A stretch of 64,000 bases of DNA from Nematocida parisii ERTm1 (Eukaryota > Microsporidia): NCBI RefSeq assembly GCF_000250985.1, contig NW_013524646.1, forward strand, positions 275,601 through 339,600. The letters are read 5' to 3'. Shown piece after piece: positions 1 to 64,000 of this stretch. The position numbers were made by a program, and so were the translations under genes. The notes under the pieces are model-generated. The model saw only the letters and a list, made by a program, of their open reading frames with translations, did not search any database and was not told the DNA's origin. Each line of letters begins with the position of its first letter. The first letter of the stretch is position 1.

Positions 1-235
1 CCCGAATCGTTGTTATGTGATTTGTTGTAATGAACTTACCCGAAACAAGTTTTTTTGTGTCGCCGGTAGAGACGTACTGGCCTTGCAAAATAGAAGAGCC
101 CTTTGTGTCCTGTGCAAATTGCACATCAGACACAATTGTGCTTTCTTCAATTACCAGACCACACGATGTACAGTAACTTATGTCACGGGCTGCGTCGGTT
201 TCTATTCTTGAGTTTACGCAAATGGCACACTTCAT
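1..235 (-). CDS. BRF1: TFIIIB subunit BRF1, N-terminal part (cut by window edge)
   Basis: The minus strand reads open from an ATG at 233-235 to the window edge (78 codons). The N-terminus is a TFIIB-type zinc ribbon with cysteines at residues 3, 6, 22 and 25. It is followed by a stretch containing IVSDVQFAQD and GQYVST, which matches the linker after the ribbon in BRF1 (compare the typical VSEVQF...GQFVS). BRF1 is the TFIIB-related factor that recruits RNA polymerase III to tRNA and 5S genes. The cyclin folds and TBP-binding region lie outside the window. The gene is divergent from the TAF-like gene at 422, with 186 bp between start codons. TFIIB itself is less likely, because the VQF/GQ(Y/F)VS linker is BRF-like. 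Confidence 0.82.
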   Translation of the reverse strand, partial: MKCAICVNSRIETDAARDISYCTSCGLVIEESTIVSDVQFAQDTKGSSILQGQYVSTGDTKKLVSGKFITTNHITTIR

Positions 236-421
236 CTATAAAACTTTTTGAAAAATTAAGATTTATTTCTAGAGTTACCAGCTATATTATAGCTAATGAT
301 AAAGCAAACGCCATTTAATTATAAATACGTTGAATAATAAGCTACGTCTTTTTATACCGGACAAATTTGAATTAGCAGAATAATACTGTAAAATGTTTAA
401 TTTTAAAGAAATTTTAGAGCG

Positions 422-1276
422 ATGGACGAAGGAAAGTTTTACTCGAAAGTGCTCCAGGCAGTTATTGTAGAAATACTGAATCAGGTAGGATTTGAGAGAA
501 CAAGCAAGCAATCCCTGCAAGTAATACTGGATTTGGTCTTTTCACATATAAACAAGCAGCTATTAATAATTAAAAGAATTCTTTCAGAGGCTGGTCTCTG
601 TGAGGCGCATAACAGTATTGTAGAGATAAAAGAGCCAGAAACAGACACCGACTTAGTAAATGCGATTCTTTCAGCTATAATTGAAGAATCAACAGGGCCA
701 GAGGAGTCCTACAAAAGGGAAGAGCTTGTCTCTTTTCTGCAGTACCAGCTGAACATAACCAAGCAAATAAAAAAAGAGGCAGCGCCGCAGGATGAATCAC
801 TCCTCGAGATACTTCGTGTTGGCGACCAGCTGAAAAGGGTGCACACAGAAGAAAGAGCACTAATTAACTTTACAGGCGAGGAGGAAGGAGAGAAGAAGGC
901 ACCAGAAGAGAAGAAATACTTAGACCAGGACGTACAGGACCATTTAAAAGAAAGAGCAAGTATCCCATTCTCTCCCGTGCAGGAGAAAGACCCGTCTCAA
1001 ATTGCAGCACTTGTAACAGATGTGACTTTAGAAGAGCCAATAACAGAAATAAACCCAGAGAAGAGTGAATATTTAATACGCAGTAATATGAGAGACTATG
1101 AGCACATGCTTAATAAAAAGAGACTTAGCACATACCACTGCACACCGTGTGAGTCTCAGATGGAAATACCCTTTTTAGAAGATATTATTCTTCTGAGTAC
1201 GCTTAGAAAACTTACAAAAAAAAGGAAAGACGCAAAAGAGAGACAGAGTCCAAGGACAGAAGACATCTCAGCATAA
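422..1276 (+). CDS. histone-fold (bromodomain-associated) TFIID subunit, TAF8/TAF3-like
   Basis: 284 residues. Residues about 4-65 fit the bromodomain-associated histone fold found in TAF3, TAF8 and Spt7: a helix ending in VGFERTS, a long central helix (QVILDLVFSHINKQLLIIKR) and a third short helix. The remainder is acidic and lysine-rich with no recognised domain, and there is no PHD finger, which argues mildly against a full TAF3. The expected role is histone-fold pairing with TAF10 inside TFIID or SAGA. The ATG at 422 is used because the fold begins immediately after it. TAF7 is also encoded in this window (52 kb). Which TAF this is cannot be settled by eye. Confidence 0.6.
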   Translation: MDEGKFYSKVLQAVIVEILNQVGFERTSKQSLQVILDLVFSHINKQLLIIKRILSEAGLCEAHNSIVEIKEPETDTDLVNAILSAIIEESTGPEESYKREELVSFLQYQLNITKQIKKEAAPQDESLLEILRVGDQLKRVHTEERALINFTGEEEGEKKAPEEKKYLDQDVQDHLKERASIPFSPVQEKDPSQIAALVTDVTLEEPITEINPEKSEYLIRSNMRDYEHMLNKKRLSTYHCTPCESQMEIPFLEDIILLSTLRKLTKKRKDAKERQSPRTEDISA

Positions 1277-1358
1277 AGTACGTATGAAATACACAGCAGT
1301 TTATTAGTAAAAATCGGTTTATGTAAATTTTTAGTATTCTTTGATTCTCAAATCAAGA

Positions 1359-2480
1359 TTACTTATTTGGCTTTGCTACCCTTCCTTTCATGAATGCGTT
1401 CGCATTAATTATTCGATTGGATATTTCATTCTTTAATTCTGTGATGATCTCTTTTTTGTTTAAAACAATCGGTTTGTCACTGAATTTCTCTGCATATTCT
1501 GATGCAAGTGCGAATATCTCCTTCTCCACGCGAAGAAGTGTTGGCACGGCCATTTTCCGGAACTTCTCTTCTGAGTTCAGCTGGAATGAACTTCTGAATA
1601 GTCTGAGAGGATCACTTGCCTGCTCCTCAAATGCAGACATTTTTTGGAGAAGTTCTTTTCTCTCCTGCGAGAATGCTTCAATATTCTTAAGTATTTCATA
1701 TTCTGTCTGTGCTGAAAGTGTTTTCTCTTCCAGCTCGTATATAATCTGCTCCTGTTCTGTGAATTTAAGTGTGTCTATTGTAGAGGGGAAGGGAATAGTT
1801 TCGTGTTTTTTTTCTTGGATTCTTTCTAAGTCATTCAGAATAGTTTGCAGTGCACCCTTTTTTTCTGTGAATATTTCATTTATCTTCTTCTTGTACTCCT
1901 CTTCCATTTGCTGTATCCATGCTTTCTCAATGATGATTTTTCTAATTATTGATATTTCATCAATTGACTCCTTTCCCTGTGGGTGTATTTTACTTGATAA
2001 AAAGACAATTCGTGAAGTGAATAACATATCCAGTTCTTTTGCTAGTTGATTAATTTTAACCAAATTCAACTCTATTTTTTTAATACCAGAGAAAGACAAT
2101 GTGTCCAGAAATGGAAATAGATTGTTTGTTTCAGGTACACCTTTGAAATTAAATGGAAATAAAATTAATCCGTCTACTATAAGATTATTAAAAACAATCT
2201 CACTTGGTCTCTTTAAAACCACAGTAAGTTCATGACCAGCTGGTTTTACACTGGAAGAAACACCAGAAGTGGCTAATTCACAGGTAGAACTGCTACTATC
2301 AGCACTCTTTTCCGCAGAAATGTCTATTTTACTTACAGTATAATTATAAGACTGGGTTTCACTGGATATATTCTCTAATTGTTCTTCTAATACACTCAAA
2401 GCATTAACAATATCACTCGTTGTAGGATACGCAGACGGGTTTACACCAATAGAAATAAGTAAATCTTTTGTGTTTTCTAT
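1359..2480 (-). CDS. PRC1/Ase1/MAP65-family protein, C-terminal part (second frame)
   Basis: This frame is open from 2480 down to 1359. It has no ATG near its upstream end; the first start-like codon is TTG at 2399. The C-terminal third contains FEEQASDPLRLFRS, followed by a lysine-rich segment and a helix with VPTLLRVEKEIFALASEYAEK. This matches the spectrin/microtubule-binding signature of PRC1/Ase1 (FERKASDP..RF, then LPKLEEEL). Long coiled coils precede it. The N-terminal part is the adjacent ORF 2477-3034, one base out of frame, and the two meet at an A8 run. PRC1/Ase1 cross-links antiparallel microtubules in the spindle midzone. Either one gene has a frame break or frameshifting joins the two halves. 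Confidence 0.62.
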   Translation of the reverse strand: MENTKDLLISIGVNPSAYPTTSDIVNALSVLEEQLENISSETQSYNYTVSKIDISAEKSADSSSSTCELATSGVSSSVKPAGHELTVVLKRPSEIVFNNLIVDGLILFPFNFKGVPETNNLFPFLDTLSFSGIKKIELNLVKINQLAKELDMLFTSRIVFLSSKIHPQGKESIDEISIIRKIIIEKAWIQQMEEEYKKKINEIFTEKKGALQTILNDLERIQEKKHETIPFPSTIDTLKFTEQEQIIYELEEKTLSAQTEYEILKNIEAFSQERKELLQKMSAFEEQASDPLRLFRSSFQLNSEEKFRKMAVPTLLRVEKEIFALASEYAEKFSDKPIVLNKKEIITELKNEISNRIINANAFMKGRVAKPNK

Positions 2481-3034
2481 TTTTTTTGGGTTTCTTCTTT
2501 TATCTCCTCTTGCTTTCTCTTGAGTCTATCAAGAAGGTCTTTCGCCTGACAAATACTAGGCTTAGTTACTATACAAATATTAAGTATCTCATTACACTCA
2601 TTTTCATACACCATGTGTTCATCTAAATCAGCCATTGCCTCTTTTATTGCACTAGATACGCCTGCAAATTCTTTTAACTGATTTTCGTATCTTACGCTCA
2701 GAGAGTTTACTTCTTTCTCTAGAAGAGACTCTTTTACTGTAAGATTCTTTTCGTATATCCAGAGAGTGCTCTCTTGATCAGATACTTCTTCAAGTGCCTG
2801 TTGAAGTTCGTTCTTTCGTATTTCCATTGCAGAAATTATTTCTTTCTTTTGCTGTACATCTTTGTTCACTTTGTCTTTTGTTAGCTCTATGGCAGATAGT
2901 ATATTCTCCATATCACTAGACAGCCAGTCACATGGGTGTGTGCTAAGCTTGTTAGGCGGCATGAGCAGAAGCGACGACTCGCATATCTCTGCCAGCAATT
3001 CTTGGATTCTTCTAACATAAACACTTTCTGGCAT
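2477..3034 (-). CDS. PRC1/Ase1-like protein, N-terminal part (first frame)
   Basis: ATG at 3034. About 185 residues of predicted coiled coil (long Leu/Lys/Glu heptad-like stretches, for example KKEIISAMEIRKNELQQAL). It ends EETQKK and a TAG stop. The stop directly follows a run of eight A (2480-2487 on this strand), and the reading frame shifted by -1 continues without a stop into the PRC1/Ase1 C-terminal half. The N-terminal region with a dimerising coiled coil is where the family rod would begin. The start codon is only 24 bp from the oppositely oriented ATG at 3059. Considered alone it would be an unremarkable coiled-coil protein; the link to PRC1 rests on the downstream half. Confidence 0.6.
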   Translation of the reverse strand: MPESVYVRRIQELLAEICESSLLLMPPNKLSTHPCDWLSSDMENILSAIELTKDKVNKDVQQKKEIISAMEIRKNELQQALEEVSDQESTLWIYEKNLTVKESLLEKEVNSLSVRYENQLKEFAGVSSAIKEAMADLDEHMVYENECNEILNICIVTKPSICQAKDLLDRLKRKQEEIKEETQKK

Positions 3035-3058
3035 AAAAGTCAATGCAAAAAAATATTC

Positions 3059-3334
3059 ATGCTAATTGACTTCTCAAAGAAGAAGAAGCTCGTTTCTTAC
3101 AAAGAGAAAACACCAAAAAAACAAAGAAAACAGACAAAAAAGGAAAAAACAGTTAAGTTATCAGATGTAGATAAGTTATTCCTTAAATCAAAAGAGTTAT
3201 TTGATGAGACTCCAAGTATATTCGCAGACATTCCCTATGAAAATACAGAAATTGCTGTAATGGTAGACCCCTGCACTAAAACATACAAAAACCCAGCCAC
3301 GCTATATGAACAGTACAAAGACAGAATCCACTAA
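3059..3334 (+). CDS. small basic protein of unknown function
   Basis: 91 residues from the ATG at 3059; the open frame extends further upstream but overlaps the PRC1 N-terminus. The first 35 residues are extremely lysine-rich (runs such as KKKK and KKQRKQTKKEK), like a nuclear or nucleolar targeting or RNA-binding tail. The C-terminal half (VDKLFLKSKELFDETPSIF...VDPCTKTYKNP) looks folded, with conserved-looking proline and cysteine positions. I do not recognise the family. It overlaps the following Sen54-like gene by 29 bases in another frame on the same strand. Confidence 0.5.
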   Translation: MLIDFSKKKKLVSYKEKTPKKQRKQTKKEKTVKLSDVDKLFLKSKELFDETPSIFADIPYENTEIAVMVDPCTKTYKNPATLYEQYKDRIH

Positions 3335-3902
3335 AGAAATAGAGCGTTTAATACTAGACAAATTCATTCCAGATGGGATTAATTACATACCAAAAGACCC
3401 AGGCAGGCAGCAATATAGGAAGTGTGGAATAAAAGAAGAGAAATTAATACTTGCACTAGAAGAGGTTCTATTCGATATTTCATCACCAGAAATAAATCAG
3501 TTGGATGTTAATGAATATGCAATAAATTCCGGGTATAAGCACTTTTTAACATACAGAGAAATTCGAAAGGCAGGCTGGATACTCATCCCGAATACTCTGC
3601 CAATTCTACCAATTACGGAAATTTTCATAACCGAAAAAAGAAGTAGTTGCTATAATCCCAGATACTTCTATAAAGTATATCAGCCAGATAAGCACTTCAA
3701 CAGAAAGAACTCCAAATTATACGGTTACTTGCTTATAGTTACACCACTAGACATATTTACACAAGAAGTATTCTCATATACAGAAAACCTTCCATTACTT
3801 ATTGCTGTCTCAGATGGAGACACATTTACTGTAATTAAGTCAAATAATTTCGGTTCAATTCCCACTCTTCTCTCAGAATATACGCCCAGTGAAAGGACTT
3901 AG
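3306..3902 (+). CDS. SEN54: tRNA-splicing endonuclease subunit Sen54-like
   Basis: 198 residues. The order of features follows TSEN54/Sen54: an N-terminal LDKFIPDG (human has DFLPDG), then EEKLILALEEVLFDIS (the LHPEEALYLLE segment), then a helix with a YREIRKAGWILIP turn (the VF..LKRLGYVV segment). Later RYFYKVYQPDKHFNRKNSK resembles the Sen54 C-terminal VY-P...F.K segment. Sen54 is a structural, non-catalytic partner of Sen2 in the tRNA intron endonuclease. It is short compared with human TSEN54 (about 526 residues). The ATG lies inside the preceding ORF (29-base overlap, +1 frame). The match is by eye and the family diverges fast. Confidence 0.55.
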   Translation: MNSTKTESTKEIERLILDKFIPDGINYIPKDPGRQQYRKCGIKEEKLILALEEVLFDISSPEINQLDVNEYAINSGYKHFLTYREIRKAGWILIPNTLPILPITEIFITEKRSSCYNPRYFYKVYQPDKHFNRKNSKLYGYLLIVTPLDIFTQEVFSYTENLPLLIAVSDGDTFTVIKSNNFGSIPTLLSEYTPSERT

Positions 3903-3947
3903 CACATACTCTAAAAGTATTTTAGTTACGATTAAATATTTTTTATT

Positions 3948-4514
3948 ATGGCAAACCAGAAGCTTGCATCGACTCTTATCCTTTCCTCTGTATTTAGATG
4001 CTTAACCGTCAAAGGAGACACCGAAGACTTTAAAAGCAAGATAAAGCAGGAAGCAACAGTTGAAACACAAGAAGAATTTTTATATTTGATCAGAAGACTG
4101 CAGAAGTTACAGGATATAAAGCCAATTACGGATTTATCTTTGTTTAAGAAAGGGATTGAGCCAATGTGGGAAGATCCAAGCAATCTAAATGGAGGAAAGT
4201 GGATTATCAAAATAAAAAAGAACACGGCAGAGCAGAGGCTATTTGAAAGCTTATTTATATGGATGGCACTTGTTCCGTTTTCCACCATGGATGTGAATGG
4301 GATTGTAGTAAGTGTAAGAGGGCATCACACAATTCTTTCACTGTGGACAAAAAGCTGTCCATCAGAAGAGGAGAGACATATTCAGGAGAAGGAAATACGA
4401 AATACATTAGAGCTAAAACAAATAATTCCTGTTTCATTTAAAGGAAATGATGAGTCTCTTAAGGATAAATCATCATTCCGGCATACAGTGAAGGATAAAA
4501 TATCCAAGCAATAA
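3948..4514 (+). CDS. eIF4E-family cap-binding protein
   Basis: 188 residues. Hallmarks of eIF4E/4EHP are present in order: LQDIKPITDLSLFKKGIEPMWED (the tryptophan of the W-E-D cap sandwich) and NGGKWIIKI (a GGKW element). A Trp in the IRxT-type segment near LFIWMALV follows, and later SVRGHHTILSLWTK (the VR...LW region near the second cap-contact area). It binds the mRNA 5' cap either to start translation (eIF4E) or to repress it (4EHP). The very short N-terminus and the GIxPMWED context do not separate the two. Only 45 bases separate it from the Sen54 stop, and its ATG follows an AAATATTTT box. Confidence 0.75.
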   Translation: MANQKLASTLILSSVFRCLTVKGDTEDFKSKIKQEATVETQEEFLYLIRRLQKLQDIKPITDLSLFKKGIEPMWEDPSNLNGGKWIIKIKKNTAEQRLFESLFIWMALVPFSTMDVNGIVVSVRGHHTILSLWTKSCPSEEERHIQEKEIRNTLELKQIIPVSFKGNDESLKDKSSFRHTVKDKISKQ

Positions 4515-4718
4515 ATTACTTATGTTTACTCTTATTAGACAGTATAATTTTCGGGTTATATTTTATCCGTTAGTAAAAATAACTGAATCTTTGGAATATT
4601 TTGATTTCTTACATATTTGTACTTTCTGTTGGAATAATCCATGAAGTAAAAATAATTTAGATTTTATCTAATTCAGTAATAAATAAACATTTAATAAACC
4701 AGAAAATATTTGCATTCT

Positions 4719-5582
4719 ATGGAATATTCTGTGGAGAGTCTGTTTCTGCAGAGGAACAAGCACTTATACATCATTTCTTATGTGGATGGAGCACCAATGA
4801 GTGTTTGTGTTATTTGTGTATACCCAAAACCAAATGTTATTTATATTAAACGATTTGAGAGTGCATCAAAAGTAAGGGGATTATCCCGGATGGTTCTTAT
4901 AGAGAGTCTTAGAAGGCTGCTTATACATGGGAATAGACCAGAGATATACGTATATTCTCGTCCTATTGGGAGCAAGTATATACATACAGAAAGACCTATT
5001 TCCCATTCAATACAGCTATGCGCGTATTGGGAGAGTATTTTAACAGAAATTGGGTACAGCACTATGCGACTAACCCATAAGGAAGCAAAAAGCAAAGAAT
5101 TTAAAAATATTATCTCAGAGCACAAGGGGATTGCGCAGTGTTTAGGGAAGATAATAGATGAGCCAATTAGCAGAGCAATGAGGCATGCTTCAGAGAGTTC
5201 TCTTGATGAGATTATGGTAATACTTTGTTCAAGCAGGGATTTAACTTCTGGCTCTCTTATTTTCAGTAAACCAGCTGAAGAGCCTTCTACTATAATGGTC
5301 CAGAAAACTCCAGAAAAATCAAAAGATAAAAAGGAAGAGTCCTCAGACAAATGTTCATTTTTAAACCAAGAGATCATACAGAATGTTACACGCGATGAAA
5401 TACTCAAAATATTAAAGGACTTGCAGAATGGGAATACCTCAGAAGAGCTGTCCCACATGAAAAAAGTGCAGCAAATAATAGAAAGTGGCAGTATTCCAAA
5501 GAAAGAACCAATTAAACCATTTAAATTAACTATAAAGAGACCAAAAACAGACAGGATGAACAACCAAATATTTGAAGTTTAG
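4719..5582 (+). CDS. Rtt109/KAT11-like histone acetyltransferase (tentative)
   Basis: 287 residues from the ATG at 4719; the open frame begins slightly earlier at a TTG. The segment IYIKRFESASKVRGL...LIESLRRLL, followed by PEIYVYSRPIGSKYIHTE and HSIQLCAYWESIL, resembles the Rtt109 core: a strand carrying K-V-DTTG, then a helix, then RPQ..YLFP.S and a W-W helix. Rtt109 acetylates newly made histone H3 on K56/K9 with Vps75 or Asf1. The C-terminal third is a charged tail with a KPFKLTIKRPK basic stretch. Catalytic residues cannot be confirmed by eye and the similarity is weak. The alternative is an unassigned lineage-specific protein. Confidence 0.4.
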   Translation: MEYSVESLFLQRNKHLYIISYVDGAPMSVCVICVYPKPNVIYIKRFESASKVRGLSRMVLIESLRRLLIHGNRPEIYVYSRPIGSKYIHTERPISHSIQLCAYWESILTEIGYSTMRLTHKEAKSKEFKNIISEHKGIAQCLGKIIDEPISRAMRHASESSLDEIMVILCSSRDLTSGSLIFSKPAEEPSTIMVQKTPEKSKDKKEESSDKCSFLNQEIIQNVTRDEILKILKDLQNGNTSEELSHMKKVQQIIESGSIPKKEPIKPFKLTIKRPKTDRMNNQIFEV

Positions 5583-5752
5583 TCTATTTATATCTGAGTA
5601 GGAAATATTATCAAATATAATTTAATTGTTATGTTAAATAAAAATGAAATTTCATATTTAAATAATTCTGTGGGATCTGTAAATATTCAGACATTTATGC
5701 ATTAATAAGTAATCATTTGATTTTATTATGTATATTCCTATTAAGAGAACAT

Positions 5753-6385
5753 TTATTCTTTTGGAATATCAGCACAACCAACGATTCTTGCACCGTGTTT
5801 CTTGTTTTTTAGACCAATAATCTTTGACATTTTTGCTTGTTCTTCTGTCATCTGCTCACCTTTTCTTCCTAACACAATTTGCTCTGTTACTTCTATGCTG
5901 TTTGTCTTTGGGTTAATAATAATGTTCTGGATTCCTAATTTCTCAATTTCTTTAAATAATGTGTTTGAGACCTTTACGCTTTCTTCGTTTAATAATTCTC
6001 CTACTGGTAAGACAATGTCACTAGAAAGTGTGTCACCAACCTTTTCGTAGTCTAAGTGACTAATTCTGTCTACTATACTCTGTACTTTCTCTTGGGGAAG
6101 GTCTGATAGAAGGTAGAGGAAGACTCTGTCGGACTTTTTGTATTCAACAGTACCTCTTAAGCTAGTAAGTTGCTCTGTGTCGAGTGTTCGTGATAGTACT
6201 TTTTCTATCATTTTGTACTTACCAAAGAACAGTTCGGACTTCACGCTTCTGAAATCTCTCTTTAATTTCTGAATAAAGGCAGTCTTGTTGTCGCACAACA
6301 ACTTGTATATTTTCTGGTATGCTCCTACATTTGATAGTAAATTGTCAACTCTTTCTTTTTTTGCTTTCTGAGACTCTCCTGCCAT
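5753..6385 (-). CDS. MRT4: ribosome assembly factor MRT4 (P0-like)
   Basis: 210 residues from an ATG at 6383-6385. The layout follows MRT4 and ribosomal P0: an N-terminal helix (KIYKLLCDNKTAFIQKLKRDFRSVKSELFFGKYKMIEKVLSRT, like the [24 protein letters not shown] element). An RGTVEYKKSDRVFLYLLSD strand and a C-terminal alpha/beta lobe follow. It lacks the acidic P-protein tail, which fits MRT4 rather than P0. MRT4 occupies the P0 site on pre-60S particles in the nucleolus before the stalk is assembled. It is transcribed toward the Rtt109-like gene (convergent). Confidence 0.75.
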   Translation of the reverse strand: MAGESQKAKKERVDNLLSNVGAYQKIYKLLCDNKTAFIQKLKRDFRSVKSELFFGKYKMIEKVLSRTLDTEQLTSLRGTVEYKKSDRVFLYLLSDLPQEKVQSIVDRISHLDYEKVGDTLSSDIVLPVGELLNEESVKVSNTLFKEIEKLGIQNIIINPKTNSIEVTEQIVLGRKGEQMTEEQAKMSKIIGLKNKKHGARIVGCADIPKE

Positions 6386-6499
6386 ATAAAAAATTTTCAG
6401 TTTTTCTAAAATTTAACTCAAACAAACGGACATTCTTTCATTTATTAATTTGAAGGGCTCATTCACATATTACAGCGACAATCAACTAAATCTTATTAT

Positions 6500-7555
6500 T
6501 TATACGGTTTTCTTCAAATACTCCTCAATTGACTTCTGTGCCATGTACTCTGCTGTTTCTAAGTCCATTGCAGACCCACAGAATCCAGTTGCATGCACAA
6601 AAGAAGCCTTTTTTAATTTTGGGAATCTGCGCATTTGTTCATTTCTCAGACCTCTCCACTCCTCACATAAAGGTATCTCTGGTGTGTATCTTATGCCTTT
6701 CTTGGGAATGCACAGTAATTTGTATATAGTACCCTCTCTTGATCGTATTTTGTATATAATTATTGATACATTTCTGTTTAGTGACGTATTATAGTATTGA
6801 ATTAATTCTTTCGCTGGGTATGCTCCGGATCCCATTATAATGTATCTACTTCTTGGATCTTTCATCTGGTTAAAGCTCTGCAGTATTGGCATTTTATCTT
6901 TATTTATCTGGTGCATTAAGTACTTGCAGTGTCTTACTAAATCACTTCCAATGTACTCCATTGCCTTTTCAAATGCTTCATATCTTACTTTATCACCGTA
7001 CTCAATACTTTCCCCCTCTGGAATATCAAAGGGAACAAACGACCGTATTACATTATCCAAAGTCCTTTCATTATACCGAACATCATCCGATATGTCAACA
7101 CCATTATCATTTGCATCAACAGATACAAAATATGTCTCATAAAGTAACCCCAGCAGAAGAAGATAGTCAAAATCCGGGTGTACATCCAAACCCAGTGCTT
7201 TAATAAATTGCATGCCATGGTACTTGTACACTAACCCAGCACTGCTCATTTTTATATCATAGTTGTCATTGTATGTCTGGTTAAACCCTCTTTGATGATG
7301 GTCATACTTAAAATTAGCTGGGTCAAATACTCCTCCTACATCCACCACAATATCTCCTGTTTTTATTATATCTTCATTCCTTGTTCTTACTATATTTGCA
7401 TGTGGATATATTTTTTTAAGCATAAAACACGCCAGTACATCATCCAAGTGAAATGCCCCGTCATGTGTTATTATTGTGCTAATAATTTTATTTGCTTCTC
7501 TTTCTTCCATGGGGGGGAATAAAAAATTCTTATTTATTCCTTTCCTATTTATCAT
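6500..7555 (-). CDS. MYG1: MYG1-family DHH-type exonuclease
   Basis: 351 residues. MYG1 hallmarks: ITHDGAFHLDDVLACFML (metal-binding His/Asp cluster), VDVGGVFDP and YDHHQRGFN (the DHH-like motif), SSAGLVYKYHG, and a C-terminal HATGFCGSAMDLETAEYMA. MYG1 acts as a 3'-5' RNA exonuclease in nucleolus and mitochondria of yeast and human. Two ATGs are possible: 7555, or 7510 (MEER...), the second lying next to a G7 run. The 15-residue extension MINRKGINKNFLFPP is basic and might be a targeting sequence or simply not translated. It ends about 110 bp before MRT4 begins, on the same strand. Confidence 0.88.
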   Translation of the reverse strand: MINRKGINKNFLFPPMEEREANKIISTIITHDGAFHLDDVLACFMLKKIYPHANIVRTRNEDIIKTGDIVVDVGGVFDPANFKYDHHQRGFNQTYNDNYDIKMSSAGLVYKYHGMQFIKALGLDVHPDFDYLLLLGLLYETYFVSVDANDNGVDISDDVRYNERTLDNVIRSFVPFDIPEGESIEYGDKVRYEAFEKAMEYIGSDLVRHCKYLMHQINKDKMPILQSFNQMKDPRSRYIIMGSGAYPAKELIQYYNTSLNRNVSIIIYKIRSREGTIYKLLCIPKKGIRYTPEIPLCEEWRGLRNEQMRRFPKLKKASFVHATGFCGSAMDLETAEYMAQKSIEEYLKKTV

Positions 7556-7927
7556 TTGATTCCTGCCAATATTTCGAGGTATTTATATATTTCTTTATGG
7601 GATATGATACATTAATTTTAATATTTGGGTTATTATACTATAAGTAGAATATGGAATAAGCTAGAATAAGCTAGAGCAGAAAGAGTGCCAGGATTAGCTT
7701 GTATATGAGTGGATACAATTTAAACAACTGTACGAAATACAGTAGTAAATAGGTTTAATAATGTATAGTATATGCTGTATTTAGAGTATTAGATGTATTT
7801 AGAGTATTTCTACTGTTATTTCTGGTTGTTAGCACAGGAATACTTTCTAATTTTAAGAAATTCCTTTTTATTATTTAAACTATTTTCATTTTGTCTTTCA
7901 AATATTTTGTTGTTTTTCTTCTAATTA
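7556..7927. other. non-coding spacer between MYG1 and PSMB3 start codons
   Basis: 372 bp between divergent genes. I see no ORF or tRNA B-box. Two small local duplications are visible: AATAAGCTAGAATAAGCTAG near 7656-7675, and a 14-base word (ATGTATTTAGAGTA type) repeated near 7778 and 7794. An AAATATTTT word occurs about 30 bp before the proteasome ATG. Confidence 0.5.
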
Positions 7928-8542
7928 ATGTCTATTCAGCAATACTACGGAGGATCCTCTCTGGCAATGGTGGGAAAGGATGCAATTGTGATCACAGCTG
8001 ACAAAAGATTTGGAAACAATGCAAGCACATTGCATTCAAACTTTACCCGTTTGTATAAAATGACAGACAGGCTTATTCTTAGTTTGACTGGGTTTGTGCC
8101 GGACTGTCAAATACTTTACAAGACACTCAGAAAGCACGTGAATATGTTCAAGCTCAATGAGCAGAGGGAGATAGAGCCGAAAGAGTTTGCTTGTTTACTT
8201 TCATATATTCTGTACAGCAAGAGGTTCTCACCTTTCCTTATTTCCCCGCTGATAGTGGGATTTGACAGGGAGAACAACCCACATGTATATACCATGGATT
8301 TAATAGGGTGTATGAGTGCGCATAAAGACTTTGCATCAACCGGCACTGCATCCACTAATTTAACAGGTATTGCAGATGTGTTATTCACTGAGGGTCTGGA
8401 AGAAGAAGACTTGTTTACCACAGCAGTGCAGGCGTTTTTAAATGCAATAGACAGGAATGCGCTGTCTGGGTGGGGTTCTGATGTAATTATTCTGACACCT
8501 TCAAAAAGAGTGCATCGTGAAGTAAAAACACGGCAAGATTAA
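7928..8542 (+). CDS. PUP3: proteasome subunit beta type-3
   Basis: 204 residues, matching the usual length. It starts MSIQQYYGGSSLAMVGKDA, followed by VITADKRFG, the beta-3 signature. The position normally occupied by the catalytic Thr carries no processing site, as expected for the non-catalytic beta-3 subunit. Further matches are LTGFVPDCQIL, ACLLSYILYSKRFSPFLISPLIVGFD, and a C-terminal half with DLIGCMSAHKDFASTGTAS and ALSGWGSDVIILTPSK. It forms part of the inner beta ring of the 20S core in nucleus and cytosol. The ATG at 7928 gives the family N-terminus exactly. Confidence 0.95.
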   Translation: MSIQQYYGGSSLAMVGKDAIVITADKRFGNNASTLHSNFTRLYKMTDRLILSLTGFVPDCQILYKTLRKHVNMFKLNEQREIEPKEFACLLSYILYSKRFSPFLISPLIVGFDRENNPHVYTMDLIGCMSAHKDFASTGTASTNLTGIADVLFTEGLEEEDLFTTAVQAFLNAIDRNALSGWGSDVIILTPSKRVHREVKTRQD

Positions 8543-8875
8543 AAAGCTAACTGAAAGGGCTGGCATGACAGGCAGTAGATTAAACAACTCTCATCCAACA
8601 TCCATCTTAATAAAGTATACCGTTTAGGTTTTATTTATGAATTGTCATGTACTTATTTATACTATACTGCAGTAATTACTATATAGCCCAAATAACCAGC
8701 ACATTCTATTAAAGAATTCGATTATTTCAAGTTATGTGATTGAATATTACAGTGATTACTTATGCTTTATGTACGTGTATTTTTATACAAGCACTTTTCA
8801 TGTAAATTACAGCTAAATCTGGGCAGTTCCATATGCATATTAGTATATTATGAATATTGTTGTGGTATAACTATT
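8543..8875. other. non-coding spacer between convergent PSMB3 and ARP5
   Basis: 333 bp between two stop codons. No open frame or RNA-gene signature was seen. The AT-rich sequence contains a TTAATAAAGT word near 8608 that could serve in 3'-end formation for the proteasome gene; this is inference only. Confidence 0.4.
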
Positions 8876-10699
8876 TTAGTCATTATTATTTTCTGTCTCT
8901 TTTTTCTTTGCCTGTTGTTCCATGTACTCTTTCTTTGTGTACGTCTTTGCATATTCTGATTTAAGGAATGCGCCACGGTACGCATCATTCACTGGGTCTA
9001 AGGCAGATACAATGCATGGATCATTTGGCATGTACCGCAGTGGAATGATTTCCTTTTGGATTCTTTCCTTCAACCCATTTATTTGGCTAAACCCTCCAGT
9101 TATGAATATATTACGTACATCCTTAGTGTGCATAATGTTAGAAAGACTTTCAGTGAGACCTGGCTGCTCTATCCCTACAATTGCAGGATTAAAGAGTGCT
9201 TCTGCTGTTCGTATAAACTCAACATTGATGTTTATTCCTCCTTTCTCTTTATACCCGTACCTTATTTTATCAAGTGGGTTCTCCTCTTTTTTAATGTACT
9301 CTGGATCATTTTCCCGTAAGAATCCATCTATTTGCTCAATCTCTTCAAGAATTGCACTGTCATCAAGTGATGCATCCTGAATATCCTGTAAGTATACGTT
9401 ATCCTCCGACTGTGTGTCTGGGTGCTCTAAAGACTTCTTTAGTAGTGCCAGAGAGTGCGTACTTTTCTTGTTCTTCAACTCATTCCTTACAAAAGTCCTT
9501 TTTTTAATTATCTTTTCAAGGTACTCTAACCGATCCCTTCGTAGCTTCATAAACTCTCCTGGGTTGTTTATGAGCAAGTATCTGTCTTCAAGTATAAATA
9601 TGTGATAGCTAAGCCGCTCCAAGGATTTCAGTATTTTCTGCTTATTCCTATGATCAGTTGCTCCCTTTATGAGTTTCTCTCTTTTTAATTTCTTAGCTAG
9701 TTCTTCTTCATTCATTAATTCACTCTCTTTCTGTGTACTGTTTGTTTCTGCTGTTTCAACCACTTCTTCTGCTTCCTCTTCAACTGCCTCTTTCGATGTC
9801 ATAGTATCACTTATATGAGTTTCTGTACTCTCTTCACTCTTCTCTTTATCCACCAATGCCTTTGTTTTTTTCCGGATCTCTTCTGCTGGTTTTCTTTTAG
9901 GATAATTCCTAATAGGTGCAGTTTTCTCCTTCCCTGGCTTTTGTAATATTTGAACATTTCCTACTCCCTCATGTACAACTCCCTCTATTTCTTCAAGGTA
10001 GTCCAGTGGTACCTTTAAATCCTTAAAGTACTCAATTACATCTTCTTTCTGTACTTTTACACCCGTACCACAGTACTTATTAGAAATACTTCTACAGAAG
10101 ATATACTGTGCCGCCAAACTCCCCAGTGGCATATAAGTACTCTCTTCATATAAAATACTTTTTATCACAGGATCTACAGGAATAACATATACTCCCATAT
10201 ATCCCATACTAATTATTACATCACAGAATTCTCTTTTGAATCCTTCTGTATCCAGTGACATATTTGAATTATTCTGTATATTATACTCATACGAGTATAT
10301 CATATCATACCCTATATGCACCTTTTTAAATGAGAATGTATTAAATATACTTTCTATAGCCATATCATGAAATACTTTTGGGTTTAAAAAGCATTCAGTT
10401 ATTACTAATTCTTTAATATCTTCCTTTTCTTTAGTATTTAACCCAGTTTTTACTTCTTTCATTATTGATTTAATTGTACCTTCAAATACGTCATAGTTAT
10501 ACACAACCATTCCATCAAACATACTTTTTACTGTTGATGGAGTATTCTGGTTTTTATCCACAGATATTGAGTATAATGCTTTGCCATCCTTTCCTTTTGT
10601 TCTGTATATTTGGTTGCGGAATTTCACACTTGGTATATCTTTATTGGCTCCTGCTTTACATTCGTATGTTCCATTGTCAATTACCAAAAGGCCTCCCAT
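8876..10699 (-). CDS. ARP5: actin-related protein ARP5 (INO80 subunit)
   Basis: 607 residues from the ATG at 10699. The N-terminal actin phosphate loop reads LLVIDNGTYECKAG, and KFRNQIYR and FDGMVVYNYDVFEG follow, as in ARP5 (DNGSY.CRAG, RSPFDG.VV.NFD). A middle region of about 200 charged residues (about 265-470, Glu/Lys-rich coiled coil) interrupts the fold, a known ARP5 trait. The C-terminal lobe resumes with FIRTAEALFNPAIVGIEQPGLTESL, NIFITGGF and SALDPVNDAYRGA, ending with YTKKEYMEQQAKK (ARP5 has ITRKDYEEKG). ARP5 couples INO80 ATPase activity to nucleosome sliding in the nucleus. Actin or ARP4 are excluded by the insertion and C-terminus. Confidence 0.82.
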   Translation of the reverse strand: MGGLLVIDNGTYECKAGANKDIPSVKFRNQIYRTKGKDGKALYSISVDKNQNTPSTVKSMFDGMVVYNYDVFEGTIKSIMKEVKTGLNTKEKEDIKELVITECFLNPKVFHDMAIESIFNTFSFKKVHIGYDMIYSYEYNIQNNSNMSLDTEGFKREFCDVIISMGYMGVYVIPVDPVIKSILYEESTYMPLGSLAAQYIFCRSISNKYCGTGVKVQKEDVIEYFKDLKVPLDYLEEIEGVVHEGVGNVQILQKPGKEKTAPIRNYPKRKPAEEIRKKTKALVDKEKSEESTETHISDTMTSKEAVEEEAEEVVETAETNSTQKESELMNEEELAKKLKREKLIKGATDHRNKQKILKSLERLSYHIFILEDRYLLINNPGEFMKLRRDRLEYLEKIIKKRTFVRNELKNKKSTHSLALLKKSLEHPDTQSEDNVYLQDIQDASLDDSAILEEIEQIDGFLRENDPEYIKKEENPLDKIRYGYKEKGGININVEFIRTAEALFNPAIVGIEQPGLTESLSNIMHTKDVRNIFITGGFSQINGLKERIQKEIIPLRYMPNDPCIVSALDPVNDAYRGAFLKSEYAKTYTKKEYMEQQAKKKETENNND

Positions 10700-10740
10700 A
10701 AAATATTTTTTACGTCTTCTTATTTATTTATACATTACCT

Positions 10741-10867
10741 CTACATAAGTTAAATAATTTAAAATATAATAATAATAGTACAATAAGTAATATATATTAC
10801 ACATAGTACAATAAGTAATGTATGTTGTGTAATAAGTAATGATTAATGTGTAATAAGTTATATATTT
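10741..10867. repeat. first cluster of the TGTGTAATAAGT dispersed motif
   Basis: Copies of TGTGTAATAAGT and close variants (GTACAATAAGTAAT) start here in + orientation, right after the ARP5 promoter. This is the left boundary of the motif; I see none between 1 and 10.7 kb. Confidence 0.7.
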
Positions 10868-11035
10868 ATGATGATACCACCAGTCTCGTATGAGAATCCA
10901 ATGGCGATATGTCAGTGTGACAACCCGCACGATGATCCCGACAAAACAAGGCCAGATCACAGATCCGTGTATCAACTACTGGCTAGCCACCTTGAGACAT
11001 TCACACACTTTATGGAGAGACTCAAAGGGCATTAA
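10868..11035 (+). CDS. 55-residue putative protein with coding-like composition
   Basis: ATG at 10868 (a second ATG follows directly), TAA at 11033-11035. The predicted peptide includes MAICQCDNPHDDPDKTRPDH and YQLLASHLETFTHFMERL. The G+C is clearly higher than in the surrounding AT-rich repeats, codon use is balanced, and the peptide has mixed, protein-like composition with an amphipathic C-terminal helix. No family is recognised. It lies directly after a 12-mer repeat cluster. It could equally be a remnant of a larger gene. Conservation in a relative would decide. Confidence 0.4.
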   Translation: MMIPPVSYENPMAICQCDNPHDDPDKTRPDHRSVYQLLASHLETFTHFMERLKGH

Positions 11036-11364
11036 CAGCTTACTTCAGCACCAGATCTAACGCAGCTGTACTATTAATACTTCAAGTCTGCACAAGCATA
11101 GGCCAATTTCTAAATAGAATAAAACACCTTCCCTTTCACTCTCCTATATATCTTGGCTATGTATCAGAACAGCTACAGATATTACTCCTTGTGAACACGT
11201 CATAAATATCTATTACACCACTAGAATCAACTATGTTATATGGACATATTACAGTACTACAGTAGTATCATTAACTAACTGCCTTCTGCTGGCCATCATA
11301 AATGTATAATAATTACAGTTTGTATAAAATATTTTAATTTTTCCGTTTTTTTAAAAGCATAAAT
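11036..11364. other. non-coding spacer
   Basis: 329 bp of ordinary composition without the 12-mer. No ORF or tRNA-like element was seen. A TAAAATATTTTAATTTTT stretch lies about 20-40 bp upstream of the next ATG. Confidence 0.4.
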
Positions 11365-12654
11365 ATGGAAAATATTTTATTTTTTATGGAAGGATATATT
11401 GATGATGAAGAATTAAGAATAGAATTACAGAAAGAAATCGGTCACAAAAAAGGAAGAATAGCACGTAGTGATATAGAAAAAATATATAAAATAATAACAG
11501 ATATTAACAGAAAAACCCCAATATTTGAAGATTTACCAGAATCACTGACTAATTTGGCATATAATATATTTTACATGCAAATATATAATAGAACTCGGGT
11601 CTGTGATTATAAAGATATTATATTAAAAATCAATGACTCTATAACCCAAACATCTGAAATTATAGATATGATTAAAGAAGAAGCAGAGGCATTAGACAGT
11701 GGAAGTAAAAAAGAGGCATTTTATAAATTAATAAGTAATAATCATAGTATTATAGCACAATTATATAGGCATAGAAAGAATTTCTATGATTCTTCTATTA
11801 ATGTACTGCGTGAGAAAGCAGACAGATCAGAACTAGGTGAAGAAATAACTTCAAAAGATGCAATACTTAAACTATATGAGTTAACTGAATCAGGAGAGTG
11901 TTCTAGATTACAGAGAGTGTTAGATATACTAATAAAACATGGTGATAAACTAACTATAGTTGATAAGAATGGAGAAGAACAATCAAATGCAAGTGATTTA
12001 AAGCTAACTGACGATGATATTTATTCATTTCAATTACTTGCAAGAACAGAACGTTCGGATTTTGATTCTTTTACTTATGACATTATAAATGGTTTAATTT
12101 ATAATTTAATTCAAGTTCAAGATAAAGATAAAAAATTACATACTTCTATTGCGTGGTTATATTATACAATATATAAGATGTCTACTATGGAGCATGGATT
12201 TAGTTTAGGTAAAGATGAGAACAAAGATAGAATTAAGACATTCTTAGATCAACTGAAGAATGTGAAAATTATTGGTATTTTAGATAATAAGTCTATTCTA
12301 ACGATATTAGGTGGGCACAGTAATGTATTAGACCATAAAGATTTTAATATTAGTAATTTTAGAAATAACGTAATTTCTGGCTATTTAAAATCAATAATAT
12401 CTGATGTTTGTGGTATTACAGGCAAATCTATAAAAGAGAATACAAAAAATAGAAATGGTGGTACTATAGATACATCTAAAAACAAAGAAACAGGTGGTAC
12501 TATAAATACATCTGGTACTACAATCAAAGGAATGCGCACTACAACTATAATATTTATTGCAATAATTATGATTGTTATAATGATTGTTTTTAGTATAATA
12601 TTCTTATATCCTAATGAAACAAACAAAATTATGAATATTTTAAATATTATGTGA
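11365..12654 (+). CDS. unknown protein with C-terminal membrane anchor
   Basis: 429 residues, ATG at 11365. The soluble part (1-about 370) is helical and charged with no domain I recognise. A Gly/Thr/Asn-rich linker with near repeats (NGGTIDTS, TGGTINTS) precedes a single hydrophobic segment of about 20 residues (IIFIAIIMIVIMIVFSIIFL) near the C-terminus. Only about 16 residues follow, as in tail-anchored proteins. There is no signal peptide. Codon use is very AT-biased, like other genes of the central block. It is likely lineage-specific; a membrane-tethered cytosolic function is all that can be inferred. Confidence 0.6.
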   Translation: MENILFFMEGYIDDEELRIELQKEIGHKKGRIARSDIEKIYKIITDINRKTPIFEDLPESLTNLAYNIFYMQIYNRTRVCDYKDIILKINDSITQTSEIIDMIKEEAEALDSGSKKEAFYKLISNNHSIIAQLYRHRKNFYDSSINVLREKADRSELGEEITSKDAILKLYELTESGECSRLQRVLDILIKHGDKLTIVDKNGEEQSNASDLKLTDDDIYSFQLLARTERSDFDSFTYDIINGLIYNLIQVQDKDKKLHTSIAWLYYTIYKMSTMEHGFSLGKDENKDRIKTFLDQLKNVKIIGILDNKSILTILGGHSNVLDHKDFNISNFRNNVISGYLKSIISDVCGITGKSIKENTKNRNGGTIDTSKNKETGGTINTSGTTIKGMRTTTIIFIAIIMIVIMIVFSIIFLYPNETNKIMNILNIM

Positions 12655-13362
12655 AGGCAAAAATGAATTTTGGGTTATTCGGGTTATATGTGGGTGTGCA
12701 TGTTCGAGACTGATCTGCCAGTGTGCGAACACGTGCAGTGATCATGTTAAGATAAACGGCCTAGATATAAGAATAAGTATATCAAATTCAGACTAGTATC
12801 ACATAATTAAACAAATCATATAACTATAGGGACAGTTCAGTGCATGGTCTAGTACTATTATGACTATGTGTACGTCCTTATACTATAATTATTATAATAA
12901 AGAGTATATCTTTATCTGTATTTATTTTTAGACTGTATTATCTGGGTAAGGATAGTGTTATACATTGTGTAATAAGTTATATCGTATTTGTTATACATTG
13001 TGTAATAAGTTATATAGTATTTATTACATGTAGTACAATAAGTATTATATGTAGTGTAATAAGTTATATTCATTTGTATATTATAATATATTGTGTAATA
13101 AGTAGTATTAATTATATAATGTGTAATAAGTTATGTTATAATGTGTACCAGTTTATTAAAATAAAATTAATTTATTTTTATATAAATATAATTTACACAA
13201 TATGTAATAAGTTATAATCAATACGTAATATATATTGTATGTTGTGTAATAAGTTATATATATCTATATATTATTAATATATTGTGTAATAAGTTATATA
13301 TCATGTGTAATAAGTTATATACTATTTATTATGTAGTATGTAATAAGTTATGTTATAATTTA
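12655..13362. repeat. spacer with dense TGTGTAATAAGT repeats
   Basis: 12655-12955 is unique AT-rich DNA with a pair of GGGTTAT words at 12671-12689 and no ORF of note. From about 12957 to 13356 the 12-mer TGTGTAATAAGT(TAT) recurs about a dozen times in + orientation, separated by short irregular AT-rich stretches. Spacing is irregular, so it is not a simple tandem array. Confidence 0.85.
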
Positions 13363-16095
13363 TTACTTATCCAGATATATCCGGTATGAGTATAAAACTG
13401 CTTTATATTTTCGTATACCAGAACTTTTTACACATAGTCTCATTTTTTCTTGTACTAATACTTGGTATACTGTCCTAATATATACAGGAGAAGTATCCCC
13501 AGTGTAAATAAGTGTAATACTATTATTATACACAATAGAATCATAACAGTACTTAATGATATTAGTGTACTTAGTCTTATTATGACAGGAAATACCTAAA
13601 AATATTAAAAATATTTCATTGGATTTCCTTATATGGCAATTACCGTTATAACGGATATTTTTTGTTTTTTTAACAATTTTTACTAATTTTTTAATATAAT
13701 CAACTGTATTACCGTTATTACTTATACAGTCAAGTACACCCAATTTGATCTTTATAGGGGCGTATTTAAGCAGTTCATATACAGAATATGTATTAGGCCA
13801 GTCTAACCCTATAAAACTTTTAAACCATTGTGTAAGAATTTCTGGTGAGTTTATACTTATTAAATACTCAAGAATTTTAAGTAATTGTGTAATATGTATT
13901 GGTATATTTAAGTAATTGTGTAATAAGTCTAAGTGTAATAATTTCTTACACTCGCTGTAAATGCCTGTATAAATCACAATTGGCAGTAGAATACTTTGTA
14001 CACAATGATCACTTAATTCTTCACTTCCTAGTATATTAGTAATAAATTGTATCGATAGTTTTGACTTTTTTAAATACACAATGTGTAATAAATAACACAC
14101 CAAAATATCTTCCTTATAAAAAATATTTTCTATTCTGCCGCCAAGAAATAATCTGTCAACCTTATTTTTATCGTTATTTATAATTAAATTAACGGTTTCT
14201 ATTAAATAATTAATATTGCCGGTATTTTCCTTATTTAGTAATCTTAACTGCATTTTTAAAAAATTTAAAAATAAAAAACCATAAAAATTTTTGTTTCTTT
14301 TTTTAACATAATCCACCTTATATCTAAGCCAATGCTCTGCCGTATCGGGTAATTGATGAATTTTTCTTTTTTCTGTATAAAAATCAATACCTGACTCATT
14401 TATATCCAATATAATCCCTTCTTCTTGTTCATGTGTTATAAACCTAATAAATATCTTACCGAATACATCATAAGTCTTATTTTTAGGTATGTTTAAAATA
14501 CTAAAATTTTCTATAAAAATTTTTATATCTAAATCTTTTGTATTTTTGTTTTCCGTATTAGGAAATAAATAATAAGATTTAAATAACGGTTTTAAAAATT
14601 CTTTAGTATATAATTCAATTTCCTTATATAACATGCCAGTATTACCATATTTACGGATATTCTCCTTAAACATAATAAAATGCTTATTTCTTGTATGATT
14701 ACTAGTTAGCTTAGATATAACCTCAAGCGTACTTATTATGCCTTGTGTATTAAATAATGCACTATTTTCATTAATTATACCATAAAAGGAAGAATTCCAA
14801 GTTTTGCCTATTTCAGTTGATAAATCCGTTGGAAAATAATTTTTTACTTTTTTAATAAAATTAATTAATTTAAAATTTGCATTTGGTAGATGATCAGTCG
14901 TATACTTATGAGTTATTGGGTTATAAGTTATGCACTTAATTAATTTTAATAACCAGATTCCACCTGTTGGTTGAATATATTCTCTATTTAGGGTTACATT
15001 CGGGTTATGCAATATAATTGGTAAATTATTTGAAATAGTCCTATTTTTATACTTTACTAATTCATTAACAGGAGAATACCTGAAAATTCTGTTGGATGGC
15101 AATACTTCTATAAAATATTTTTTATATAATGAATTTGCAAACTTTTTAGTATTACTTAATATGGAAATATCCGTTTTTTTTGTATTTTTAGTGGTATAAA
15201 TAGGCGTATTCATACACTCATATAATAAATCGTATACTGTCCGTATAAAACCAAGCATTTCTTCTTTTTTTGTGATATGCTCATATATATACGAATAAAT
15301 AAGAATCTTTGGATTGTATAAAAATTTTGCAGTGTAAAAATTTTCGTATGTTTCAGGTTCAGTGTAGTTATATTTTTCTATAATTGGATTATTTCTGTTA
15401 TTTATGAAAAAGTTTATGATATTTTTTGTTTTTTCTTGTTTTACCGTTATTTCTTCGTTATTTTTAATGAATTTCAGGTGCAAATCAATCATAAAATGTT
15501 TTTCTGTTGAATTAAATTTTTTTAGTATAAGAAAATCTTTGTCATTGATTTTTTGTACAAAAAGGGAAATATTCAATCCTTCAGAAATTAAAAAAAGTGA
15601 TGCTAATACTTTGTGTACATACGGTAATATATCTTGGTGTTTTAAGAATATAGTTAATCCATCTGTTAATCCATCTGATAAGGGAGTATTAAATTTATCT
15701 GTATAAGTAAACATATTAATTAATGTATTATGATACTCTTTTATGTATTTAAATCTTTCTTCTCCCTTATTCTCCCTATCAAAATAATCATAATAAACAT
15801 CTTTATAAGGGTATCTTTGGTATAAAGCATTATTAGAAGAGTCTTTGTAGGTTTGTACAGTTGATTTAATCTCTATTTCTTCTGCGTAGTTCCTTTTATT
15901 GTATATGCCACCACTTTCATACAATAAATATGCCATATCAAAATTTAGTAAGCTATGTGTATTAATTAATATCCATTTTGTTAGATATTTCTTGACTATT
16001 TCATTATTTAATAATTCTATTTCTTCTGGTGATAATAATTGTGTTGTATTTACTGTTATTATAGATATTAGCAGTAATAATAGTTTAATTTTCAT
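13363..16095 (-). CDS. large secreted protein, family A
   Basis: 910 residues. It starts MKIKLLLLLISIITVNTTQ, a clear signal peptide, with no later membrane segment. It is paralogous to the protein at 53051-55762: shared order of elements is YHNTLINMF, then VLASLFLISEGLNISLFV (versus ILASLLLLSEGVNIPIGV), then FLILKKFN, then the segment around KFLYNPKILIYSYIYEHI (versus KFLNTPRFLIQMYIHEFI), and PNANFKLINFI. Such large signal-peptide families with no known domain are typical of Nematocida and are thought to act at the host interface; that role is inference. The coding DNA is extremely AT-rich and contains several copies of the local motifs TGTGTAATAAGT and CCGTTAT. Confidence 0.7.
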   Translation of the reverse strand: MKIKLLLLLISIITVNTTQLLSPEEIELLNNEIVKKYLTKWILINTHSLLNFDMAYLLYESGGIYNKRNYAEEIEIKSTVQTYKDSSNNALYQRYPYKDVYYDYFDRENKGEERFKYIKEYHNTLINMFTYTDKFNTPLSDGLTDGLTIFLKHQDILPYVHKVLASLFLISEGLNISLFVQKINDKDFLILKKFNSTEKHFMIDLHLKFIKNNEEITVKQEKTKNIINFFINNRNNPIIEKYNYTEPETYENFYTAKFLYNPKILIYSYIYEHITKKEEMLGFIRTVYDLLYECMNTPIYTTKNTKKTDISILSNTKKFANSLYKKYFIEVLPSNRIFRYSPVNELVKYKNRTISNNLPIILHNPNVTLNREYIQPTGGIWLLKLIKCITYNPITHKYTTDHLPNANFKLINFIKKVKNYFPTDLSTEIGKTWNSSFYGIINENSALFNTQGIISTLEVISKLTSNHTRNKHFIMFKENIRKYGNTGMLYKEIELYTKEFLKPLFKSYYLFPNTENKNTKDLDIKIFIENFSILNIPKNKTYDVFGKIFIRFITHEQEEGIILDINESGIDFYTEKRKIHQLPDTAEHWLRYKVDYVKKRNKNFYGFLFLNFLKMQLRLLNKENTGNINYLIETVNLIINNDKNKVDRLFLGGRIENIFYKEDILVCYLLHIVYLKKSKLSIQFITNILGSEELSDHCVQSILLPIVIYTGIYSECKKLLHLDLLHNYLNIPIHITQLLKILEYLISINSPEILTQWFKSFIGLDWPNTYSVYELLKYAPIKIKLGVLDCISNNGNTVDYIKKLVKIVKKTKNIRYNGNCHIRKSNEIFLIFLGISCHNKTKYTNIIKYCYDSIVYNNSITLIYTGDTSPVYIRTVYQVLVQEKMRLCVKSSGIRKYKAVLYSYRIYLDK

Positions 16096-16205
16096 TTTAT
16101 TTCATATAATAAAATTTTAATATATATTTTATAACTGATATTTCCTTATATAGATATTTTTAATTATGACATAAAATAAGAAATTTTTGTTTACTATTTT
16201 ATTTT

Positions 16206-16750
16206 TTATGATATGTCAATACATTATACATAATATATAATAAATCATAAGAATATTTAGTGTATTGTGTAGTAAGTTATGTTGTATTGTGTAATAAGTA
16301 ATGTTATAGTGTAAAAAGTAATAGATATTTTAGTGTATTGTGTAATAAGTAATAGTATAATCAATAGATATTTTAGTACAATGTGTAATAAGTAATAGAT
16401 ATTTTAGTGTAATAAGTAATAGTATAAGTAATAGAATATAATACATGATGTGTAATAAGTAATAGATATTTAGTGCATTGTGTAGTAAGTTATGTTGTGT
16501 TGTATAATAAGTTATGTTGTATTGTGTAGTAAGTTATGTTGTATTGTGTAATAAGTTGTAATAAGTTCTGTTATGTATAATAATATTTAGTGCATTGTGT
16601 AGTAAGTTATGTTATGTTGTGTAATAAGTAATAGTATAATCAATAGATATTTTAGTACAATGTGTAGTAAGTTATGTTGTATGTGTAATAAGTTGTAATA
16701 AGTTCTGTTTACCTATATGTATTATTGTACATTGTGTAATAAGTTATAAT
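16206..16750. repeat. dense TGTGTAATAAGT/TGTGTAGTAAGT cluster
   Basis: About twenty copies of TGTGTAATAAGT and a TGTGTAGTAAGT variant in + orientation. Longer units recur, for example blocks of TTTAGTGTATTGTGTAATAAG and AATAGATATTTTAGTACAAT, suggesting local segmental duplication on top of the 12-mer. No ORF. Confidence 0.85.
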
Positions 16751-16783
16751 AAATTTAAATAAAAAACCGTTATATAGAACTAT

Positions 16784-17428
16784 TTACTTATTATTACTTA
16801 ATTTAGTAAATATTATCTTCTGGATTATTGGTTGAACCTTATCCCCTGCACACCTTAACCTCTCTAAATAACTATTATTAACTAAAACAGTCCTCTCCTC
16901 ATCCCGTATAACTATCCCACCAAGCATATCCTCATTTAATGGTTCTATCCTGTAGTCCTCTCCATTAAGAAGGTTTTTTACAATGGATTTGTTTTTTTCT
17001 TGTATATGGATTATCATTTCCTTTTTAGGAAATATATAACGGTATTTTTCAACGGTTTCTTTTACTAATTTTTCAGTTAATAAAGAATTTTTGCACTTTT
17101 CTGCTGCAGTGTTTAGAATCCTGTTTATCGTGTGCTCCTTCTGCTTTGCTATACTAAGACAGGCCTTTGCCCTTAATTTCCCTACTGCAATGGTCTTATC
17201 CATCTGAATCCTGTGCATCTCCTCCTCTCTCATTTTATTTATTTTTTGTGTGCTTGTCACGGCCAGCTCAGAGACTCTCAGTCGATAATCCTCATTTGCT
17301 TTGATTTTTATTTCTTGTGTCTTCTGCTCTGCTTCCTGTTGAATGAATTTAAGCATTCTTCCCATGTCCCATCCATCAACTGCGTATTTTCTGCCTCCAA
17401 GTCCTTTTGTGAGTGGTTTTCCTGTCAT
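16784..17428 (-). CDS. VMA4: V-type ATPase subunit E
   Basis: 214 residues, ATG at 17428. The N-terminal coiled coil begins DMGRMLKFIQQEAEQKTQEIKIKANEDY, the classic subunit E motif (I.QM..FI.QEA.EKA.EI...A.EEF). The C-terminal globular part contains RIEPLNEDMLGGIVIRDEERTVLVNNSYLERL, matching the GGV.L.....I...NTLE.RL signature. Subunit E forms the peripheral stalk of the V1 sector with subunit G and is needed to acidify vacuolar compartments. Length is close to the usual 226-233. Confidence 0.92.
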   Translation of the reverse strand: MTGKPLTKGLGGRKYAVDGWDMGRMLKFIQQEAEQKTQEIKIKANEDYRLRVSELAVTSTQKINKMREEEMHRIQMDKTIAVGKLRAKACLSIAKQKEHTINRILNTAAEKCKNSLLTEKLVKETVEKYRYIFPKKEMIIHIQEKNKSIVKNLLNGEDYRIEPLNEDMLGGIVIRDEERTVLVNNSYLERLRCAGDKVQPIIQKIIFTKLSNNK

Positions 17429-17514
17429 ACGTAAATTCTAAAACTTTTGGAGTAAATAAAAATTTTAAATTTTATTTTTATAGGAGAAAATTAACCAATA
17501 AAGAATAAAATATA

Positions 17515-17935
17515 AAATACATTGTGTAATAAGTAATACTTAACACACAGTATATAATATATTATAACTTATTACTACTTATTATACATAGTAACATAAC
17601 TTATTATACATAGTACAATACTTAATAGTCTATTACCATTATATAACATAACTTATTACACATATAACACACCTTATTACTACTTAATACACATAGTACT
17701 ATATATTATACATAACTTAATACACATATAACATAACTTAATACACATAGTGCATAACTTATTACCACTTATTACTCTATTACCACTATATATTATTACT
17801 TATTACTCTATTACTACTTATTACTACTTATTACCACTATATAACACACCTTATTATTACTTATTACTCTATTACTACTTATTATTACTTATTACTCTAT
17901 TACTACTTATTATTACTTAATACATATGAATATTC
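17515..17935. repeat. ACTTATTACACA (inverted orientation) cluster
   Basis: One + oriented copy at about 17521 is followed by many copies in the opposite orientation (CATAACTTATTACACATA), then a TTATTACT/ACTATTACT simple-sequence tract to about 17930. The switch of orientation at about 17550 differs from the flanking clusters at 16.2-16.7 and 19.1-19.7 kb. Confidence 0.85.
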
Positions 17936-17972
17936 TAGAATTTATTACTTTATGTGTTATTAGTTATTCAGG

Positions 17973-19073
17973 TTACCTCCTTTTTACTATCTGTACCACA
18001 TCCTCATCCACTAAAATATGCTCCTTGCCAACCCGCTGTGGTACGTGCTTTACACTGTTACCCCAAACAATCGCATTCTTGAACTCCCCAAGAATCCCCC
18101 TGTGAATAGAATTACAGAAGTCCTTTATACTGCACTTACCCTCCCGCATAACAACCGGTGCCGTATAATCAGGTAACTGTCCCCTGGGCTTAGTAAACAC
18201 CCTAATTAACCTTAACTTAGCCCATGAGGCCTCTAATACTTCATCTAAATTCCACTCCTTATCAGCACATATGGGCACAGAGTCCTTTAACTGACTAATT
18301 ACCTCTAATTCCTCATACGATACACTGTCAATCTTATTAAGTATGTATAAAGCAGGCACGTACACCCGGTTACCCTCAATTACATCAATTAAATCATCAG
18401 CAGTTGCATCACACCTGAACATGACATCTACATTTAGTGTCCGGTACTCTTTAAATATCATACGGATACCCTCCTCATCTAAATGCGTCAGTCTACAGGA
18501 TGACCGTATATTTACACCACCACGGTCTCTTTTTGATATTGTAATGTCTGGTGGTGACTTATTCAGTCGTATGCCGAACCCTTCTAGCTCCATTTCTATT
18601 TTTCTTTTATTAGTGAGTGGTTTAGTTGCATCTAATACTATATATATAAGTGAACACGTCCTGGCTACAGCAATTACTTGTTTACCCCTACCACGGCCAT
18701 CTTTTGCTCCTTCAAGGATTCCTGGCAAGTCGAGTATTTGCACTTTTGCTCCGTTATAATGAAGGATGCCTGGAACTGTGGTTAGTGTTGTAAATTCATA
18801 ATCTGCTACTGCGCTGTACGTCCCTGTTAATTTAGTCATGATTGTACTCTTCCCTACAGATGGGAACCCTACAAACCCGATTCTTGCCACTCCTGTTTTT
18901 GCTACATCAAACCCTTCTCCAGATGATCCTCCACTGCTTTTAGTTGTAAGTATCTCCCTCCTTAATTTGGCTAATTTTGCCTTTAATAGTCCCAAATGGT
19001 TTGCTGTTGCTTTGTTTTTCTGGGTTCTTGCCATTTCATTCTCTATTTCTTTAATTTTCTCTACTACGCTCAT
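17973..19073 (-). CDS. RBG1: developmentally regulated GTP-binding protein DRG1/Rbg1
   Basis: 366 residues, equal to the family length. N-terminal helical hairpin [35 protein letters not shown] is diagnostic. The Obg-type G domain has G1 [10 protein letters not shown]3 DLPGILEGA, the glycine-rich [15 protein letters not shown] switch region, and G4 NKID. The C-terminal TGS domain includes [13 protein letters not shown] and ends [15 protein letters not shown]. Rbg1 with its partner Tma46 binds translating ribosomes and relieves pausing. DRG2 is less likely because of the [15 protein letters not shown] and [14 protein letters not shown] segments. ATG at 19073. Confidence 0.95.
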
Positions 19074-19124
19074 CTGAAAAATATTTTACATGGAAGGAAA
19101 TTTTAATAAGAAATACAGTTAATA

Positions 19125-19700
19125 AATAATAATACACTATATGTAATAAGTAATGCATTATGTATAATAAGTAATAATAAGTTATGATTAATGTGTAATA
19201 AGTTATGATTAATGTGTAATAAGTAATGCATTATGTGTAATAAGTTATGATAAGTCATAGTATATGTGTAATAAATAGTAATAAGTTATGATTAATGTGT
19301 AATAAGTAGTATAGTGTATAATAGAATATAATAATGTATGTGTAATAAGTAATACATTATGTGTAATAAGTAATAATAAGTCATAGTATATGTGATAGAG
19401 TAATAAGTAATAGAATATAGTACTAACATAGTAATAAATAGTAATAATGTATGTGTAACAAATAGTAATAAGTTATGTACACTGTGTAATAAGTAATAGA
19501 ATATAGTAATGTATGTGTAATAAGTAATAATAAGTCATAGTATATGCAGTATAAGTTTTGTACATTGTGTAATAAGTAATAATAAGTAATAGAATATAGT
19601 ACTAATAGAGTAATATATAATAGTATATGTATAATAAATAATAATAAGTTTTGTACACTGTGTAATAAGTTTTGTGCACTGTGTAATAAGTATTAATATT
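19125..19700. repeat. TGTGTAATAAGT cluster in the DRG1/eRF1 divergent spacer
   Basis: Roughly twenty copies or near copies in + orientation in the 680-bp region between two divergent start codons, so the promoters of both genes lie in or beside the repeats. An AATATTTTATTTTTATTTTTT stretch sits just after the last copy, about 50 bp before the eRF1 ATG. Confidence 0.85.
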
Positions 19701-19753
19701 TTATTTTTATTTTTTATGCATACTGTAATAAATTCTGGCTTTTTTTATTCTGT

Positions 19754-20989
19754 ATGGAGAAAGACCAGCAAACAGCTGAGCAGTTAGAAGTAGAAAGATG
19801 GAAGATGAAAAAACTCTTGAAGTACTTACAGAATGCAAGAGGAAATGGGACATCCATGATATCCCTGATACTCCCACCAAAGGATCAAATATCCAGGGCT
19901 AACAAACTCTTAGTGGATGAGTACGGGACAGCCTCAAACATAAAAAGCAGAGTTAACAGACTCAGCGTACTCGGAGCAATCACATCAGCACAGCAAAGAC
20001 TAAAATTAATCACAAAAGTACCTGATAATGGACTGGCACTGTACACAGGAACAATCCTGGAAGACTCTGGCAAGGAGAAGAAAGTGTGCTTTGACATAGA
20101 GCCAATGAAGCCCATTAATACGTCACTGTACTTGTGTGACAGCAAGTTCCACGTACAGGACTTAATAAACTCATTAGAGGATGATTATAAATTCGGGTTT
20201 ATAGTGCTGGATGGACACGGGGCTTTATTCGCAGTACTCTCAGGTAACTCAAAAGAGGTCAAGCAGAACATATCCGTGGACTTACCAAAGAAACACGGCC
20301 GTGGTGGCCAGTCCTCAGTTAGGTTTGCTAGGCTTAGGTTAGAGAAGAGGCATAATTACCTTAAGAAAGTCAGTGAGATAGCCACACAAGTGTTTATATC
20401 CAGTAATAAGCCTAATATACACGGACTCATCCTGGCAGGGTGTGCTGATTTCAAGAGTGACTTATACCAGGCAGACTTCTTTGATCAGCGGCTTAAAGTG
20501 AAAGTGGCTAAAGTGATTGATGTGGCATACGGTGGTGAGAATGGACTAAATCAAGCGATAGAGCAGTCAGAAGAAGTCCTTCAGAATATAAAATTAGTGA
20601 GTGAGAAGAGGACAGTTAAGATGTTCTTTGATGAGGTTGTCTCTGGGTCAGGGAAGGTTTGTTTCGGTGTGGATGAGACCATGGGCTGTTTAGAGATGGG
20701 GTGTATGGAGGTGTTAATCATAGACGAGTCATCTACAATAAGACGGGTTGATCGGGGTGGGTCTGTGGTGTATGCTGCTGATTCCAGTGAGGGTGACTTA
20801 CTGACTGACTGGCTTGCAGAGAATTACAGGAAGGTTAATTGCAGTGTGGTATTTATATCTGACAAGAGTCAGGAAGGGACTCAATTTATATCTGCATTTA
20901 ATGGGATTGGAGGGATTCTTAGGTATAAAATGGAGATGGATGATAATGCGTCGGAGATTGAAGATTTCTCAGATGCAGATATTTTTTAG
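19754..20989 (+). CDS. SUP45: peptide chain release factor eRF1
   Basis: 411 residues (human 437). It contains all the stop-codon and catalytic determinants: NIKS at residues 62-65, YLCDSKF at 126-132 (the YxCxxxF motif) and GGQ at 184-186 in [15 protein letters not shown]. The middle and C domains continue with [12 protein letters not shown] and end in an acidic tail. All three stop codons therefore should be read in the normal way. eRF1 works with eRF3 in the cytosol. ATG at 19754. Codon use is less AT-biased than that of neighbouring unknown genes, as expected for a conserved, highly expressed gene. Confidence 0.97.
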
Positions 20990-21328
20990 ATAATAAAATA
21001 AATTATAACGGGTTTATTAAAATTTTTATAAAAAATATACAAAAAATATACATAAATAACGGATAAATAACGGATTAAAATATAATATACATAAATAACG
21101 GATTAATAATATTAATATACATAAAATATACATAAATAACGGATAAATATGTATATAAATAACGGTTTAAAATATAATATACATATATAACGGATAAATA
21201 GATATAATATATATAAATAACTGAAATTACCATTTAATTGTATGACTAACCAGTTTATTAATAGGTTCAAATAGTTCTCTTCACTCCTTAAGTACTCCTT
21301 AAGACCTCTTCTATTAGTCAGTGGTGTA
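20990..21328. repeat. ATAACGGAT repeat array downstream of eRF1
   Basis: Between about 20999 and 21220 the word ATAAATAACGGAT (variants AACGGTT, AACGGGT) recurs about ten times, separated by ATATACATA. It is a distinct repeat type from the 12-mer, in the spacer between convergent eRF1 and PUS7. The remaining 100 bp to 21328 hold a small CTCCTTAAGTACTCCTTAAG duplication near 21284-21303. No ORF. Confidence 0.8.
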
Positions 21329-23137
21329 TTACCACCCTATCTCTACTACACCATTGCAGGTAAGCTCCTTTATAAGCATAGTGGCATACACACCAGGTGG
21401 TAAATCAAATGAAATCTCTAAGTACCTGAAATTAATAACGGAATAATTCAAATTTTCAGGTATAATAATGGCCTTCCTGTACCCACCAGTTAAACCAACC
21501 ACTTTCTCATGCTTACTCGCACCAATCTCTTCAATGGGATATAAAGGTATCACTGTATTACTTATATTGGGAGTATCAGATACTGTGACTAATTGGTCTA
21601 TCTGCTGCTTGCTTGTTATAGACCCTATGCTTACACCTGTTATATACTCATTATTACGTACGCCATTAATTAGTCTCTGTTGTAATACGTCATTGAATAG
21701 TTTGCTCTGATAACTGTGTAAGTAGATCATTCTTGTTTCTCTCCTTATCCTGCTGAATATTATTTTTGCAGGAATTTTCTTCTCTAATGAATAAATAACG
21801 GTTTTTTCTGTTTGAAATTTTCCTGGTAGGGTATTCCTCGCATCAGAATACTTCTCCTGGTGTAAATACGTTAGTGCTTCTTTTACTCTGGGTGAATTCT
21901 CTAAATTTCCTAAATTTTCAATGATTTTACTAATTGCGCCTTTGAAATCCTTCTTTATAATTAACTCCCCTACATCAGGATTACTCAGTCCATAGCCAAA
22001 CCTTTGATTTCCATAATAATTCGGAAATCCTTCTACTTTTAGTAAGTTAATTCGGTCCTCTAAATTTTTTATTTCGTCCGTTATTTCTTCCGTTATTTCT
22101 TTATTTTTTATTTCTTCCGTTATTTCTTCCGTTATTTCTTTATTTTTTATTTTGTCCGTTATTTCTAACCGTAAATAAAATCTGTTTTTTTCTAAATCTC
22201 CTAATTGTATTTTTTTTGGTATCCTTTCTATATTCGTAAGTATAATTGTATCCTCCGTTATAGAATTAGTTATGTCCTTGTACTGGGCATCTGTCTGCTC
22301 AGGTTCTGTTGAATTATTGTACTCTGCTGTAATCCTCCTTATGTCCTGTATAATACTACTTAGTGGTAGTGTGCTTATTCCACTTAAGTCACTGAGCCCA
22401 TTAAGACTGTCCTGGTGTAAGTCCCTGGTACACCCTGAGAATAATGAATTTATTTTATTAACTGAATCATTATCAGGTATTTTTAATAATTCTGAAATAT
22501 CTTCTGGGGTTATATTACTACTTTTGGTAATACCGTTATTACTACTTTTGGTAATACCGTTATTATTAATAAAATTTGCTAATTTATAAATATTTAAATA
22601 CGGTACACCTGTTACACTTATCCTCTGTGTAGTAATGGCTTTCTTGTCCTTGTTCCCTGCATAATTTATCTGATTACTCTCTAACCTTAATAACCTGGCT
22701 AATAACTCCACTGAATCATTCGTTGTCCTCCCTTTCTTAGTAAGAGTCACTGCATACGTGCTCATACTGTGATGAGTGTCAAATATGACTAATATATCCG
22801 TATGGCCTGGTGTGACACTCACTGATTTCGTATATATAAATGGGTGCATAGAATATATCTTATGAACCTCCTCCCTGTCCTGTTTCTGTTGTATACCTGT
22901 GATCCTGCATATAATACTGACTGTCCTCTCTTTTATACCGTATATATCTGTGAGTAGTTTATGCTGTACGCCTGGTAAGCCATCTAATAGTAATATATTA
23001 CTGTTGGATATATTTCCTATGCTTAGTAATGAGTTATTTATACCTTCCCTTACAATAAAGTCCTTTTCATTCTCTTTTAATACGAGTTTTATTGGAATTC
23101 CTTCATTAAGACATCTTCTCCATGCAAATTCTTTCAT
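21329..23137 (-). CDS. PUS7: tRNA/mRNA pseudouridine synthase PUS7 (TruD family)
   Basis: 602 residues from the ATG at 23135-23137 (MKEFAWRRC); the longer frame to 23278 would overlap TFB5 and is unlikely. The TruD catalytic motif is NYAGNKDKKAITTQRISV with the nucleophilic Asp in NKD. Further family motifs are FIVREG near the start, RLESNQINYAG, NYYGNQRFGYG and a C-terminal LPPGVYATMLIKEL. PUS7 makes pseudouridine at U13/U35 of tRNAs and in mRNA/snRNA. Two internal expansions carry short in-frame repeats: NNGITKSSNNGITKSS near 22500-22570, and repeated EITEEI/KNKEI units near 22060-22160 built on the local CCGTTATTTC word. Confidence 0.93.
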   Translation of the reverse strand: MKEFAWRRCLNEGIPIKLVLKENEKDFIVREGINNSLLSIGNISNSNILLLDGLPGVQHKLLTDIYGIKERTVSIICRITGIQQKQDREEVHKIYSMHPFIYTKSVSVTPGHTDILVIFDTHHSMSTYAVTLTKKGRTTNDSVELLARLLRLESNQINYAGNKDKKAITTQRISVTGVPYLNIYKLANFINNNGITKSSNNGITKSSNITPEDISELLKIPDNDSVNKINSLFSGCTRDLHQDSLNGLSDLSGISTLPLSSIIQDIRRITAEYNNSTEPEQTDAQYKDITNSITEDTIILTNIERIPKKIQLGDLEKNRFYLRLEITDKIKNKEITEEITEEIKNKEITEEITDEIKNLEDRINLLKVEGFPNYYGNQRFGYGLSNPDVGELIIKKDFKGAISKIIENLGNLENSPRVKEALTYLHQEKYSDARNTLPGKFQTEKTVIYSLEKKIPAKIIFSRIRRETRMIYLHSYQSKLFNDVLQQRLINGVRNNEYITGVSIGSITSKQQIDQLVTVSDTPNISNTVIPLYPIEEIGASKHEKVVGLTGGYRKAIIIPENLNYSVINFRYLEISFDLPPGVYATMLIKELTCNGVVEIGW

Positions 23138-23147
23138 TTTTTTATAA

Positions 23148-23348
23148 ATGGTAAAGGCCATAAAAGGAGCACTAATTGAGTGTGACCCATCTATTAAGCA
23201 AATAATAATAAGACTCAACAGAGAAAGTAATTTTATAATACAGGAGATAGATGACAATACATTATTTATAGATAACAAGTATATAAGACGGATTGAGGAA
23301 GAGACAGAGAGGATGCTAAGCTATATAGTAAAAAAGAATTTTGAATAA
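23148..23348 (+). CDS. TFB5: TFIIH subunit TFB5 (TTDA/GTF2H5)
   Basis: 66 residues (human 71). It begins MVKAIKGALIECDPSIKQII and continues FIIQEIDDNTLFI, matching the TFB5 family motifs KG.LIECDP.(M/I)KQ and FII.DID.TH(V/L)F almost exactly. TFB5 stabilises the TFIIH core through p52/Tfb2 for transcription and nucleotide-excision repair. Its ATG is only 10 bp from the PUS7 ATG on the other strand. Confidence 0.9.
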   Translation: MVKAIKGALIECDPSIKQIIIRLNRESNFIIQEIDDNTLFIDNKYIRRIEEETERMLSYIVKKNFE

Positions 23349-23880
23349 TTATTACATATAGTATAATAAATAGTATTAAGTAGTAATAGTATAATAAATA
23401 ATAATAGTATAAATAATAAAATATAATGATACATGTGTAATAAGTAATGGGTAATAAAGTAATAAAATATAATAATATATGTGTAATAAGTAATAGGTAA
23501 TAAAGTAATATAAGTAATAGGTAATATAATAATACATGTGTAATAAATGATAAGTAGTATAATATAATGATATATGTGTAATAAGTAATATATATTGTAC
23601 TATGTGTAATAAGTAGTATAATATAATAATACATGTGTAATAAATAGTATAATATAATGATATATAATAATACATGTGTAATAAGTAATAAATAGTATAA
23701 TATATTGATATATGTGTAATAAGTAGTATATATCTATATTATTAAGTGGTAATAGAGTAATAAATAATAGTATGAGACATATATTATTATATATAGCATA
23801 TTAAGTATTATATATTATACTATGTGTAATAAGTACTATATTGTGTATTGTATATTATTTATTATACAATGTGTAGTATA
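23349..23880. repeat. TGTGTAATAAGT cluster
   Basis: Many + oriented copies mixed with TAATAGTATAATA simple sequence and an ATATAATGATATATGTGTAAT higher-order unit. An open frame runs through the last part from about 23822, but only because the repeat has no stop in that frame; the real start is taken at 23924. Confidence 0.8.
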
Positions 23881-23923
23881 TACTGTACTATATATATTGG
23901 AATATTTTATTATTTTTTTATTA

Positions 23924-24718
23924 ATGGCTTATAATAGAGAAGTATTAAAGTTAAAGGATTTCCAAGGTGATCCATTGGAATATGAAGAGTTCTTCAGAAG
24001 AATCCTTTATAATATGAATAGTACAGATATACAACATACTGAAATAGTTAATGACCTGCTTTTCTTATTTAATACTAACAGGAGTAGTACAGTAATAGAA
24101 TGTGCTATTAAGACTTTATACGCTATGTGTATAAAATTATCACCAAGTATGATAGTCCCTGTGATAGAGATAGGCAGTGTATTAGAGACGTATTCCTTAT
24201 GTATTAATAACTACACAGAAATAAACCAGAATGAGTACACAGCCTGGATAGAGTTAGTAAGACTTATTACACAATCTACTATAATTCATAGAGAGTGTGT
24301 ATTTATTATGGTATGTAGAATAAGTTTTATTGAAGAAATAAGAAAAATGGTAAAAATTTACTTAAATGAAAATATTTCAATTAATTCAATTAAATTATCA
24401 ACGGTTATTTTGAAATATAAAAATATTTTAAATGAAAATGAAATATTTTTATTACTAAAAAAGTACATTACTCTATTAGGAAATAACGACATTTTTATAT
24501 CTAAAGAATCTTCTTTTTTTATTAAAGAATATTCTAACTGTAATAATATAGATATATACAGTATAATTAAAGAAAACCAGTTAGATATAATCGATTCATT
24601 AGATAATTACATAAGGGACATATTCCAGCACTTGCCATTACTTACTAAACAATGTGTAATAAGTACACTAAAAACCACAAATTTAATTAAAATACCGTTA
24701 GAAATAAAAATATTTTAA
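23924..24718 (+). CDS. helical-repeat-like protein of unknown function (first frame)
   Basis: 264 residues from MAYNREVLKLK at 23924; the frame is open to 23822 but that part is repeat DNA. The protein is almost all helix with Leu/Ile-rich pairs (for example SSTVIECAIKTLYAMCIKLS, followed by a VIE...VLETY helix) reminiscent of HEAT/ARM or adaptin-like solenoids, but no family is assigned. A + copy of the dispersed 12-mer occurs in frame and encodes CVIS near residue 243. The stop at 24716-24718 follows an A/T run, and a coding-like tail continues in the -1 frame (24712-24900), so the annotated C-terminus is probably not the real one. A GGAATATTTTATT box lies about 25 bp upstream of the ATG. 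Confidence 0.5.
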   Translation: MAYNREVLKLKDFQGDPLEYEEFFRRILYNMNSTDIQHTEIVNDLLFLFNTNRSSTVIECAIKTLYAMCIKLSPSMIVPVIEIGSVLETYSLCINNYTEINQNEYTAWIELVRLITQSTIIHRECVFIMVCRISFIEEIRKMVKIYLNENISINSIKLSTVILKYKNILNENEIFLLLKKYITLLGNNDIFISKESSFFIKEYSNCNNIDIYSIIKENQLDIIDSLDNYIRDIFQHLPLLTKQCVISTLKTTNLIKIPLEIKIF

Positions 24719-24900
24719 AAATAAAAACAAAAGATAATAATATATCAAAAAAGACCGTTAGATATATATTATTAAATGAGGATACAGTAGAAAATAATCA
24801 TATAATCAATATTAACTTATCAGATGATTATTACAGCAAGAAAGACTTATCACACTTATTAACAGAAAGTAAACCACACCCATCCTGTATAGAATATTAA
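24712..24900 (+). CDS. probable C-terminal tail of the preceding gene (second frame)
   Basis: Open for 62 codons in the frame one base back from the preceding ORF, ending at TAA 24898-24900. The predicted residues, such as SKKTVRYILLNEDT and LLTESKPHPSC, look protein-like, and the repeat-filled spacer begins right after this stop. This supports a single gene 23924-24900 with a one-base frame break near the A5/T4/A5 runs at 24706-24720. Confidence 0.4.
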   Translation: MLKIKTKDNNISKKTVRYILLNEDTVENNHIININLSDDYYSKKDLSHLLTESKPHPSCIEY

Positions 24901-24901
24901 T

Positions 24902-25335
24902 ACAATAACTTATTACACAATGTACATAACTTATTACACATAGCATAATAAATAAACATAACTTATTATAACTTATTATAACTTATTACACAATGTACAT
25001 AACTTATTACACATATATTATTATATTTATTACTTATTACACAATGTACATAACTTATTACTCTATTAGTATTATATTCTATTACTTATTACACATAGCA
25101 TAGCATTTATTATACATATATTATTATATACTATACTATTTATTATACAATGTACATAACTTATTACACATATATTATTATATTTTATTATTTATTACAC
25201 ATATATTATTTTATACAATGTACATAACTTATTACTCTATTAGTATTATATTGTATTTTTATCTTATTATCTTATTTTATCTTTTTATTTTTATTTTTTA
25301 TTATCTTATTTTATTTATTACACATAGTATAATAT
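24902..25335. repeat. ACTTATTACACA (inverted) cluster between convergent genes
   Basis: About fifteen copies of CATAACTTATTACACA in the orientation opposite to the 23.3-23.9 kb cluster, then a TTTTATTTTTATTATCTTATT simple tract. The cluster fills the whole spacer between the two stop codons. No ORF. Confidence 0.85.
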
Positions 25336-25336
25336 A

Positions 25337-25843
25337 TTATGGTATATATTTATGTATGTCCTCTGGGGGTGTTATTAAATTTACCCATAGCTTTAATTTG
25401 TCCTTTATCTCTTCTAAAATGACTTCCCCATCTGGTCGGTCACTCTTCGCAATTATTATTTTTTTATTTTTATTTTTTATTATTATTATACTCGCATTAT
25501 TATACTTATAACACACTCTGTCATATATCCTAACCACCTTATTGGTACACCCTAACTCACTCATAATATACTCTATATTATCACATATATAATTACTACT
25601 AAACCGTCTCCTGTATAAACACTTCCTGGACTTATTCTTATCTGCTGGATATATTATACTAAATATACTATTACTTATACGGCTATTATCATTATGTTCT
25701 GTATTGCTTATTATTACTGTATACCTGCTTAAATAATAAATTACTTCTGATACTCTCTCATGCACACACGCATCCTCAGATAACTTTATGTACTTGATTA
25801 AGTAATCACAGTCCATGGGTATACCACACAGTAAATATTCCAT
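25337..25843 (-). CDS. MED18: Mediator subunit Med18-like
   Basis: 168 residues, ATG at 25843. N-terminal MEYLLCGIPMDCDYLIKYIKL parallels MEYLLQGSVLDHSLESLIHRL of human MED18. A middle segment RFSSNYICDNIEYIMSELGC corresponds to the VDIATSENLTDFLMEMGF region. The C-terminal KDKLKLWVNLITPPEDIHKY parallels EQLKPLVHLEKIDPKRL. Med18 pairs with Med20 in the Mediator head module contacting RNA polymerase II. It is shorter than human (208). It is divergent from E2F with 36 bp between start codons. Similarity was judged by eye. Confidence 0.6.
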   Translation of the reverse strand: MEYLLCGIPMDCDYLIKYIKLSEDACVHERVSEVIYYLSRYTVIISNTEHNDNSRISNSIFSIIYPADKNKSRKCLYRRRFSSNYICDNIEYIMSELGCTNKVVRIYDRVCYKYNNASIIIIKNKNKKIIIAKSDRPDGEVILEEIKDKLKLWVNLITPPEDIHKYIP

Positions 25844-25879
25844 ATAAAAAATAGAAAATTCAATCCATTTTTATTTCCC

Positions 25880-26530
25880 ATGCATATTCCACAGGAGAGT
25901 AGTTTATTCTCCTTCTTCTCTGACTTAGACACATCAGAACAGAAACACTCAGTAATTGGTAGGACAGGCAGTTCATTAGGAGTACTTGCTAAAAGATTCT
26001 TAAGATTATTAAAAGACTCACCAGAATATGAATTAGATCTGAATTATGCCGCATCAGCACTAGAAACCCATAAAAGAAGACTGTATGATATAACAAATGT
26101 ATTAGAAGGAGTGGGTTATATAAAGAAGAAATTAAAGAATAGCATACAGTACATAAAAGATAAAGAGAATAATAAATGTATAAGCTGTGGTGGTATATCA
26201 CTAACCACAGGAAGAGAGACAGAAGAAGTCAAGGAGTTATTACGTATAGAAAGAGAGATAGATGAACAATTAAACCAAGTAAACACAGAACTACAAATAC
26301 TAGCAAACCATGAAGAGAATATTAATAGAGCATATGTAACATATACAGACTTAAAGGAATTAGACAACTCAGTAGAATCATCATTATTTGCCATTAAAAC
26401 ACCACCAGGTACATTTCTTGACTTTCCCACTTCTAATAACCCAGAAGAAACCATCCTTACACTCACATCACCAAATGAGAAGATCAATGTATATTACTTA
26501 CAAGATACAATTGATTCTATTACTAATTAA
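25880..26530 (+). CDS. E2F-family transcription factor
   Basis: 216 residues. The winged-helix DNA-binding domain spans about 29-92 and contains the invariant RRLYDITNVLEGVGYIKK (from residue 66), with the RRxYD DNA-contact motif. A leucine-zipper helix follows (about 115-150, LLRIEREIDEQLNQVNTELQIL). Then comes the marked-box beta segment (AYVTYTDLKELD...LFAIKTPPGTFLDFP), as in E2F1-6. No retinoblastoma-binding transactivation domain is evident at the C-terminus. It should dimerise with a DP partner and control cell-cycle genes in the nucleus. The 'RRLYDITNVLEG' form indicates E2F rather than DP. Confidence 0.92.
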   Translation: MHIPQESSLFSFFSDLDTSEQKHSVIGRTGSSLGVLAKRFLRLLKDSPEYELDLNYAASALETHKRRLYDITNVLEGVGYIKKKLKNSIQYIKDKENNKCISCGGISLTTGRETEEVKELLRIEREIDEQLNQVNTELQILANHEENINRAYVTYTDLKELDNSVESSLFAIKTPPGTFLDFPTSNNPEETILTLTSPNEKINVYYLQDTIDSITN

Positions 26531-27138
26531 ATATACTAAATATAACTTATTATACTATTATTAATATACTAATAGACTAATGTATACAGGTATACTAATA
26601 GACTAATACATGTATACATAGTATATACAGTAGGACTAATATATATACAGGCACATAGTATATACATATAGGTATACTAATAGACCAATGCAATACCTTA
26701 CTATTACTATTACTTATATACAGTACATATATACTACTACTAATACCTTACTACTGTGTATATACTATATACTATACTACCTATATATACACTACTATTA
26801 TTACTGTGTATATACTACTATATACTACTACTTATACCTATTATCCCTTACTTATATACTACTGTGTATATACTACTACTTATACCTATTACTTATACTT
26901 CTAATACCTATTATATGTATACTAATACCTTACTACTACTGTGTATATACTTCTACTTCTATTCCCTTTACTCTTCTCCTTCTATTATCCCTTTATTTAC
27001 TTCTCCTTCTACTTATCCCTTTATTTACTTCTCCTTCTGCTGCTTCTACTACTCCTTCTCTGTTCATATAAAGATATTAAATTATAACACTGGTCAGAAT
27101 ACTTCTAATCCTTCCTCAACAGATATTCTGGAGGATAT
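26531..27138. repeat. low-complexity tract TACTA/CTACTTATA/CTTCTCC
   Basis: 26560-26930 is a degenerate ATA/CTA microsatellite (ACTACTACTTATATA, TATACTAATAGACTAAT). 26930-27060 becomes a pyrimidine-rich CTTCTCCTTCTA tract with a TCCCTTTATTTACTTCTCCTT unit repeated three times. The open frames here exist only because the repeat lacks stops. The last 60 bp are unique. Confidence 0.8.
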
Positions 27139-27278
27139 TCAATAATTCATCAAAAGAGACAGAAGTGTAAATATACTTACACTCCTAAATATCTCTAACC
27201 TTCTAATTAAAGAATTGAAGTTGTTCTTCCTCATTCCAGTATCGAGCGAGCACTATTTTGTAGTAACTCGGATAGCAT
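27139..27278 (-). other. possible small gene with a frame break (uncertain)
   Basis: On the minus strand an ATG at 27278 opens a short frame (MLSELLQNSARSILE, then TGA). Directly overlapping that stop, the -1 frame reads MRKNNFNSLIRRLEIFRSV and continues to a TGA at 27139-27141. Together they would give about 47 helical residues. A TATAAATA word lies about 55 bp upstream. Length is too short to trust; it may be chance. Confidence 0.18.
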
Positions 27279-27424
27279 ACTTACTATACAAATGATTCTG
27301 TAAAGTATCGCCTCACTGAAAAATATTTTCGCATGCGTATTTATAGAAAATAAAAATAAAAAAAGACTGTTTCCGCATAAAATATAAATATAAAAAATTA
27401 AAAAATAAAAAAAAGAACTGTTTT

Positions 27425-27847
27425 ATGCTACAGGAGACGTACAGGAATTTCAATACGTGCTTATTTACAGTGGCTGGTACGCCCCTGCCACTGGATGATA
27501 ATGAAGAGTTATTATACATAGGGTATAACATAGGATACTCTATCACAGTGGGTGAAGGTGGCTTATTCAGTACTTATAGTCATATTTCTAGTACAGGTAC
27601 ATTATTTATTACTAATTGTAGATTAATTTATATACCAAAAACACCAACAACAAATTTTTGTTCATTCTTCTGTAAGACAAATGGTATTATAAATACAACA
27701 GTAAAAAGTAATAATAAAATACGGTTAGAGATTTCCTTATTTGGTAATGTAATTAGCAAATTAGATTTAAAAATGAGAGATAATTTATCGGCTACACTTT
27801 TAGAAGTACTTAAATTATCACAGGACTATTTGAACTCCATTCAATGA
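27425..27847 (+). CDS. PH/GRAM-like domain protein (WBP2-like, tentative)
   Basis: 140 residues. After about 45 residues (NEELLYIGYNIGYSITVGEG) comes a run of beta strands: GTLFITNCRLIYIPKTPT, then FCSFF, then KIRLEISLFGNVISKLDLKMRD, then a C-terminal helix (LLEVLKLSQDYL). A 'G-T-(L/V)-x-(I/L)-T-xx-R-(L/V)-I-(Y/F)' strand is the hallmark of GRAM/PH folds such as WBP2, where it reads GTVYLTPYRVIFLS. The WW-binding PPxY tail of WBP2 is absent. The function may be lipid or protein binding; the assignment is fold-level only. Its stop is 16 bp before the next ATG. Confidence 0.45.
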   Translation: MLQETYRNFNTCLFTVAGTPLPLDDNEELLYIGYNIGYSITVGEGGLFSTYSHISSTGTLFITNCRLIYIPKTPTTNFCSFFCKTNGIINTTVKSNNKIRLEISLFGNVISKLDLKMRDNLSATLLEVLKLSQDYLNSIQ

Positions 27848-27863
27848 ATTATAAAATTTATTC

Positions 27864-28136
27864 ATGGAGTTAGAGATAAGCAAGGAAGATATTGAGAGCA
27901 TAAAGGACTATTTAAAGAGGAGAGGGAAGGGGATGGCCTGGGTTGGGTATTCATTAAAGAGAAGGCGGTTTATTGAGTACTGCACTAATTATTTCTTCTT
28001 AGGGGGGGACACTTTATACAGGAAGACTGGGCATGGGTCCGAGAAAGTAATTGGACCAATTAGATTTGGTAGGTTTATGGAGGAGTGGCCTAAGCGTATG
28101 GTATATAAAAAGCATGAGAGAAAAACAAGAACATAA
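27864..28136 (+). CDS. small protein, unknown; faint integrase zinc-binding-like pattern
   Basis: 90 residues: an acidic N-terminal helix (LEISKEDIESIKDYLKRRG), then RRRFIEYCTNYFFLGGDTLYRKTGHG, then a basic C-terminus (KKHERKTRT). The spacing 'R-x(n)-Y-x-x-x-x-F...DTLYRK' resembles the segment before the HHCC finger of retroelement integrases (F...DG.LYR+), but no His/Cys finger follows. It may be a remnant of a domesticated integrase-like gene or unrelated. G+C is higher than that of its neighbours. It is placed 16 bp after the GRAM-like gene on the same strand. Confidence 0.45.
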   Translation: MELEISKEDIESIKDYLKRRGKGMAWVGYSLKRRRFIEYCTNYFFLGGDTLYRKTGHGSEKVIGPIRFGRFMEEWPKRMVYKKHERKTRT

Positions 28137-28137
28137 T

Positions 28138-28215
28138 GAAATATAATGAAATATTTCCATATTTAGTAATTTTTAATTAGTATACATTTCCATATTTGGT
28201 AATTTTTAATAAAAT
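28138..28215. repeat. short direct repeat
   Basis: A unit of about 25 bp (TTTCCATATTTAGTAATTTT, second copy with TTTGGTAATTTT) occurs at about 28150 and 28187 in the spacer between convergent genes. It may be relevant to 3'-end formation; this is only a guess. Confidence 0.5.
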
Positions 28216-28247
28216 AAGGATGATTAAACTATAAATAGTTTTATTTT

Positions 28248-28634
28248 TTAATCTAAACATGCTAATGAGAGTCCTCTGATCCGTGAATCTCTTCCTTCCT
28301 GATGGTTACTCAGTATGACTATCTGTACATATGCACAGTATTCGTCTATTGGTATGGTTATAATAGGCATTTTGTCTGTTATTACTGTGCTTTTTAGTCC
28401 GCTTGCCATTTCCCGTGTCTTTCCGTATCTTATTTCTATATCTTTAGGTATATAACTCTTGTCCTGTGTATGGCCTAAGTTCATCCTTATACTGACTAAC
28501 TTCTTTATCTGGTTAAAGTCTATTTCTATGTAATGTGGAAGGTTTCCATCTGTGTGCCAGAACTGTTCTAAATTATCACTGAAGAGTTCTTCTAGTCCAT
28601 GGCCTGGCTTATACGTACTTAAACGGGCCTCCAT
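28248..28634 (-). CDS. APC10: anaphase-promoting complex subunit 10 (DOC1)
   Basis: 128 residues, essentially one DOC domain (human APC10 has 185). Matching elements: STYKPGHGLEELFSDNLEQFWHTDGNLPHYIEIDF (human [35 protein letters not shown]), SYIPKDIEIRYG, and VQIVILSNHQEGRDSRIRGL (IAVLANHQNGRDTHMRQI). APC10 forms the D-box co-receptor with Cdc20/Cdh1 in the APC/C ubiquitin ligase. The C-terminal IR tail used to dock on APC3 is not present; the protein stops soon after the domain. ATG at 28634. Confidence 0.93.
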   Translation of the reverse strand: MEARLSTYKPGHGLEELFSDNLEQFWHTDGNLPHYIEIDFNQIKKLVSIRMNLGHTQDKSYIPKDIEIRYGKTREMASGLKSTVITDKMPIITIPIDEYCAYVQIVILSNHQEGRDSRIRGLSLACLD

Positions 28635-28654
28635 AAAAATAAATTATAAGACAC

Positions 28655-29272
28655 TGTATAATAAATTATAAATAATACACAATGTGTAATAAGTAATAAA
28701 TAAAATAATATATGTGTAATAAGTTGTATACATTGTGTAATAAATAATGTATAATCAGTGTATAACTTAATAATAAATGTGTAATATATGTTTAATAAAT
28801 GTGTAATAAGTAATGTATAATCAAATAGATATTGTGTAATAAGCAATAATATATGTGTAATAAATAATAGTGCATTGTATAATAAGTTATGGTATATGTG
28901 TAATAAGTAATAGTGCATTGTATAATAAGTAATATATATTGTATAATAAGTTATGCTATATTGTGTAATAAATAATAGTGTATTGTGTAATAAGTAATAG
29001 TGTATTGTGTAATAAATAATATATATTTAGCACACTGTGTAATAAGTCTTGTGCATTGTGTAATAAGTTATGCTATATGTGTAATAAATAATAGTGTATT
29101 GTGTAATAAGTCTTGTACACTGTGTAATAAATAATAGTGCATTGTGTAATAAGTCTTGTACACTGTGTAATAAGTAATAGTGTATTGTCTAATAAGTCTT
29201 GTACACTGTGTAATAAGTTATAGTATTAATTATATATTGTCTAATAAGTTGTATACATTGTGTAATAAATCA
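28655..29272. repeat. very dense TGTGTAATAAGT cluster
   Basis: The densest cluster: about 25 copies in + orientation in 600 bp, many in a higher-order unit TTGTGTAATAAGTCTTGTAC alternating with TGTGTAATAAATAATAGTG. Its right end touches the ACS stop codon region, so it contains the 3' end of ACS and the 5' region of APC10. Confidence 0.88.
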
Positions 29273-29273
29273 T

Positions 29274-30380
29274 TTATTTAGCAATACTTGATTTAGCAAA
29301 TGTGATCGAGTCAGGGTTGATGCACGTACTTATATCTCCGACCTCCTGTCCCTCTAATACTTTCCTTAGTACCCTCCTCATCATCTTACCAGTACTTGTC
29401 TTAGGTAACTCAGGACATGAAATGATCCTTTTAGGGTTAACAACCGACCCGATCCGCTTCCTTAAGACAGACTTAATATCACTGAATACGTCAGTGTCAG
29501 ATACATCACCCGACTTAACTATAAATATAGTAACACCCTGGCCAGTCACCTCATCCTCCTCTCCTAATGCAGCTGCTTCTGATACACCAGTCACTGAGCA
29601 TACGACACTTTCAATCTCTGCTGTACTTAGTCTATGACCAGCCACATTAATTACATCATCAATTCTGCCTCTGATCCAGTAGTACCCATTTATATCTTTA
29701 AGTACTTCATCACCCGTATAGAAATATCCCTTATACTGGAAATAAGCACTTTTATACCTGTCATGGTTCTTTACTATAGTCCTAGCAATACCAGGCCAGG
29801 AACCCTTAAACAGTAAAATACCAGTCTCACCAATTACTTCAACCACACCATCAGATGGACCAACAGCAGAAGCAGTACCAGTAGCACTACCAGCACCAGT
29901 ACTACTTATACCACTAACACTACCAGTACCACTAACACTACCAGTACTCATACTACCTGTACCTGTACTACTTATACCACTAACACTACTAGCACCTGTA
30001 CTTATACCTGTACCACTAACACTACCAGTACTACCTGTACCTGTACTACTTATACCAGTACTTATACCTGCACTACTTGTACCATCACCTGCACCCGCAC
30101 TGCTTGTGCTGCCTTCATTGCTTGTGGTGTGCAGTCCGTCCTTCTTCATGACTATCGGTTGCATGCCAAAGAATGGGAATGAGGCACTCTCTGGCTTGTA
30201 CTCAGAAATACTTATAAGCGGTGACAGCATGACACCACCGGCTTCTGTCTGCCAATACGTATCTATGATCGGAAGGGTCCCATTCCCGAAGTACATCGAA
30301 AACCACACATACGCACCCTTATTAATTGGCTCACCAACTGAGCCCAGTACACGTAATGAGGATACGTCTATACGCCTAAG
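29274..30380 (-). CDS. ACS: acetyl-CoA synthetase, C-terminal part (second frame)
   Basis: The frame is open from 30380 with first ATG at 30308; upstream of that ATG it already encodes LRVLGSVGEPINKGAYVW, the ACS motif LR.LGSVGEPI, so translation must enter from the upstream ORF. Downstream: DTYWQTEAGG (acyl-adenylate motif), FFGMQPIV, TGDEVLKDINGYYWIRGRIDDVINVAGHRLST, and the C-terminal PKTSTGKMMRRVLRK with the conserved acylation lysine. A 90-residue Ser/Gly/Thr-rich insertion interrupts the protein between the MQPIV strand and GETGILLFKGSWPG. The enzyme makes acetyl-CoA from acetate, ATP and CoA. It is one base out of frame with 30368-31660. Confidence 0.85.
   Translation of the reverse strand, partial: LRRIDVSSLRVLGSVGEPINKGAYVWFSMYFGNGTLPIIDTYWQTEAGGVMLSPLISISEYKPESASFPFFGMQPIVMKKDGLHTTSNEGSTSSAGAGDGTSSAGISTGISSTGTGSTGSVSGTGISTGASSVSGISSTGTGSMSTGSVSGTGSVSGISSTGAGSATGTASAVGPSDGVVEVIGETGILLFKGSWPGIARTIVKNHDRYKSAYFQYKGYFYTGDEVLKDINGYYWIRGRIDDVINVAGHRLSTAEIESVVCSVTGVSEAAALGEEDEVTGQGVTIFIVKSGDVSDTDVFSDIKSVLRKRIGSVVNPKRIISCPELPKTSTGKMMRRVLRKVLEGQEVGDISTCINPDSITFAKSSIAK
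29855..30110. repeat. in-frame low-complexity repeat inside ACS
   Basis: A degenerate array built on units such as ACTACCAGTACC and CTTATACCACTAACACTA (+ strand), encoding Ser-Thr-Gly-Ser-Val/Ile-rich sequence in ACS. Several larger sub-blocks are duplicated, indicating slippage or unequal exchange. It keeps the reading frame throughout. Confidence 0.85.
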
Positions 30381-31660
30381 TCACCTTCTGAATTATACTT
30401 CTTGTAGTAATTATCCTTATTGAATGTGTCTGTTATGCCGTGTGTGAATATAGACCGGTTACTGATCGGTGAATTAGGCACGTGATCAACAGCAGGGGAT
30501 AAGTCGTTATTAGACTCAGTTATATCGTACGGTTTGACTAAACAATCAGGTAATGACTTCTGTAGTAGCCTAATAACAGTGGGTGCAGTGTATAAATGCG
30601 TTGGTTTAATCCTCTGTATAGACCTAAATAACCGTAAGGCATCAGGGTATACGGGGACACCTCCGAATACGACCGTAGTGATACCGAGTGTTAATGGACC
30701 GTATAGTACATAAGAATGACCAGTAATCCAGCCTAACTCAGCCGTACAGAAGAATCTGTCACCCTCCTGTATATCAAAACAGACTAGTGTGGTTAGTGCA
30801 GCGTATAATAAGTACCCTGCTGTACTGTGGGATAGTCCTTTGGGCTTGCCCGTACTGCCACTTGTATACAAATGGAATAACGTGTGCTCGGATGGGACGG
30901 GTACGCAGGGAATATCCTGGACGGATAAATTTTTATTTTGTGAAATATTTTCTAATGTGTCCAGCGTACTTACAGAGTTTTTTAATTTTAAAAATATTTC
31001 ACCTGAAATATTTTCTTTATTAAAAATTAAAATACCTTTTAATAACGGATTTTTCACATTATTTTTAAGAATCTCAACGGAAATTACAACATTATTTAAA
31101 TAATCAATTTTTTTACCACCCCTGTAAGTATAATCAGCCGTAATGAGCCATACAGAATCTGAGTCCTCCATGCGCACAGAGAGACTCTCTGCACTAAACC
31201 CACCGAATACGACCGTATGCGAGATGCCCAGCCTAGCACATGATAATGATATAATTAATGCATTGGGCTCCATGGGCATATATATACATACAGTGTCACC
31301 CATTTTTATACCCTTGCTTATTAAATAGTCACTGTATATAAGTACTTGCTGTAATAGTTCTTTATACGTAATGTGTAATATATTCTCGTTGTCATCCTCA
31401 TGAATAATCGCAATTTTATCAGGGTTAGTCAGTGCATGCCTGTCCACTGCATTATAACACGCATTAATTTCACCATCCTCAAACCATTTAATACGGCAGG
31501 ATTCTTTATCTTCTGTGTGTACGGTGGTGAAGTCCTTTGAGAAATTTAAGAGGATCCTGGCTTGTTCTTTAAAGAAGTCTTCTTTATGCTCAATACTTCT
31601 TACATATTGTGTATTATATTCTGTTCTTAATTTCTTTCCATGTGCGTATACTTCCCTCAT
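30368..31660 (-). CDS. ACS: acetyl-CoA synthetase, N-terminal part (first frame)
   Basis: 430 residues from the ATG at 31660. It contains the N-terminal KWFEDGEINACYNAVDRH motif, MPMEPNALIISLSCARLGISHTVVFGGFSAESLSVRMEDS and the AMP-binding P-loop LYTSGSTGKPKGLSHSTAGYL. It also has ELGWITGHSYVLYGPL and PTHLYTAPTVIRLLQKS. It ends at TAG 30368-30370 just before the LR.LGSVGEPI motif, which continues in the -1 frame. ACS supplies acetyl-CoA in cytosol and nucleus, for example for histone acetylation. The whole gene is otherwise complete and the break lies between 30368 and 30380. Confidence 0.88.
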   Translation of the reverse strand: MREVYAHGKKLRTEYNTQYVRSIEHKEDFFKEQARILLNFSKDFTTVHTEDKESCRIKWFEDGEINACYNAVDRHALTNPDKIAIIHEDDNENILHITYKELLQQVLIYSDYLISKGIKMGDTVCIYMPMEPNALIISLSCARLGISHTVVFGGFSAESLSVRMEDSDSVWLITADYTYRGGKKIDYLNNVVISVEILKNNVKNPLLKGILIFNKENISGEIFLKLKNSVSTLDTLENISQNKNLSVQDIPCVPVPSEHTLFHLYTSGSTGKPKGLSHSTAGYLLYAALTTLVCFDIQEGDRFFCTAELGWITGHSYVLYGPLTLGITTVVFGGVPVYPDALRLFRSIQRIKPTHLYTAPTVIRLLQKSLPDCLVKPYDITESNNDLSPAVDHVPNSPISNRSIFTHGITDTFNKDNYYKKYNSEGDLGV

Positions 31661-31737
31661 GTGAAACCAAATTTATTTCTGAATAAATACATAAAAATTT
31701 TTAATTGGTTTGTTTATGTGTGGGTTTATTGGGTTAC

Positions 31738-32409
31738 TTACCTGTTGAATAATTGGTATAATTCTGTTATTGTGCTTAATAGGGTTAGTGTGGGAGTAGT
31801 GGGGTTAGTCGGGTTATTATTGGACAGGACTTTTTGGTTATTGTGTAATAAGTCTTGTCTAATTGCATTATTTATTGGCACTGTATTATTAATTAATTTA
31901 TTATTAATTAATAAATTATATTTAATTTGCTTGTATAACTTATTACTACTATTGGTGGTAAGTTCTGGACTGTTTAAATTTAAATGTGCAATGTGTAATA
32001 AATAAAGGTCTGTATTATGCTGGATGACTGCCCAGTGGTTGGAAATGAGTCCTATAAGGAGGGATTCGTTAAGAATGGATTCATTGTGGGAATCGGGTTC
32101 TGTTTGGGGTGAATTTGTGTGCTGAGTTTCATCAGGTGATTTTTTTATTAAATTACTGTATTTGGTAATATTACTGTATTTGGTAATGCTGTTATTTTTA
32201 ATTTCATTAGCAATATTTTTTATTGGTAGATTTTGTTTTATCTCTGGTTTTATTTTCGGGTTAGTTCGGGTTATTTCTGGTGTAAGGAATATAGTTAGTG
32301 GGTTTATTCTGCTGTCTGTCCTGACCCGTTTTGTTACTGGTGTGCTACTCCCGGATACTGCCGTATACACGTCTGGTTTTATTGTAGGGTTGATTCGGGC
32401 TGTGTCCGT
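31738..32409 (-). CDS. MLH1: MLH1-like mismatch repair protein, C-terminal part (third frame)
   Basis: The frame is open from 32409 (no ATG near its start) and carries KRVRTDSRINPLTIFL, which equals the conserved KMVRTDSREQKLDAFL of MLH1. Further on, SNHWAVIQHNTDLYLLHIAHL matches PQWALAQHQTKLYLLNT, the start of the PMS-interaction domain. The end LLSTITELYQLFNR resembles the MLH1 terminus LANLPDLYKVFERC without its last Cys. Most of the C-terminal dimerisation domain between these two points is missing, so it is strongly shortened. Copies of the dispersed 12-mer lie inside, in frame. Confidence 0.72.
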   Translation of the reverse strand, partial: TDTARINPTIKPDVYTAVSGSSTPVTKRVRTDSRINPLTIFLTPEITRTNPKIKPEIKQNLPIKNIANEIKNNSITKYSNITKYSNLIKKSPDETQHTNSPQTEPDSHNESILNESLLIGLISNHWAVIQHNTDLYLLHIAHLNLNSPELTTNSSNKLYKQIKYNLLINNKLINNTVPINNAIRQDLLHNNQKVLSNNNPTNPTTPTLTLLSTITELYQLFNR

Positions 32410-32725
32410 TTATTTTTTTTATTTCTGATGGTTTTTTTATTTCCTTATTTGTACTTTTAATAATTTTTATTTCCTTTTCTGGTAATATATTTTGATTTTG
32501 TGATACTTTTGTTATACCGGTCATTCTCTGTGTCTGTAATACTCTCCTTACCTCAAATTCTATCTGGTTAATAATCTCCTCCTCATGCCTTAAATATACT
32601 TCTACTTTTGATGGATGTACATTTACATCAACCATATCCTGTGGTATACTTATCTCTAACAGAATGAATGGATGCCCTTTTACTAATATTTCCTTATATA
32701 GTAAATATAACCGTTTTTTATTTTT
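32345..32725 (-). CDS. MLH1: MLH1-like mismatch repair protein, middle part (second frame)
   Basis: Open from 32725. It encodes KGHPFILLEISIPQDMVDVNVHPSKVEVYLRHEEEI, corresponding to [34 protein letters not shown] at the end of the MLH1 N-terminal module. It then enters a lysine-rich linker and ends in the frame at 32345, overlapping the third part. It is joined to the first part by a +1 change at an A7-T-A6 tract (about 32713-32726). Confidence 0.75.
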   Translation of the reverse strand, partial: KNKKRLYLLYKEILVKGHPFILLEISIPQDMVDVNVHPSKVEVYLRHEEEIINQIEFEVRRVLQTQRMTGITKVSQNQNILPEKEIKIIKSTNKEIKKPSEIKKINGHSPNQPYNKTRRVYGSIRE

Positions 32726-33509
32726 TTATTTCTACTAACCGTTTATTTATAAATAAAATAAAAACGGGTGATAATAATGATAAATTTGAATGGGACACGT
32801 ACATATTATAATGTACATTACTTAATGATAATTGTGTACTAAATTTTATATTGACTAATTCATTAACTAACCCGGGTGTAAATATTTCTGATAAAGTGTG
32901 GTTCTTATTACTTCTTACATTATACCTCTTAAGTTCTGACCCTTTCACTACCTCAAATAATACGCCTGTATAAATTATGGAATACTTGCTGATTATCTGA
33001 AATATTTTAATTATCTCTGTCTTGTTATTAATGAATTTTTTGTATTTTTTATTACAGTTATAAAATAAATCCGTTATTTCTATTTTTGTGCCTTTTTTAC
33101 AGGTAATTTCTTTTTGTTTTATTAATTTTTGTTTTTCATATTTTACTTCATGGCCTATTATACTATCTGTTGATGTACTTACGGTTATATGCGATAGCAT
33201 GGAAATAGAGGCCAGGGCCTCTCCCCTGAACCCGAGTGTATTTATGCTGTATAAGTCATTATACTGGGATAGCTTGCTTGTGGCATGCTTTGTACATAAT
33301 AAGTCTAAATCGGCCTTATTTATACCACAGCCAGTATCTTCTATGACTATCCTGTCTAATAATGTGTCTGATATGGTTATGCGTATAGTGGTTGTATTAC
33401 TATCTAGACTGTTCTCTAATACTTCTTTAATTAATGCTGTTGGTGATGTAATTACTTCTCCTGCTGATATTCTCTCAATTACTTCTTTCGGTAGTAAAGT
33501 AATTGTCAT
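32718..33509 (-). CDS. MLH1: MLH1 mismatch repair ATPase, N-terminal part (first frame)
   Basis: 263 residues from the ATG at 33509. The GHKL ATPase motifs are intact: KEVLENSLDS (motif I, Mg/ATP Asn-Glu), IEDTGCGI (motif II), GFRGEALASIS (motif III), and ITDLFYNCNKKYKKF, with VFILFINKRLVE near the end. MLH1 acts with PMS1 in post-replicative mismatch repair. The ORF stops at TAA 32718-32720 one codon after VEIKK while the family continues, in the +1 frame. MLH1 rather than PMS1/PMS2 is favoured by the later VRTDSR motif. Confidence 0.85.
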   Translation of the reverse strand: MTITLLPKEVIERISAGEVITSPTALIKEVLENSLDSNTTTIRITISDTLLDRIVIEDTGCGINKADLDLLCTKHATSKLSQYNDLYSINTLGFRGEALASISMLSHITVSTSTDSIIGHEVKYEKQKLIKQKEITCKKGTKIEITDLFYNCNKKYKKFINNKTEIIKIFQIISKYSIIYTGVLFEVVKGSELKRYNVRSNKNHTLSEIFTPGLVNELVNIKFSTQLSLSNVHYNMYVSHSNLSLLSPVFILFINKRLVEIKK

Positions 33510-33537
33510 AAAATTTTAATTTTAATTTTATATTTAT

Positions 33538-33956
33538 AGTATAGAATATAATACACAATGTGTAATAAGTTATAGCAAGTAGTCTAATTGTGTAATAAGT
33601 TATAATAAGTGATAATAAGTAGTATATTATTTATTGTGTATTGTGTAATAAATAATGTACATAATGTAATAAGTTCTGCTATATGTTTAATAAGTCTTGT
33701 ACATTGTGTAATAAGTGATAATAAGTAGTATATTATTTATTGTGTATTGTGTAATAAGTTCTGTTATATGTGTAATAAGTCTTGTACACGGTGTAATAAG
33801 TTATAATATATTATCTATTATCTATTATATATTATTATTAATGTATTATGTATTATGTATTAGTATATTATCCCGTTTATTATATACTGTATTATATATA
33901 TTACTTATTGTATACTGTATTATATATATTACTTATTATATACTGTATTATATGTC
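33538..33956. repeat. TGTGTAATAAGT cluster
   Basis: About ten + oriented copies between 33556 and 33810, with a repeated block (GATAATAAGTAGTATATTAT, twice), then a TATTATATACTGTATTATA simple tract up to the zinc-finger stop codon. Confidence 0.82.
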
Positions 33957-34382
33957 TTACTTCTTATTATTACATATATACTTAAGTAATACTTCATTCT
34001 CTACTATTAGTCTGTTATACTCCTCCTTTATACTAGTCGTATTTATATCTATCTCCTGATATAATTGGTTTAAATAGAATATCTTCTTTATGAAAATATT
34101 TTCATCTGCTGCTATCTGCTCGTGTGACTTCATGTGCTTATTTAGTGCATCTGACCGACTGTACTCCTTCGTACACAGAGAGCACTTAAAAGGCTTCTCT
34201 CGTGTGTGGGTTCTTATATGCGTAAGGAGGGTGCACTTGCTTATCCTCTTCTCAAATATTTTTGTACACCCTTTCCAGTCACAGGTTCTTACGTCTGTTT
34301 CTCGTATGTGCTTGTTTACGTGCTGTGCATAGTCCTTTTGGTCTTGAAATACTTCAGAGCAGTCTCCCCATCGACACTCCAT
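33957..34382 (-). CDS. C2H2 zinc-finger protein (probable transcription factor)
   Basis: 141 residues. Three C2H2 fingers: CRWGDCSEVFQDQKDYAQHVNKH (C-x4-C), CDWKGCTKIF...LLTHIRTH (C-x4-C), and CSLCTKEYSRSDALNKHMKSH (C-x2-C). The linker HTREKPFK is the canonical TGEKP-type DNA-binding linker. The C-x4-C fingers followed by a TGEKP linker are like those of GLI/ZIC and fungal regulators. A C-terminal helical region (about 100-138) may dimerise. The target is unknown. Confidence 0.8.
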   Translation of the reverse strand: MECRWGDCSEVFQDQKDYAQHVNKHIRETDVRTCDWKGCTKIFEKRISKCTLLTHIRTHTREKPFKCSLCTKEYSRSDALNKHMKSHEQIAADENIFIKKIFYLNQLYQEIDINTTSIKEEYNRLIVENEVLLKYICNNKK

Positions 34383-34399
34383 AATTTATAAATTATTTT

Positions 34400-34870
34400 T
34401 ATACATATAATATTACACATAGTATAATAAATAATACTTAATACGCATAGTATAATAAATATACATAACTTATTACGCATAACATAATAAATACTTGCTA
34501 CTTATACATAACTTATTACACATAACATATTAAGTGGTAATTACACATAACTTATTACACTATTACTACTATATATTACTATATATTACTTATTGCACAT
34601 AACATAATATATATACATAACTTATTACACTATTACTACTATATATTACTATATATTACTTATTGCACATAGTATAATAAATACTTACTACTTATACATA
34701 ACTTATTACCACTATATATTACTTATTACCACTATATATTACTTATTATACATAACATAATATATACTTACTACTACATATTACTTATTACACTATTACT
34801 ACTATATATTACATTATTCATAACTTATTATTTATTCTATATTGAGTTTAAAGTCTTACCCTGTATAACT
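34400..34870. repeat. ACTTATTACACA (inverted) cluster
   Basis: Orientation flips again relative to 33.5-33.9 kb. It has two nearly identical blocks of about 100 bp (starting near 34550 and 34618: CTTATTACACTATTACTACT, then ATATATTACTATATATTACT), a clear segmental duplication. No ORF. Confidence 0.85.
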
Positions 34871-34877
34871 TATTATA

Positions 34878-36335
34878 CTATGTGTATATAGTCATGTCCT
34901 TATACTCATACGACCTGGTAGTGCACTGTGACTCGCCGTCTGCTAGACTTAATATGACCCGGTCATCAGTAATTACTTCCATTTCAGTTATCCTCATGCC
35001 GTCTAATTCAATGCACCCATAAAATACTCGCTCAACACGGTTTTTGCCTAATTTGTATAATTTGGCGGTTTTTTTGTCTGAAATTTTTGATAAAAATTTT
35101 TCAGTTATAACGGACTTTTCTTCATCTTCTGTTATAAAAATAAGAATATGGCCGTTTGAATAGAAAAAGTCTTCTATCGTGACTAACTCTTTCATCACGC
35201 GGTATATAACACCATCCGTAGTAAATACTAATGCATTGTCTAAATGATACACAGTGGATTCAGGTACGTAAAAATTTTTACTGTCTAATTTGGTAATAAA
35301 CCGTTTTTCTGGATTTTCATTAAAATTTGGTAAAAACTTCTCCTCCTCTTCTTCTATTTCAGGTATTTCTAAGTGCTTCCTGGAATTCTCTAATAAATAA
35401 ACATACTCACACACCTTACTGGGTATGTTTATCACCTTAATCATGGTTTTTGTTTTAATTACTATATATCCCGATTTGGTAATAAAAATTTTCCTGTCTA
35501 TAACGGACTTTCCTTTAAAATTTTCTCTAATTAGGGAATAATCAACAGTAATAAACGTATTACTAAGTGAGTCACAATCAGTCAGTAAAATATTCCCATT
35601 CCTGGCCTGTGATATAATTAAGTCGCCGGCTACTCGCTGTATAAATATAACAGGAGATGAGTGCCACGTAACCCGCCTTAGCACATTACTTTGTATACAA
35701 TATATTAAAAGTAATGCACTCGTGCCAATTATAAAATATTTTTCAGTCTTCTCAAGTGAAAATATTTCCGCTTTGGGAATTTTAGAACCTGAAATTATTT
35801 CTTGGGTTACTCGGGTTATCATATCATACTGATATAACCCGTAATTGTTAATATAATATATTACACAATCTATTATAATAAATATAGGGTTAGATCGGGT
35901 TATATCTAATGTACTCACAGTATTATCATTATACACAGAAATAGTACCAGATACGTTATCATACTTATATAAGAATAACTTATCCTTATAAATATACATA
36001 TCTGGATATGTATTACACTGTATACGCCCTATAAACTTAAATTGTTCATTACTTATTACACACTGCTCATTACTTTTTACACATTGCTCATTACTTATTA
36101 CACACTGTTCTATAAATTGTTCATTACTTTTTATACATTGTGTATTATAATATACACTCTCTCCTATAATAATGTACATATACTCGTTAATTAGCATAAA
36201 TTTATCAAATTCTATTTTAGGGTTAATTCGGGTTATTTCCTTCATATTCTCTATTGAATATATACTAATAAAGCCACCCTGCATTATATAAATAGAATTA
36301 TTGCTCACACTAACTGAACACTTTTTATTACACAT
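34878..36335 (-). CDS. WD40/propeller-like protein, possibly UTP17 (WDR75)-like
   Basis: 485 residues, ATG at 36335. Repeated short beta segments without strong WD dipeptides suggest a diverged propeller. The segment RRVTWHSSPVIFIQRVAGDLIISQARNGNILL resembles the HWHSSPVNSLAFSADGTYLLSGG..GVLVLW stretch of WDR75/UTP17 of the t-UTP complex; this is the only specific hint. An acidic linker (EIPEIEEEEEKF) precedes a second propeller-like half. Residues about 70-95 consist of heptads CVISNEQ/CVKSNEQ, encoded by copies of the dispersed DNA 12-mer. Start codons of this gene and the next are 17 bp apart. Confidence 0.45.
   Translation of the reverse strand: MCNKKCSVSVSNNSIYIMQGGFISIYSIENMKEITRINPKIEFDKFMLINEYMYIIIGESVYYNTQCIKSNEQFIEQCVISNEQCVKSNEQCVISNEQFKFIGRIQCNTYPDMYIYKDKLFLYKYDNVSGTISVYNDNTVSTLDITRSNPIFIIIDCVIYYINNYGLYQYDMITRVTQEIISGSKIPKAEIFSLEKTEKYFIIGTSALLLIYCIQSNVLRRVTWHSSPVIFIQRVAGDLIISQARNGNILLTDCDSLSNTFITVDYSLIRENFKGKSVIDRKIFITKSGYIVIKTKTMIKVINIPSKVCEYVYLLENSRKHLEIPEIEEEEEKFLPNFNENPEKRFITKLDSKNFYVPESTVYHLDNALVFTTDGVIYRVMKELVTIEDFFYSNGHILIFITEDEEKSVITEKFLSKISDKKTAKLYKLGKNRVERVFYGCIELDGMRITEMEVITDDRVILSLADGESQCTTRSYEYKDMTIYT
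36050..36135. repeat. 12-mer repeat embedded in a coding sequence
   Basis: Three 21-bp units (rc TGTGTAATAAGTAATGAGCA) in tandem plus partial units, coding strand minus, encoding the C-V-(I/K)-S-N-E-Q heptads. They match the intergenic 12-mer exactly in two units and with one change in the third. Confidence 0.85.
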
Positions 36336-36352
36336 TGTATAAAAAAATTTAA

Positions 36353-39022
36353 ATGAAATTTATTACACAAACAGAGAATACCACAGTAGAAAGAGAAGAA
36401 ATAATTAAAAGATACATTATGGCATTAAAAAATGATTCAGTAGATGAACTATTAAATATGATTACACTACTCCCTGATTCATACTCTGATATAATAAACA
36501 TGTCAATTGATAATATAATAAGAATAAGCATAACCCGAAATAACCCGGAATTATTTGAATTATTAAAATATAAAATATCTGATACTGTAAAAATAGAATA
36601 TTATACAGCCCAGTATAAATATCTACTATCAATATTTATGATTAATAGAGTAATAAATAATGGTAATAATCAAAGAGTACTAATCAGGGAGAGGGAAGAT
36701 TTAAGGAACAAGTATTATAAAATCAAACTATTTCAAGTACAGGATATAACTAAAGAATTAAGCAATAATATATATATAATAATAAATTATATACACGGGT
36801 TAATTATAAGTGGGGATATTCATAGGGTGAGTATAATTCGGGTTATAGAGGAAGAGATGTGCAGGAATAATTGGAGTACTTCTATAATAGGACTAATTAA
36901 GGAGTGTGCAGAATATAGTGCACATAGTGTTATAAATAATGAGCTATTAAAAATAATTAATATAGCAGAATATAGTACACATTATGTAGAAAGTATTAGT
37001 AATGTGCTTACATATAAAAATAATGAATTACTTATGATAGATTGTGTAATATATTCTGTTAGTAAATTTATACTTATATGGGACAAGTACACAGAAGACC
37101 TGCATAATGAAGGATATTCCTTAGTTGAAGGGTGCTTGGTTTTATTGGATTATATCCCTGTGAGTAGAATTAGCCATGAAATAATTAATGAGTTATTACT
37201 TAATGATAATAGTATACTAAATATTAATTATGATACAATGTGTAATAATACGTGTATAAGGATTAAACCGGTAATAGAAAGACTTAAAAAGAAATTCATT
37301 AAAGTGATTTATGAAAATTTTGATATATCAAAAAATATCTTAATTAAAAAAGTAACAAAAATTCATAAAAACACAAAAAATAACAAAATTTTAATAACGG
37401 ATGAAAATATTTTAAAAATAGAGAATATCTTAATTAAGTACTTAATTAACCAAGCAAATGAGAATGATTTGGCAGATGTACTCATAGACCAAGGATTCTT
37501 AGACATAAGAATATCCCCGTTATACTTTAGAGTGCTAGAAAAGAGCTGCTTATCAGGCGATGCAAGTATTACACTATTCTGTCTGTCCGTTATTAAATGT
37601 AGATATATAGATGGGATAATTGATGTAATTCAGGGAAGTACGCCCGTTATACAATCATATTATTTATCAAAAATTTTACATTTTAAAAATTTTACAAAAA
37701 CAGAAAAAACCGTTATTTTTGAAAGTATAAAAAATAATTTACATAAAGAATTCTTCACATTTAATGATGCAATGTATTTATTAAGCATATCATCAGGAGA
37801 GAATCACTTGAACTTCTTTAGCTACTTTATTAAACCAAAAGAGATCATCTCTAGACATAATATAATACTACCAGATGGTACAAGACTTTTTACATCTAGT
37901 AGTATATTTAACAGATCAATTGAAATAATTAAAAAATATTTTAAGAATCCAAAAATAAAAATGTACTTAAAAAGTATTTTAGATATAAATCCATTATATC
38001 ATAAGATATTTAATATATTTAAGTATAAAAAGGACTATAAGTATAATATAGTAATAGATCCATTTGATACAGAAAATATTACACAATATATCAAAAGTAT
38101 GAGTATGTCTATTATGAGCAAGTCAGAAAAATTAAAAATAATTCAAATTTATGAAATTTGTAAGAAAATTTCAGGTTTGTTTATTATTTGTTTTTATAAT
38201 ATTGAAAAAATGAAAAATTTTGATAATTTAAAAATTATTTATAACGATATTTTATCAGTATATTTATTTTATGAAGAAATCAAGAAGCAAAAGAAGTCCA
38301 GGAGTAAAATTCTACCATCTGTTGTAGAAGACTGTTTTATTCTTAAGAAGGCTATGCTATTCATTAGGAAGAAGTGTAAAATATATCCAGTAAAAAATTT
38401 GTTAATTAATAACAAAGACCTGAATTCATTAACAGAATTAAATACACAATGTGTAAATAATAATGACTCATACGCAGAATACCGTTATTTTTTACTATAC
38501 GATATGTGGAGGATATTCACAGGAGGATCACAAGTAAGTACGGCCACCATAGACGTACTAAGATACGCAGCAGAGTGTATAGACCAATTATCACAGCAGG
38601 AATATAATTATTTAGTAAAAATCCGTATAAAGACATTAAATAAGCCCATCTGGGAGAATATTCTATTTGAATGTACAGAAAGTGAAAGAGTTTCAATTTT
38701 AAAGGGGGTCAGTGAGGATGAGATTTATTCTAAGTATATAACGTATATTTTGAATATTTCAGGTGATTTGTCATTGTTTTTATTTGAAATTTTAAAAGAT
38801 AAAAATTTTATAACGGAAAATGAAAAAGATGAAATTTTTGATAAAATATTTTTTGATAAAAATGGAGAAATAATTTATTCCTTTAACTGCTGGATTCCTG
38901 GGGTATCTTTATTACAGCGGAAAGAGTATTTTGAGTGTTTATTTGAGTACTTAAAGGAAGAAGATCCTGTTTTATTAGAAGACGTGAAGGCATCCCTTAG
39001 GAAGCAAAAATTTATAGTATAA
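36353..39022 (+). CDS. large unknown helical protein
   Basis: 889 residues from the ATG at 36353. No signal peptide, no transmembrane segment and no recognised domain. It is mostly helical with many Ile/Asn/Lys, as expected from AT-rich codons. The C-terminal 200 residues (for example VSTATIDVLRYAAECIDQLS and SLFLFEILKDKNFITENEKDEI) look like a helical solenoid, as in nucleoporins or assembly scaffolds, but nothing specific is visible. It is divergent from the propeller-like gene with 17 bp between start codons, so the two may share one bidirectional promoter; if the neighbour is UTP17, a shared ribosome-biogenesis role is possible but unproven. Confidence 0.6.
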   Translation: MKFITQTENTTVEREEIIKRYIMALKNDSVDELLNMITLLPDSYSDIINMSIDNIIRISITRNNPELFELLKYKISDTVKIEYYTAQYKYLLSIFMINRVINNGNNQRVLIREREDLRNKYYKIKLFQVQDITKELSNNIYIIINYIHGLIISGDIHRVSIIRVIEEEMCRNNWSTSIIGLIKECAEYSAHSVINNELLKIINIAEYSTHYVESISNVLTYKNNELLMIDCVIYSVSKFILIWDKYTEDLHNEGYSLVEGCLVLLDYIPVSRISHEIINELLLNDNSILNINYDTMCNNTCIRIKPVIERLKKKFIKVIYENFDISKNILIKKVTKIHKNTKNNKILITDENILKIENILIKYLINQANENDLADVLIDQGFLDIRISPLYFRVLEKSCLSGDASITLFCLSVIKCRYIDGIIDVIQGSTPVIQSYYLSKILHFKNFTKTEKTVIFESIKNNLHKEFFTFNDAMYLLSISSGENHLNFFSYFIKPKEIISRHNIILPDGTRLFTSSSIFNRSIEIIKKYFKNPKIKMYLKSILDINPLYHKIFNIFKYKKDYKYNIVIDPFDTENITQYIKSMSMSIMSKSEKLKIIQIYEICKKISGLFIICFYNIEKMKNFDNLKIIYNDILSVYLFYEEIKKQKKSRSKILPSVVEDCFILKKAMLFIRKKCKIYPVKNLLINNKDLNSLTELNTQCVNNNDSYAEYRYFLLYDMWRIFTGGSQVSTATIDVLRYAAECIDQLSQQEYNYLVKIRIKTLNKPIWENILFECTESERVSILKGVSEDEIYSKYITYILNISGDLSLFLFEILKDKNFITENEKDEIFDKIFFDKNGEIIYSFNCWIPGVSLLQRKEYFECLFEYLKEEDPVLLEDVKASLRKQKFIV

Positions 39023-39171
39023 AAAATAAAAATATTTATAGTTGAGGGAAGCTTAATTTATTAAAAATGTACTTATATGGAAATTTAATTAAAAATAAAA
39101 ATATTTATAATATGCAGTATAAATAAACAAATAGAAGTAAATATAAAGAGAGCAATAAATAAGTATTAAAT

Positions 39172-39762
39172 ATGCAAATATCGCCATCTATTATATCCAC
39201 AGTGGAAGAAACAGAAATTATAACAGAAAAAAAAGTGAATTTAATTAAAAATGAACCTGACAATTTCCATATATGGAATAAAAACAGTACAGAAAATATA
39301 TTTGCAGGGTTTAATAGTGCACAGACCAAGAAAAGGTCTGTAATTAGGCCAGTTATGCTGTGTGTTAAGTATAATAATGAATTAGTCTATGACATATCAG
39401 ATACCTCAGATAATGAATTTATTATTATAGATGAAAATATGCCCGTGTCATTCAATGAGCTTACATCAGCAGTAAAGGAGAGTATGAGAATAGAAAAAGT
39501 CGTTATACAAATACTTGAAAAAAATGAAAATCTGTTAAAAAGTAAAATTTTTATAACGACAAAAGATAAAAATTTTTATATCAGTAAAAAAAGACTTCTT
39601 GGTGAGATACTTAAAACACAACGGAAAATAGAAAGAATACGGCCATTAATAATGCTTTCTGTGCAATTACCACTTGAAAATCAGATCAAGAAATTATGCA
39701 CGCTTAAAGTAATAGCAGATAAAATGTACTCAGATGAACCAAGTATATTTATTACTACATAA
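39172..39762 (+). CDS. unknown protein
   Basis: 196 residues, ATG at 39172. Not recognised. The N-terminal 60 residues are polar and probably disordered; from about 60 (KRSVIRPVMLCVKYNNELVYDI) alternating strands and helices suggest a small folded domain, possibly ubiquitin-like in its pattern (strand-turn-strand then helix). No signal or membrane segment. The stop codon is directly followed by the 39.8-40.3 kb repeat cluster. Confidence 0.55.
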   Translation: MQISPSIISTVEETEIITEKKVNLIKNEPDNFHIWNKNSTENIFAGFNSAQTKKRSVIRPVMLCVKYNNELVYDISDTSDNEFIIIDENMPVSFNELTSAVKESMRIEKVVIQILEKNENLLKSKIFITTKDKNFYISKKRLLGEILKTQRKIERIRPLIMLSVQLPLENQIKKLCTLKVIADKMYSDEPSIFITT

Positions 39763-39764
39763 AT

Positions 39765-40343
39765 TAATACACATTATATAATAAATTATAAATAGTACAT
39801 ATTGTGTAATAAGTAGTGTACATTGTGTAATAAGTAATATAAGTCTAAGTAAATAAAATATATAGTATGTTGTGTAGTAAATTATAAATAAAATACATTG
39901 TGTAATAAGTAGTGTATATTGTATGTTGTATAATATAATGTACTATGTGTAATAAGTAATATAACCCGAAGTAAATAAAATATATTGTATGTTGTGTAAT
40001 ATAATGTATATTGTGTAATAAATAAAATATATTGTATATTGTGTACTATGTGTTATAATTTTAAATACATTGTGTAATAAGTTGTAATAACTAATGAATA
40101 AAATGTAATATTTTATTTTAATAAATTGTGATTAGTGTGAGTGCATAATATATTGTATATTGTATTATAAGTAATATATTGTGTATATTGTGTAATAAGT
40201 TGTACTAAATAATAAATAAAATGTAATATTTTATTTTAATAAATTGTGATTAGTGTGAGTGCATAATATAATGTATATTGTGTAATAAATAAAATTAAAT
40301 ATTCATTGTGTACTAAGTAATTTTATTTAGAGTTAATAGCATT
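39765..40343. repeat. TGTGTAATAAGT cluster with a 56-bp direct duplication
   Basis: About a dozen + oriented 12-mer copies in the spacer between convergent genes. A block of about 56 bp, including TTTTAATAAATTGTGATTAG and GTGTGAGTGCATAATATA, occurs at about 40097-40152 and again at about 40213-40269, nearly identical. This is the right-hand end of the repeat-rich region. Confidence 0.85.
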
Positions 40344-40778
40344 TTATACAGCAGTGGATCTGTAGCTCATTGAGTCCTGAGCCACCACAGCACATGATAA
40401 ATCCGCCTTAATGGAAATTTCCATCTTTCTAGAAGTATTCTTATCGGCTGTAATGCTAATAGAATTGGCATTTACTAGAAGTGATAGGGTTTGAATGTTC
40501 ATGTCTGGTGATACAACTGCCATATTCTTCTTTGGTTGTATACTTACTTCAACACCATACGATCCCGTAGAAATACTATCTGATGTGGTCTTCTTAATAG
40601 TAAAATCAACACCTTTAAGTATATAATACACTGGATGCATATACAGTAATAAGGATACTTCTTTACGTGTATAAATATCTTTAATAAAGGATGAACTGAT
40701 TAATTCACATATACTAAGATATACAAAATCAATTAATTCTACTGATAAATTACTGTTGGGAATTTCTTTAATCGGTTT
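40344..40778 (-). CDS. C-terminal part of a secreted protein (second frame)
   Basis: Open from 40778; first ATG at 40640. The stretch before that ATG (VELIDFVYLSICELISSSFIKDIYTRKEV) is protein-like and continues smoothly from the upstream ORF, shifted by one base. The C-terminus is beta-rich (SISTGSYGVEVSIQPKKNMAVV). It overlaps the upstream ORF 40739-41917 by 40 bp. No family recognised. Confidence 0.5.
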   Translation of the reverse strand, partial: KPIKEIPNSNLSVELIDFVYLSICELISSSFIKDIYTRKEVSLLLYMHPVYYILKGVDFTIKKTTSDSISTGSYGVEVSIQPKKNMAVVSPDMNIQTLSLLVNANSISITADKNTSRKMEISIKADLSCAVVAQDSMSYRSTAV

Positions 40779-41917
40779 TTATGAAGAATACTTTCATTTA
40801 ATATAGAAAGCTCTTTTATGTTCTTTTTCTTGGTGGCATCATCTGCCACAGTGCATACCATATACGCAACAGTGTTTATAATTCCATTACTTAATAATTT
40901 TGATAAAAAATCACCTGAATTGCACTTACCAAGATACACAGAAATGGATAAAGCATTGACTAAATCAATGACAGATAAATTATCCCTTTCAATTGATAAT
41001 CCAGAGGATATTGTGCGGTAGTCACTGATCATTTGTTGTAATTTGGCATTGTTCATTGTTTTGGGCTTAAATAATAAATCACGTATTAGAATGGGATAGG
41101 ACGCATTCATTCCCTCAATAAAGGACATTCCCTTGTTCATATTGTGTATTAAATTAAATGAAAATTGCTTAACTGCTGTTATACTGACAGAGTTATTTAA
41201 AAATGAGTGTAATCTATTATACATATTACTTTTAAATGAACTTGACGCTTCTGTACTTGCATACTGTGTAAGGAAAAACAGAACAGACTCTGCTAAATCA
41301 CACCCAACGCTGCCCATATAAAATATATTCATAGATTTGTCTGCATTATAGAAATACTTAGCCATATAAGATATATACATACTCCTTAATTTAAATACAC
41401 TCTTCTCTAATGATTTCATAGAATTAATCAATTTTATCGACTCTTCTGTATTTACTGTATTTACTGACTCTTCTGTATTTACTGACTCTTCTGCATTATT
41501 ATTCTTATATGACTTAGAATATTCATCTGCTGTATAATAAGAACTGCTGTTGTTGTTCTCATCTACACTATACTCGTCTGAATCATTCGGGTTTGATGAA
41601 TTCTCCTGGTGGCTGTGCTTGTCTTCATAATCTTTCATTTCCATACTTATTTCTTCTATTTTTTCAGTTATTTCTTTATAATAACCCGAAAATTCGTTAT
41701 ACCTGAATTCTTCTGATTTACTAAGACCATTCCTTTTTTTACATATCTCTAATAATTTGCGCATTCTGTTGTTTACTTTAGACTGCGTCTTCTGTAGGAT
41801 TTCTAGTGTTTTATATAAGTCGTCTAATTCAAATGAATTTTCCTGCTTGTCCCCAGTGGTGATAATACAAGAAAATGAAATAGCCACTAGAATAAATATT
41901 GAATTTATAAATTTCAT
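40739..41917 (-). CDS. secreted protein of unknown function (first frame)
   Basis: 392 residues, ATG at 41917. A signal peptide is clear (MKFINSIFILVAISFSCIITTG). A coiled coil (about 35-100) is followed by a Ser/Asn/Tyr/Asp-rich linker with repeated NTEESV units, then a helical domain (about 160-375). The ORF ends KKFPTVIYQ and TAG, while the -1 frame continues as a long coding-like tail to 40344, so the mature protein is probably about 520 residues. It is a candidate host-interface protein by secretion alone. Confidence 0.6.
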   Translation of the reverse strand: MKFINSIFILVAISFSCIITTGDKQENSFELDDLYKTLEILQKTQSKVNNRMRKLLEICKKRNGLSKSEEFRYNEFSGYYKEITEKIEEISMEMKDYEDKHSHQENSSNPNDSDEYSVDENNNSSSYYTADEYSKSYKNNNAEESVNTEESVNTVNTEESIKLINSMKSLEKSVFKLRSMYISYMAKYFYNADKSMNIFYMGSVGCDLAESVLFFLTQYASTEASSSFKSNMYNRLHSFLNNSVSITAVKQFSFNLIHNMNKGMSFIEGMNASYPILIRDLLFKPKTMNNAKLQQMISDYRTISSGLSIERDNLSVIDLVNALSISVYLGKCNSGDFLSKLLSNGIINTVAYMVCTVADDATKKKNIKELSILNESILHKNRLKKFPTVIYQ

Positions 41918-42382
41918 ATTTTAAAATATTTAAAATCTATTTAAATATAGAAAATTATAAAATACCAGTTGATTTGACAGATAAATTATAATTTGATTGG
42001 TGCCATAATCACCCCTAAAACATGACCAATTAGAAAATTAAATATGATTGATTAATAGAAATATGACCATACAGTATAAAATAGTATAAAATATGATAAG
42101 TAATTGGATACTTCCTATTATAGTAATAATAACAGACTATTATAGTAATAATAACAGAAATAGTATTATATAATCATATGCTCATACTCATACAATCCAA
42201 AATAGTATACTTTAAGAATCTGTTATAAGACTGACTGTTTCACTCAAATGGCTTGTTGTAAGAATAAGAATGAGAGGACTTTCTTGGGGTATGCTAATGG
42301 TAATTAATAGTACTCAGAGGGAATGCTCTATACTAAGAAGAAGGGGGCTGATAGTTTATTTATTTCAAATGTATTAGACAAT
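41918..42382. other. non-coding spacer at the right edge of the repeat-rich block
   Basis: 465 bp. None of the 12-mer is present. A TATTATAGTAATAATAACAG unit is duplicated near 42116-42157, and AGTATAAAATA is duplicated near 42072. A 19-codon ORF at about 42249 (MACCKNKNERTF) is too short to call. Confidence 0.4.
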
Positions 42383-43546
42383 CTAGCTCTTTATCGCATC
42401 TTTAAAAAAGTCTTTGGGCATCACAGAAACCAATACTAAACAGGGCGCACCAATTACGTTAAATGCGACTGTTGCTGCAAATTCTTGGTTAAGCTTTACC
42501 CATTGCATTCCAAATTTAATAAATGTGTCTAGAGGTACTTGGGATGCCATTGTGATAAATCCAATTCCTCTGTAGTTAAGCACGTCTCCTATGATGTACT
42601 CGTGCACAATTCCACTGACTATGAATATAATTATTCTACTGCTCCTGGTAGTTATGTTTCTTTTAATTAGCGCACGATGTACATGCCGCTTTATCCACTT
42701 GTGCACTTGGGAATTCCACTTTCTCCAGTACGTTGAGACCGAAGCATTCCACCACGCCTCAAAGAATGATTGGTCACCAAATCGGGTTAGTTCACCAAGC
42801 AGCCCAAATATTCCTATAAACACAAAGATAAACCCGCTGGCCCACCCTAAATTGCTCCACAGGAATATATTAATGTACGTGTCCAGAGATGGCTCATCCC
42901 AGAACTTCAGCCCAAATGAATAACACTTTACCCGTAATGAATAATACGTCAGCAGTGCAGATGGTGGGAGTAAGAGTATGTACACAAGAACATTATATCT
43001 AGAAATATTTGGCAGCACTGGATACTCCCTCTGATAGCACAGAGTGGGAAGAATAATAAACTTTAGAAGAGATACTTCTTCTTTCGGCTTCTCTATTGTC
43101 TGGTCATCTATACCAAGTATAGCAACCTCCCTCCGCACAAGTATGTACGAAATGCCCTTCATCAACTGCGTAAGACTTAAATACCTTAAAATAACTCCAA
43201 TATACCCACTCACCCCAGAGAATCCTAAGATAGACTCCATGGCTATACAAAAAGAAATAGTGCCATACACAATGCTAGAACTTAACTGCTCTGATGCAAA
43301 ATAGATAATGGCCCACCTAACTACATTCACTAAAAGAAAGAACAGAATTGTGTACTGCTTTAAACACTGCAGTGACTCTGTGACTAATAGTGAGAATAGT
43401 TCATACATCCTGCCATTCATGCATATCTGATAATTTATAAGACACAGAGAAATGATCAACCATGCCCACCCTCCATACCCAATTTCAGCTTTTGTGAGTA
43501 TTCCCGTGTGTTTAGAGTGCGCACATTTACTATGCACTCTTTCCAT
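42383..43546 (-). CDS. MBOAT O-acyltransferase, DGAT1/ACAT type
   Basis: 387 residues with about nine hydrophobic segments. The signature FGDQSFFEAWWNASVSTYWRKWNSQVHKWIKRHVH corresponds to FADR.FY.DWWN...F..YWR.WN.PVH.W..RH(V/I)Y of DGAT1 and sterol O-acyltransferases. It is followed by the active-site His in SGIVHEYIIGD. PTLCYQREYP matches the PTLCYQ..YPR motif. The enzyme makes triacylglycerol or steryl esters in the ER; DGAT1 versus ACAT cannot be settled by eye. The N-terminal cytosolic tail is shorter than in animals. The start codon is 45 bp from the opposing small zinc-ribbon gene. Confidence 0.88.
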   Translation of the reverse strand: MERVHSKCAHSKHTGILTKAEIGYGGWAWLIISLCLINYQICMNGRMYELFSLLVTESLQCLKQYTILFFLLVNVVRWAIIYFASEQLSSSIVYGTISFCIAMESILGFSGVSGYIGVILRYLSLTQLMKGISYILVRREVAILGIDDQTIEKPKEEVSLLKFIILPTLCYQREYPVLPNISRYNVLVYILLLPPSALLTYYSLRVKCYSFGLKFWDEPSLDTYINIFLWSNLGWASGFIFVFIGIFGLLGELTRFGDQSFFEAWWNASVSTYWRKWNSQVHKWIKRHVHRALIKRNITTRSSRIIIFIVSGIVHEYIIGDVLNYRGIGFITMASQVPLDTFIKFGMQWVKLNQEFAATVAFNVIGAPCLVLVSVMPKDFFKDAIKS

Positions 43547-43591
43547 ATAAAAATTCTAATTAAAACAAATACAAATATACTGTTTATTCGT

Positions 43592-43918
43592 ATGCTCATT
43601 AAAGAAATAAACCGGGCTAGCTCGGCTCTGGTGGAAAACAAAGAGCGCGCAATTATCTGCAGAATATGTAAATCTAACAGTAAAATAATAGCAAGAAGAA
43701 ATACAAAGTGGATAACTCTGTGCTTTTTGGAGGTCTTAGAAATTAAAAAGTACTCAGCATACGCTGCATGCTCAAACTGCTTAAATGCCCTCCCCAGTGA
43801 CTATACCATATGCAAGCAGTGCACTAAAATAATTCCTGGTAAGAATATGTACTGTACAGAGTGCCAGAGAGAGTCCTTATATTTAAACAAAAAGGGTGTT
43901 GGTGTACAATCTGGTTAG
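43592..43918 (+). CDS. small multi-CxxC zinc-ribbon protein
   Basis: 108 residues from the ATG at 43592; the open frame upstream overlaps the MBOAT gene on the other strand and is not used. Four CxxC pairs are visible: CRIC near 26-29, CSNC, CKQC and CTEC near the C-terminus, giving two likely zinc ribbons. No further family match. It could be a nucleic-acid-binding or ribosome-associated protein; this is inference from the fold only. Confidence 0.55.
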   Translation: MLIKEINRASSALVENKERAIICRICKSNSKIIARRNTKWITLCFLEVLEIKKYSAYAACSNCLNALPSDYTICKQCTKIIPGKNMYCTECQRESLYLNKKGVGVQSG

Positions 43919-44025
43919 TGCCGTATACCATAAACACAGAAATACTCTAAATTTATTCTGTACTATTATGAACCGCCATATTTTGGTATGTACACATATG
44001 CACAGTACACTAAAAAATTTATCAT

Positions 44026-44193
44026 ATGGCAAGAGCACAGCAAGAGCTTTTAACACATTCAAAGAGGTCTGGCGGTCACTTAAAAACACACAAAGGAAAG
44101 AACTTTAACAGAGAAAAGAAAAAGTTGAAGAAAGGAGTGGTTAAATTAGGCAAAATCGACACGGCTGTTAAGTCTATTAAATTTGATGATTAG
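44026..44193 (+). CDS. Srp40 C-terminal-domain mini-protein
   Basis: 55 residues, ATG at 44026, TAG at 44191-44193. The sequence THKGKNFNREKKKLKKG...KIDTAVKSIKFDD follows the SRP40_C domain that ends Nopp140/Srp40 (GKGF..EK.KKKRGSYRGG.ID...SIKFD). The long serine-rich acidic repeats of Srp40 are absent, so this is a domain-only form. Nopp140/Srp40 chaperones snoRNPs in the nucleolus. The ORF lies in a different frame from a 70-codon chance ORF over the same DNA. Confidence 0.65.
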   Translation: MARAQQELLTHSKRSGGHLKTHKGKNFNREKKKLKKGVVKLGKIDTAVKSIKFDD

Positions 44194-44785
44194 AGTAGAA
44201 AATTAGTTATATATGAATATACAAAATAAAAATAAGAAGTGCTAATTTTAAAGTATTTTATAGACCTTTCTATATAAAGAAAGTTGTATTTTTGTTAATT
44301 TAGTCTATTTCTTGCCACATAAATATAAATATAACTAAATGTACATAAAAAGTACATTTACATAAAATTTAAATATTTCATGATTTGTGCTTGTATAACC
44401 CTGTTTATCTTAGATTGTACAGTGCTGGTTTCTCTGAGAATCTGAAATGCGCTGAAATAAAATTTATTTTAAATTTAAATTTAGAAAGTGTTTATTCATT
44501 TTATGTAAAGAACATGGAAAAGTACATATTTATTTAAAATAGAGCATAACTCAAATTAATACAAAAGGATTCTTTATGGTTATTTATAACAGATAGACAC
44601 ATAGCAGACTAATATAAACAAGAAATTAAAAATATTCAATATTAATACTATTGTATGATTAAGAGTGAGTGGAGTGATTTGTAGTAAATGCGATTTTGAC
44701 TGTAAAGTAATGGTAGATTATTTATTATATAACCCGAAATCTGATTGGTGCTCTGAATATGTTTAGATTTTGGTTACTTCTTATA
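44194..44785. other. non-coding spacer
   Basis: 592 bp between convergent genes. No ORF, tRNA or 12-mer was seen. One ATAACCCGAA motif is present near 44729. An AGACCTTTCTATATAAAGAAAG stretch near 44261 can form a weak hairpin. Confidence 0.4.
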
Positions 44786-46933
44786 CTAATATGCGGCATT
44801 GAAAAGTTCAGCAGTTCTTAAAAGTGTTTTTGAAAGGTCATCTGCCTCTTTGACGGGTATTTCTATTCTATTTTCAATTGCTGTTTGAAGGATTCGCTGG
44901 GTGATCGTAAAAAGATAAGGAGACCTGGCCCATTTTGACACACGCTTTACGAATTTATATGAATCAAGCAGAACAACTGACATGAACGGGGATATGTCCA
45001 TCTCACCTGTGATTCTTTTAAGTGCATCCTTTAGCTCTCTCTCTAAGTTTAGTTTATAATATTCAACGGCGGCAGATACATACTCACCCTTTTTCATAAA
45101 TATTATGGCGTGCTGCTTTGCAATGTAATCCTCTTTTTGCATTTGCTCTTTCATTTTTTCTACTTCCCATGAGCTGTCTTTAATAATCACAATGGAAGGC
45201 CCTGCTGAGACAATGTACTCAGTGCCTGCATATCTCTTTATTGCCCAGATTCTCTCATCTTTTATTTCTGTTACTCTAATGGCACCTAATTCTTTGTACG
45301 TGGTGGTATTCCACACGCGAAGGACTCCATCAGATGTCGCTGTTATGGCTCTCTCAGTAAGAAGAGTCTTAACCACAGAGGTGTTGTGCTGAAGTGTGCT
45401 ATTTATGTCACCCTTCCACAGCCGAGCAGTTTTATCGCTTGAACCAGTCAGGAGCATTTGGCAGTACTCTGATATAGACCACATTCCTTTCTTGTGCCCG
45501 GAGATGCTGCTGTCCATTCCTCCATTTAGATTCACTACAATTATTTCTTTTGTTTTACTTGTGCAGTGGATTTTTTTATTATTCACAACTATGCCGGTTA
45601 TTTCTGAACTGCTCGCAGAAGCTGTGAATACCAGCTCAAGAGTATCCCCGATTTTCCATCCATTGATAATTCCATACTCTGTTCCTGTGATAAGAATGTC
45701 TTGATATAAACACATTGCAGTGATGGGGGCTTCTGCGGAAACACTTTTAACAGCACACACGCTGTCTCTAATATTGCCTGTTACCACCTCAAACTTGGAT
45801 ATAATTCCATCTTTGCTTCCGGTGTAAAAGACCTTATTTGAACCACACATGGAAAGCACACACTCCTCATTGTTAGACTTAACTAACTCACCAGAAAATG
45901 CCTTGTTTCTGATAAGTCCGTTTTCATTCTGCCGTTCAATATCACTCTTACTAATAGTGCGAATATACCTGCTGTTTGTTCCAACTACAACCATATTCTC
46001 CATAACCAGTAGATCTGTTATCTCATCGTTGTTTCCTATGAATACTTTATCAACAACAAGAGTGTCTTGAACTACACTTGCTAACACAATGTCATGCTCG
46101 TCTGTCGTGATAGCACAGCACTCACCAAATACATCAAACCCATTTATATCAGGAATGTTCAGCCTCTTCTTTGCAACTATCTTTAAGTCTGCAGATAAAG
46201 TTATAACCAAGTCCTTTGAGCACATAAATAATCTGTCCCCAACCAAAGAGCATGCACCAATTGTCTCATCAATGTTCTCGCTTATGTTTCTGATTATCAT
46301 TTCACTTTCTAGACTGTGCTCTATCAACAGTGCATCCATACCACAGCTGAGGATTTTGTTGCCAAGCTCACCAATGAACATAATCTGGCCAGAATGGCAG
46401 TTTTTTTCTCTGTACACAACTTCTCCTGTTGTGTTGAATAGAGTAACTGTTCCCATTGCATCCCCCACAGCAACTAGCTTGTTCTTTGAATTGTACCTTC
46501 GCTTAATACTGCTCAGACTAATGAACTTAACTAAAGTAATCATTCCATCCATTTTTTTGTTAAAAGTCTCTCCATATCCCTGTACATCGCTAAGTATAAC
46601 AGAACCGTCTGCAGTTCCCAGAACAATCGCCTCACCGTCTAAGTCAATGGTTTTAATCACAGAATTGGTAAACACACACTGTAACTTGCTATTTCTCTCT
46701 GCTGGATTGTATACGTATACCTTTCCAGTAATCGTTGATATCAAAACTTTATCGTACACCGGAAATATTTTTACTATTTCGCTCTCTAACTCTAACTGCT
46801 CTACAATTTCATTCTGGGAATTCGTCCCAAATAATGTGCATTCATACCCCGTATATAATACGCTGTTTATTACACATACCCCTTGTGTATTAAATATTGG
46901 CCGTATTTTTATTTCTTCACTTACTGACTGCAT
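44786..46933 (-). CDS. UTP13: U3 snoRNP WD40 protein UTP13 (TBL3)
   Basis: About 715 residues from the ATG at 46933; the frame is open to 47104, where it starts at GTG, and another ATG at 47050 is possible. Tandem WD40 repeats include GSSDKTARLWKG and ATSDGVLRVWNTTTY. The segment SGHKKGMWSISEYCQMLLTGSSDKT matches the UTP13 HxKG(I/M)W.V.FS motif. DERIWAIKRYAGTEYIVSAGPS matches the H..R+WAL.. segment, and the C-terminal helical domain (YIAKQHAIIFMKKGEYVSAAVEYY onward) is the Utp13 domain. It belongs to the UTP-B module of the SSU processome in the nucleolus. Confidence 0.82.
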   Translation of the reverse strand: MQSVSEEIKIRPIFNTQGVCVINSVLYTGYECTLFGTNSQNEIVEQLELESEIVKIFPVYDKVLISTITGKVYVYNPAERNSKLQCVFTNSVIKTIDLDGEAIVLGTADGSVILSDVQGYGETFNKKMDGMITLVKFISLSSIKRRYNSKNKLVAVGDAMGTVTLFNTTGEVVYREKNCHSGQIMFIGELGNKILSCGMDALLIEHSLESEMIIRNISENIDETIGACSLVGDRLFMCSKDLVITLSADLKIVAKKRLNIPDINGFDVFGECCAITTDEHDIVLASVVQDTLVVDKVFIGNNDEITDLLVMENMVVVGTNSRYIRTISKSDIERQNENGLIRNKAFSGELVKSNNEECVLSMCGSNKVFYTGSKDGIISKFEVVTGNIRDSVCAVKSVSAEAPITAMCLYQDILITGTEYGIINGWKIGDTLELVFTASASSSEITGIVVNNKKIHCTSKTKEIIVVNLNGGMDSSISGHKKGMWSISEYCQMLLTGSSDKTARLWKGDINSTLQHNTSVVKTLLTERAITATSDGVLRVWNTTTYKELGAIRVTEIKDERIWAIKRYAGTEYIVSAGPSIVIIKDSSWEVEKMKEQMQKEDYIAKQHAIIFMKKGEYVSAAVEYYKLNLERELKDALKRITGEMDISPFMSVVLLDSYKFVKRVSKWARSPYLFTITQRILQTAIENRIEIPVKEADDLSKTLLRTAELFNAAY

Positions 46934-47399
46934 GCGACTTACTAGCTTAAAAATTTTATTGGCATTTATAGCACAATTGGCATATAATAAATAAAACGGA
47001 AATAGCCCATAGACAAAATGTACTGAACATGGCCGATACTGGCCACTCATTACACTAATCTCAATAACAACAGAAGTGGGTGCTTGCTTTATACCAATAC
47101 ACACAATCAGATCCCTCTGTTAGAAGAATTACACTCGTATATAAATTCGGGTATGTGCACCATGCTACTTTAAACTAGAAAGTGTTTGGCAATTGGTATA
47201 CTCAACATATGTGCAGTGGTATGGCTATAAATCTTATTCTGTATATACTGAAGGGTGTAAATAGATCATGGCTTAAAGGAATGGAAGAGTGGGAATTTTG
47301 TATAACCTGTAATTCTTGTGTCTGTGCAAATTATTTGTGTTATACGCAATTATATGGTAAAGATATACATATCATATGCCGGTTTATTAATGCGAGCAG
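46934..47399. other. spacer between UTP13 and exportin genes
   Basis: Both genes are on the minus strand. If UTP13 starts at 47050, its first 39 codons would lie here. The plus strand has an open frame reading into the exportin gene (from about 47182) with a Cys-rich start (WEFCITCNSCVC), but it runs antiparallel to conserved coding sequence and is not called. No repeats. Confidence 0.35.
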
Positions 47400-49727
47400 C
47401 TACATGAAAGGAGTTGATATTTCACTCCACCGATCTTCACTGACTTCAATTTTTTTGGGCTTTTTCAAGAGTGCGCCCTGCTTCTCGTTCATACCTTCAA
47501 TCTGTCTAAGGACCTTTTTCATCACGGGTCTTTTTTCTTTTGCTGCATATACCTCGCTTAGGTTTATTTGGTACATCATTTCCATTGCCTGGATTCTCTC
47601 TTCTTTCTCTATTATTAATCCTACAACAGTGGCGCGTGTGTTCTCATCAGAGTGGGATACATACACATTTACTAGAACACCTATCATTGCACTTAGCACC
47701 TGCCCATAATATTCATTCTTTTGTACCTCAGACAAAACACCTTTTACTCCAGAGAGTACACCCCTGGCAGAGTATTCATCATTTTCTACTATCTCATATA
47801 AAACTTGTGCCTCTTGTGCTGATTTACACTCTGCTGCTGTGATGCTAATGATATTCTGTATTGCGTGGTTGTTTTCATATGCATCAGATGAGATCTGCTT
47901 GTCCAGCTCAGATTTCATTCTGGCCCAGAGCTTCTGTATAAATGCCTCGTGTACTCTATCCTTCAGATAAGAGAGGAGCTTCACTATTTTTCGAATTTCT
48001 ACAATAGGCCCTACCTCCACCCGCAAGAATATTTTTTCAAGTATTTCTCTACCGAAAACATCAATTGCATCAACCTTGTACTGGCTGCTGCCCTTCACGC
48101 GTGAGGTTTCTATTTCAAGCAGCTTGGTAATTGCCTCTATTTCATTTATCATGTCGCCAGGTTTTGCAAGAAGATGAATCTTAAACTGCTCAAATAGCTT
48201 AAAAACAAGTCTGCTGCATTTTTCAACTACACTGATAAATGCAATAATGCCCTTCCCTTTAAAGTCCTGCACAGAGTTTATAATAAGGTCATCTCTGTTT
48301 AGAATTACACCAATGGCTACTGCAAGGTCAATACTATAATAATTATTGGTTGCTAGACATTTCTTGTAAAGCTCGATCCCTTGCTCTGCGGACATAAGGC
48401 CTTCTGCAAAGAGAATTTCTAGTCCTTCTTTTACAGCCGTGCACTCCTTGGCAGTTTTCATTTCTATTTCCTGTGATAGACGGAGTATTTCTCCATAGTT
48501 CTTGAAAGAAACACACTGCTTTAAGTCTAAGTATGGATTGCCTGTCGGCGTTGGATATAAAATACTCTTGATAAGCACCTCCAGCACATTGACCGGGAGT
48601 GTTACATAATACTTTCTAAACAAAGCAGTTGATTCCTCCCGCATTTCTCCAGAGAGGAGGCCTATTATGCCTATCATTGAATCTGTTATGGACTTGCTTT
48701 CATCTACATCAGGCCCAAATTTGCTTGCAGTGTTGACTATGTTCATAATGTATGTGTTGTAGTCAATGGGCACAATGATTGAGAGGTCTTTAAAGTCCTT
48801 AAAGTTCTTATCTTTAAAGTAGTTTTTAATCAGCTTTAAAAACACTTTGAAGATAACATCCACCTCTTCAGCTGAAAACACATCAATGTGCTGCACTGCG
48901 TCGGTGACTATCTTGTACACTAAAAGAACGTTTTTGTTGTCGGTTGATTCAAGTATGTTTATGTTATTGCTAATGAAATCGATTGAAAGCATGCTGTTTG
49001 CAGAACATAAGTACGATAGCACCGTATAAAATATATTTCCATTGTTGTGTATGTTGATGTTTTCAATGAAGAACGGCAAAAACTGTGATATCTCACTAGC
49101 GCTATTAACATCTTTAAATATCTGCACAAAAATGCTTTCGTTAATTATGTCAATTCGATTCATTAGAAGCACCAGCTCAAGTGTGTCTACTTTACTGCCA
49201 TACACACATATCTTCTGCATAAGGTCGTTTTCTATTTTGCCAATTGACTTTTTAAGCTCATACCGCCGCTCTTCTGTGATTTCAAGTGAATCGCTAACAA
49301 GCTGCAGAAAGTTTTTGAGTACCGGCATGCACAGATTACTTCTGCTCATTATAAGAGAGTGGAGTGTCCCAATGAAGTGTGGCATTTTTACAGGCCAGTA
49401 AAACAACGCAGTGGTTGAGTACAGAGAAGATATTTTTGATATCTCCAATGGACTTGTGAAATTAATAGACTCTATTAAATACTGAACTCTGTCTAAAAAA
49501 GCATCTAGCTCGGGCTCTGTTCGATTCTTACTGAGACTCTTTTGTAAAAGAATTAAGCAGTAAAATCTTCCAAGTGAATCCTCTTCCTGCAGTCTCTGAA
49601 ATACCAGATTTACTCTATCTTCAGTTTCTATATACGGCAGTAACTTTTCCTGTTCCTGCTGGCTTGCGCTCTTTTTTACTGCCTCAATGGCTCTGGCGAG
49701 GTTTGAAAGACTATAATCCAACTCCAT
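47400..49727 (-). CDS. karyopherin-beta family exportin (exportin-t-like or other)
   Basis: 775 residues of helical HEAT-type sequence. The N-terminal part has the importin-beta/exportin pattern: QRLQEEDSLGRFYCLILLQKSL (the 'F..+Q.L' helices), then ISSLYSTTALFYWPVKMPHFIGTLHSL, equivalent to K.A.l....+P..WP.F of exportins. The next helix, MPVLKNFLQLVSDSLEITEERRYELK, corresponds to IL..LSEEV....+R. Exportins carry RNA or protein cargo out of the nucleus with Ran-GTP. The subfamily (exportin-t/Los1, Xpo5/Msn5, Crm1) cannot be fixed, and a Crm1-like assignment is disfavoured by the short length. ATG at 49727. Confidence 0.55.
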   Translation of the reverse strand: MELDYSLSNLARAIEAVKKSASQQEQEKLLPYIETEDRVNLVFQRLQEEDSLGRFYCLILLQKSLSKNRTEPELDAFLDRVQYLIESINFTSPLEISKISSLYSTTALFYWPVKMPHFIGTLHSLIMSRSNLCMPVLKNFLQLVSDSLEITEERRYELKKSIGKIENDLMQKICVYGSKVDTLELVLLMNRIDIINESIFVQIFKDVNSASEISQFLPFFIENINIHNNGNIFYTVLSYLCSANSMLSIDFISNNINILESTDNKNVLLVYKIVTDAVQHIDVFSAEEVDVIFKVFLKLIKNYFKDKNFKDFKDLSIIVPIDYNTYIMNIVNTASKFGPDVDESKSITDSMIGIIGLLSGEMREESTALFRKYYVTLPVNVLEVLIKSILYPTPTGNPYLDLKQCVSFKNYGEILRLSQEIEMKTAKECTAVKEGLEILFAEGLMSAEQGIELYKKCLATNNYYSIDLAVAIGVILNRDDLIINSVQDFKGKGIIAFISVVEKCSRLVFKLFEQFKIHLLAKPGDMINEIEAITKLLEIETSRVKGSSQYKVDAIDVFGREILEKIFLRVEVGPIVEIRKIVKLLSYLKDRVHEAFIQKLWARMKSELDKQISSDAYENNHAIQNIISITAAECKSAQEAQVLYEIVENDEYSARGVLSGVKGVLSEVQKNEYYGQVLSAMIGVLVNVYVSHSDENTRATVVGLIIEKEERIQAMEMMYQINLSEVYAAKEKRPVMKKVLRQIEGMNEKQGALLKKPKKIEVSEDRWSEISTPFM

Positions 49728-50524
49728 TATACAAAAAAATATTGCAAAGAAAATTATAAATACGTTTAATAGCGCTGTCAGTTACGAAATACATGCTCTA
49801 AAAATGAAATTTATCCTTCAAATAGCTTAAACTACTGAAAGACTGGCTTGTCCTATATAACCCAAAAAACTTATTGTATTTTCTTGGTTTATCTAGAAGA
49901 ATATGCTGCATGCGCATATAAAAGTGCTTCTGTACATAATCCATGGGCTGTATAGATTGATCTATTATACTAAAGAAAAAAGTAGCACTATCTCAAAGTG
50001 CATTGAATAGTACCCATCCTGTCTCATATTTAATCTGAAATATTCCGAAATAGCTTAAGCCTATAAAATATGTCCACATTATATATTGAATTCTACTCTA
50101 AAATTTCTTTGTACATTCGGGCTATTATTATATTTGCTTTCTGCTGTAAAGTAATAAAATACAGAATATAAGCCAGTGCAATAATCCGGAATTAACTCAG
50201 TATCCATGCGATTTCTTCAGCTTGTTTCGGGTTATTCGGGTTATAATAGTACTTCTATGCGTTAAAATTAGCTTTTAGATGATTTATGCATTTATCCCAC
50301 TTTTGAATGAATTTACTTTCTGTGGGAAGCCAGCCAGTGAATTAAATTGAATAAATAGGAGAAGTATCTATAATTGGTAAAACCATTCTATTTTCTTGTT
50401 TTGCATGTATTATGATCTTTTTTATGTTTAATATGATCCTTTTGGTTTGCTATTTGTTTGTTCCCCATGCTCATCCATTTATTTATTTATATTTCTTCTA
50501 TTTCTACCCCTACCCATTATTTCC
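49728..50524. other. non-coding spacer, divergent promoters
   Basis: 797 bp between the exportin and kinase start codons. No ORF above chance, no tRNA B-box, none of the 12-mer. A tandem TTCGGGTTAT pair is at 50226-50243. An open frame runs into the kinase from a TTG at 50447, but it would add a hydrophobic leader without an ATG. Confidence 0.4.
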
Positions 50525-51766
50525 ATGAAGATTCTCTCTTCTATAGCCGAGTACTTCACACCCGCAGGAAAAGACCCGGTCACACTGGGTATAATCGAAG
50601 TGTCTTTAAAGCATTTAAGATATAACAAGCCAGTCAGAATAGAGTATAATACAATAGAAGTCACCCTGTGCACAACCAACCTGTCCACAAAGTATGACAT
50701 ATTCAATAACATCAATGTAATATACATAAACAGAATGCCGTACAGTGTGAAGGATAGGGTTATAACAACCAAGAATATGGAAATTCAGATCAAAGTAACA
50801 AAAAACAAAATAAAAATCAAGGAAGAAGATTTCACCCGTATAAAGCTGCTGGGGCAGAGTACATCCAAAGTGTACTTAGTGCGGTATAACCAGTCAAACC
50901 GACTGTACGCGTGCAAAATAATTAAGAAATCTAAAAATATGAAAAACATAATTAATGAGAGGAACCTTCTTGTTAAGCTTAAGAAATCCCCATTTCTTAT
51001 TTCTCTTCTGCTATCGTTTCAGTCACCAACAGAACTTTTCCTGATTCTGCCGTATTACAGGTTTGACCTATTCACTATTTTAAACATACTGCCGGAGTAC
51101 GCCATAAAAATATACTTCTGCGAGCTAGTGATAATTCTTGACCATATGCACAGTAAGAATATTATATACAGGGACATAAAACCAGAAAATATCCTAATCG
51201 GACCAAATAACCATATTCTACTGTGTGACCTGGATATATCCGTAGAGTCAAATACTAACCAGAAATTCACACCAACTAATAATTCCGGCACTCTTGAGTA
51301 CATGCCACCAGAAGCCCTCGTACAAAAAAGACTCACTCCAAAGTACACCAGTAAGTATGATTACTATACTCTAGGCATACTCCTATACGAAATGGTTGTT
51401 GGGAACACACCCTACAGAATAACAGCGAGTGAGGATGAGGACGACCTTAAAAACAAAATATTATACGAGGAGATAGAGTACCCAGAAATAAACCCGAATA
51501 TAGCAGATATTATTAATAAACTAACAAAGAAGGATCCAAATAAAAGAATCGGGTATAAGGAAATATCCGTGCATCCCTGGCTGTCCGGTGTAGACTGGAA
51601 TAAAATTAGAAATAAAGAGTATGTCATACAACTAGATGTAGAAGAAAAAAAAAGACAAAATTGCACAGACGCTGAAATAGAGGATACAACCAGCGTAGAT
51701 GATGAAAGTTGCAGAGAAACAGTCCCAGGGTTTACGTGGATAGGAGAGGACTGGGATGAAGAGTAA
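50525..51766 (+). CDS. AGC-like Ser/Thr protein kinase
   Basis: 413 residues from the ATG at 50525. Residues 1-100 show strands but no known domain. The kinase domain (about 103-370) has a glycine-loop LLGQSTSKVYLV, the catalytic lysine in YACKIIKK (Lys 131), IIYRDIKPENILI (catalytic loop, YRD), an activation segment beginning LCDLDISVES (DLD in place of DFG, about 235-237), and NNSGTLEYMPPEAL (GT.EY..PE, AGC-like). KRIGYKEISVHPWL closes the domain. A C-terminal tail ends with PGFTWIGEDWDEE, resembling the AGC hydrophobic motif. It may be PKA/S6K/PDK1-like; the subfamily is not determined. Confidence 0.8.
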   Translation: MKILSSIAEYFTPAGKDPVTLGIIEVSLKHLRYNKPVRIEYNTIEVTLCTTNLSTKYDIFNNINVIYINRMPYSVKDRVITTKNMEIQIKVTKNKIKIKEEDFTRIKLLGQSTSKVYLVRYNQSNRLYACKIIKKSKNMKNIINERNLLVKLKKSPFLISLLLSFQSPTELFLILPYYRFDLFTILNILPEYAIKIYFCELVIILDHMHSKNIIYRDIKPENILIGPNNHILLCDLDISVESNTNQKFTPTNNSGTLEYMPPEALVQKRLTPKYTSKYDYYTLGILLYEMVVGNTPYRITASEDEDDLKNKILYEEIEYPEINPNIADIINKLTKKDPNKRIGYKEISVHPWLSGVDWNKIRNKEYVIQLDVEEKKRQNCTDAEIEDTTSVDDESCRETVPGFTWIGEDWDEE

Positions 51767-52014
51767 ATATAATAGTAACTAGTAAATAAATATAACAGTA
51801 CCAATGAAGAATTTAAATATATACAGAATATTATCACAGAATATTAAAATAGTCCAAAACTAATCGAATTACTCTAAAATTCATAATTATTAGGGCTATC
51901 TGGGGATGTGTCCTTATATACTCCTAAATATTTAATAACATGTGGTTTATAGGAGTTCAATGGGGTTTGGATATTTATGGAATATTTTATTAGTGCTTCA
52001 CTTTTATTTTTCGA

Positions 52015-52764
52015 ATGGAAGACCAGTTCATTATAAGACCACCAGAGAGTATAAGAAATAAAGTGTGTGAGGATGTGAAGAATGGGCTAATTCATAAACT
52101 AACAATAAAAATGACAAATAACAAAGAAGGCACTCTTACATACGAAAACAAGACGTATAAAGGATGTATTGTAGACCTTCCATGCATTATAGAGTCACAC
52201 AAAACTCTGGACAACAGGCAGTTCATAAAAATAGCAGATGTGTCAAAAATATTCATATTCACTGAACAGGACATTGACATATCTGAACTAGAAAAAGAGA
52301 GCATATCCGGGATTACTCCACCAATGAAATATGTAAAGGTGAGAAGGTTTAGAAAAAGGCTAACAAAAGCGCCAATAATTGAAGAAATAGAAAAAGAGGT
52401 GGCAGCACTCTTGGAGAAGGATAAAGAAGCAATGCGAGTAGATGTACAACTGATTAATAAGGATGGAAGTGAAGAGGAGGAAGATACTTCATCACTTGCA
52501 GCTGAAATAGAATTGAACCTACTGGAGAGTGAAAAGAACACACAGAACAGTATAGAAGAAATAGAAATAGATGGAAATCTTGAAGAGAAGAAAGAGAAGG
52601 AGAGATTATTACAAGAGATTAAGGATAAGATTGAAGAGAAGAAGAAACAAATAGAAAAGATAACAAACCCAATTTTAAAGAAGAGATTCTATGAGAGTAT
52701 CCAGCAATTAGAGCAGGAACAAGAAGAAATTCAGAAAGATTTGGATAAAATGGGAAATAAGTAA
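52015..52764 (+). CDS. TAF7: TFIID subunit TAF7
   Basis: 249 residues. The N-terminal TAF7 domain is clear: MEDQFIIRPPESIRNKV (ENQFILRLP), LTIKMTNNKEGTLTYENKTYKGCIVDLPCIIESHKTLDNRQFIKIADVSKIFIF (human [31 protein letters not shown]). ITPPMKYVKVRRFRKR then matches ITLPLKNVRKRRFRK. The C-terminal part is a long acidic region and coiled coil. TAF7 caps TAF1 acetyltransferase in TFIID. The ATG at 52015 gives the conserved N-terminus. A GGAATATTTTATT box is about 30 bp upstream. Confidence 0.95.
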   Translation: MEDQFIIRPPESIRNKVCEDVKNGLIHKLTIKMTNNKEGTLTYENKTYKGCIVDLPCIIESHKTLDNRQFIKIADVSKIFIFTEQDIDISELEKESISGITPPMKYVKVRRFRKRLTKAPIIEEIEKEVAALLEKDKEAMRVDVQLINKDGSEEEEDTSSLAAEIELNLLESEKNTQNSIEEIEIDGNLEEKKEKERLLQEIKDKIEEKKKQIEKITNPILKKRFYESIQQLEQEQEEIQKDLDKMGNK

Positions 52765-53050
52765 GTAGATATGCAGATATGACCATCTGGAATATTTATG
52801 TATTATGAACAAAAGCATACATTACAGCCACTCTAAGAATATAATTAAAATTATTTTTATACCCAAATAAGAAATGCTCTGAAATAGGAAATACCTGAAA
52901 ATCAAATTAATAAAAAATAAATCTATAAATAATAACTAGAATAGTTCGATTTTCACATAATAACAGTTATTAATTCATAATAACCTGAATATGCCCTAGA
53001 AATGTGATTTTTTCATCAGTATTAATACAAAAAACAAAAAAAATTTACAT

Positions 53051-55762
53051 ATGAAAAAACAGGCAGTTCCTCTGATCATACTGACAATAATGCTATCATG
53101 CATGCACAGTAGAATAAGTCTGGTGGAAATGAAAGGTATTTTAAGTACAGCAATTGAGGAATCACATGAAAAAACAACAATAAACCCGGATGGACCCCTT
53201 AACCCACTCTATGGATATATATACCATGCGGCAGGGTACGTGCATAATAAGAGATTCTTCTCACCAGAGATAAAAACTGATTATACACTGAGAAATATAG
53301 GAAATCCAGATGATGTACAGATATCGTACGAATTTAACAGAAAACCAGCAAAGGACAAAGCATGCCCAGTGAAAGACCATTCATTGAATATAAACCAGTA
53401 CTTATACGAATACCATACACAGCTGATAAAAATGTTTCCATCACCAGGAGAAGAGATTAATATTGCAGTGGGAAGAAACAGCTCATTTACAAAGTTTCTT
53501 AGATCAGAGAATGCTAAACCATACACAGCACAGATCCTTGCATCACTCCTGCTCCTCTCAGAAGGAGTTAATATTCCAATTGGTGTGAGTACTATTAACC
53601 AACAGAAAATGCTTATCCTATATAACAGAGACAAGACAAAAGTGCATTTTCGCATAAACATGCGAGTCATTACAAAAATCATAGATGACACGACGTGTGC
53701 ATACAACCTACAGGGTGAAGCCATTAATATAATCAAATTCTTTGTAAAGTACAAAGATACGTCAATTCTACAGGAAGACAGAATTCAAGAACCTTCTAGT
53801 GTAGAAGAGTTTAGAAGTGGTAAATTTCTAAATACGCCCAGATTTCTTATACAAATGTACATCCATGAGTTTATAGACACAGAAGAAGATTATATACAGC
53901 TGGCAAAGTCAATATACACACTTTTAAATGAAAGCTTAGATGTTCTGTACATGATGGACACAACACTAGAAAGTGTAAATGAGATAGAACATATAAATGA
54001 CGTATTAAAGAAATACTTCACTGTGGATTTATCACATAATCATACGAATGAGTACATATGTGATATTGAAGAGTTTGAGAATATATTAGATACGTATGCA
54101 GTCTGTCCGTTTATACACTTTAGTCAGCTACCTGTGTACACCAGAGTACCAATGTACATTAGAAAGACTTCTGCGTTTATAGAAAATCAGATACATTACT
54201 ACAGTAATTGTGCTGAAACCGCTATACTGAGCCTGTTCTTCTCTCTAGCGTATAACCCAGAGAGTAGAACTTATACTACTGCAAGCATGCCCAATGCATC
54301 ATCAGATTTAAGTTGGTTCTTTAATGAGCACAGCCGGTATAAGCAAACAATAAATAATAAAATGCACCGAGACTGGTGTAAAGTAGTTGCAGACTTGCCC
54401 TGTGAAAATATCTGTTACATAAACAACAGAAATGAAATTAAAAGTGGAATAATAAACTTTCTTTATACAGTCATAGAAATAACAGGAGAATCCACTAAAA
54501 CCATTAAAAAGTTACAGAAAATAGTGAATGATATTAAAATCAGCCCATACATTAATAGTTATACAGAGGATAAACTAACTCGCTACTTGAATGACCTGTT
54601 TAAAAGGCTTTCATGTAATAAAGAAGTAACAGTAACATGTAAAAACATTAAGAAATCCCCAGAGAATAACCAAGTAGATGTATTCGGAATAATTGAAATA
54701 AAATTCTCACATAATAATATACAGGGCGGAATCGGACTGTCCTTTAATAAAGGCCATACATACGCGTACGTCCTATCCTCTGCTGTTACATTCACATTGA
54801 ATGATTTTAACAGAGTTACAGCCCTAAAGAACAAATACGAATCTATAAAGAAGCCAGTGGGATACGCAATTATTGAGTATATAACGAAACAAACAGATAT
54901 TTTTACTATGGAAGAACACCTGGCCGCATTTATACAAAAGGAACAAGTACAGAAAATAATTAAAAAAGGAAGCACAGAGATAAATGAAATATTCGTAACA
55001 GCAAAAATCAGTTCTGTTAACTATAAAATAATCCTGGTGACGAATATGCTCATATGGTCTATAACTGAAGAATTATCCCAAGACCATCCAGTAATTAGAC
55101 TTGTACATAACCTGCTGGGAAGTGTGCCATTACACGATCAAAATACAAGAGAAGAAATTTTCAGTGCTCTAAGATACATTAAAGGTGTACACCAATTATA
55201 CCCTAATATAGACTTCCCCACTGGACACTCTCTTGGTATAGAGTGTGATACATACGAACTATTCTGCGTATTCTCATGTATTTTAGATATGGATAACCCA
55301 AAAGTCTTATTACAGTGCTTATGTAAGTATATGACGATAACTAACAGTGCATGCTTTGATTGGAACCCTCTTACAACAAAAACCCTCAGTGAGAGAATAT
55401 TCAACTGCATATTCAGCCAGAGAAGCATCAATATCCTAAATCGACTACAAATGCGTATGCTTACATTCTGGAAGCATAATCCAAGTGTGCGTAACTGGGT
55501 AAACCTGTCCTGGCTTATATACGCATGTAATGACCCAAATCCATCCAAAGAATTCATCCTTGCAGTATATAAGAATATTGACTTGAGAGAGTATCTGCCA
55601 GTACAAGACTCAAATATAGCAGGCAGTACCTACACAAACGCCTTATTCACTATAATGAACATGCAGAAGGATTTTGAGGAAATAGAGGGCTTAAACCACC
55701 CTAAAATCAGGTTTAAGAAGGTCTTACAAAATGCCAGGAATATCCTTACGTATAACAGATGA
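53051..55762 (+). CDS. large secreted protein, family A (second member)
   Basis: 903 residues with a signal peptide (MKKQAVPLIILTIMLSCMHSRISL). It is paralogous over its length with the 13.4-16.1 kb gene (shared YHTQLIKMF, ILASLLLLSEGVNIPIGV, KFLNTPRFLIQMYIHEFI, PNASSDLSWFF), but with far less AT-biased codon use. Several N-glycosylation-type sites are present. No transmembrane segment beyond the leader. The function is unknown; secretion into the parasite surface or host is inferred. Confidence 0.72.
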   Translation: MKKQAVPLIILTIMLSCMHSRISLVEMKGILSTAIEESHEKTTINPDGPLNPLYGYIYHAAGYVHNKRFFSPEIKTDYTLRNIGNPDDVQISYEFNRKPAKDKACPVKDHSLNINQYLYEYHTQLIKMFPSPGEEINIAVGRNSSFTKFLRSENAKPYTAQILASLLLLSEGVNIPIGVSTINQQKMLILYNRDKTKVHFRINMRVITKIIDDTTCAYNLQGEAINIIKFFVKYKDTSILQEDRIQEPSSVEEFRSGKFLNTPRFLIQMYIHEFIDTEEDYIQLAKSIYTLLNESLDVLYMMDTTLESVNEIEHINDVLKKYFTVDLSHNHTNEYICDIEEFENILDTYAVCPFIHFSQLPVYTRVPMYIRKTSAFIENQIHYYSNCAETAILSLFFSLAYNPESRTYTTASMPNASSDLSWFFNEHSRYKQTINNKMHRDWCKVVADLPCENICYINNRNEIKSGIINFLYTVIEITGESTKTIKKLQKIVNDIKISPYINSYTEDKLTRYLNDLFKRLSCNKEVTVTCKNIKKSPENNQVDVFGIIEIKFSHNNIQGGIGLSFNKGHTYAYVLSSAVTFTLNDFNRVTALKNKYESIKKPVGYAIIEYITKQTDIFTMEEHLAAFIQKEQVQKIIKKGSTEINEIFVTAKISSVNYKIILVTNMLIWSITEELSQDHPVIRLVHNLLGSVPLHDQNTREEIFSALRYIKGVHQLYPNIDFPTGHSLGIECDTYELFCVFSCILDMDNPKVLLQCLCKYMTITNSACFDWNPLTTKTLSERIFNCIFSQRSINILNRLQMRMLTFWKHNPSVRNWVNLSWLIYACNDPNPSKEFILAVYKNIDLREYLPVQDSNIAGSTYTNALFTIMNMQKDFEEIEGLNHPKIRFKKVLQNARNILTYNR

Positions 55763-55987
55763 AATATGCGCAGCGTAATAATAACAAGAAAGTATGCCAC
55801 ACAAAAATAAATTCTTAGTGCTTTTTAACTTATAGCCACCCACTCCCTTCTCATGTGATAAATAACCCGAATTTCACTCTCTCTGCTATGTAATACTGAA
55901 TTACCACCTAGAAATTCTGTGGATTATGAAATGATTCTGTATGGAATAAATCAGAAGGAGACCATTTATTAACTCTCAGCCCATCAA

Positions 55988-57043
55988 TCAAATAAAGAAA
56001 GCCACAATAAGAAGAACACCTCCAACGCATCCCACTTTGATCATCACATTACCACCGCTTGTCTTAATTAGTTTAGACACGCTGTCAGAAATAGAAGACT
56101 TCTTACTCACATCCCCTTTTGCTGTACTGCTCATACGTGCATTGTTCTCAATCGTATCAACAATCTTCTGTGCTGAAGACTCTTCTGGATCAGCATTCAT
56201 TGAAAGAAGCTCTTCTCTCCTGTTAGCTGTGCTGCTTTTTCTTAAATCACTGGGGTTACTTGGTGCAGCCGACTTTAGTCCGGTGTTCACGTTATAGTCT
56301 GCGTGCCTAAGCCCAAACACTTTAAGAAGTTCGATCAGCCCATCAATACTGTCAAGTGTGTATGAGTATTTATCCCTCATTACAAGAACCATACAGTCTG
56401 TTGTTGGCTCAATCATATTCGCAGCAAGTGATCTGCTAAGTGTATCTAAAAAGTGTGGATCATTATAGTCCATAACATCATAATTAGGCTCACACACAGT
56501 CACTCCCAGCTCCAAGCAGTATTCAATGTCATCAGAGTAGTACCCCTGCCTAGGCAGTCTGGCTGATCCGGGCATTACGCCTATTACCTCCATATACTTG
56601 TCTACGCACGCCTTTATTCTGCTTCTTGCCTCATGCATAGTTACCTCTGTGAAAGGCATGTCGTGAGTAATTGATAGGCCGATTGTATGCCCATTCTTCA
56701 GAATCTCTGTAACAATAGGAATAGTCTTCTTGTCTATATTAAATGGGTCCAGATAGAATCCGCAGTTCTTCTTATACTTTTTAAGAATACTCAAAAGCCT
56801 TAAAGTATTCCCAGTGGGACTCCCATCAAATGTGAGAGAGAATGTTCCTGCGTACTTTCCCCCCTTTACAGTCAGCTCGTCTTTTAAAGATGTCTCCTGT
56901 ATACGCACTGCCTCACTTAGTAAGTCATCAATTAAATTTGGATCTGAGTCCATCATAGCCTCTGTAAGAATGCTTTTTATGGTCTCTATGCCTGGCTCTG
57001 TTTCCTCAACATACTCTTCCTGCTCATAGTCTGTGTACCCCAT
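55988..57043 (-). CDS. microsporidian chitin-deacetylase-like protein, main part (second frame)
   Basis: 351 residues if started at the ATG at 57043. A NodB-like polysaccharide-deacetylase domain covers about 60-260: GTFSLTFDGSPTGNTLRLLSILKKYKKNCGFYLDP, then NGHTIGLSITHDMPF, then VMPGSARLPRQGYYSDDIEYCLELG. The canonical TFDDGP and H-x3-H metal motifs are altered (TFDGSP; only GHTIGLSITHD remains), as reported for microsporidian homologues thought to be inactive. A C-terminal hydrophobic segment (MIKVGCVGGVLLIVAFFI) would anchor it in the membrane. Without the neighbouring frame it has no signal peptide, so the frame at 56986-57237 is probably its start. Confidence 0.72.
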   Translation of the reverse strand: MGYTDYEQEEYVEETEPGIETIKSILTEAMMDSDPNLIDDLLSEAVRIQETSLKDELTVKGGKYAGTFSLTFDGSPTGNTLRLLSILKKYKKNCGFYLDPFNIDKKTIPIVTEILKNGHTIGLSITHDMPFTEVTMHEARSRIKACVDKYMEVIGVMPGSARLPRQGYYSDDIEYCLELGVTVCEPNYDVMDYNDPHFLDTLSRSLAANMIEPTTDCMVLVMRDKYSYTLDSIDGLIELLKVFGLRHADYNVNTGLKSAAPSNPSDLRKSSTANRREELLSMNADPEESSAQKIVDTIENNARMSSTAKGDVSKKSSISDSVSKLIKTSGGNVMIKVGCVGGVLLIVAFFI

Positions 57044-57237
57044 GGTGCATACTCAACATACTCCACTGGTGCATACTCAACATACTCCACTGGTGCATAC
57101 TCAACATACTCTACTGGTGAATATTCAACATACTCTACTGGATTTGGGTTAACATATTCCATTTGATCATAATAGACTGGTACGAGTTCGGTTCTAGCTA
57201 TATAAAATAGCACAACTATTCCGAATAATAATCTCAT
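56986..57237 (-). CDS. signal peptide and VEY-repeat start of the chitin-deacetylase-like gene (first frame)
   Basis: From the ATG at 57237: a signal peptide (MRLLFGIVVLFYIARTELVPVYYD) followed by four copies of an 8-residue unit (PVEYVEYA/S) encoded by 24-bp tandem repeats. After the last unit this frame becomes atypical (WGTQTMSRKS), while the -1 frame continues with MGYTDYEQEEYVEETEPG, retaining the EYVE theme, into the deacetylase domain. The two are therefore most likely one gene with a one-base break near 57040. Confidence 0.65.
   Translation of the reverse strand: MRLLFGIVVLFYIARTELVPVYYDQMEYVNPNPVEYVEYSPVEYVEYAPVEYVEYAPVEYVEYAPWGTQTMSRKSMLRKQSQA
57047..57150 (-). repeat. 24-bp tandem repeat
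   Basis: Four units of about 24 bp (GGTGCATACTCAACATACTC on the + strand), the first three nearly identical and the fourth diverged. They encode the PVEYVEYA repeats. Confidence 0.9.
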
Positions 57238-57264
57238 AATTGTCTCATACACTGGCTGTATTAT

Positions 57265-58080
57265 ACTATATGTGTTTCTATATTAGGAAATACCTCGTAT
57301 ACTTCTGTATATAGAATTATCCCTTTTAAGAGTTTATTATACATCAAAAAAGGAAAAATAAATACACCCCCAGACCATAAGACCAAGTAAGTACATAATG
57401 ACTCATACTAAAAATATAACACAGCCATACATTACATATAATAATGCATAATACCCTTACCACACAGAAGTACTTGGCCTAAATTAACATAATAATATAC
57501 CACCAGTACACTTCCACTTTATACTCATCATAATAATAGAGTGTATAAGGAATACTCCATGACTTATTTTATACCATAGACATATTCTTATGTATATACC
57601 TATAATTACTCCTGCCTATAGTTCTATTATATAAATAATTTCGGGTTATGTCGGGTTATGTATAATGAATATTTTTTAATTCTTTATCGTATTTATGTCT
57701 AATAATTTTTAGTATTCTCCGAATTAAGAATATTTAAAATTTGTCAAAGCAAGAAATTCTTATATAATTTACAAAAATTCTTATTTTATTAATTGTTTAT
57801 CAATATGATTGTATTAACTAATTTATACTATAAATAGAATATAAAGAGTACTTGAAGTGTTTATACAGTATAAATTACTATAATAACTAAAACTTTTTAT
57901 ATATTGTGCAATAAGTAATAATGCAGTTAATAATAAAAAATTAATTAGAATATATAACACATAGCGTAATTAATTATTTCGGGTTATATCGGGCTGATTA
58001 TGTCATAAAGGCAAATAATTATATTCTTAATAAACCCCTGTATATTTTGCATATAATGGCTAAAATAAAAATTCAAAAAC
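57265..58080. other. non-coding spacer, divergent promoters
   Basis: 816 bp between two start codons. No ORF or RNA-gene signature. Two TCGGGTTAT tandem pairs (57641-57660 and 57978-57995) and one diverged 12-mer copy (TTGTGCAATAAGTAATAA near 57904), the only one I noticed outside the central block. Confidence 0.5.
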
Positions 58081-61000
58081 ATGAGAAATTTAAAAATAAC
58101 AATGATTACAAGAATGAGAATACTCGGATTTATTCTGATTATGCACGCGTGCTTAATTATACTAACAAAAAATACCACAGTTCACTGTACATCAATTGAA
58201 GATATCTTTAATTCATTAGTTGATAATACAAGTAATTATACAAACCCACAATACGCACAGAATTACAGTCATTCCATGGTAAATGAGGATATAAATAATC
58301 CATACGGTGCCCAAGAAGAACCAGTTTGTAGTGATACATCTATAATAGAATTAATGAAAATACCAACTTCAGATTTATTCAATCCAGAACCCATAAATAC
58401 ACACAGTGGCTATAACCCGAATCCCCCGAACCAAACCATGTATACCGCACGTGCTTTTAATAATCCCACACAAATGGTACCATCACAGTATACTAGTAAT
58501 AATCCATTATATGGAGGTGGTTCAAGCCGTACGGAAGAGGCACCTTCATCTTTGTATGCAAATATAAAAAGAAAACTGGTTGAGCCTATAAAAAGTATAT
58601 TTCCAAAGAGGTTTGTTGCTAAGCCTCCTATATTTTGCGTGACTAGAGATTCATATGAGTATAAGAAGTTCATAGAAAAACTGCACAAGCATAGATTGTC
58701 TGTGAAAAATAATAATGAAAACAATCAACACACTGCTCCATCATTCTATAACCAAATAGTAGATAATATTGCTGTTAAAAATGTGAATAAAGAATTAATA
58801 GATCGTATAAGCACTATAACAAAAAAGAATCATAATCTATGGACAGGTCTGCAATCTATTAAAGAAGAAAGTACAAAAACAAAGCTAGCGATAATTAAAG
58901 GAGTGTTAAGTTGTTTTTATAATCTGAGTCCTATATTTCAATCCTGTGAAGTTCTATACTATAATAGAATTATGCAGGATTTAAATAATTATTTTTATAG
59001 AAATATTATTTCTTCTTATAATACGCATATAATAGAAGATTTATTACAGACAGAAAATAGAATAAAACTAAATGAATTCAATCCATATAAATCCACACTT
59101 GGTGACATATACATTAAAAATAATATAAACCATTTGTGGCATGCAGAGAGCATTCTGATGTCTTGTACTAATATACATATAGAGTGCTCTAACGATTTGC
59201 CTGCGTGTACTGTTGAGCTAAAAAGACAGTTGCTCTTTATTCTATGCATTCCAGAAATATATGAAGATTTGTTTTATATGAAGTATGAAGATATTGATAT
59301 ACTAAGGGATTTAATTATAAAAAGCACTTCTAATAGGATTTATAGGCCTATACATAATATGTTTTGTATTATAGAATACTTACACGGGTTTATTCATAAA
59401 AATGCAGAAATAATGGATGCGTCCTTTAAAAAAATACAAGAAATTGATGATATTGTGTGTTACCTATATGATGTTAACTATATTACAATATATCATTTTG
59501 TATATACCGTATTTGCCTACTTCTATAAGTATTCTTTATATTTATATAAAATAGACCCAAAAGTGCTTATAAGCAACACAGATCCACAATTACAAAAAGA
59601 CTGCAATTATATGGCTAAAAAAAAGTATACAAAAATTCCAGAAGACAGAATAATTTCATATAAAGGAAAAGATTCTGTTATGTTATTTAATTATATTAAA
59701 TGCATGGTTCAATTCAAATGCATTTCTGGTTCTATGCCAGCAAATGAAAGAATGTTAGACAACATAATAGACAAACAAATCCGTTATAACTATGTGTATA
59801 AAGAGAATATGAATATATCTTATTGCCATCACTACCACGTGCAAGTTGTAGACAATAGTGCACATCGTGTGCATATTATGCATATTCCTTTCTTTGTTTT
59901 TAATGACGATGAAACTATTAAGTATAACTATATACACACACTTGAAGATATTGTAGATTATATAAAGAGAGTATCTCGTATTAGCGAGAAGAAAAAAAAT
60001 ACATTGGTTAATAATGTATATCCATTCAAATATAATAGAGCAGAAAAAACATGGTCAATGGTAACTAAGCTGGCTAACACAGAGGCTAAAAGAAGAAAGT
60101 TAGATGTCACAGAGAATGAAATGAATAAAACAATGGAAGAAATGCATAATTCTGGATTTGATGTTGTATTCTACTATATAAAAGAGAATATAAATATAAC
60201 AGAATTTGTATTTGCGCAGTTTAATTCTATAGGTGAAATGGTTATTAATAAAGCGTATGAAGAGGACAGAGAGGAAGCAAAGAAGTTATTTGATGGATGT
60301 AAAGTAAATGAGGATTCAATACGAATTCCTTTATTCCTTCCCAAGCTAATGACATCAGCTATTCACATGGGGCCATACGTTCTAAAGTCCAAGGCGATAT
60401 ATCAATCTAAGACTCTAGGCGATTACCAAGACTTAGTCCCCATTGAATTTTCTAATTGGCTAGATCATCTTGTGAATACAAACAGTTTAAACCAGAAAAA
60501 ACTCATAGAAGTAGCTAAGAAATATAGGCAGTGTATAAATTATTACAGTGACTTTGTTATACTAGGATTGAATCATGCATACGAAGACTGTTACTGTTAT
60601 TTCATGAATGTTACGACAACACTAACATTAGAAAACACCATAAAGCTTACTTGGAATACAAAAAAACAGTATACCTTAGGAGAATATACTAATTACAAAA
60701 TAGATTTAGCTTCTCAGCATGAAAATAGTGCTATAACCGAAGCAGAATATAGAAATAACATAATGCTAGCAACCTCTTTCTTAAATATATTTCAAAGAAG
60801 GCATGTATCACAAGACATGCTTTATTATGGAATATGTGTGTGTGTACCAAAAGAAACAAATACTAGCATAGTATCGATTATTGCATGCCCAGAAATGAAA
60901 AGCCAGTTACATGAGTTATTCAGCCAAAATAATGAGATGTATTGCATGCTTAGCCCAGAAATAAGAGAAAACAGCCAAAAATTAATGGATTGTCTAAATA

Positions 61001-61113
61001 CACAAATCTCAAATCTACACAAATTTTCTAGAATACAGGTAACTGTGAAATGTGTTAATTATACAAAGTCTAAGCTGGGACTGCACTATAATATTTTAAA
61101 TATTTTCTTCTAA
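58081..61113 (+). CDS. large secreted protein, family B
   Basis: 1010 residues, ATG at 58081. A leader with a hydrophobic segment (MRILGFILIMHACLIILT, residues about 12-29) precedes a Pro/Asn/Ser-rich region (30-160) and a basic patch (KRKLVEPIKSIFPKRFVAK, about 165-185). A long helical domain follows to the end, containing YCHHYHVQVVDNSAHRVHIMHIP. There is no other membrane segment. It is paralogous to the gene starting at 62214. No known domain. Nematocida large secreted families are the closest concept; assignment to a named family was not possible. Confidence 0.7.
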   Translation: MRNLKITMITRMRILGFILIMHACLIILTKNTTVHCTSIEDIFNSLVDNTSNYTNPQYAQNYSHSMVNEDINNPYGAQEEPVCSDTSIIELMKIPTSDLFNPEPINTHSGYNPNPPNQTMYTARAFNNPTQMVPSQYTSNNPLYGGGSSRTEEAPSSLYANIKRKLVEPIKSIFPKRFVAKPPIFCVTRDSYEYKKFIEKLHKHRLSVKNNNENNQHTAPSFYNQIVDNIAVKNVNKELIDRISTITKKNHNLWTGLQSIKEESTKTKLAIIKGVLSCFYNLSPIFQSCEVLYYNRIMQDLNNYFYRNIISSYNTHIIEDLLQTENRIKLNEFNPYKSTLGDIYIKNNINHLWHAESILMSCTNIHIECSNDLPACTVELKRQLLFILCIPEIYEDLFYMKYEDIDILRDLIIKSTSNRIYRPIHNMFCIIEYLHGFIHKNAEIMDASFKKIQEIDDIVCYLYDVNYITIYHFVYTVFAYFYKYSLYLYKIDPKVLISNTDPQLQKDCNYMAKKKYTKIPEDRIISYKGKDSVMLFNYIKCMVQFKCISGSMPANERMLDNIIDKQIRYNYVYKENMNISYCHHYHVQVVDNSAHRVHIMHIPFFVFNDDETIKYNYIHTLEDIVDYIKRVSRISEKKKNTLVNNVYPFKYNRAEKTWSMVTKLANTEAKRRKLDVTENEMNKTMEEMHNSGFDVVFYYIKENINITEFVFAQFNSIGEMVINKAYEEDREEAKKLFDGCKVNEDSIRIPLFLPKLMTSAIHMGPYVLKSKAIYQSKTLGDYQDLVPIEFSNWLDHLVNTNSLNQKKLIEVAKKYRQCINYYSDFVILGLNHAYEDCYCYFMNVTTTLTLENTIKLTWNTKKQYTLGEYTNYKIDLASQHENSAITEAEYRNNIMLATSFLNIFQRRHVSQDMLYYGICVCVPKETNTSIVSIIACPEMKSQLHELFSQNNEMYCMLSPEIRENSQKLMDCLNTQISNLHKFSRIQVTVKCVNYTKSKLGLHYNILNIFF

Positions 61114-62213
61114 ATGAGAGAAAATATAGAAATCCTAAAATTATATTTAACTTACTATTTATGTATTACTATTTTATTCTAATATACATGCATAATGAAA
61201 TAAATTATTTTTCTAAAGAATATTTAAAATAAACCTTTCACTTTTATATTTTTATTGTTGTCTTTTTTATAGAAAATAATTTATTAATATAAAAAATGAG
61301 AGAGCTCAACTAGATGAATAGTTAATGCTACGCTCCAATTTCTTATACCTCGTACACGGGTTCTCTATTTTCCTAGATATGCAGTAGCAGGTCAATGTTG
61401 TTGACTGCTGGAATTAATGACATTGACTGCTTCAACATAATGGGGAATTTAATGTCTTACTAGACCAATTAGATTATTAAAATTTCATTTTGGCTTAATT
61501 GGTTTAGAATAATATGTTAAATGTTTTTGATTTGCAGATTAGTTAAATTAAATTTCTTTGCCAAGCATACAATGTATCAAGAAATAGAACCCGAAAAAAA
61601 TATAGAAGGGCTATGCTATATAAAACTGTCTATAATAGGGATGACTCGCATTGATGGCAAACATTATTATATTTAACCAATTTAATTTTAAGCTAAATTG
61701 TCTTATCGGGCTGTTTGCTATTAGACTAAATGTAATATTAACATGTAATCATATTGTATTCATTATTATAGACGAAGCACATTAAACAATATTGAAGTGC
61801 AGTAGAAAAATAATATAACATTCATAATAACATAGCACAAGATAGATACATTATTTGTAAGCTTTCTTTATTATAGTTATAAGCATGACTGCGTGTGGTA
61901 ATGCATTGAATTACAATAGTGTGTGATGTGCTTGGCGTTTAGTTGAATTACATGATACATATCCATATGATTCTTCTCCTTTTTATTATGAAGTGCGCTT
62001 CTTAAATAATTAGAGTTTGACCTGCGTCTGTGATATTCTGAGTATTTGTTTTTTTAATTTCACCGCATGTGCATGCACTCCTAATGAATACATAGGACCC
62101 TTTGTATAAGTAGCAGTTTTATTACATTTTATTTTAACTCTAAACAATTAGATTTCTTAAAATGCACTTAATATACTTCAAAATGAAATATATGCTGTTT
62201 TAATTTATAAAAT
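61114..62213. other. spacer between family B genes
   Basis: 1.1 kb, AT-rich, without ORFs of note, RNA-gene boxes or the 12-mer. An imperfect inverted repeat GTCAATGTTGTTGAC lies near 61393. No recognisable remnant of a family member was seen, so the two B genes are separate copies rather than a broken tandem. Confidence 0.4.
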
Positions 62214-64000
62214 ATGAAAATTACGAAAATAAAAATAGAAAGAACTTCGGTAATGTTATCTGTCATATACATGCATGGGTGCTTAACTATTCTAGAGGCG
62301 CTGAATAGTGTCATTTGTACATCAAATGAAAATTCTTCTGGGTTTGATTTAGATGTGGCCCCAAATAGAAACAGCACGAAAGAATCAGATTTGAATAAGT
62401 ATTTAATATTCGAAGAGCAATTAAATAATCTAACAGCAGCGGAAAAAATTGAAATATTAAGTTTTAAAAAAATTAATCGACAGAGCACAAGTGCATACTC
62501 CAATGCTACATCATATGCAGAATCTCAATTAAGTAAGAATAAAGCCACTAGCAATAGTATAACCGAACATCAAGAGTTTCATAATACTAATACTCGTAGT
62601 ATAAAAAGCATTCTAGCGGCTCCCTATAATAGTAGAAAAAGAAAAATTGTCAAGCCTATAAAAAATATACATCAAAGAAAGTTGGCTAGTACGCCTTCTA
62701 AAATACATGTGTTTAGAGACTCTGATGAGTATAAGAAGTTCTTAGAAGAACTGCACACTTATAAACTGTCAGTGAAAAATCATAACAAAGACATGCAGTG
62801 TATTGTTCCATCATTTTTTGACCAGGATATAGATATTATTTTCACTAAAAAGGAAATTTCAGATTTGGCAAATCATATAATCATTAAAGCTAAAAAGAAT
62901 AAAAATTTATGGGCATGCCTGCCTACTATTAAAGAAAAAAATATAAAAACAAAGCTAGCTGTGATTAAAGAACTATCACGCAATTTATATAAAATGAATT
63001 CTATATTTAAAGGTTATAAGATCTCCTACTACTATAATATGTTTCGGAATTTAAATAATTATTTGATTAAGAATTGTAGTTCTTATTATAATACACCTAT
63101 AAGGTATTCCGAAAACAACAAAATAGTGAAATTTAAAAACTATAAAATTTCCCTTGGTGACATATACAGTAAAAGAGACATAAATCTTTTGTGGCATATA
63201 GAAAGTATGCTTTTATCTAGTACAAATCAGAAGACCCAGCGGTTTATTCGTAATATAAACAAAAATTTAGATGACCTACAGCTAAAAAGACAGCTGCTGT
63301 TGATTTTATGCATTCCTGAGATATATGAAGATCTATTTTATATGAAATATGAAGAGATTAGTCGAGTAAAAAATAGAATTCTTTATACGAATCTCAATGA
63401 AGCAGATATATATCAGTCTAGCCTTTTTTGTATTATAGAATACTTACACGGAATTATTCATAAAAATGCAGAAATAATGGATGCATCCTTTAAAAAAATA
63501 CAAATTATTATAAAAAATCTATATTTATCGCCCATACATAGTGAAATTAATATATATAGGATTGTGTACAAAACATTTGCTGATTTCTATAAATATTCTT
63601 TATATTTATATGAAATAGACACTGATTATCATATAAATAATAATCTGGAGAGTGCCAGTCTAAGATATCATGCCATGAGAAAGTACTTAAAAATGCCACA
63701 AAACAATGTAACTCTATACCAAGGAAAAAATGTTGTTATAATACCAAATTACAAAAGATGCATGTTGACATTTGACTATATTGATAAATCTTCGAATAAA
63801 AGAATATTAGATAGAATAGAAAACAAAAAAATAACATATAGTTATATGGGAAAAGAAAGTATAGAACTATCTTATTGCCATCACTACCATGTGCAAGTTG
63901 TAGACAATAGTACGCATCGTGTGCATATTATGCATATTCCTTTCTTTGTTTCTAATGACGCTGGGACTATTAAGTACAACTATATACACACACTTGAAGA
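62214..64000 (+). CDS. large secreted protein, family B, second member (cut by window edge)
   Basis: An uninterrupted frame of 595 codons runs from the ATG at 62214-62216 to the window end. The leader (SVMLSVIYMHGCLTILEALN) is a weaker signal peptide than that of the 58081 gene. Shared order with 58081-61113: basic patch KPIKNIHQRKL, then DEYKKFLEELH, then IKTKLAVIKELS, then LKRQLLLILCIPEIYEDLFYMKYE, then IIEYLHGIIHKNAEIMDASFKKI, then YCHHYHVQVVDNSTHRVHI. Overall identity is moderate, but two DNA stretches are almost identical. The tail lies outside the window. Confidence 0.75.
   Translation, partial: MKITKIKIERTSVMLSVIYMHGCLTILEALNSVICTSNENSSGFDLDVAPNRNSTKESDLNKYLIFEEQLNNLTAAEKIEILSFKKINRQSTSAYSNATSYAESQLSKNKATSNSITEHQEFHNTNTRSIKSILAAPYNSRKRKIVKPIKNIHQRKLASTPSKIHVFRDSDEYKKFLEELHTYKLSVKNHNKDMQCIVPSFFDQDIDIIFTKKEISDLANHIIIKAKKNKNLWACLPTIKEKNIKTKLAVIKELSRNLYKMNSIFKGYKISYYYNMFRNLNNYLIKNCSSYYNTPIRYSENNKIVKFKNYKISLGDIYSKRDINLLWHIESMLLSSTNQKTQRFIRNINKNLDDLQLKRQLLLILCIPEIYEDLFYMKYEEISRVKNRILYTNLNEADIYQSSLFCIIEYLHGIIHKNAEIMDASFKKIQIIIKNLYLSPIHSEINIYRIVYKTFADFYKYSLYLYEIDTDYHINNNLESASLRYHAMRKYLKMPQNNVTLYQGKNVVIIPNYKRCMLTFDYIDKSSNKRILDRIENKKITYSYMGKESIELSYCHHYHVQVVDNSTHRVHIMHIPFFVSNDAGTIKYNYIHTLE

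Follow-up and report, generated by a model that had tools for sequence, protein, structure and literature searches.

The 12-bp word that recurs throughout this stretch of DNA is best explained as part of a lineage-specific, dispersed and degenerate minisatellite of Nematocida parisii, spread by recombination and by the gain and loss of units, a reading to which we assign a probability of about 0.6. The repeat is common to N. parisii and the strains ERTm5 and AWRm79, which on the strength of a locus tag we take to be N. ironsii, and its arrays take up long, AT-rich spacers that are grouped into genomic islands. N. parisii infects C. elegans in nature and belongs to the Microsporidia, whose genomes are a standard example of compactness; despite this compactness, long spacers are filled by a 21-bp repeat, which also puts loops into conserved ribosome-biogenesis and transcription-factor genes.

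Within the window, i.e., the whole 64-kb stretch that was analysed, 129 sites match the word with at most one mismatch, 73 of them exactly (61 on the plus and 12 on the minus strand), whereas dinucleotide shuffles of the window gave a mean of 1.38 and a maximum of 5 sites, and none of 100 shuffles reached 129. All sites but one (128 of 129) lie at 10826–40318. The preliminary description had reported more than 100 copies between 10.7 and 40.3 kb, none in the left flank (1–10.7 kb) and a single diverged copy near 57.9 kb, and had proposed the dinucleotide-matched shuffle as a check; the recount bears out all of these points, with zero left-hand sites at one mismatch or fewer and the lone copy at 57905. 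It had also assigned the word to spacers, and most copies are indeed intergenic, but 87 of 574 sites (at most one mismatch; window plus the fetched loci used) fall inside ORFs of at least 100 amino acids, by which genes were represented throughout. These word-bearing ORFs include conserved genes as well as others that are probably not real genes. The arrays of the window and related features, from left to right, are as follows.

10745–10865, plus strand: array in a divergent spacer, holding the left end of a duplicated segment (edge judged by eye)
10792–13022, plus strand: duplicated segment with both ends inside arrays; the other copy is inverted at C1:214239–216476
12956–13348, plus strand: array between convergent genes
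13886–14093, plus strand: three antisense copies inside ORF 13363–16095 (minus strand), which has distant paralogues near contig starts
16261–16744, plus strand: array of 15 copies (at most one mismatch), antisense to both flanking genes
17523–17747, minus strand: array of six minus-strand copies and one plus-strand copy
19104–19691, plus strand: array of 14 copies between the divergent DRG1 and eRF1 genes
23391–23834, plus strand: array in a divergent spacer, extending to the 5' end of ORF 23822–24718, whose first ATG lies within the repeat
24905–25324, minus strand: array, nine copies of which lie in a convergent-gene spacer; its end is close to the stop codon of ORF 25337–25843 (minus strand)
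28633–29270, plus strand: array of 24 copies, the highest number in any spacer of the window
31842–32003, plus strand: two scattered copies
33559–33801, plus strand: array of eight copies
34468–34830, minus strand: array of eight copies
36046–36104, minus strand: three copies, spaced 21 bp apart and in frame with the surrounding ORF 34878–36335 (minus strand; no match in a Pfam search), peptide EQCVISNEQCVKSNEQCVISNEQ
39788–40318, plus strand: array of nine copies between convergent genes, at the right end of the block
57905–57916, plus strand: lone diverged copy TGTGCAATAAGT, right of the 30-kb block

The repeat unit is about 21 bp long and consists of a 16-bp core, TGTGTAATAARTWATR, whose profile was derived from 38 array spacers in loci of contigs C1–C5, and about five free bases, with a 7-bp rhythm. 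Spacings between neighbouring copies (326 on the same strand at up to 70 bp, in non-coding spacers with at least two copies in the window and fetched loci) peak at 21 (98), 22 (36), 28 (27), 31 (20), 43 (16) and 33 bp (13); spacings of 21 or 22 bp dominate (134 of 326), TRF also detected arrays, and the copies thus stand head to tail as in a minisatellite. Base autocorrelation over 38 array spacers peaks at 7, 14, 21 and 28 bp, whereas 61 word-free spacers are nearly flat. The earlier statement that the spacing is irregular and the repeat therefore not a satellite has to be abandoned, since these peaks in spacing and autocorrelation identify a degenerate minisatellite. By contrast, the suggestion that the word is a conserved core was right and can be extended to 16 bp, the individual positions of which differ greatly in how much change they tolerate; the core is found at unlinked loci with a variable remainder, as in a dispersed family of minisatellites that share a core.

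Four bases of the core, T8, A9, A10 and T12, are near-invariant: only 4 variant-by-spacer events were counted at these positions, where the rate at five other A/T positions predicts about 41, the per-spacer count correcting in part for the fact that variants within one array are not independent. T15 reaches 98% beside exact cores. Such constancy exceeds what plain neutral slippage predicts, and therefore points to a sequence recognised by a binding protein or a copying process. Inside genes, the four positions account for 19 of 115 changed positions in copies with one or two mismatches, compared with 31 of 437 in spacers.

The claim that the word is confined to a 30-kb block holds only inside the window, for the N. 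parisii genome contains 571 exact copies (264 + 307), compared with 0 + 1 for the reversed word, and in the window plus fetched DNA it is the top 12-mer (273 seen and 0.38 expected under a second-order model). A location sample of 147 of the 571 copies (26%), made up of the full lists of three disjoint sub-words (49 + 51 + 47), forms at least 26 groups on six of the eight larger contigs (C1–C5 and C7), with six groups on C1, eight on C2, six on C3 and zero copies on C6 and C8. No copy at one mismatch or fewer lies within 10 kb of the start of any of the 11 contigs, some of this sequence reading N, and therefore the word was not seen to be subtelomeric there; three TTAGG telomere repeats in a row occur nowhere in the genome. 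One array used as a query had no match in a plasmid collection. Among the papers listed in literature searches, no title or abstract opening mentions such repeats for Nematocida, a mention in the original N. parisii genome paper being possible, and a term search of a report on genomes of nematode-infecting microsporidia (PMC10393165) gave none. A second word, ATAACCCGAA, was considered as a promoter element and set aside, as it keeps no fixed distance from ORF starts.

Among spacers of at least 300 bp, arrays were found in 21 of 56 tandem, 9 of 21 divergent and 14 of 24 convergent ones, fractions that are not genome-wide rates because the fetched loci were partly picked for carrying the word. 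The census omitted loci with more than 5000 N, the 19 spacers shorter than 50 bp and any spacer in which N exceeded 20. Array spacers are AT-richer (mean GC 0.206 vs. 0.277) and longer (median 656 vs. 468 bp), and the 46 spacers with at least three copies share one core, 32 of them using one strand only.

Arrays also stand in frame inside Nep1/EMG1, Utp14 and two forkhead genes, with Pfam E-values of 5e-47 for EMG1, 1.6e-08 for Utp14 and 6e-35 and 4e-07 for the forkhead matches, the second of which breaks off at residue 41, a short way ahead of the repeat peptides. NTHSVISN is an example of the repeat peptides in Nep1 and Utp14. Further Pfam hits below threshold, among them one of Utp14 to Protoglobin, were attributed to chance and set aside. 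The coding arrays yield Asn/Ser-rich loops that are probably floppy, as predicted in the one case modelled: in the AlphaFold model of ERTm5 Nep1, 189 of 251 residues score at least 90, whereas the repeat loop scores 42–60 and is therefore predicted to be disordered. A search of solved structures returned Nep1 matches, in which residues 135–205, the repeat loop, are unaligned in the two alignments listed, and none for the forkhead and reductase-like proteins. The Nep1 loop is common to N. parisii and ERTm5 and was not seen in the 12 other relatives aligned (eight of them named Nematocida). Unit number varies between strains, as expected of a minisatellite, in one gene and at the protein level: Utp14 carries an extra 15-amino-acid repeat block in AWRm79 relative to ERTm5, and both strains have 11 further amino acids relative to N. 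parisii; between N. parisii and its 99% relative this array shows no difference. At no locus was an array seen to have arrived at an empty site; at Nep1 and Utp14, the corresponding place in the relatives is occupied by a variable loop with a different sequence (Asn-rich in P0127), and therefore the array may have grown inside such a loop or replaced it.

The duplicated segment at 10792–13022 is 93.5% identical to its copy over 2246 bp and contains a 429-amino-acid gene (11365–12654) that belongs to a multi-copy family; the proteins neighbouring the two copies show no similarity. It is the only clear array-to-array duplication found. Three other paralogues were inspected with their flanks (L040, L041 and L029): in L040 an array lies about 100 bp from the end of homology, and L041 has only scattered copies of the word. 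Across the family, taken as 18 loci merged by eye from 27 matches after the window gene and eight nearby pieces were dropped, 10 loci lie within 10 kb of the word, compared with 4.2 under a rotation null (P 0.03). This co-location is weak, as under the rotation null P rises to 0.13 for a distance of 5 kb and to 0.15 for 20 kb, whereas a uniform null gives P <0.01 at 5, 10 and 20 kb. Large gene families are already known in N. parisii (Reinke 2017, PMC5423893).

Taken together, we hypothesize that array length shifts by unit gain and loss, through slippage or unequal exchange, while new sites may be seeded through array-to-array recombination or repair. Such recombination could carry genes along and would thus help to shuffle expanded gene families. 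Coding arrays would persist where the frame is kept and the position is a loop, and a sequence-specific step, either protein binding or a copying process, may keep the core constant. The islands need a regional cause. Among the options raised in the preliminary description, an amplifying element fits best, given the in-frame arrays, the block differences between strains and the array-ended duplication. A bolder version, speculative and in our judgment rather unlikely, is that the lineage of N. parisii and N. ironsii has a protein or repair complex that recognises the 16-mer, turns the AT-rich islands into special chromatin and drives an exchange between arrays of a selfish minisatellite in which flanking genes are copied. 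If true, this protein-recognised minisatellite would be an engine of expanded gene families and a source of disordered loops in conserved proteins, and possibly also dispersed centromere-type chromatin.

Alternatively, the arrays might be clusters of sites to which a sequence-specific DNA-binding protein attaches and so organises the AT-rich islands, as heterochromatin, as a dispersed or holocentric-type centromere or as nuclear anchors, with selection keeping the core and the coding copies arising as by-products. We regard this as unlikely while giving it some weight. The near-invariant core with free linkers and the length and base composition of array spacers would suit it, and microsporidian centromeres are unlocated, or at most proposed, according to three reports (PMC12449221, PMC10158259, PMC13174016). 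A period of 10.4–10.7 bp in the spacings was at first read as helical phasing by a bound protein, and this was dropped because the 7/14/21/28-bp autocorrelation and the 28- and 47-bp spacings do not fit it and the 21-bp unit explains the period. A protein-binding site, as suggested earlier, is possible in view of the core, but the distribution, these spacings and the less strictly kept genic copies argue against it. A centromere at one region per chromosome finds no support in the several groups per large contig and their absence from C6 and C8 in the sample, contigs not being proven chromosomes. None of six histone-fold matches is clearly a CENP-A, nor is either of two H3 genes.

Derivation from a transposable element or MITE, as a relic in which the internal repeats have been kept, would be consistent with the spread over six contigs in both orientations and with the Rickettsia palindromic elements known in frame within genes (PMC10969869). 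This origin is improbable, since the enriched 12-mers among the rows listed (70 and 45) are parts or linker variants of the 21-bp unit or a few unrelated words, no shared flank was seen, and array lengths and ends differ among loci. Although the arrays resemble such elements in lying in frame inside unrelated genes, they form no consistent hairpin or cruciform: eight arrays gave fold z values of −2.04 to +1.98, and the two arrays close to −2 are equalled in folding by 9 and 6 of 200 shuffles, while the remaining arrays do not stand out. Low GC, local higher-order repeats (e.g., 43 to 181 bp) and the greater sharing of 20-mers by arrays within 10 kb (9.0 per 1000 vs. 1.7 across contigs, partly from a few strongly shared pairs) would suit slippage at each locus independently; this we consider quite improbable, because 46 spacers, as well as genes, on five contigs contain the same 12–16-mer, and an independent origin of it is not credible. 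As a transcription 3'-end or promoter signal, the word would owe its mostly intergenic position and its AATAA to function. However, arrays between co-directional genes are 8 sense and 13 antisense (P 0.38) and thus lack the fixed strand of a polyadenylation or terminator signal, all three gene arrangements carry them, and the window beyond the block has one copy among many genes; a signal of either kind is therefore very improbable. An assembly or contamination artefact is extremely improbable: the assembly is in 11 contigs of uncertain completeness and some fetched stretches read N, but the window is free of N, arrays adjoin ordinary genes, and the same repeat peptides occur in proteins that the databases list for N. 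parisii, ERTm5 and AWRm79.

If the arrays of the dispersed minisatellite mediate recombination, they would explain in concrete terms how the large gene families of N. parisii duplicate rapidly and locally, and the near-invariant core provides a specific DNA bait with which to look for a protein of chromatin or recombination. Human hypervariable minisatellites likewise have a common short core at many loci, locus-specific linkers and changing unit number, whereas the N. parisii core is AT-rich, both intergenic and in frame in coding sequence, and concentrated in islands of one compact microsporidian genome. Plasmodium proteins carry Asn-rich low-complexity inserts, and the N. parisii loops are similarly Asn-rich, predicted disordered inserts within conserved proteins, unlike them in that the underlying DNA word is also intergenic and common genome-wide. 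Rickettsia palindromic elements, which in PMC10969869 are about 150 bp long and classed with MITEs, resemble the N. parisii repeats in that both occur in frame within genes of a parasite that are otherwise unrelated, whereas the N. parisii repeats are tandem arrays. Megasatellites of Candida glabrata, with units of about 100–400 bp in genes potentially involved in adhesion, are also tandem repeats across many genes of this fungus; in PMC4556013 rearrangements are reported near them and their propagation mechanism is unexplained. The N. parisii unit, in contrast, is about 21 bp long, mostly intergenic and also present in housekeeping genes.

At up to one mismatch, the 12-mer TGTGTAATAAGT occurs at 129 places in the window, against 1.38 expected and a maximum of 5 in 100 shuffles, which bears out the excess of this dispersed word claimed in the preliminary description. 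The block at 10.8–40.3 kb takes 128 of the 129 copies, and the claim that the word is confined to a 30-kb block therefore holds inside the window, but not for the genome (3.98 Mb in 11 contigs), which has 571 exact copies (0 + 1 for the reversed word) with sampled groups on six contigs. We sampled these copies through three disjoint extensions of the word, each with a complete list (49 + 51 + 47 = 147 of 571). Joined at 15 kb, the sampled copies form at least 26 groups, four of them consisting of one sampled word each, and the window block, the largest group with 25 of the 147, is thus one island among many. C6, C8 and the three smallest contigs, where some stretches read N, hold none of the 147.

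Sampled exact copies and groups per contig (lower bounds; for example, extra copies near C4:14–15 kb lie outside the sample)
C1: 36 copies, 6 groups
C2: 30 copies, 8 groups
C3: 36 copies, 6 groups
C4: 26 copies, 2 groups
C5: 14 copies, 2 groups
C7: 5 copies, 2 groups

The anatomy of the arrays was analyzed in the window and in fetched loci, part of them picked for carrying the word. Of 127 spacers no shorter than 50 bp, 46 held three or more copies, 32 of these on a single strand only. The word had been described as irregularly spaced and not a satellite, a view contradicted by the gaps between neighbouring copies (n = 326), which peak at 21 bp (98), 22 (36), 28 (27), 31 (20), 43 (16), and 33 (13), and by the base autocorrelation in the 38 spacers with at least five copies, which reaches 0.44, 0.39, 0.43, and 0.39 at lags of 7, 14, 21, and 28 bp (composition baseline 0.33; 0.30–0.34 in 61 spacers without the word). 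Anchored profiles agree with the view of the word as a conserved core and extend it to the 16-mer TGTGTAATAARTWATR, followed by about 5 free bases. Array spacers have a mean GC of 0.206 (n = 46) vs. 0.277 in spacers without the word (n = 61), and a median length of 656 vs. 468 bp.

The window spans C1:275601–339600 and encodes eRF1, DRG1 (best relative among those listed: N. minor, 90%), and other eukaryotic genes. Further features of the window are as follows:
About 5579: second dispersed repeat, GATATAAATAGACTAA
13363–16095 and 53051–55762: ORFs, distant paralogues of genes at contig starts
21063–21221, spacer inside the block: other 30-bp repeat, ATAAATAACGGATTAATAATATAATATAC; 12-mer absent at up to one mismatch
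27088–27314, minus strand, inside the block: U3 snoRNA (Rfam RF01848, 63.7 bits)
29274–30308, minus strand: ORF with the C-terminal part of acetyl-CoA synthetase
29876–30107: different tandem repeat in the synthetase region
30368–31660, minus strand: ORF with the N-terminal part of the synthetase
39961, 41681, and 57978: word ATAACCCGAA, with 54 single sites in the scanned loci, where its distance to ORF starts is not fixed

The repeat is also read within genes. Of 574 copies at up to one mismatch in the window and the fetched loci, 87 fall in ORFs of at least 100 aa, part of which are doubtful; several conserved genes nevertheless read it in open frame, with TGT GTA ATA AGT giving C-V-I-S, NTHSVISN as the typical repeat peptide, and C-N-K in the next frame. 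A Pfam scan of 20 array-carrying ORFs placed four above the cut-off, and a reductase-like protein scored slightly under it:
EMG1/Nep1, E 5e-47
Forkhead protein, 6e-35, repeats preceding the domain
Second forkhead, 4e-07, match ending at residue 41 with repeat peptides shortly after
Utp14, 1.6e-08

Locus L021 (C1:40001–50000) is an island with a histone-fold gene and the forkhead gene matching Pfam to residue 41, in which about 150 residues of repeat peptide follow the match. The repeat GATATAAATAGACTAA, with 13 exact places genome-wide, encodes TDINRLN in three genes (L020 4891–6432; L028 38–2686 and 6331–7434); by eye, 12 of the 13 places have a sampled 12-mer no more than 10 kb away, and the remaining one is on C6.

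Nep1 and Utp14 allow comparison between relatives. The best Nep1 relative among those listed is from Nematocida sp. ERTm5 (94%), which we take to be N. ironsii, and this is the only one of 13 aligned relatives (of 120 listed) with the same repeat loop as N. parisii. An NTHSVISN-type peptide is absent from the other 12, whose loop is different or shorter; eight of these are Nematocida by name, including N. ausubeli, N. minor, N. major, N. displodere, and N. homosporus, and the Nep1 P0127 is Asn-rich at the loop site without such a peptide. In the AlphaFold model of ERTm5 Nep1, pLDDT is at least 90 in 189 of 251 residues, and the repeat loop (151–200) scores 42–60. Across 98% of its length, the Utp14-like protein shares 99% identity with one annotated in N. 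parisii, and the assignment of the genome to this microsporidian parasite of nematodes is based on that single match; no N. parisii protein is among the relatives listed for DRG1 or Nep1. The Utp14 ORF (L028 6331–7434) differs from this 99% relative, P0241, solely at the extreme C-terminus, where reading continues differently. Two Utp14 repeat stretches are common to N. parisii, ERTm5, and AWRm79 (probably also N. ironsii, judging from its locus tag NEIRO) and absent from the more distant P0244. Relative to N. parisii, ERTm5 and AWRm79 each carry 11 extra aa, and AWRm79 has one 15-aa repeat block in addition to those of ERTm5, so the coding array changes by frame-keeping blocks between close relatives; the two N. 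parisii sequences compared show no difference in the array. In both proteins, growth inside an existing loop would be as possible as insertion, since relatives carry variable loops at the same places.

One duplication begins and ends in arrays. Positions 10792–13022 match C1:216476–214239 inverted, with 93.5% identity over 2246 bp, and both match ends lie inside arrays; apart from the duplicated pair, the proteins of the two regions showed no match at E 1e-4. Linkers of the left array are near-identical between the two copies and stand in swapped order. The duplicated gene (at 11365) has 27 genome-wide matches, which visual merging reduces to 18 loci besides the gene itself; a sampled word is present within 10 kb of 10 of these loci, compared with 4.2 by rotation along contigs (P 0.03). 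The association is weak, as P is 0.13 at 5 kb and 0.15 at 20 kb. At paralogue L040 the homology ends about 100 bp from an array, and L041 has scattered copies only. Reinke and colleagues (PMC5423893) reported four large gene families in N. parisii, often lying next to each other and attributed to local duplication. Several contig starts (among L009–L015, L018, and L019) share kilobase-scale duplications at 80–98% identity without the word.

Among the roles suggested for the word, a 3'-end signal finds no support in its orientation: between co-directional genes, arrays are sense in 8 spacers and antisense in 13 (P 0.38), and among spacers of at least 300 bp arrays occupy all three arrangements (tandem 21/56, divergent 9/21, convergent 14/24). 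The arrays are very unlikely to be a gene signal. For a centromere, clustering on one region per chromosome had been proposed as support, whereas the islands number several per large contig and none was sampled on two contigs, 324 and 156 kb long; this distribution argues against a single centromere on each chromosome but leaves room for special chromatin of a dispersed kind. For other microsporidia, authors report that they were unable to locate centromeres or, in one species, put forward regional candidates (PMC12449221, PMC10158259, PMC13174016). Two H3 genes were found, one adjoining H4, and neither is clearly CENP-A. Their N-terminal tails are nearly alike and their cores different (L034, C1:400518; L035, C1:174765); by eye, the core of the gene adjoining H4 is the more diverged.

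The main competing explanation is selection favouring arrays that bind protein, and the uneven conservation of the core bears on it. Scoring each single-base variant once per spacer in 46 spacers, we counted 1, 0, 2, and 1 variant events at core positions 8, 9, 10, and 12, against 18, 9, 5, 9, and 10 at positions 1, 3, 5, 6, and 7, which are also A or T (nominal Poisson P 2e-13 for at most 4 events vs. 40.8, a guide value as arrays are non-independent draws). Two-mismatch copies on the major strand are less strict, with 27 of 226 changed positions at these four sites; in one- and two-mismatch copies together, the fraction is 19/115 in 11 array-carrying ORFs and 31/437 in spacers. Some constraint holds the four positions constant, whether it comes from a protein that binds there or from a need of the copying process. 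Helical phasing was dropped as support for protein binding, being contradicted by the 7/21-bp autocorrelation and the 28- and 47-bp spacings.

The arrays are dispersed minisatellites sharing a core, which occupy spacers and also lie in frame within genes; the number of blocks has changed in one gene (Utp14, by protein comparison), and there is one array-to-array duplication. Array length may have changed by slippage or unequal exchange, and new sites might have been seeded by ectopic recombination or repair. We found no description of such repeats in the literature searched, a scope outside which the first N. parisii genome paper falls, and a term search of PMC10393165 returned none. Dispersed minisatellites are known; what we did not find described is a single family that, within one compact microsporidian genome, occupies islands of spacers and also forms in-frame loops in conserved genes.
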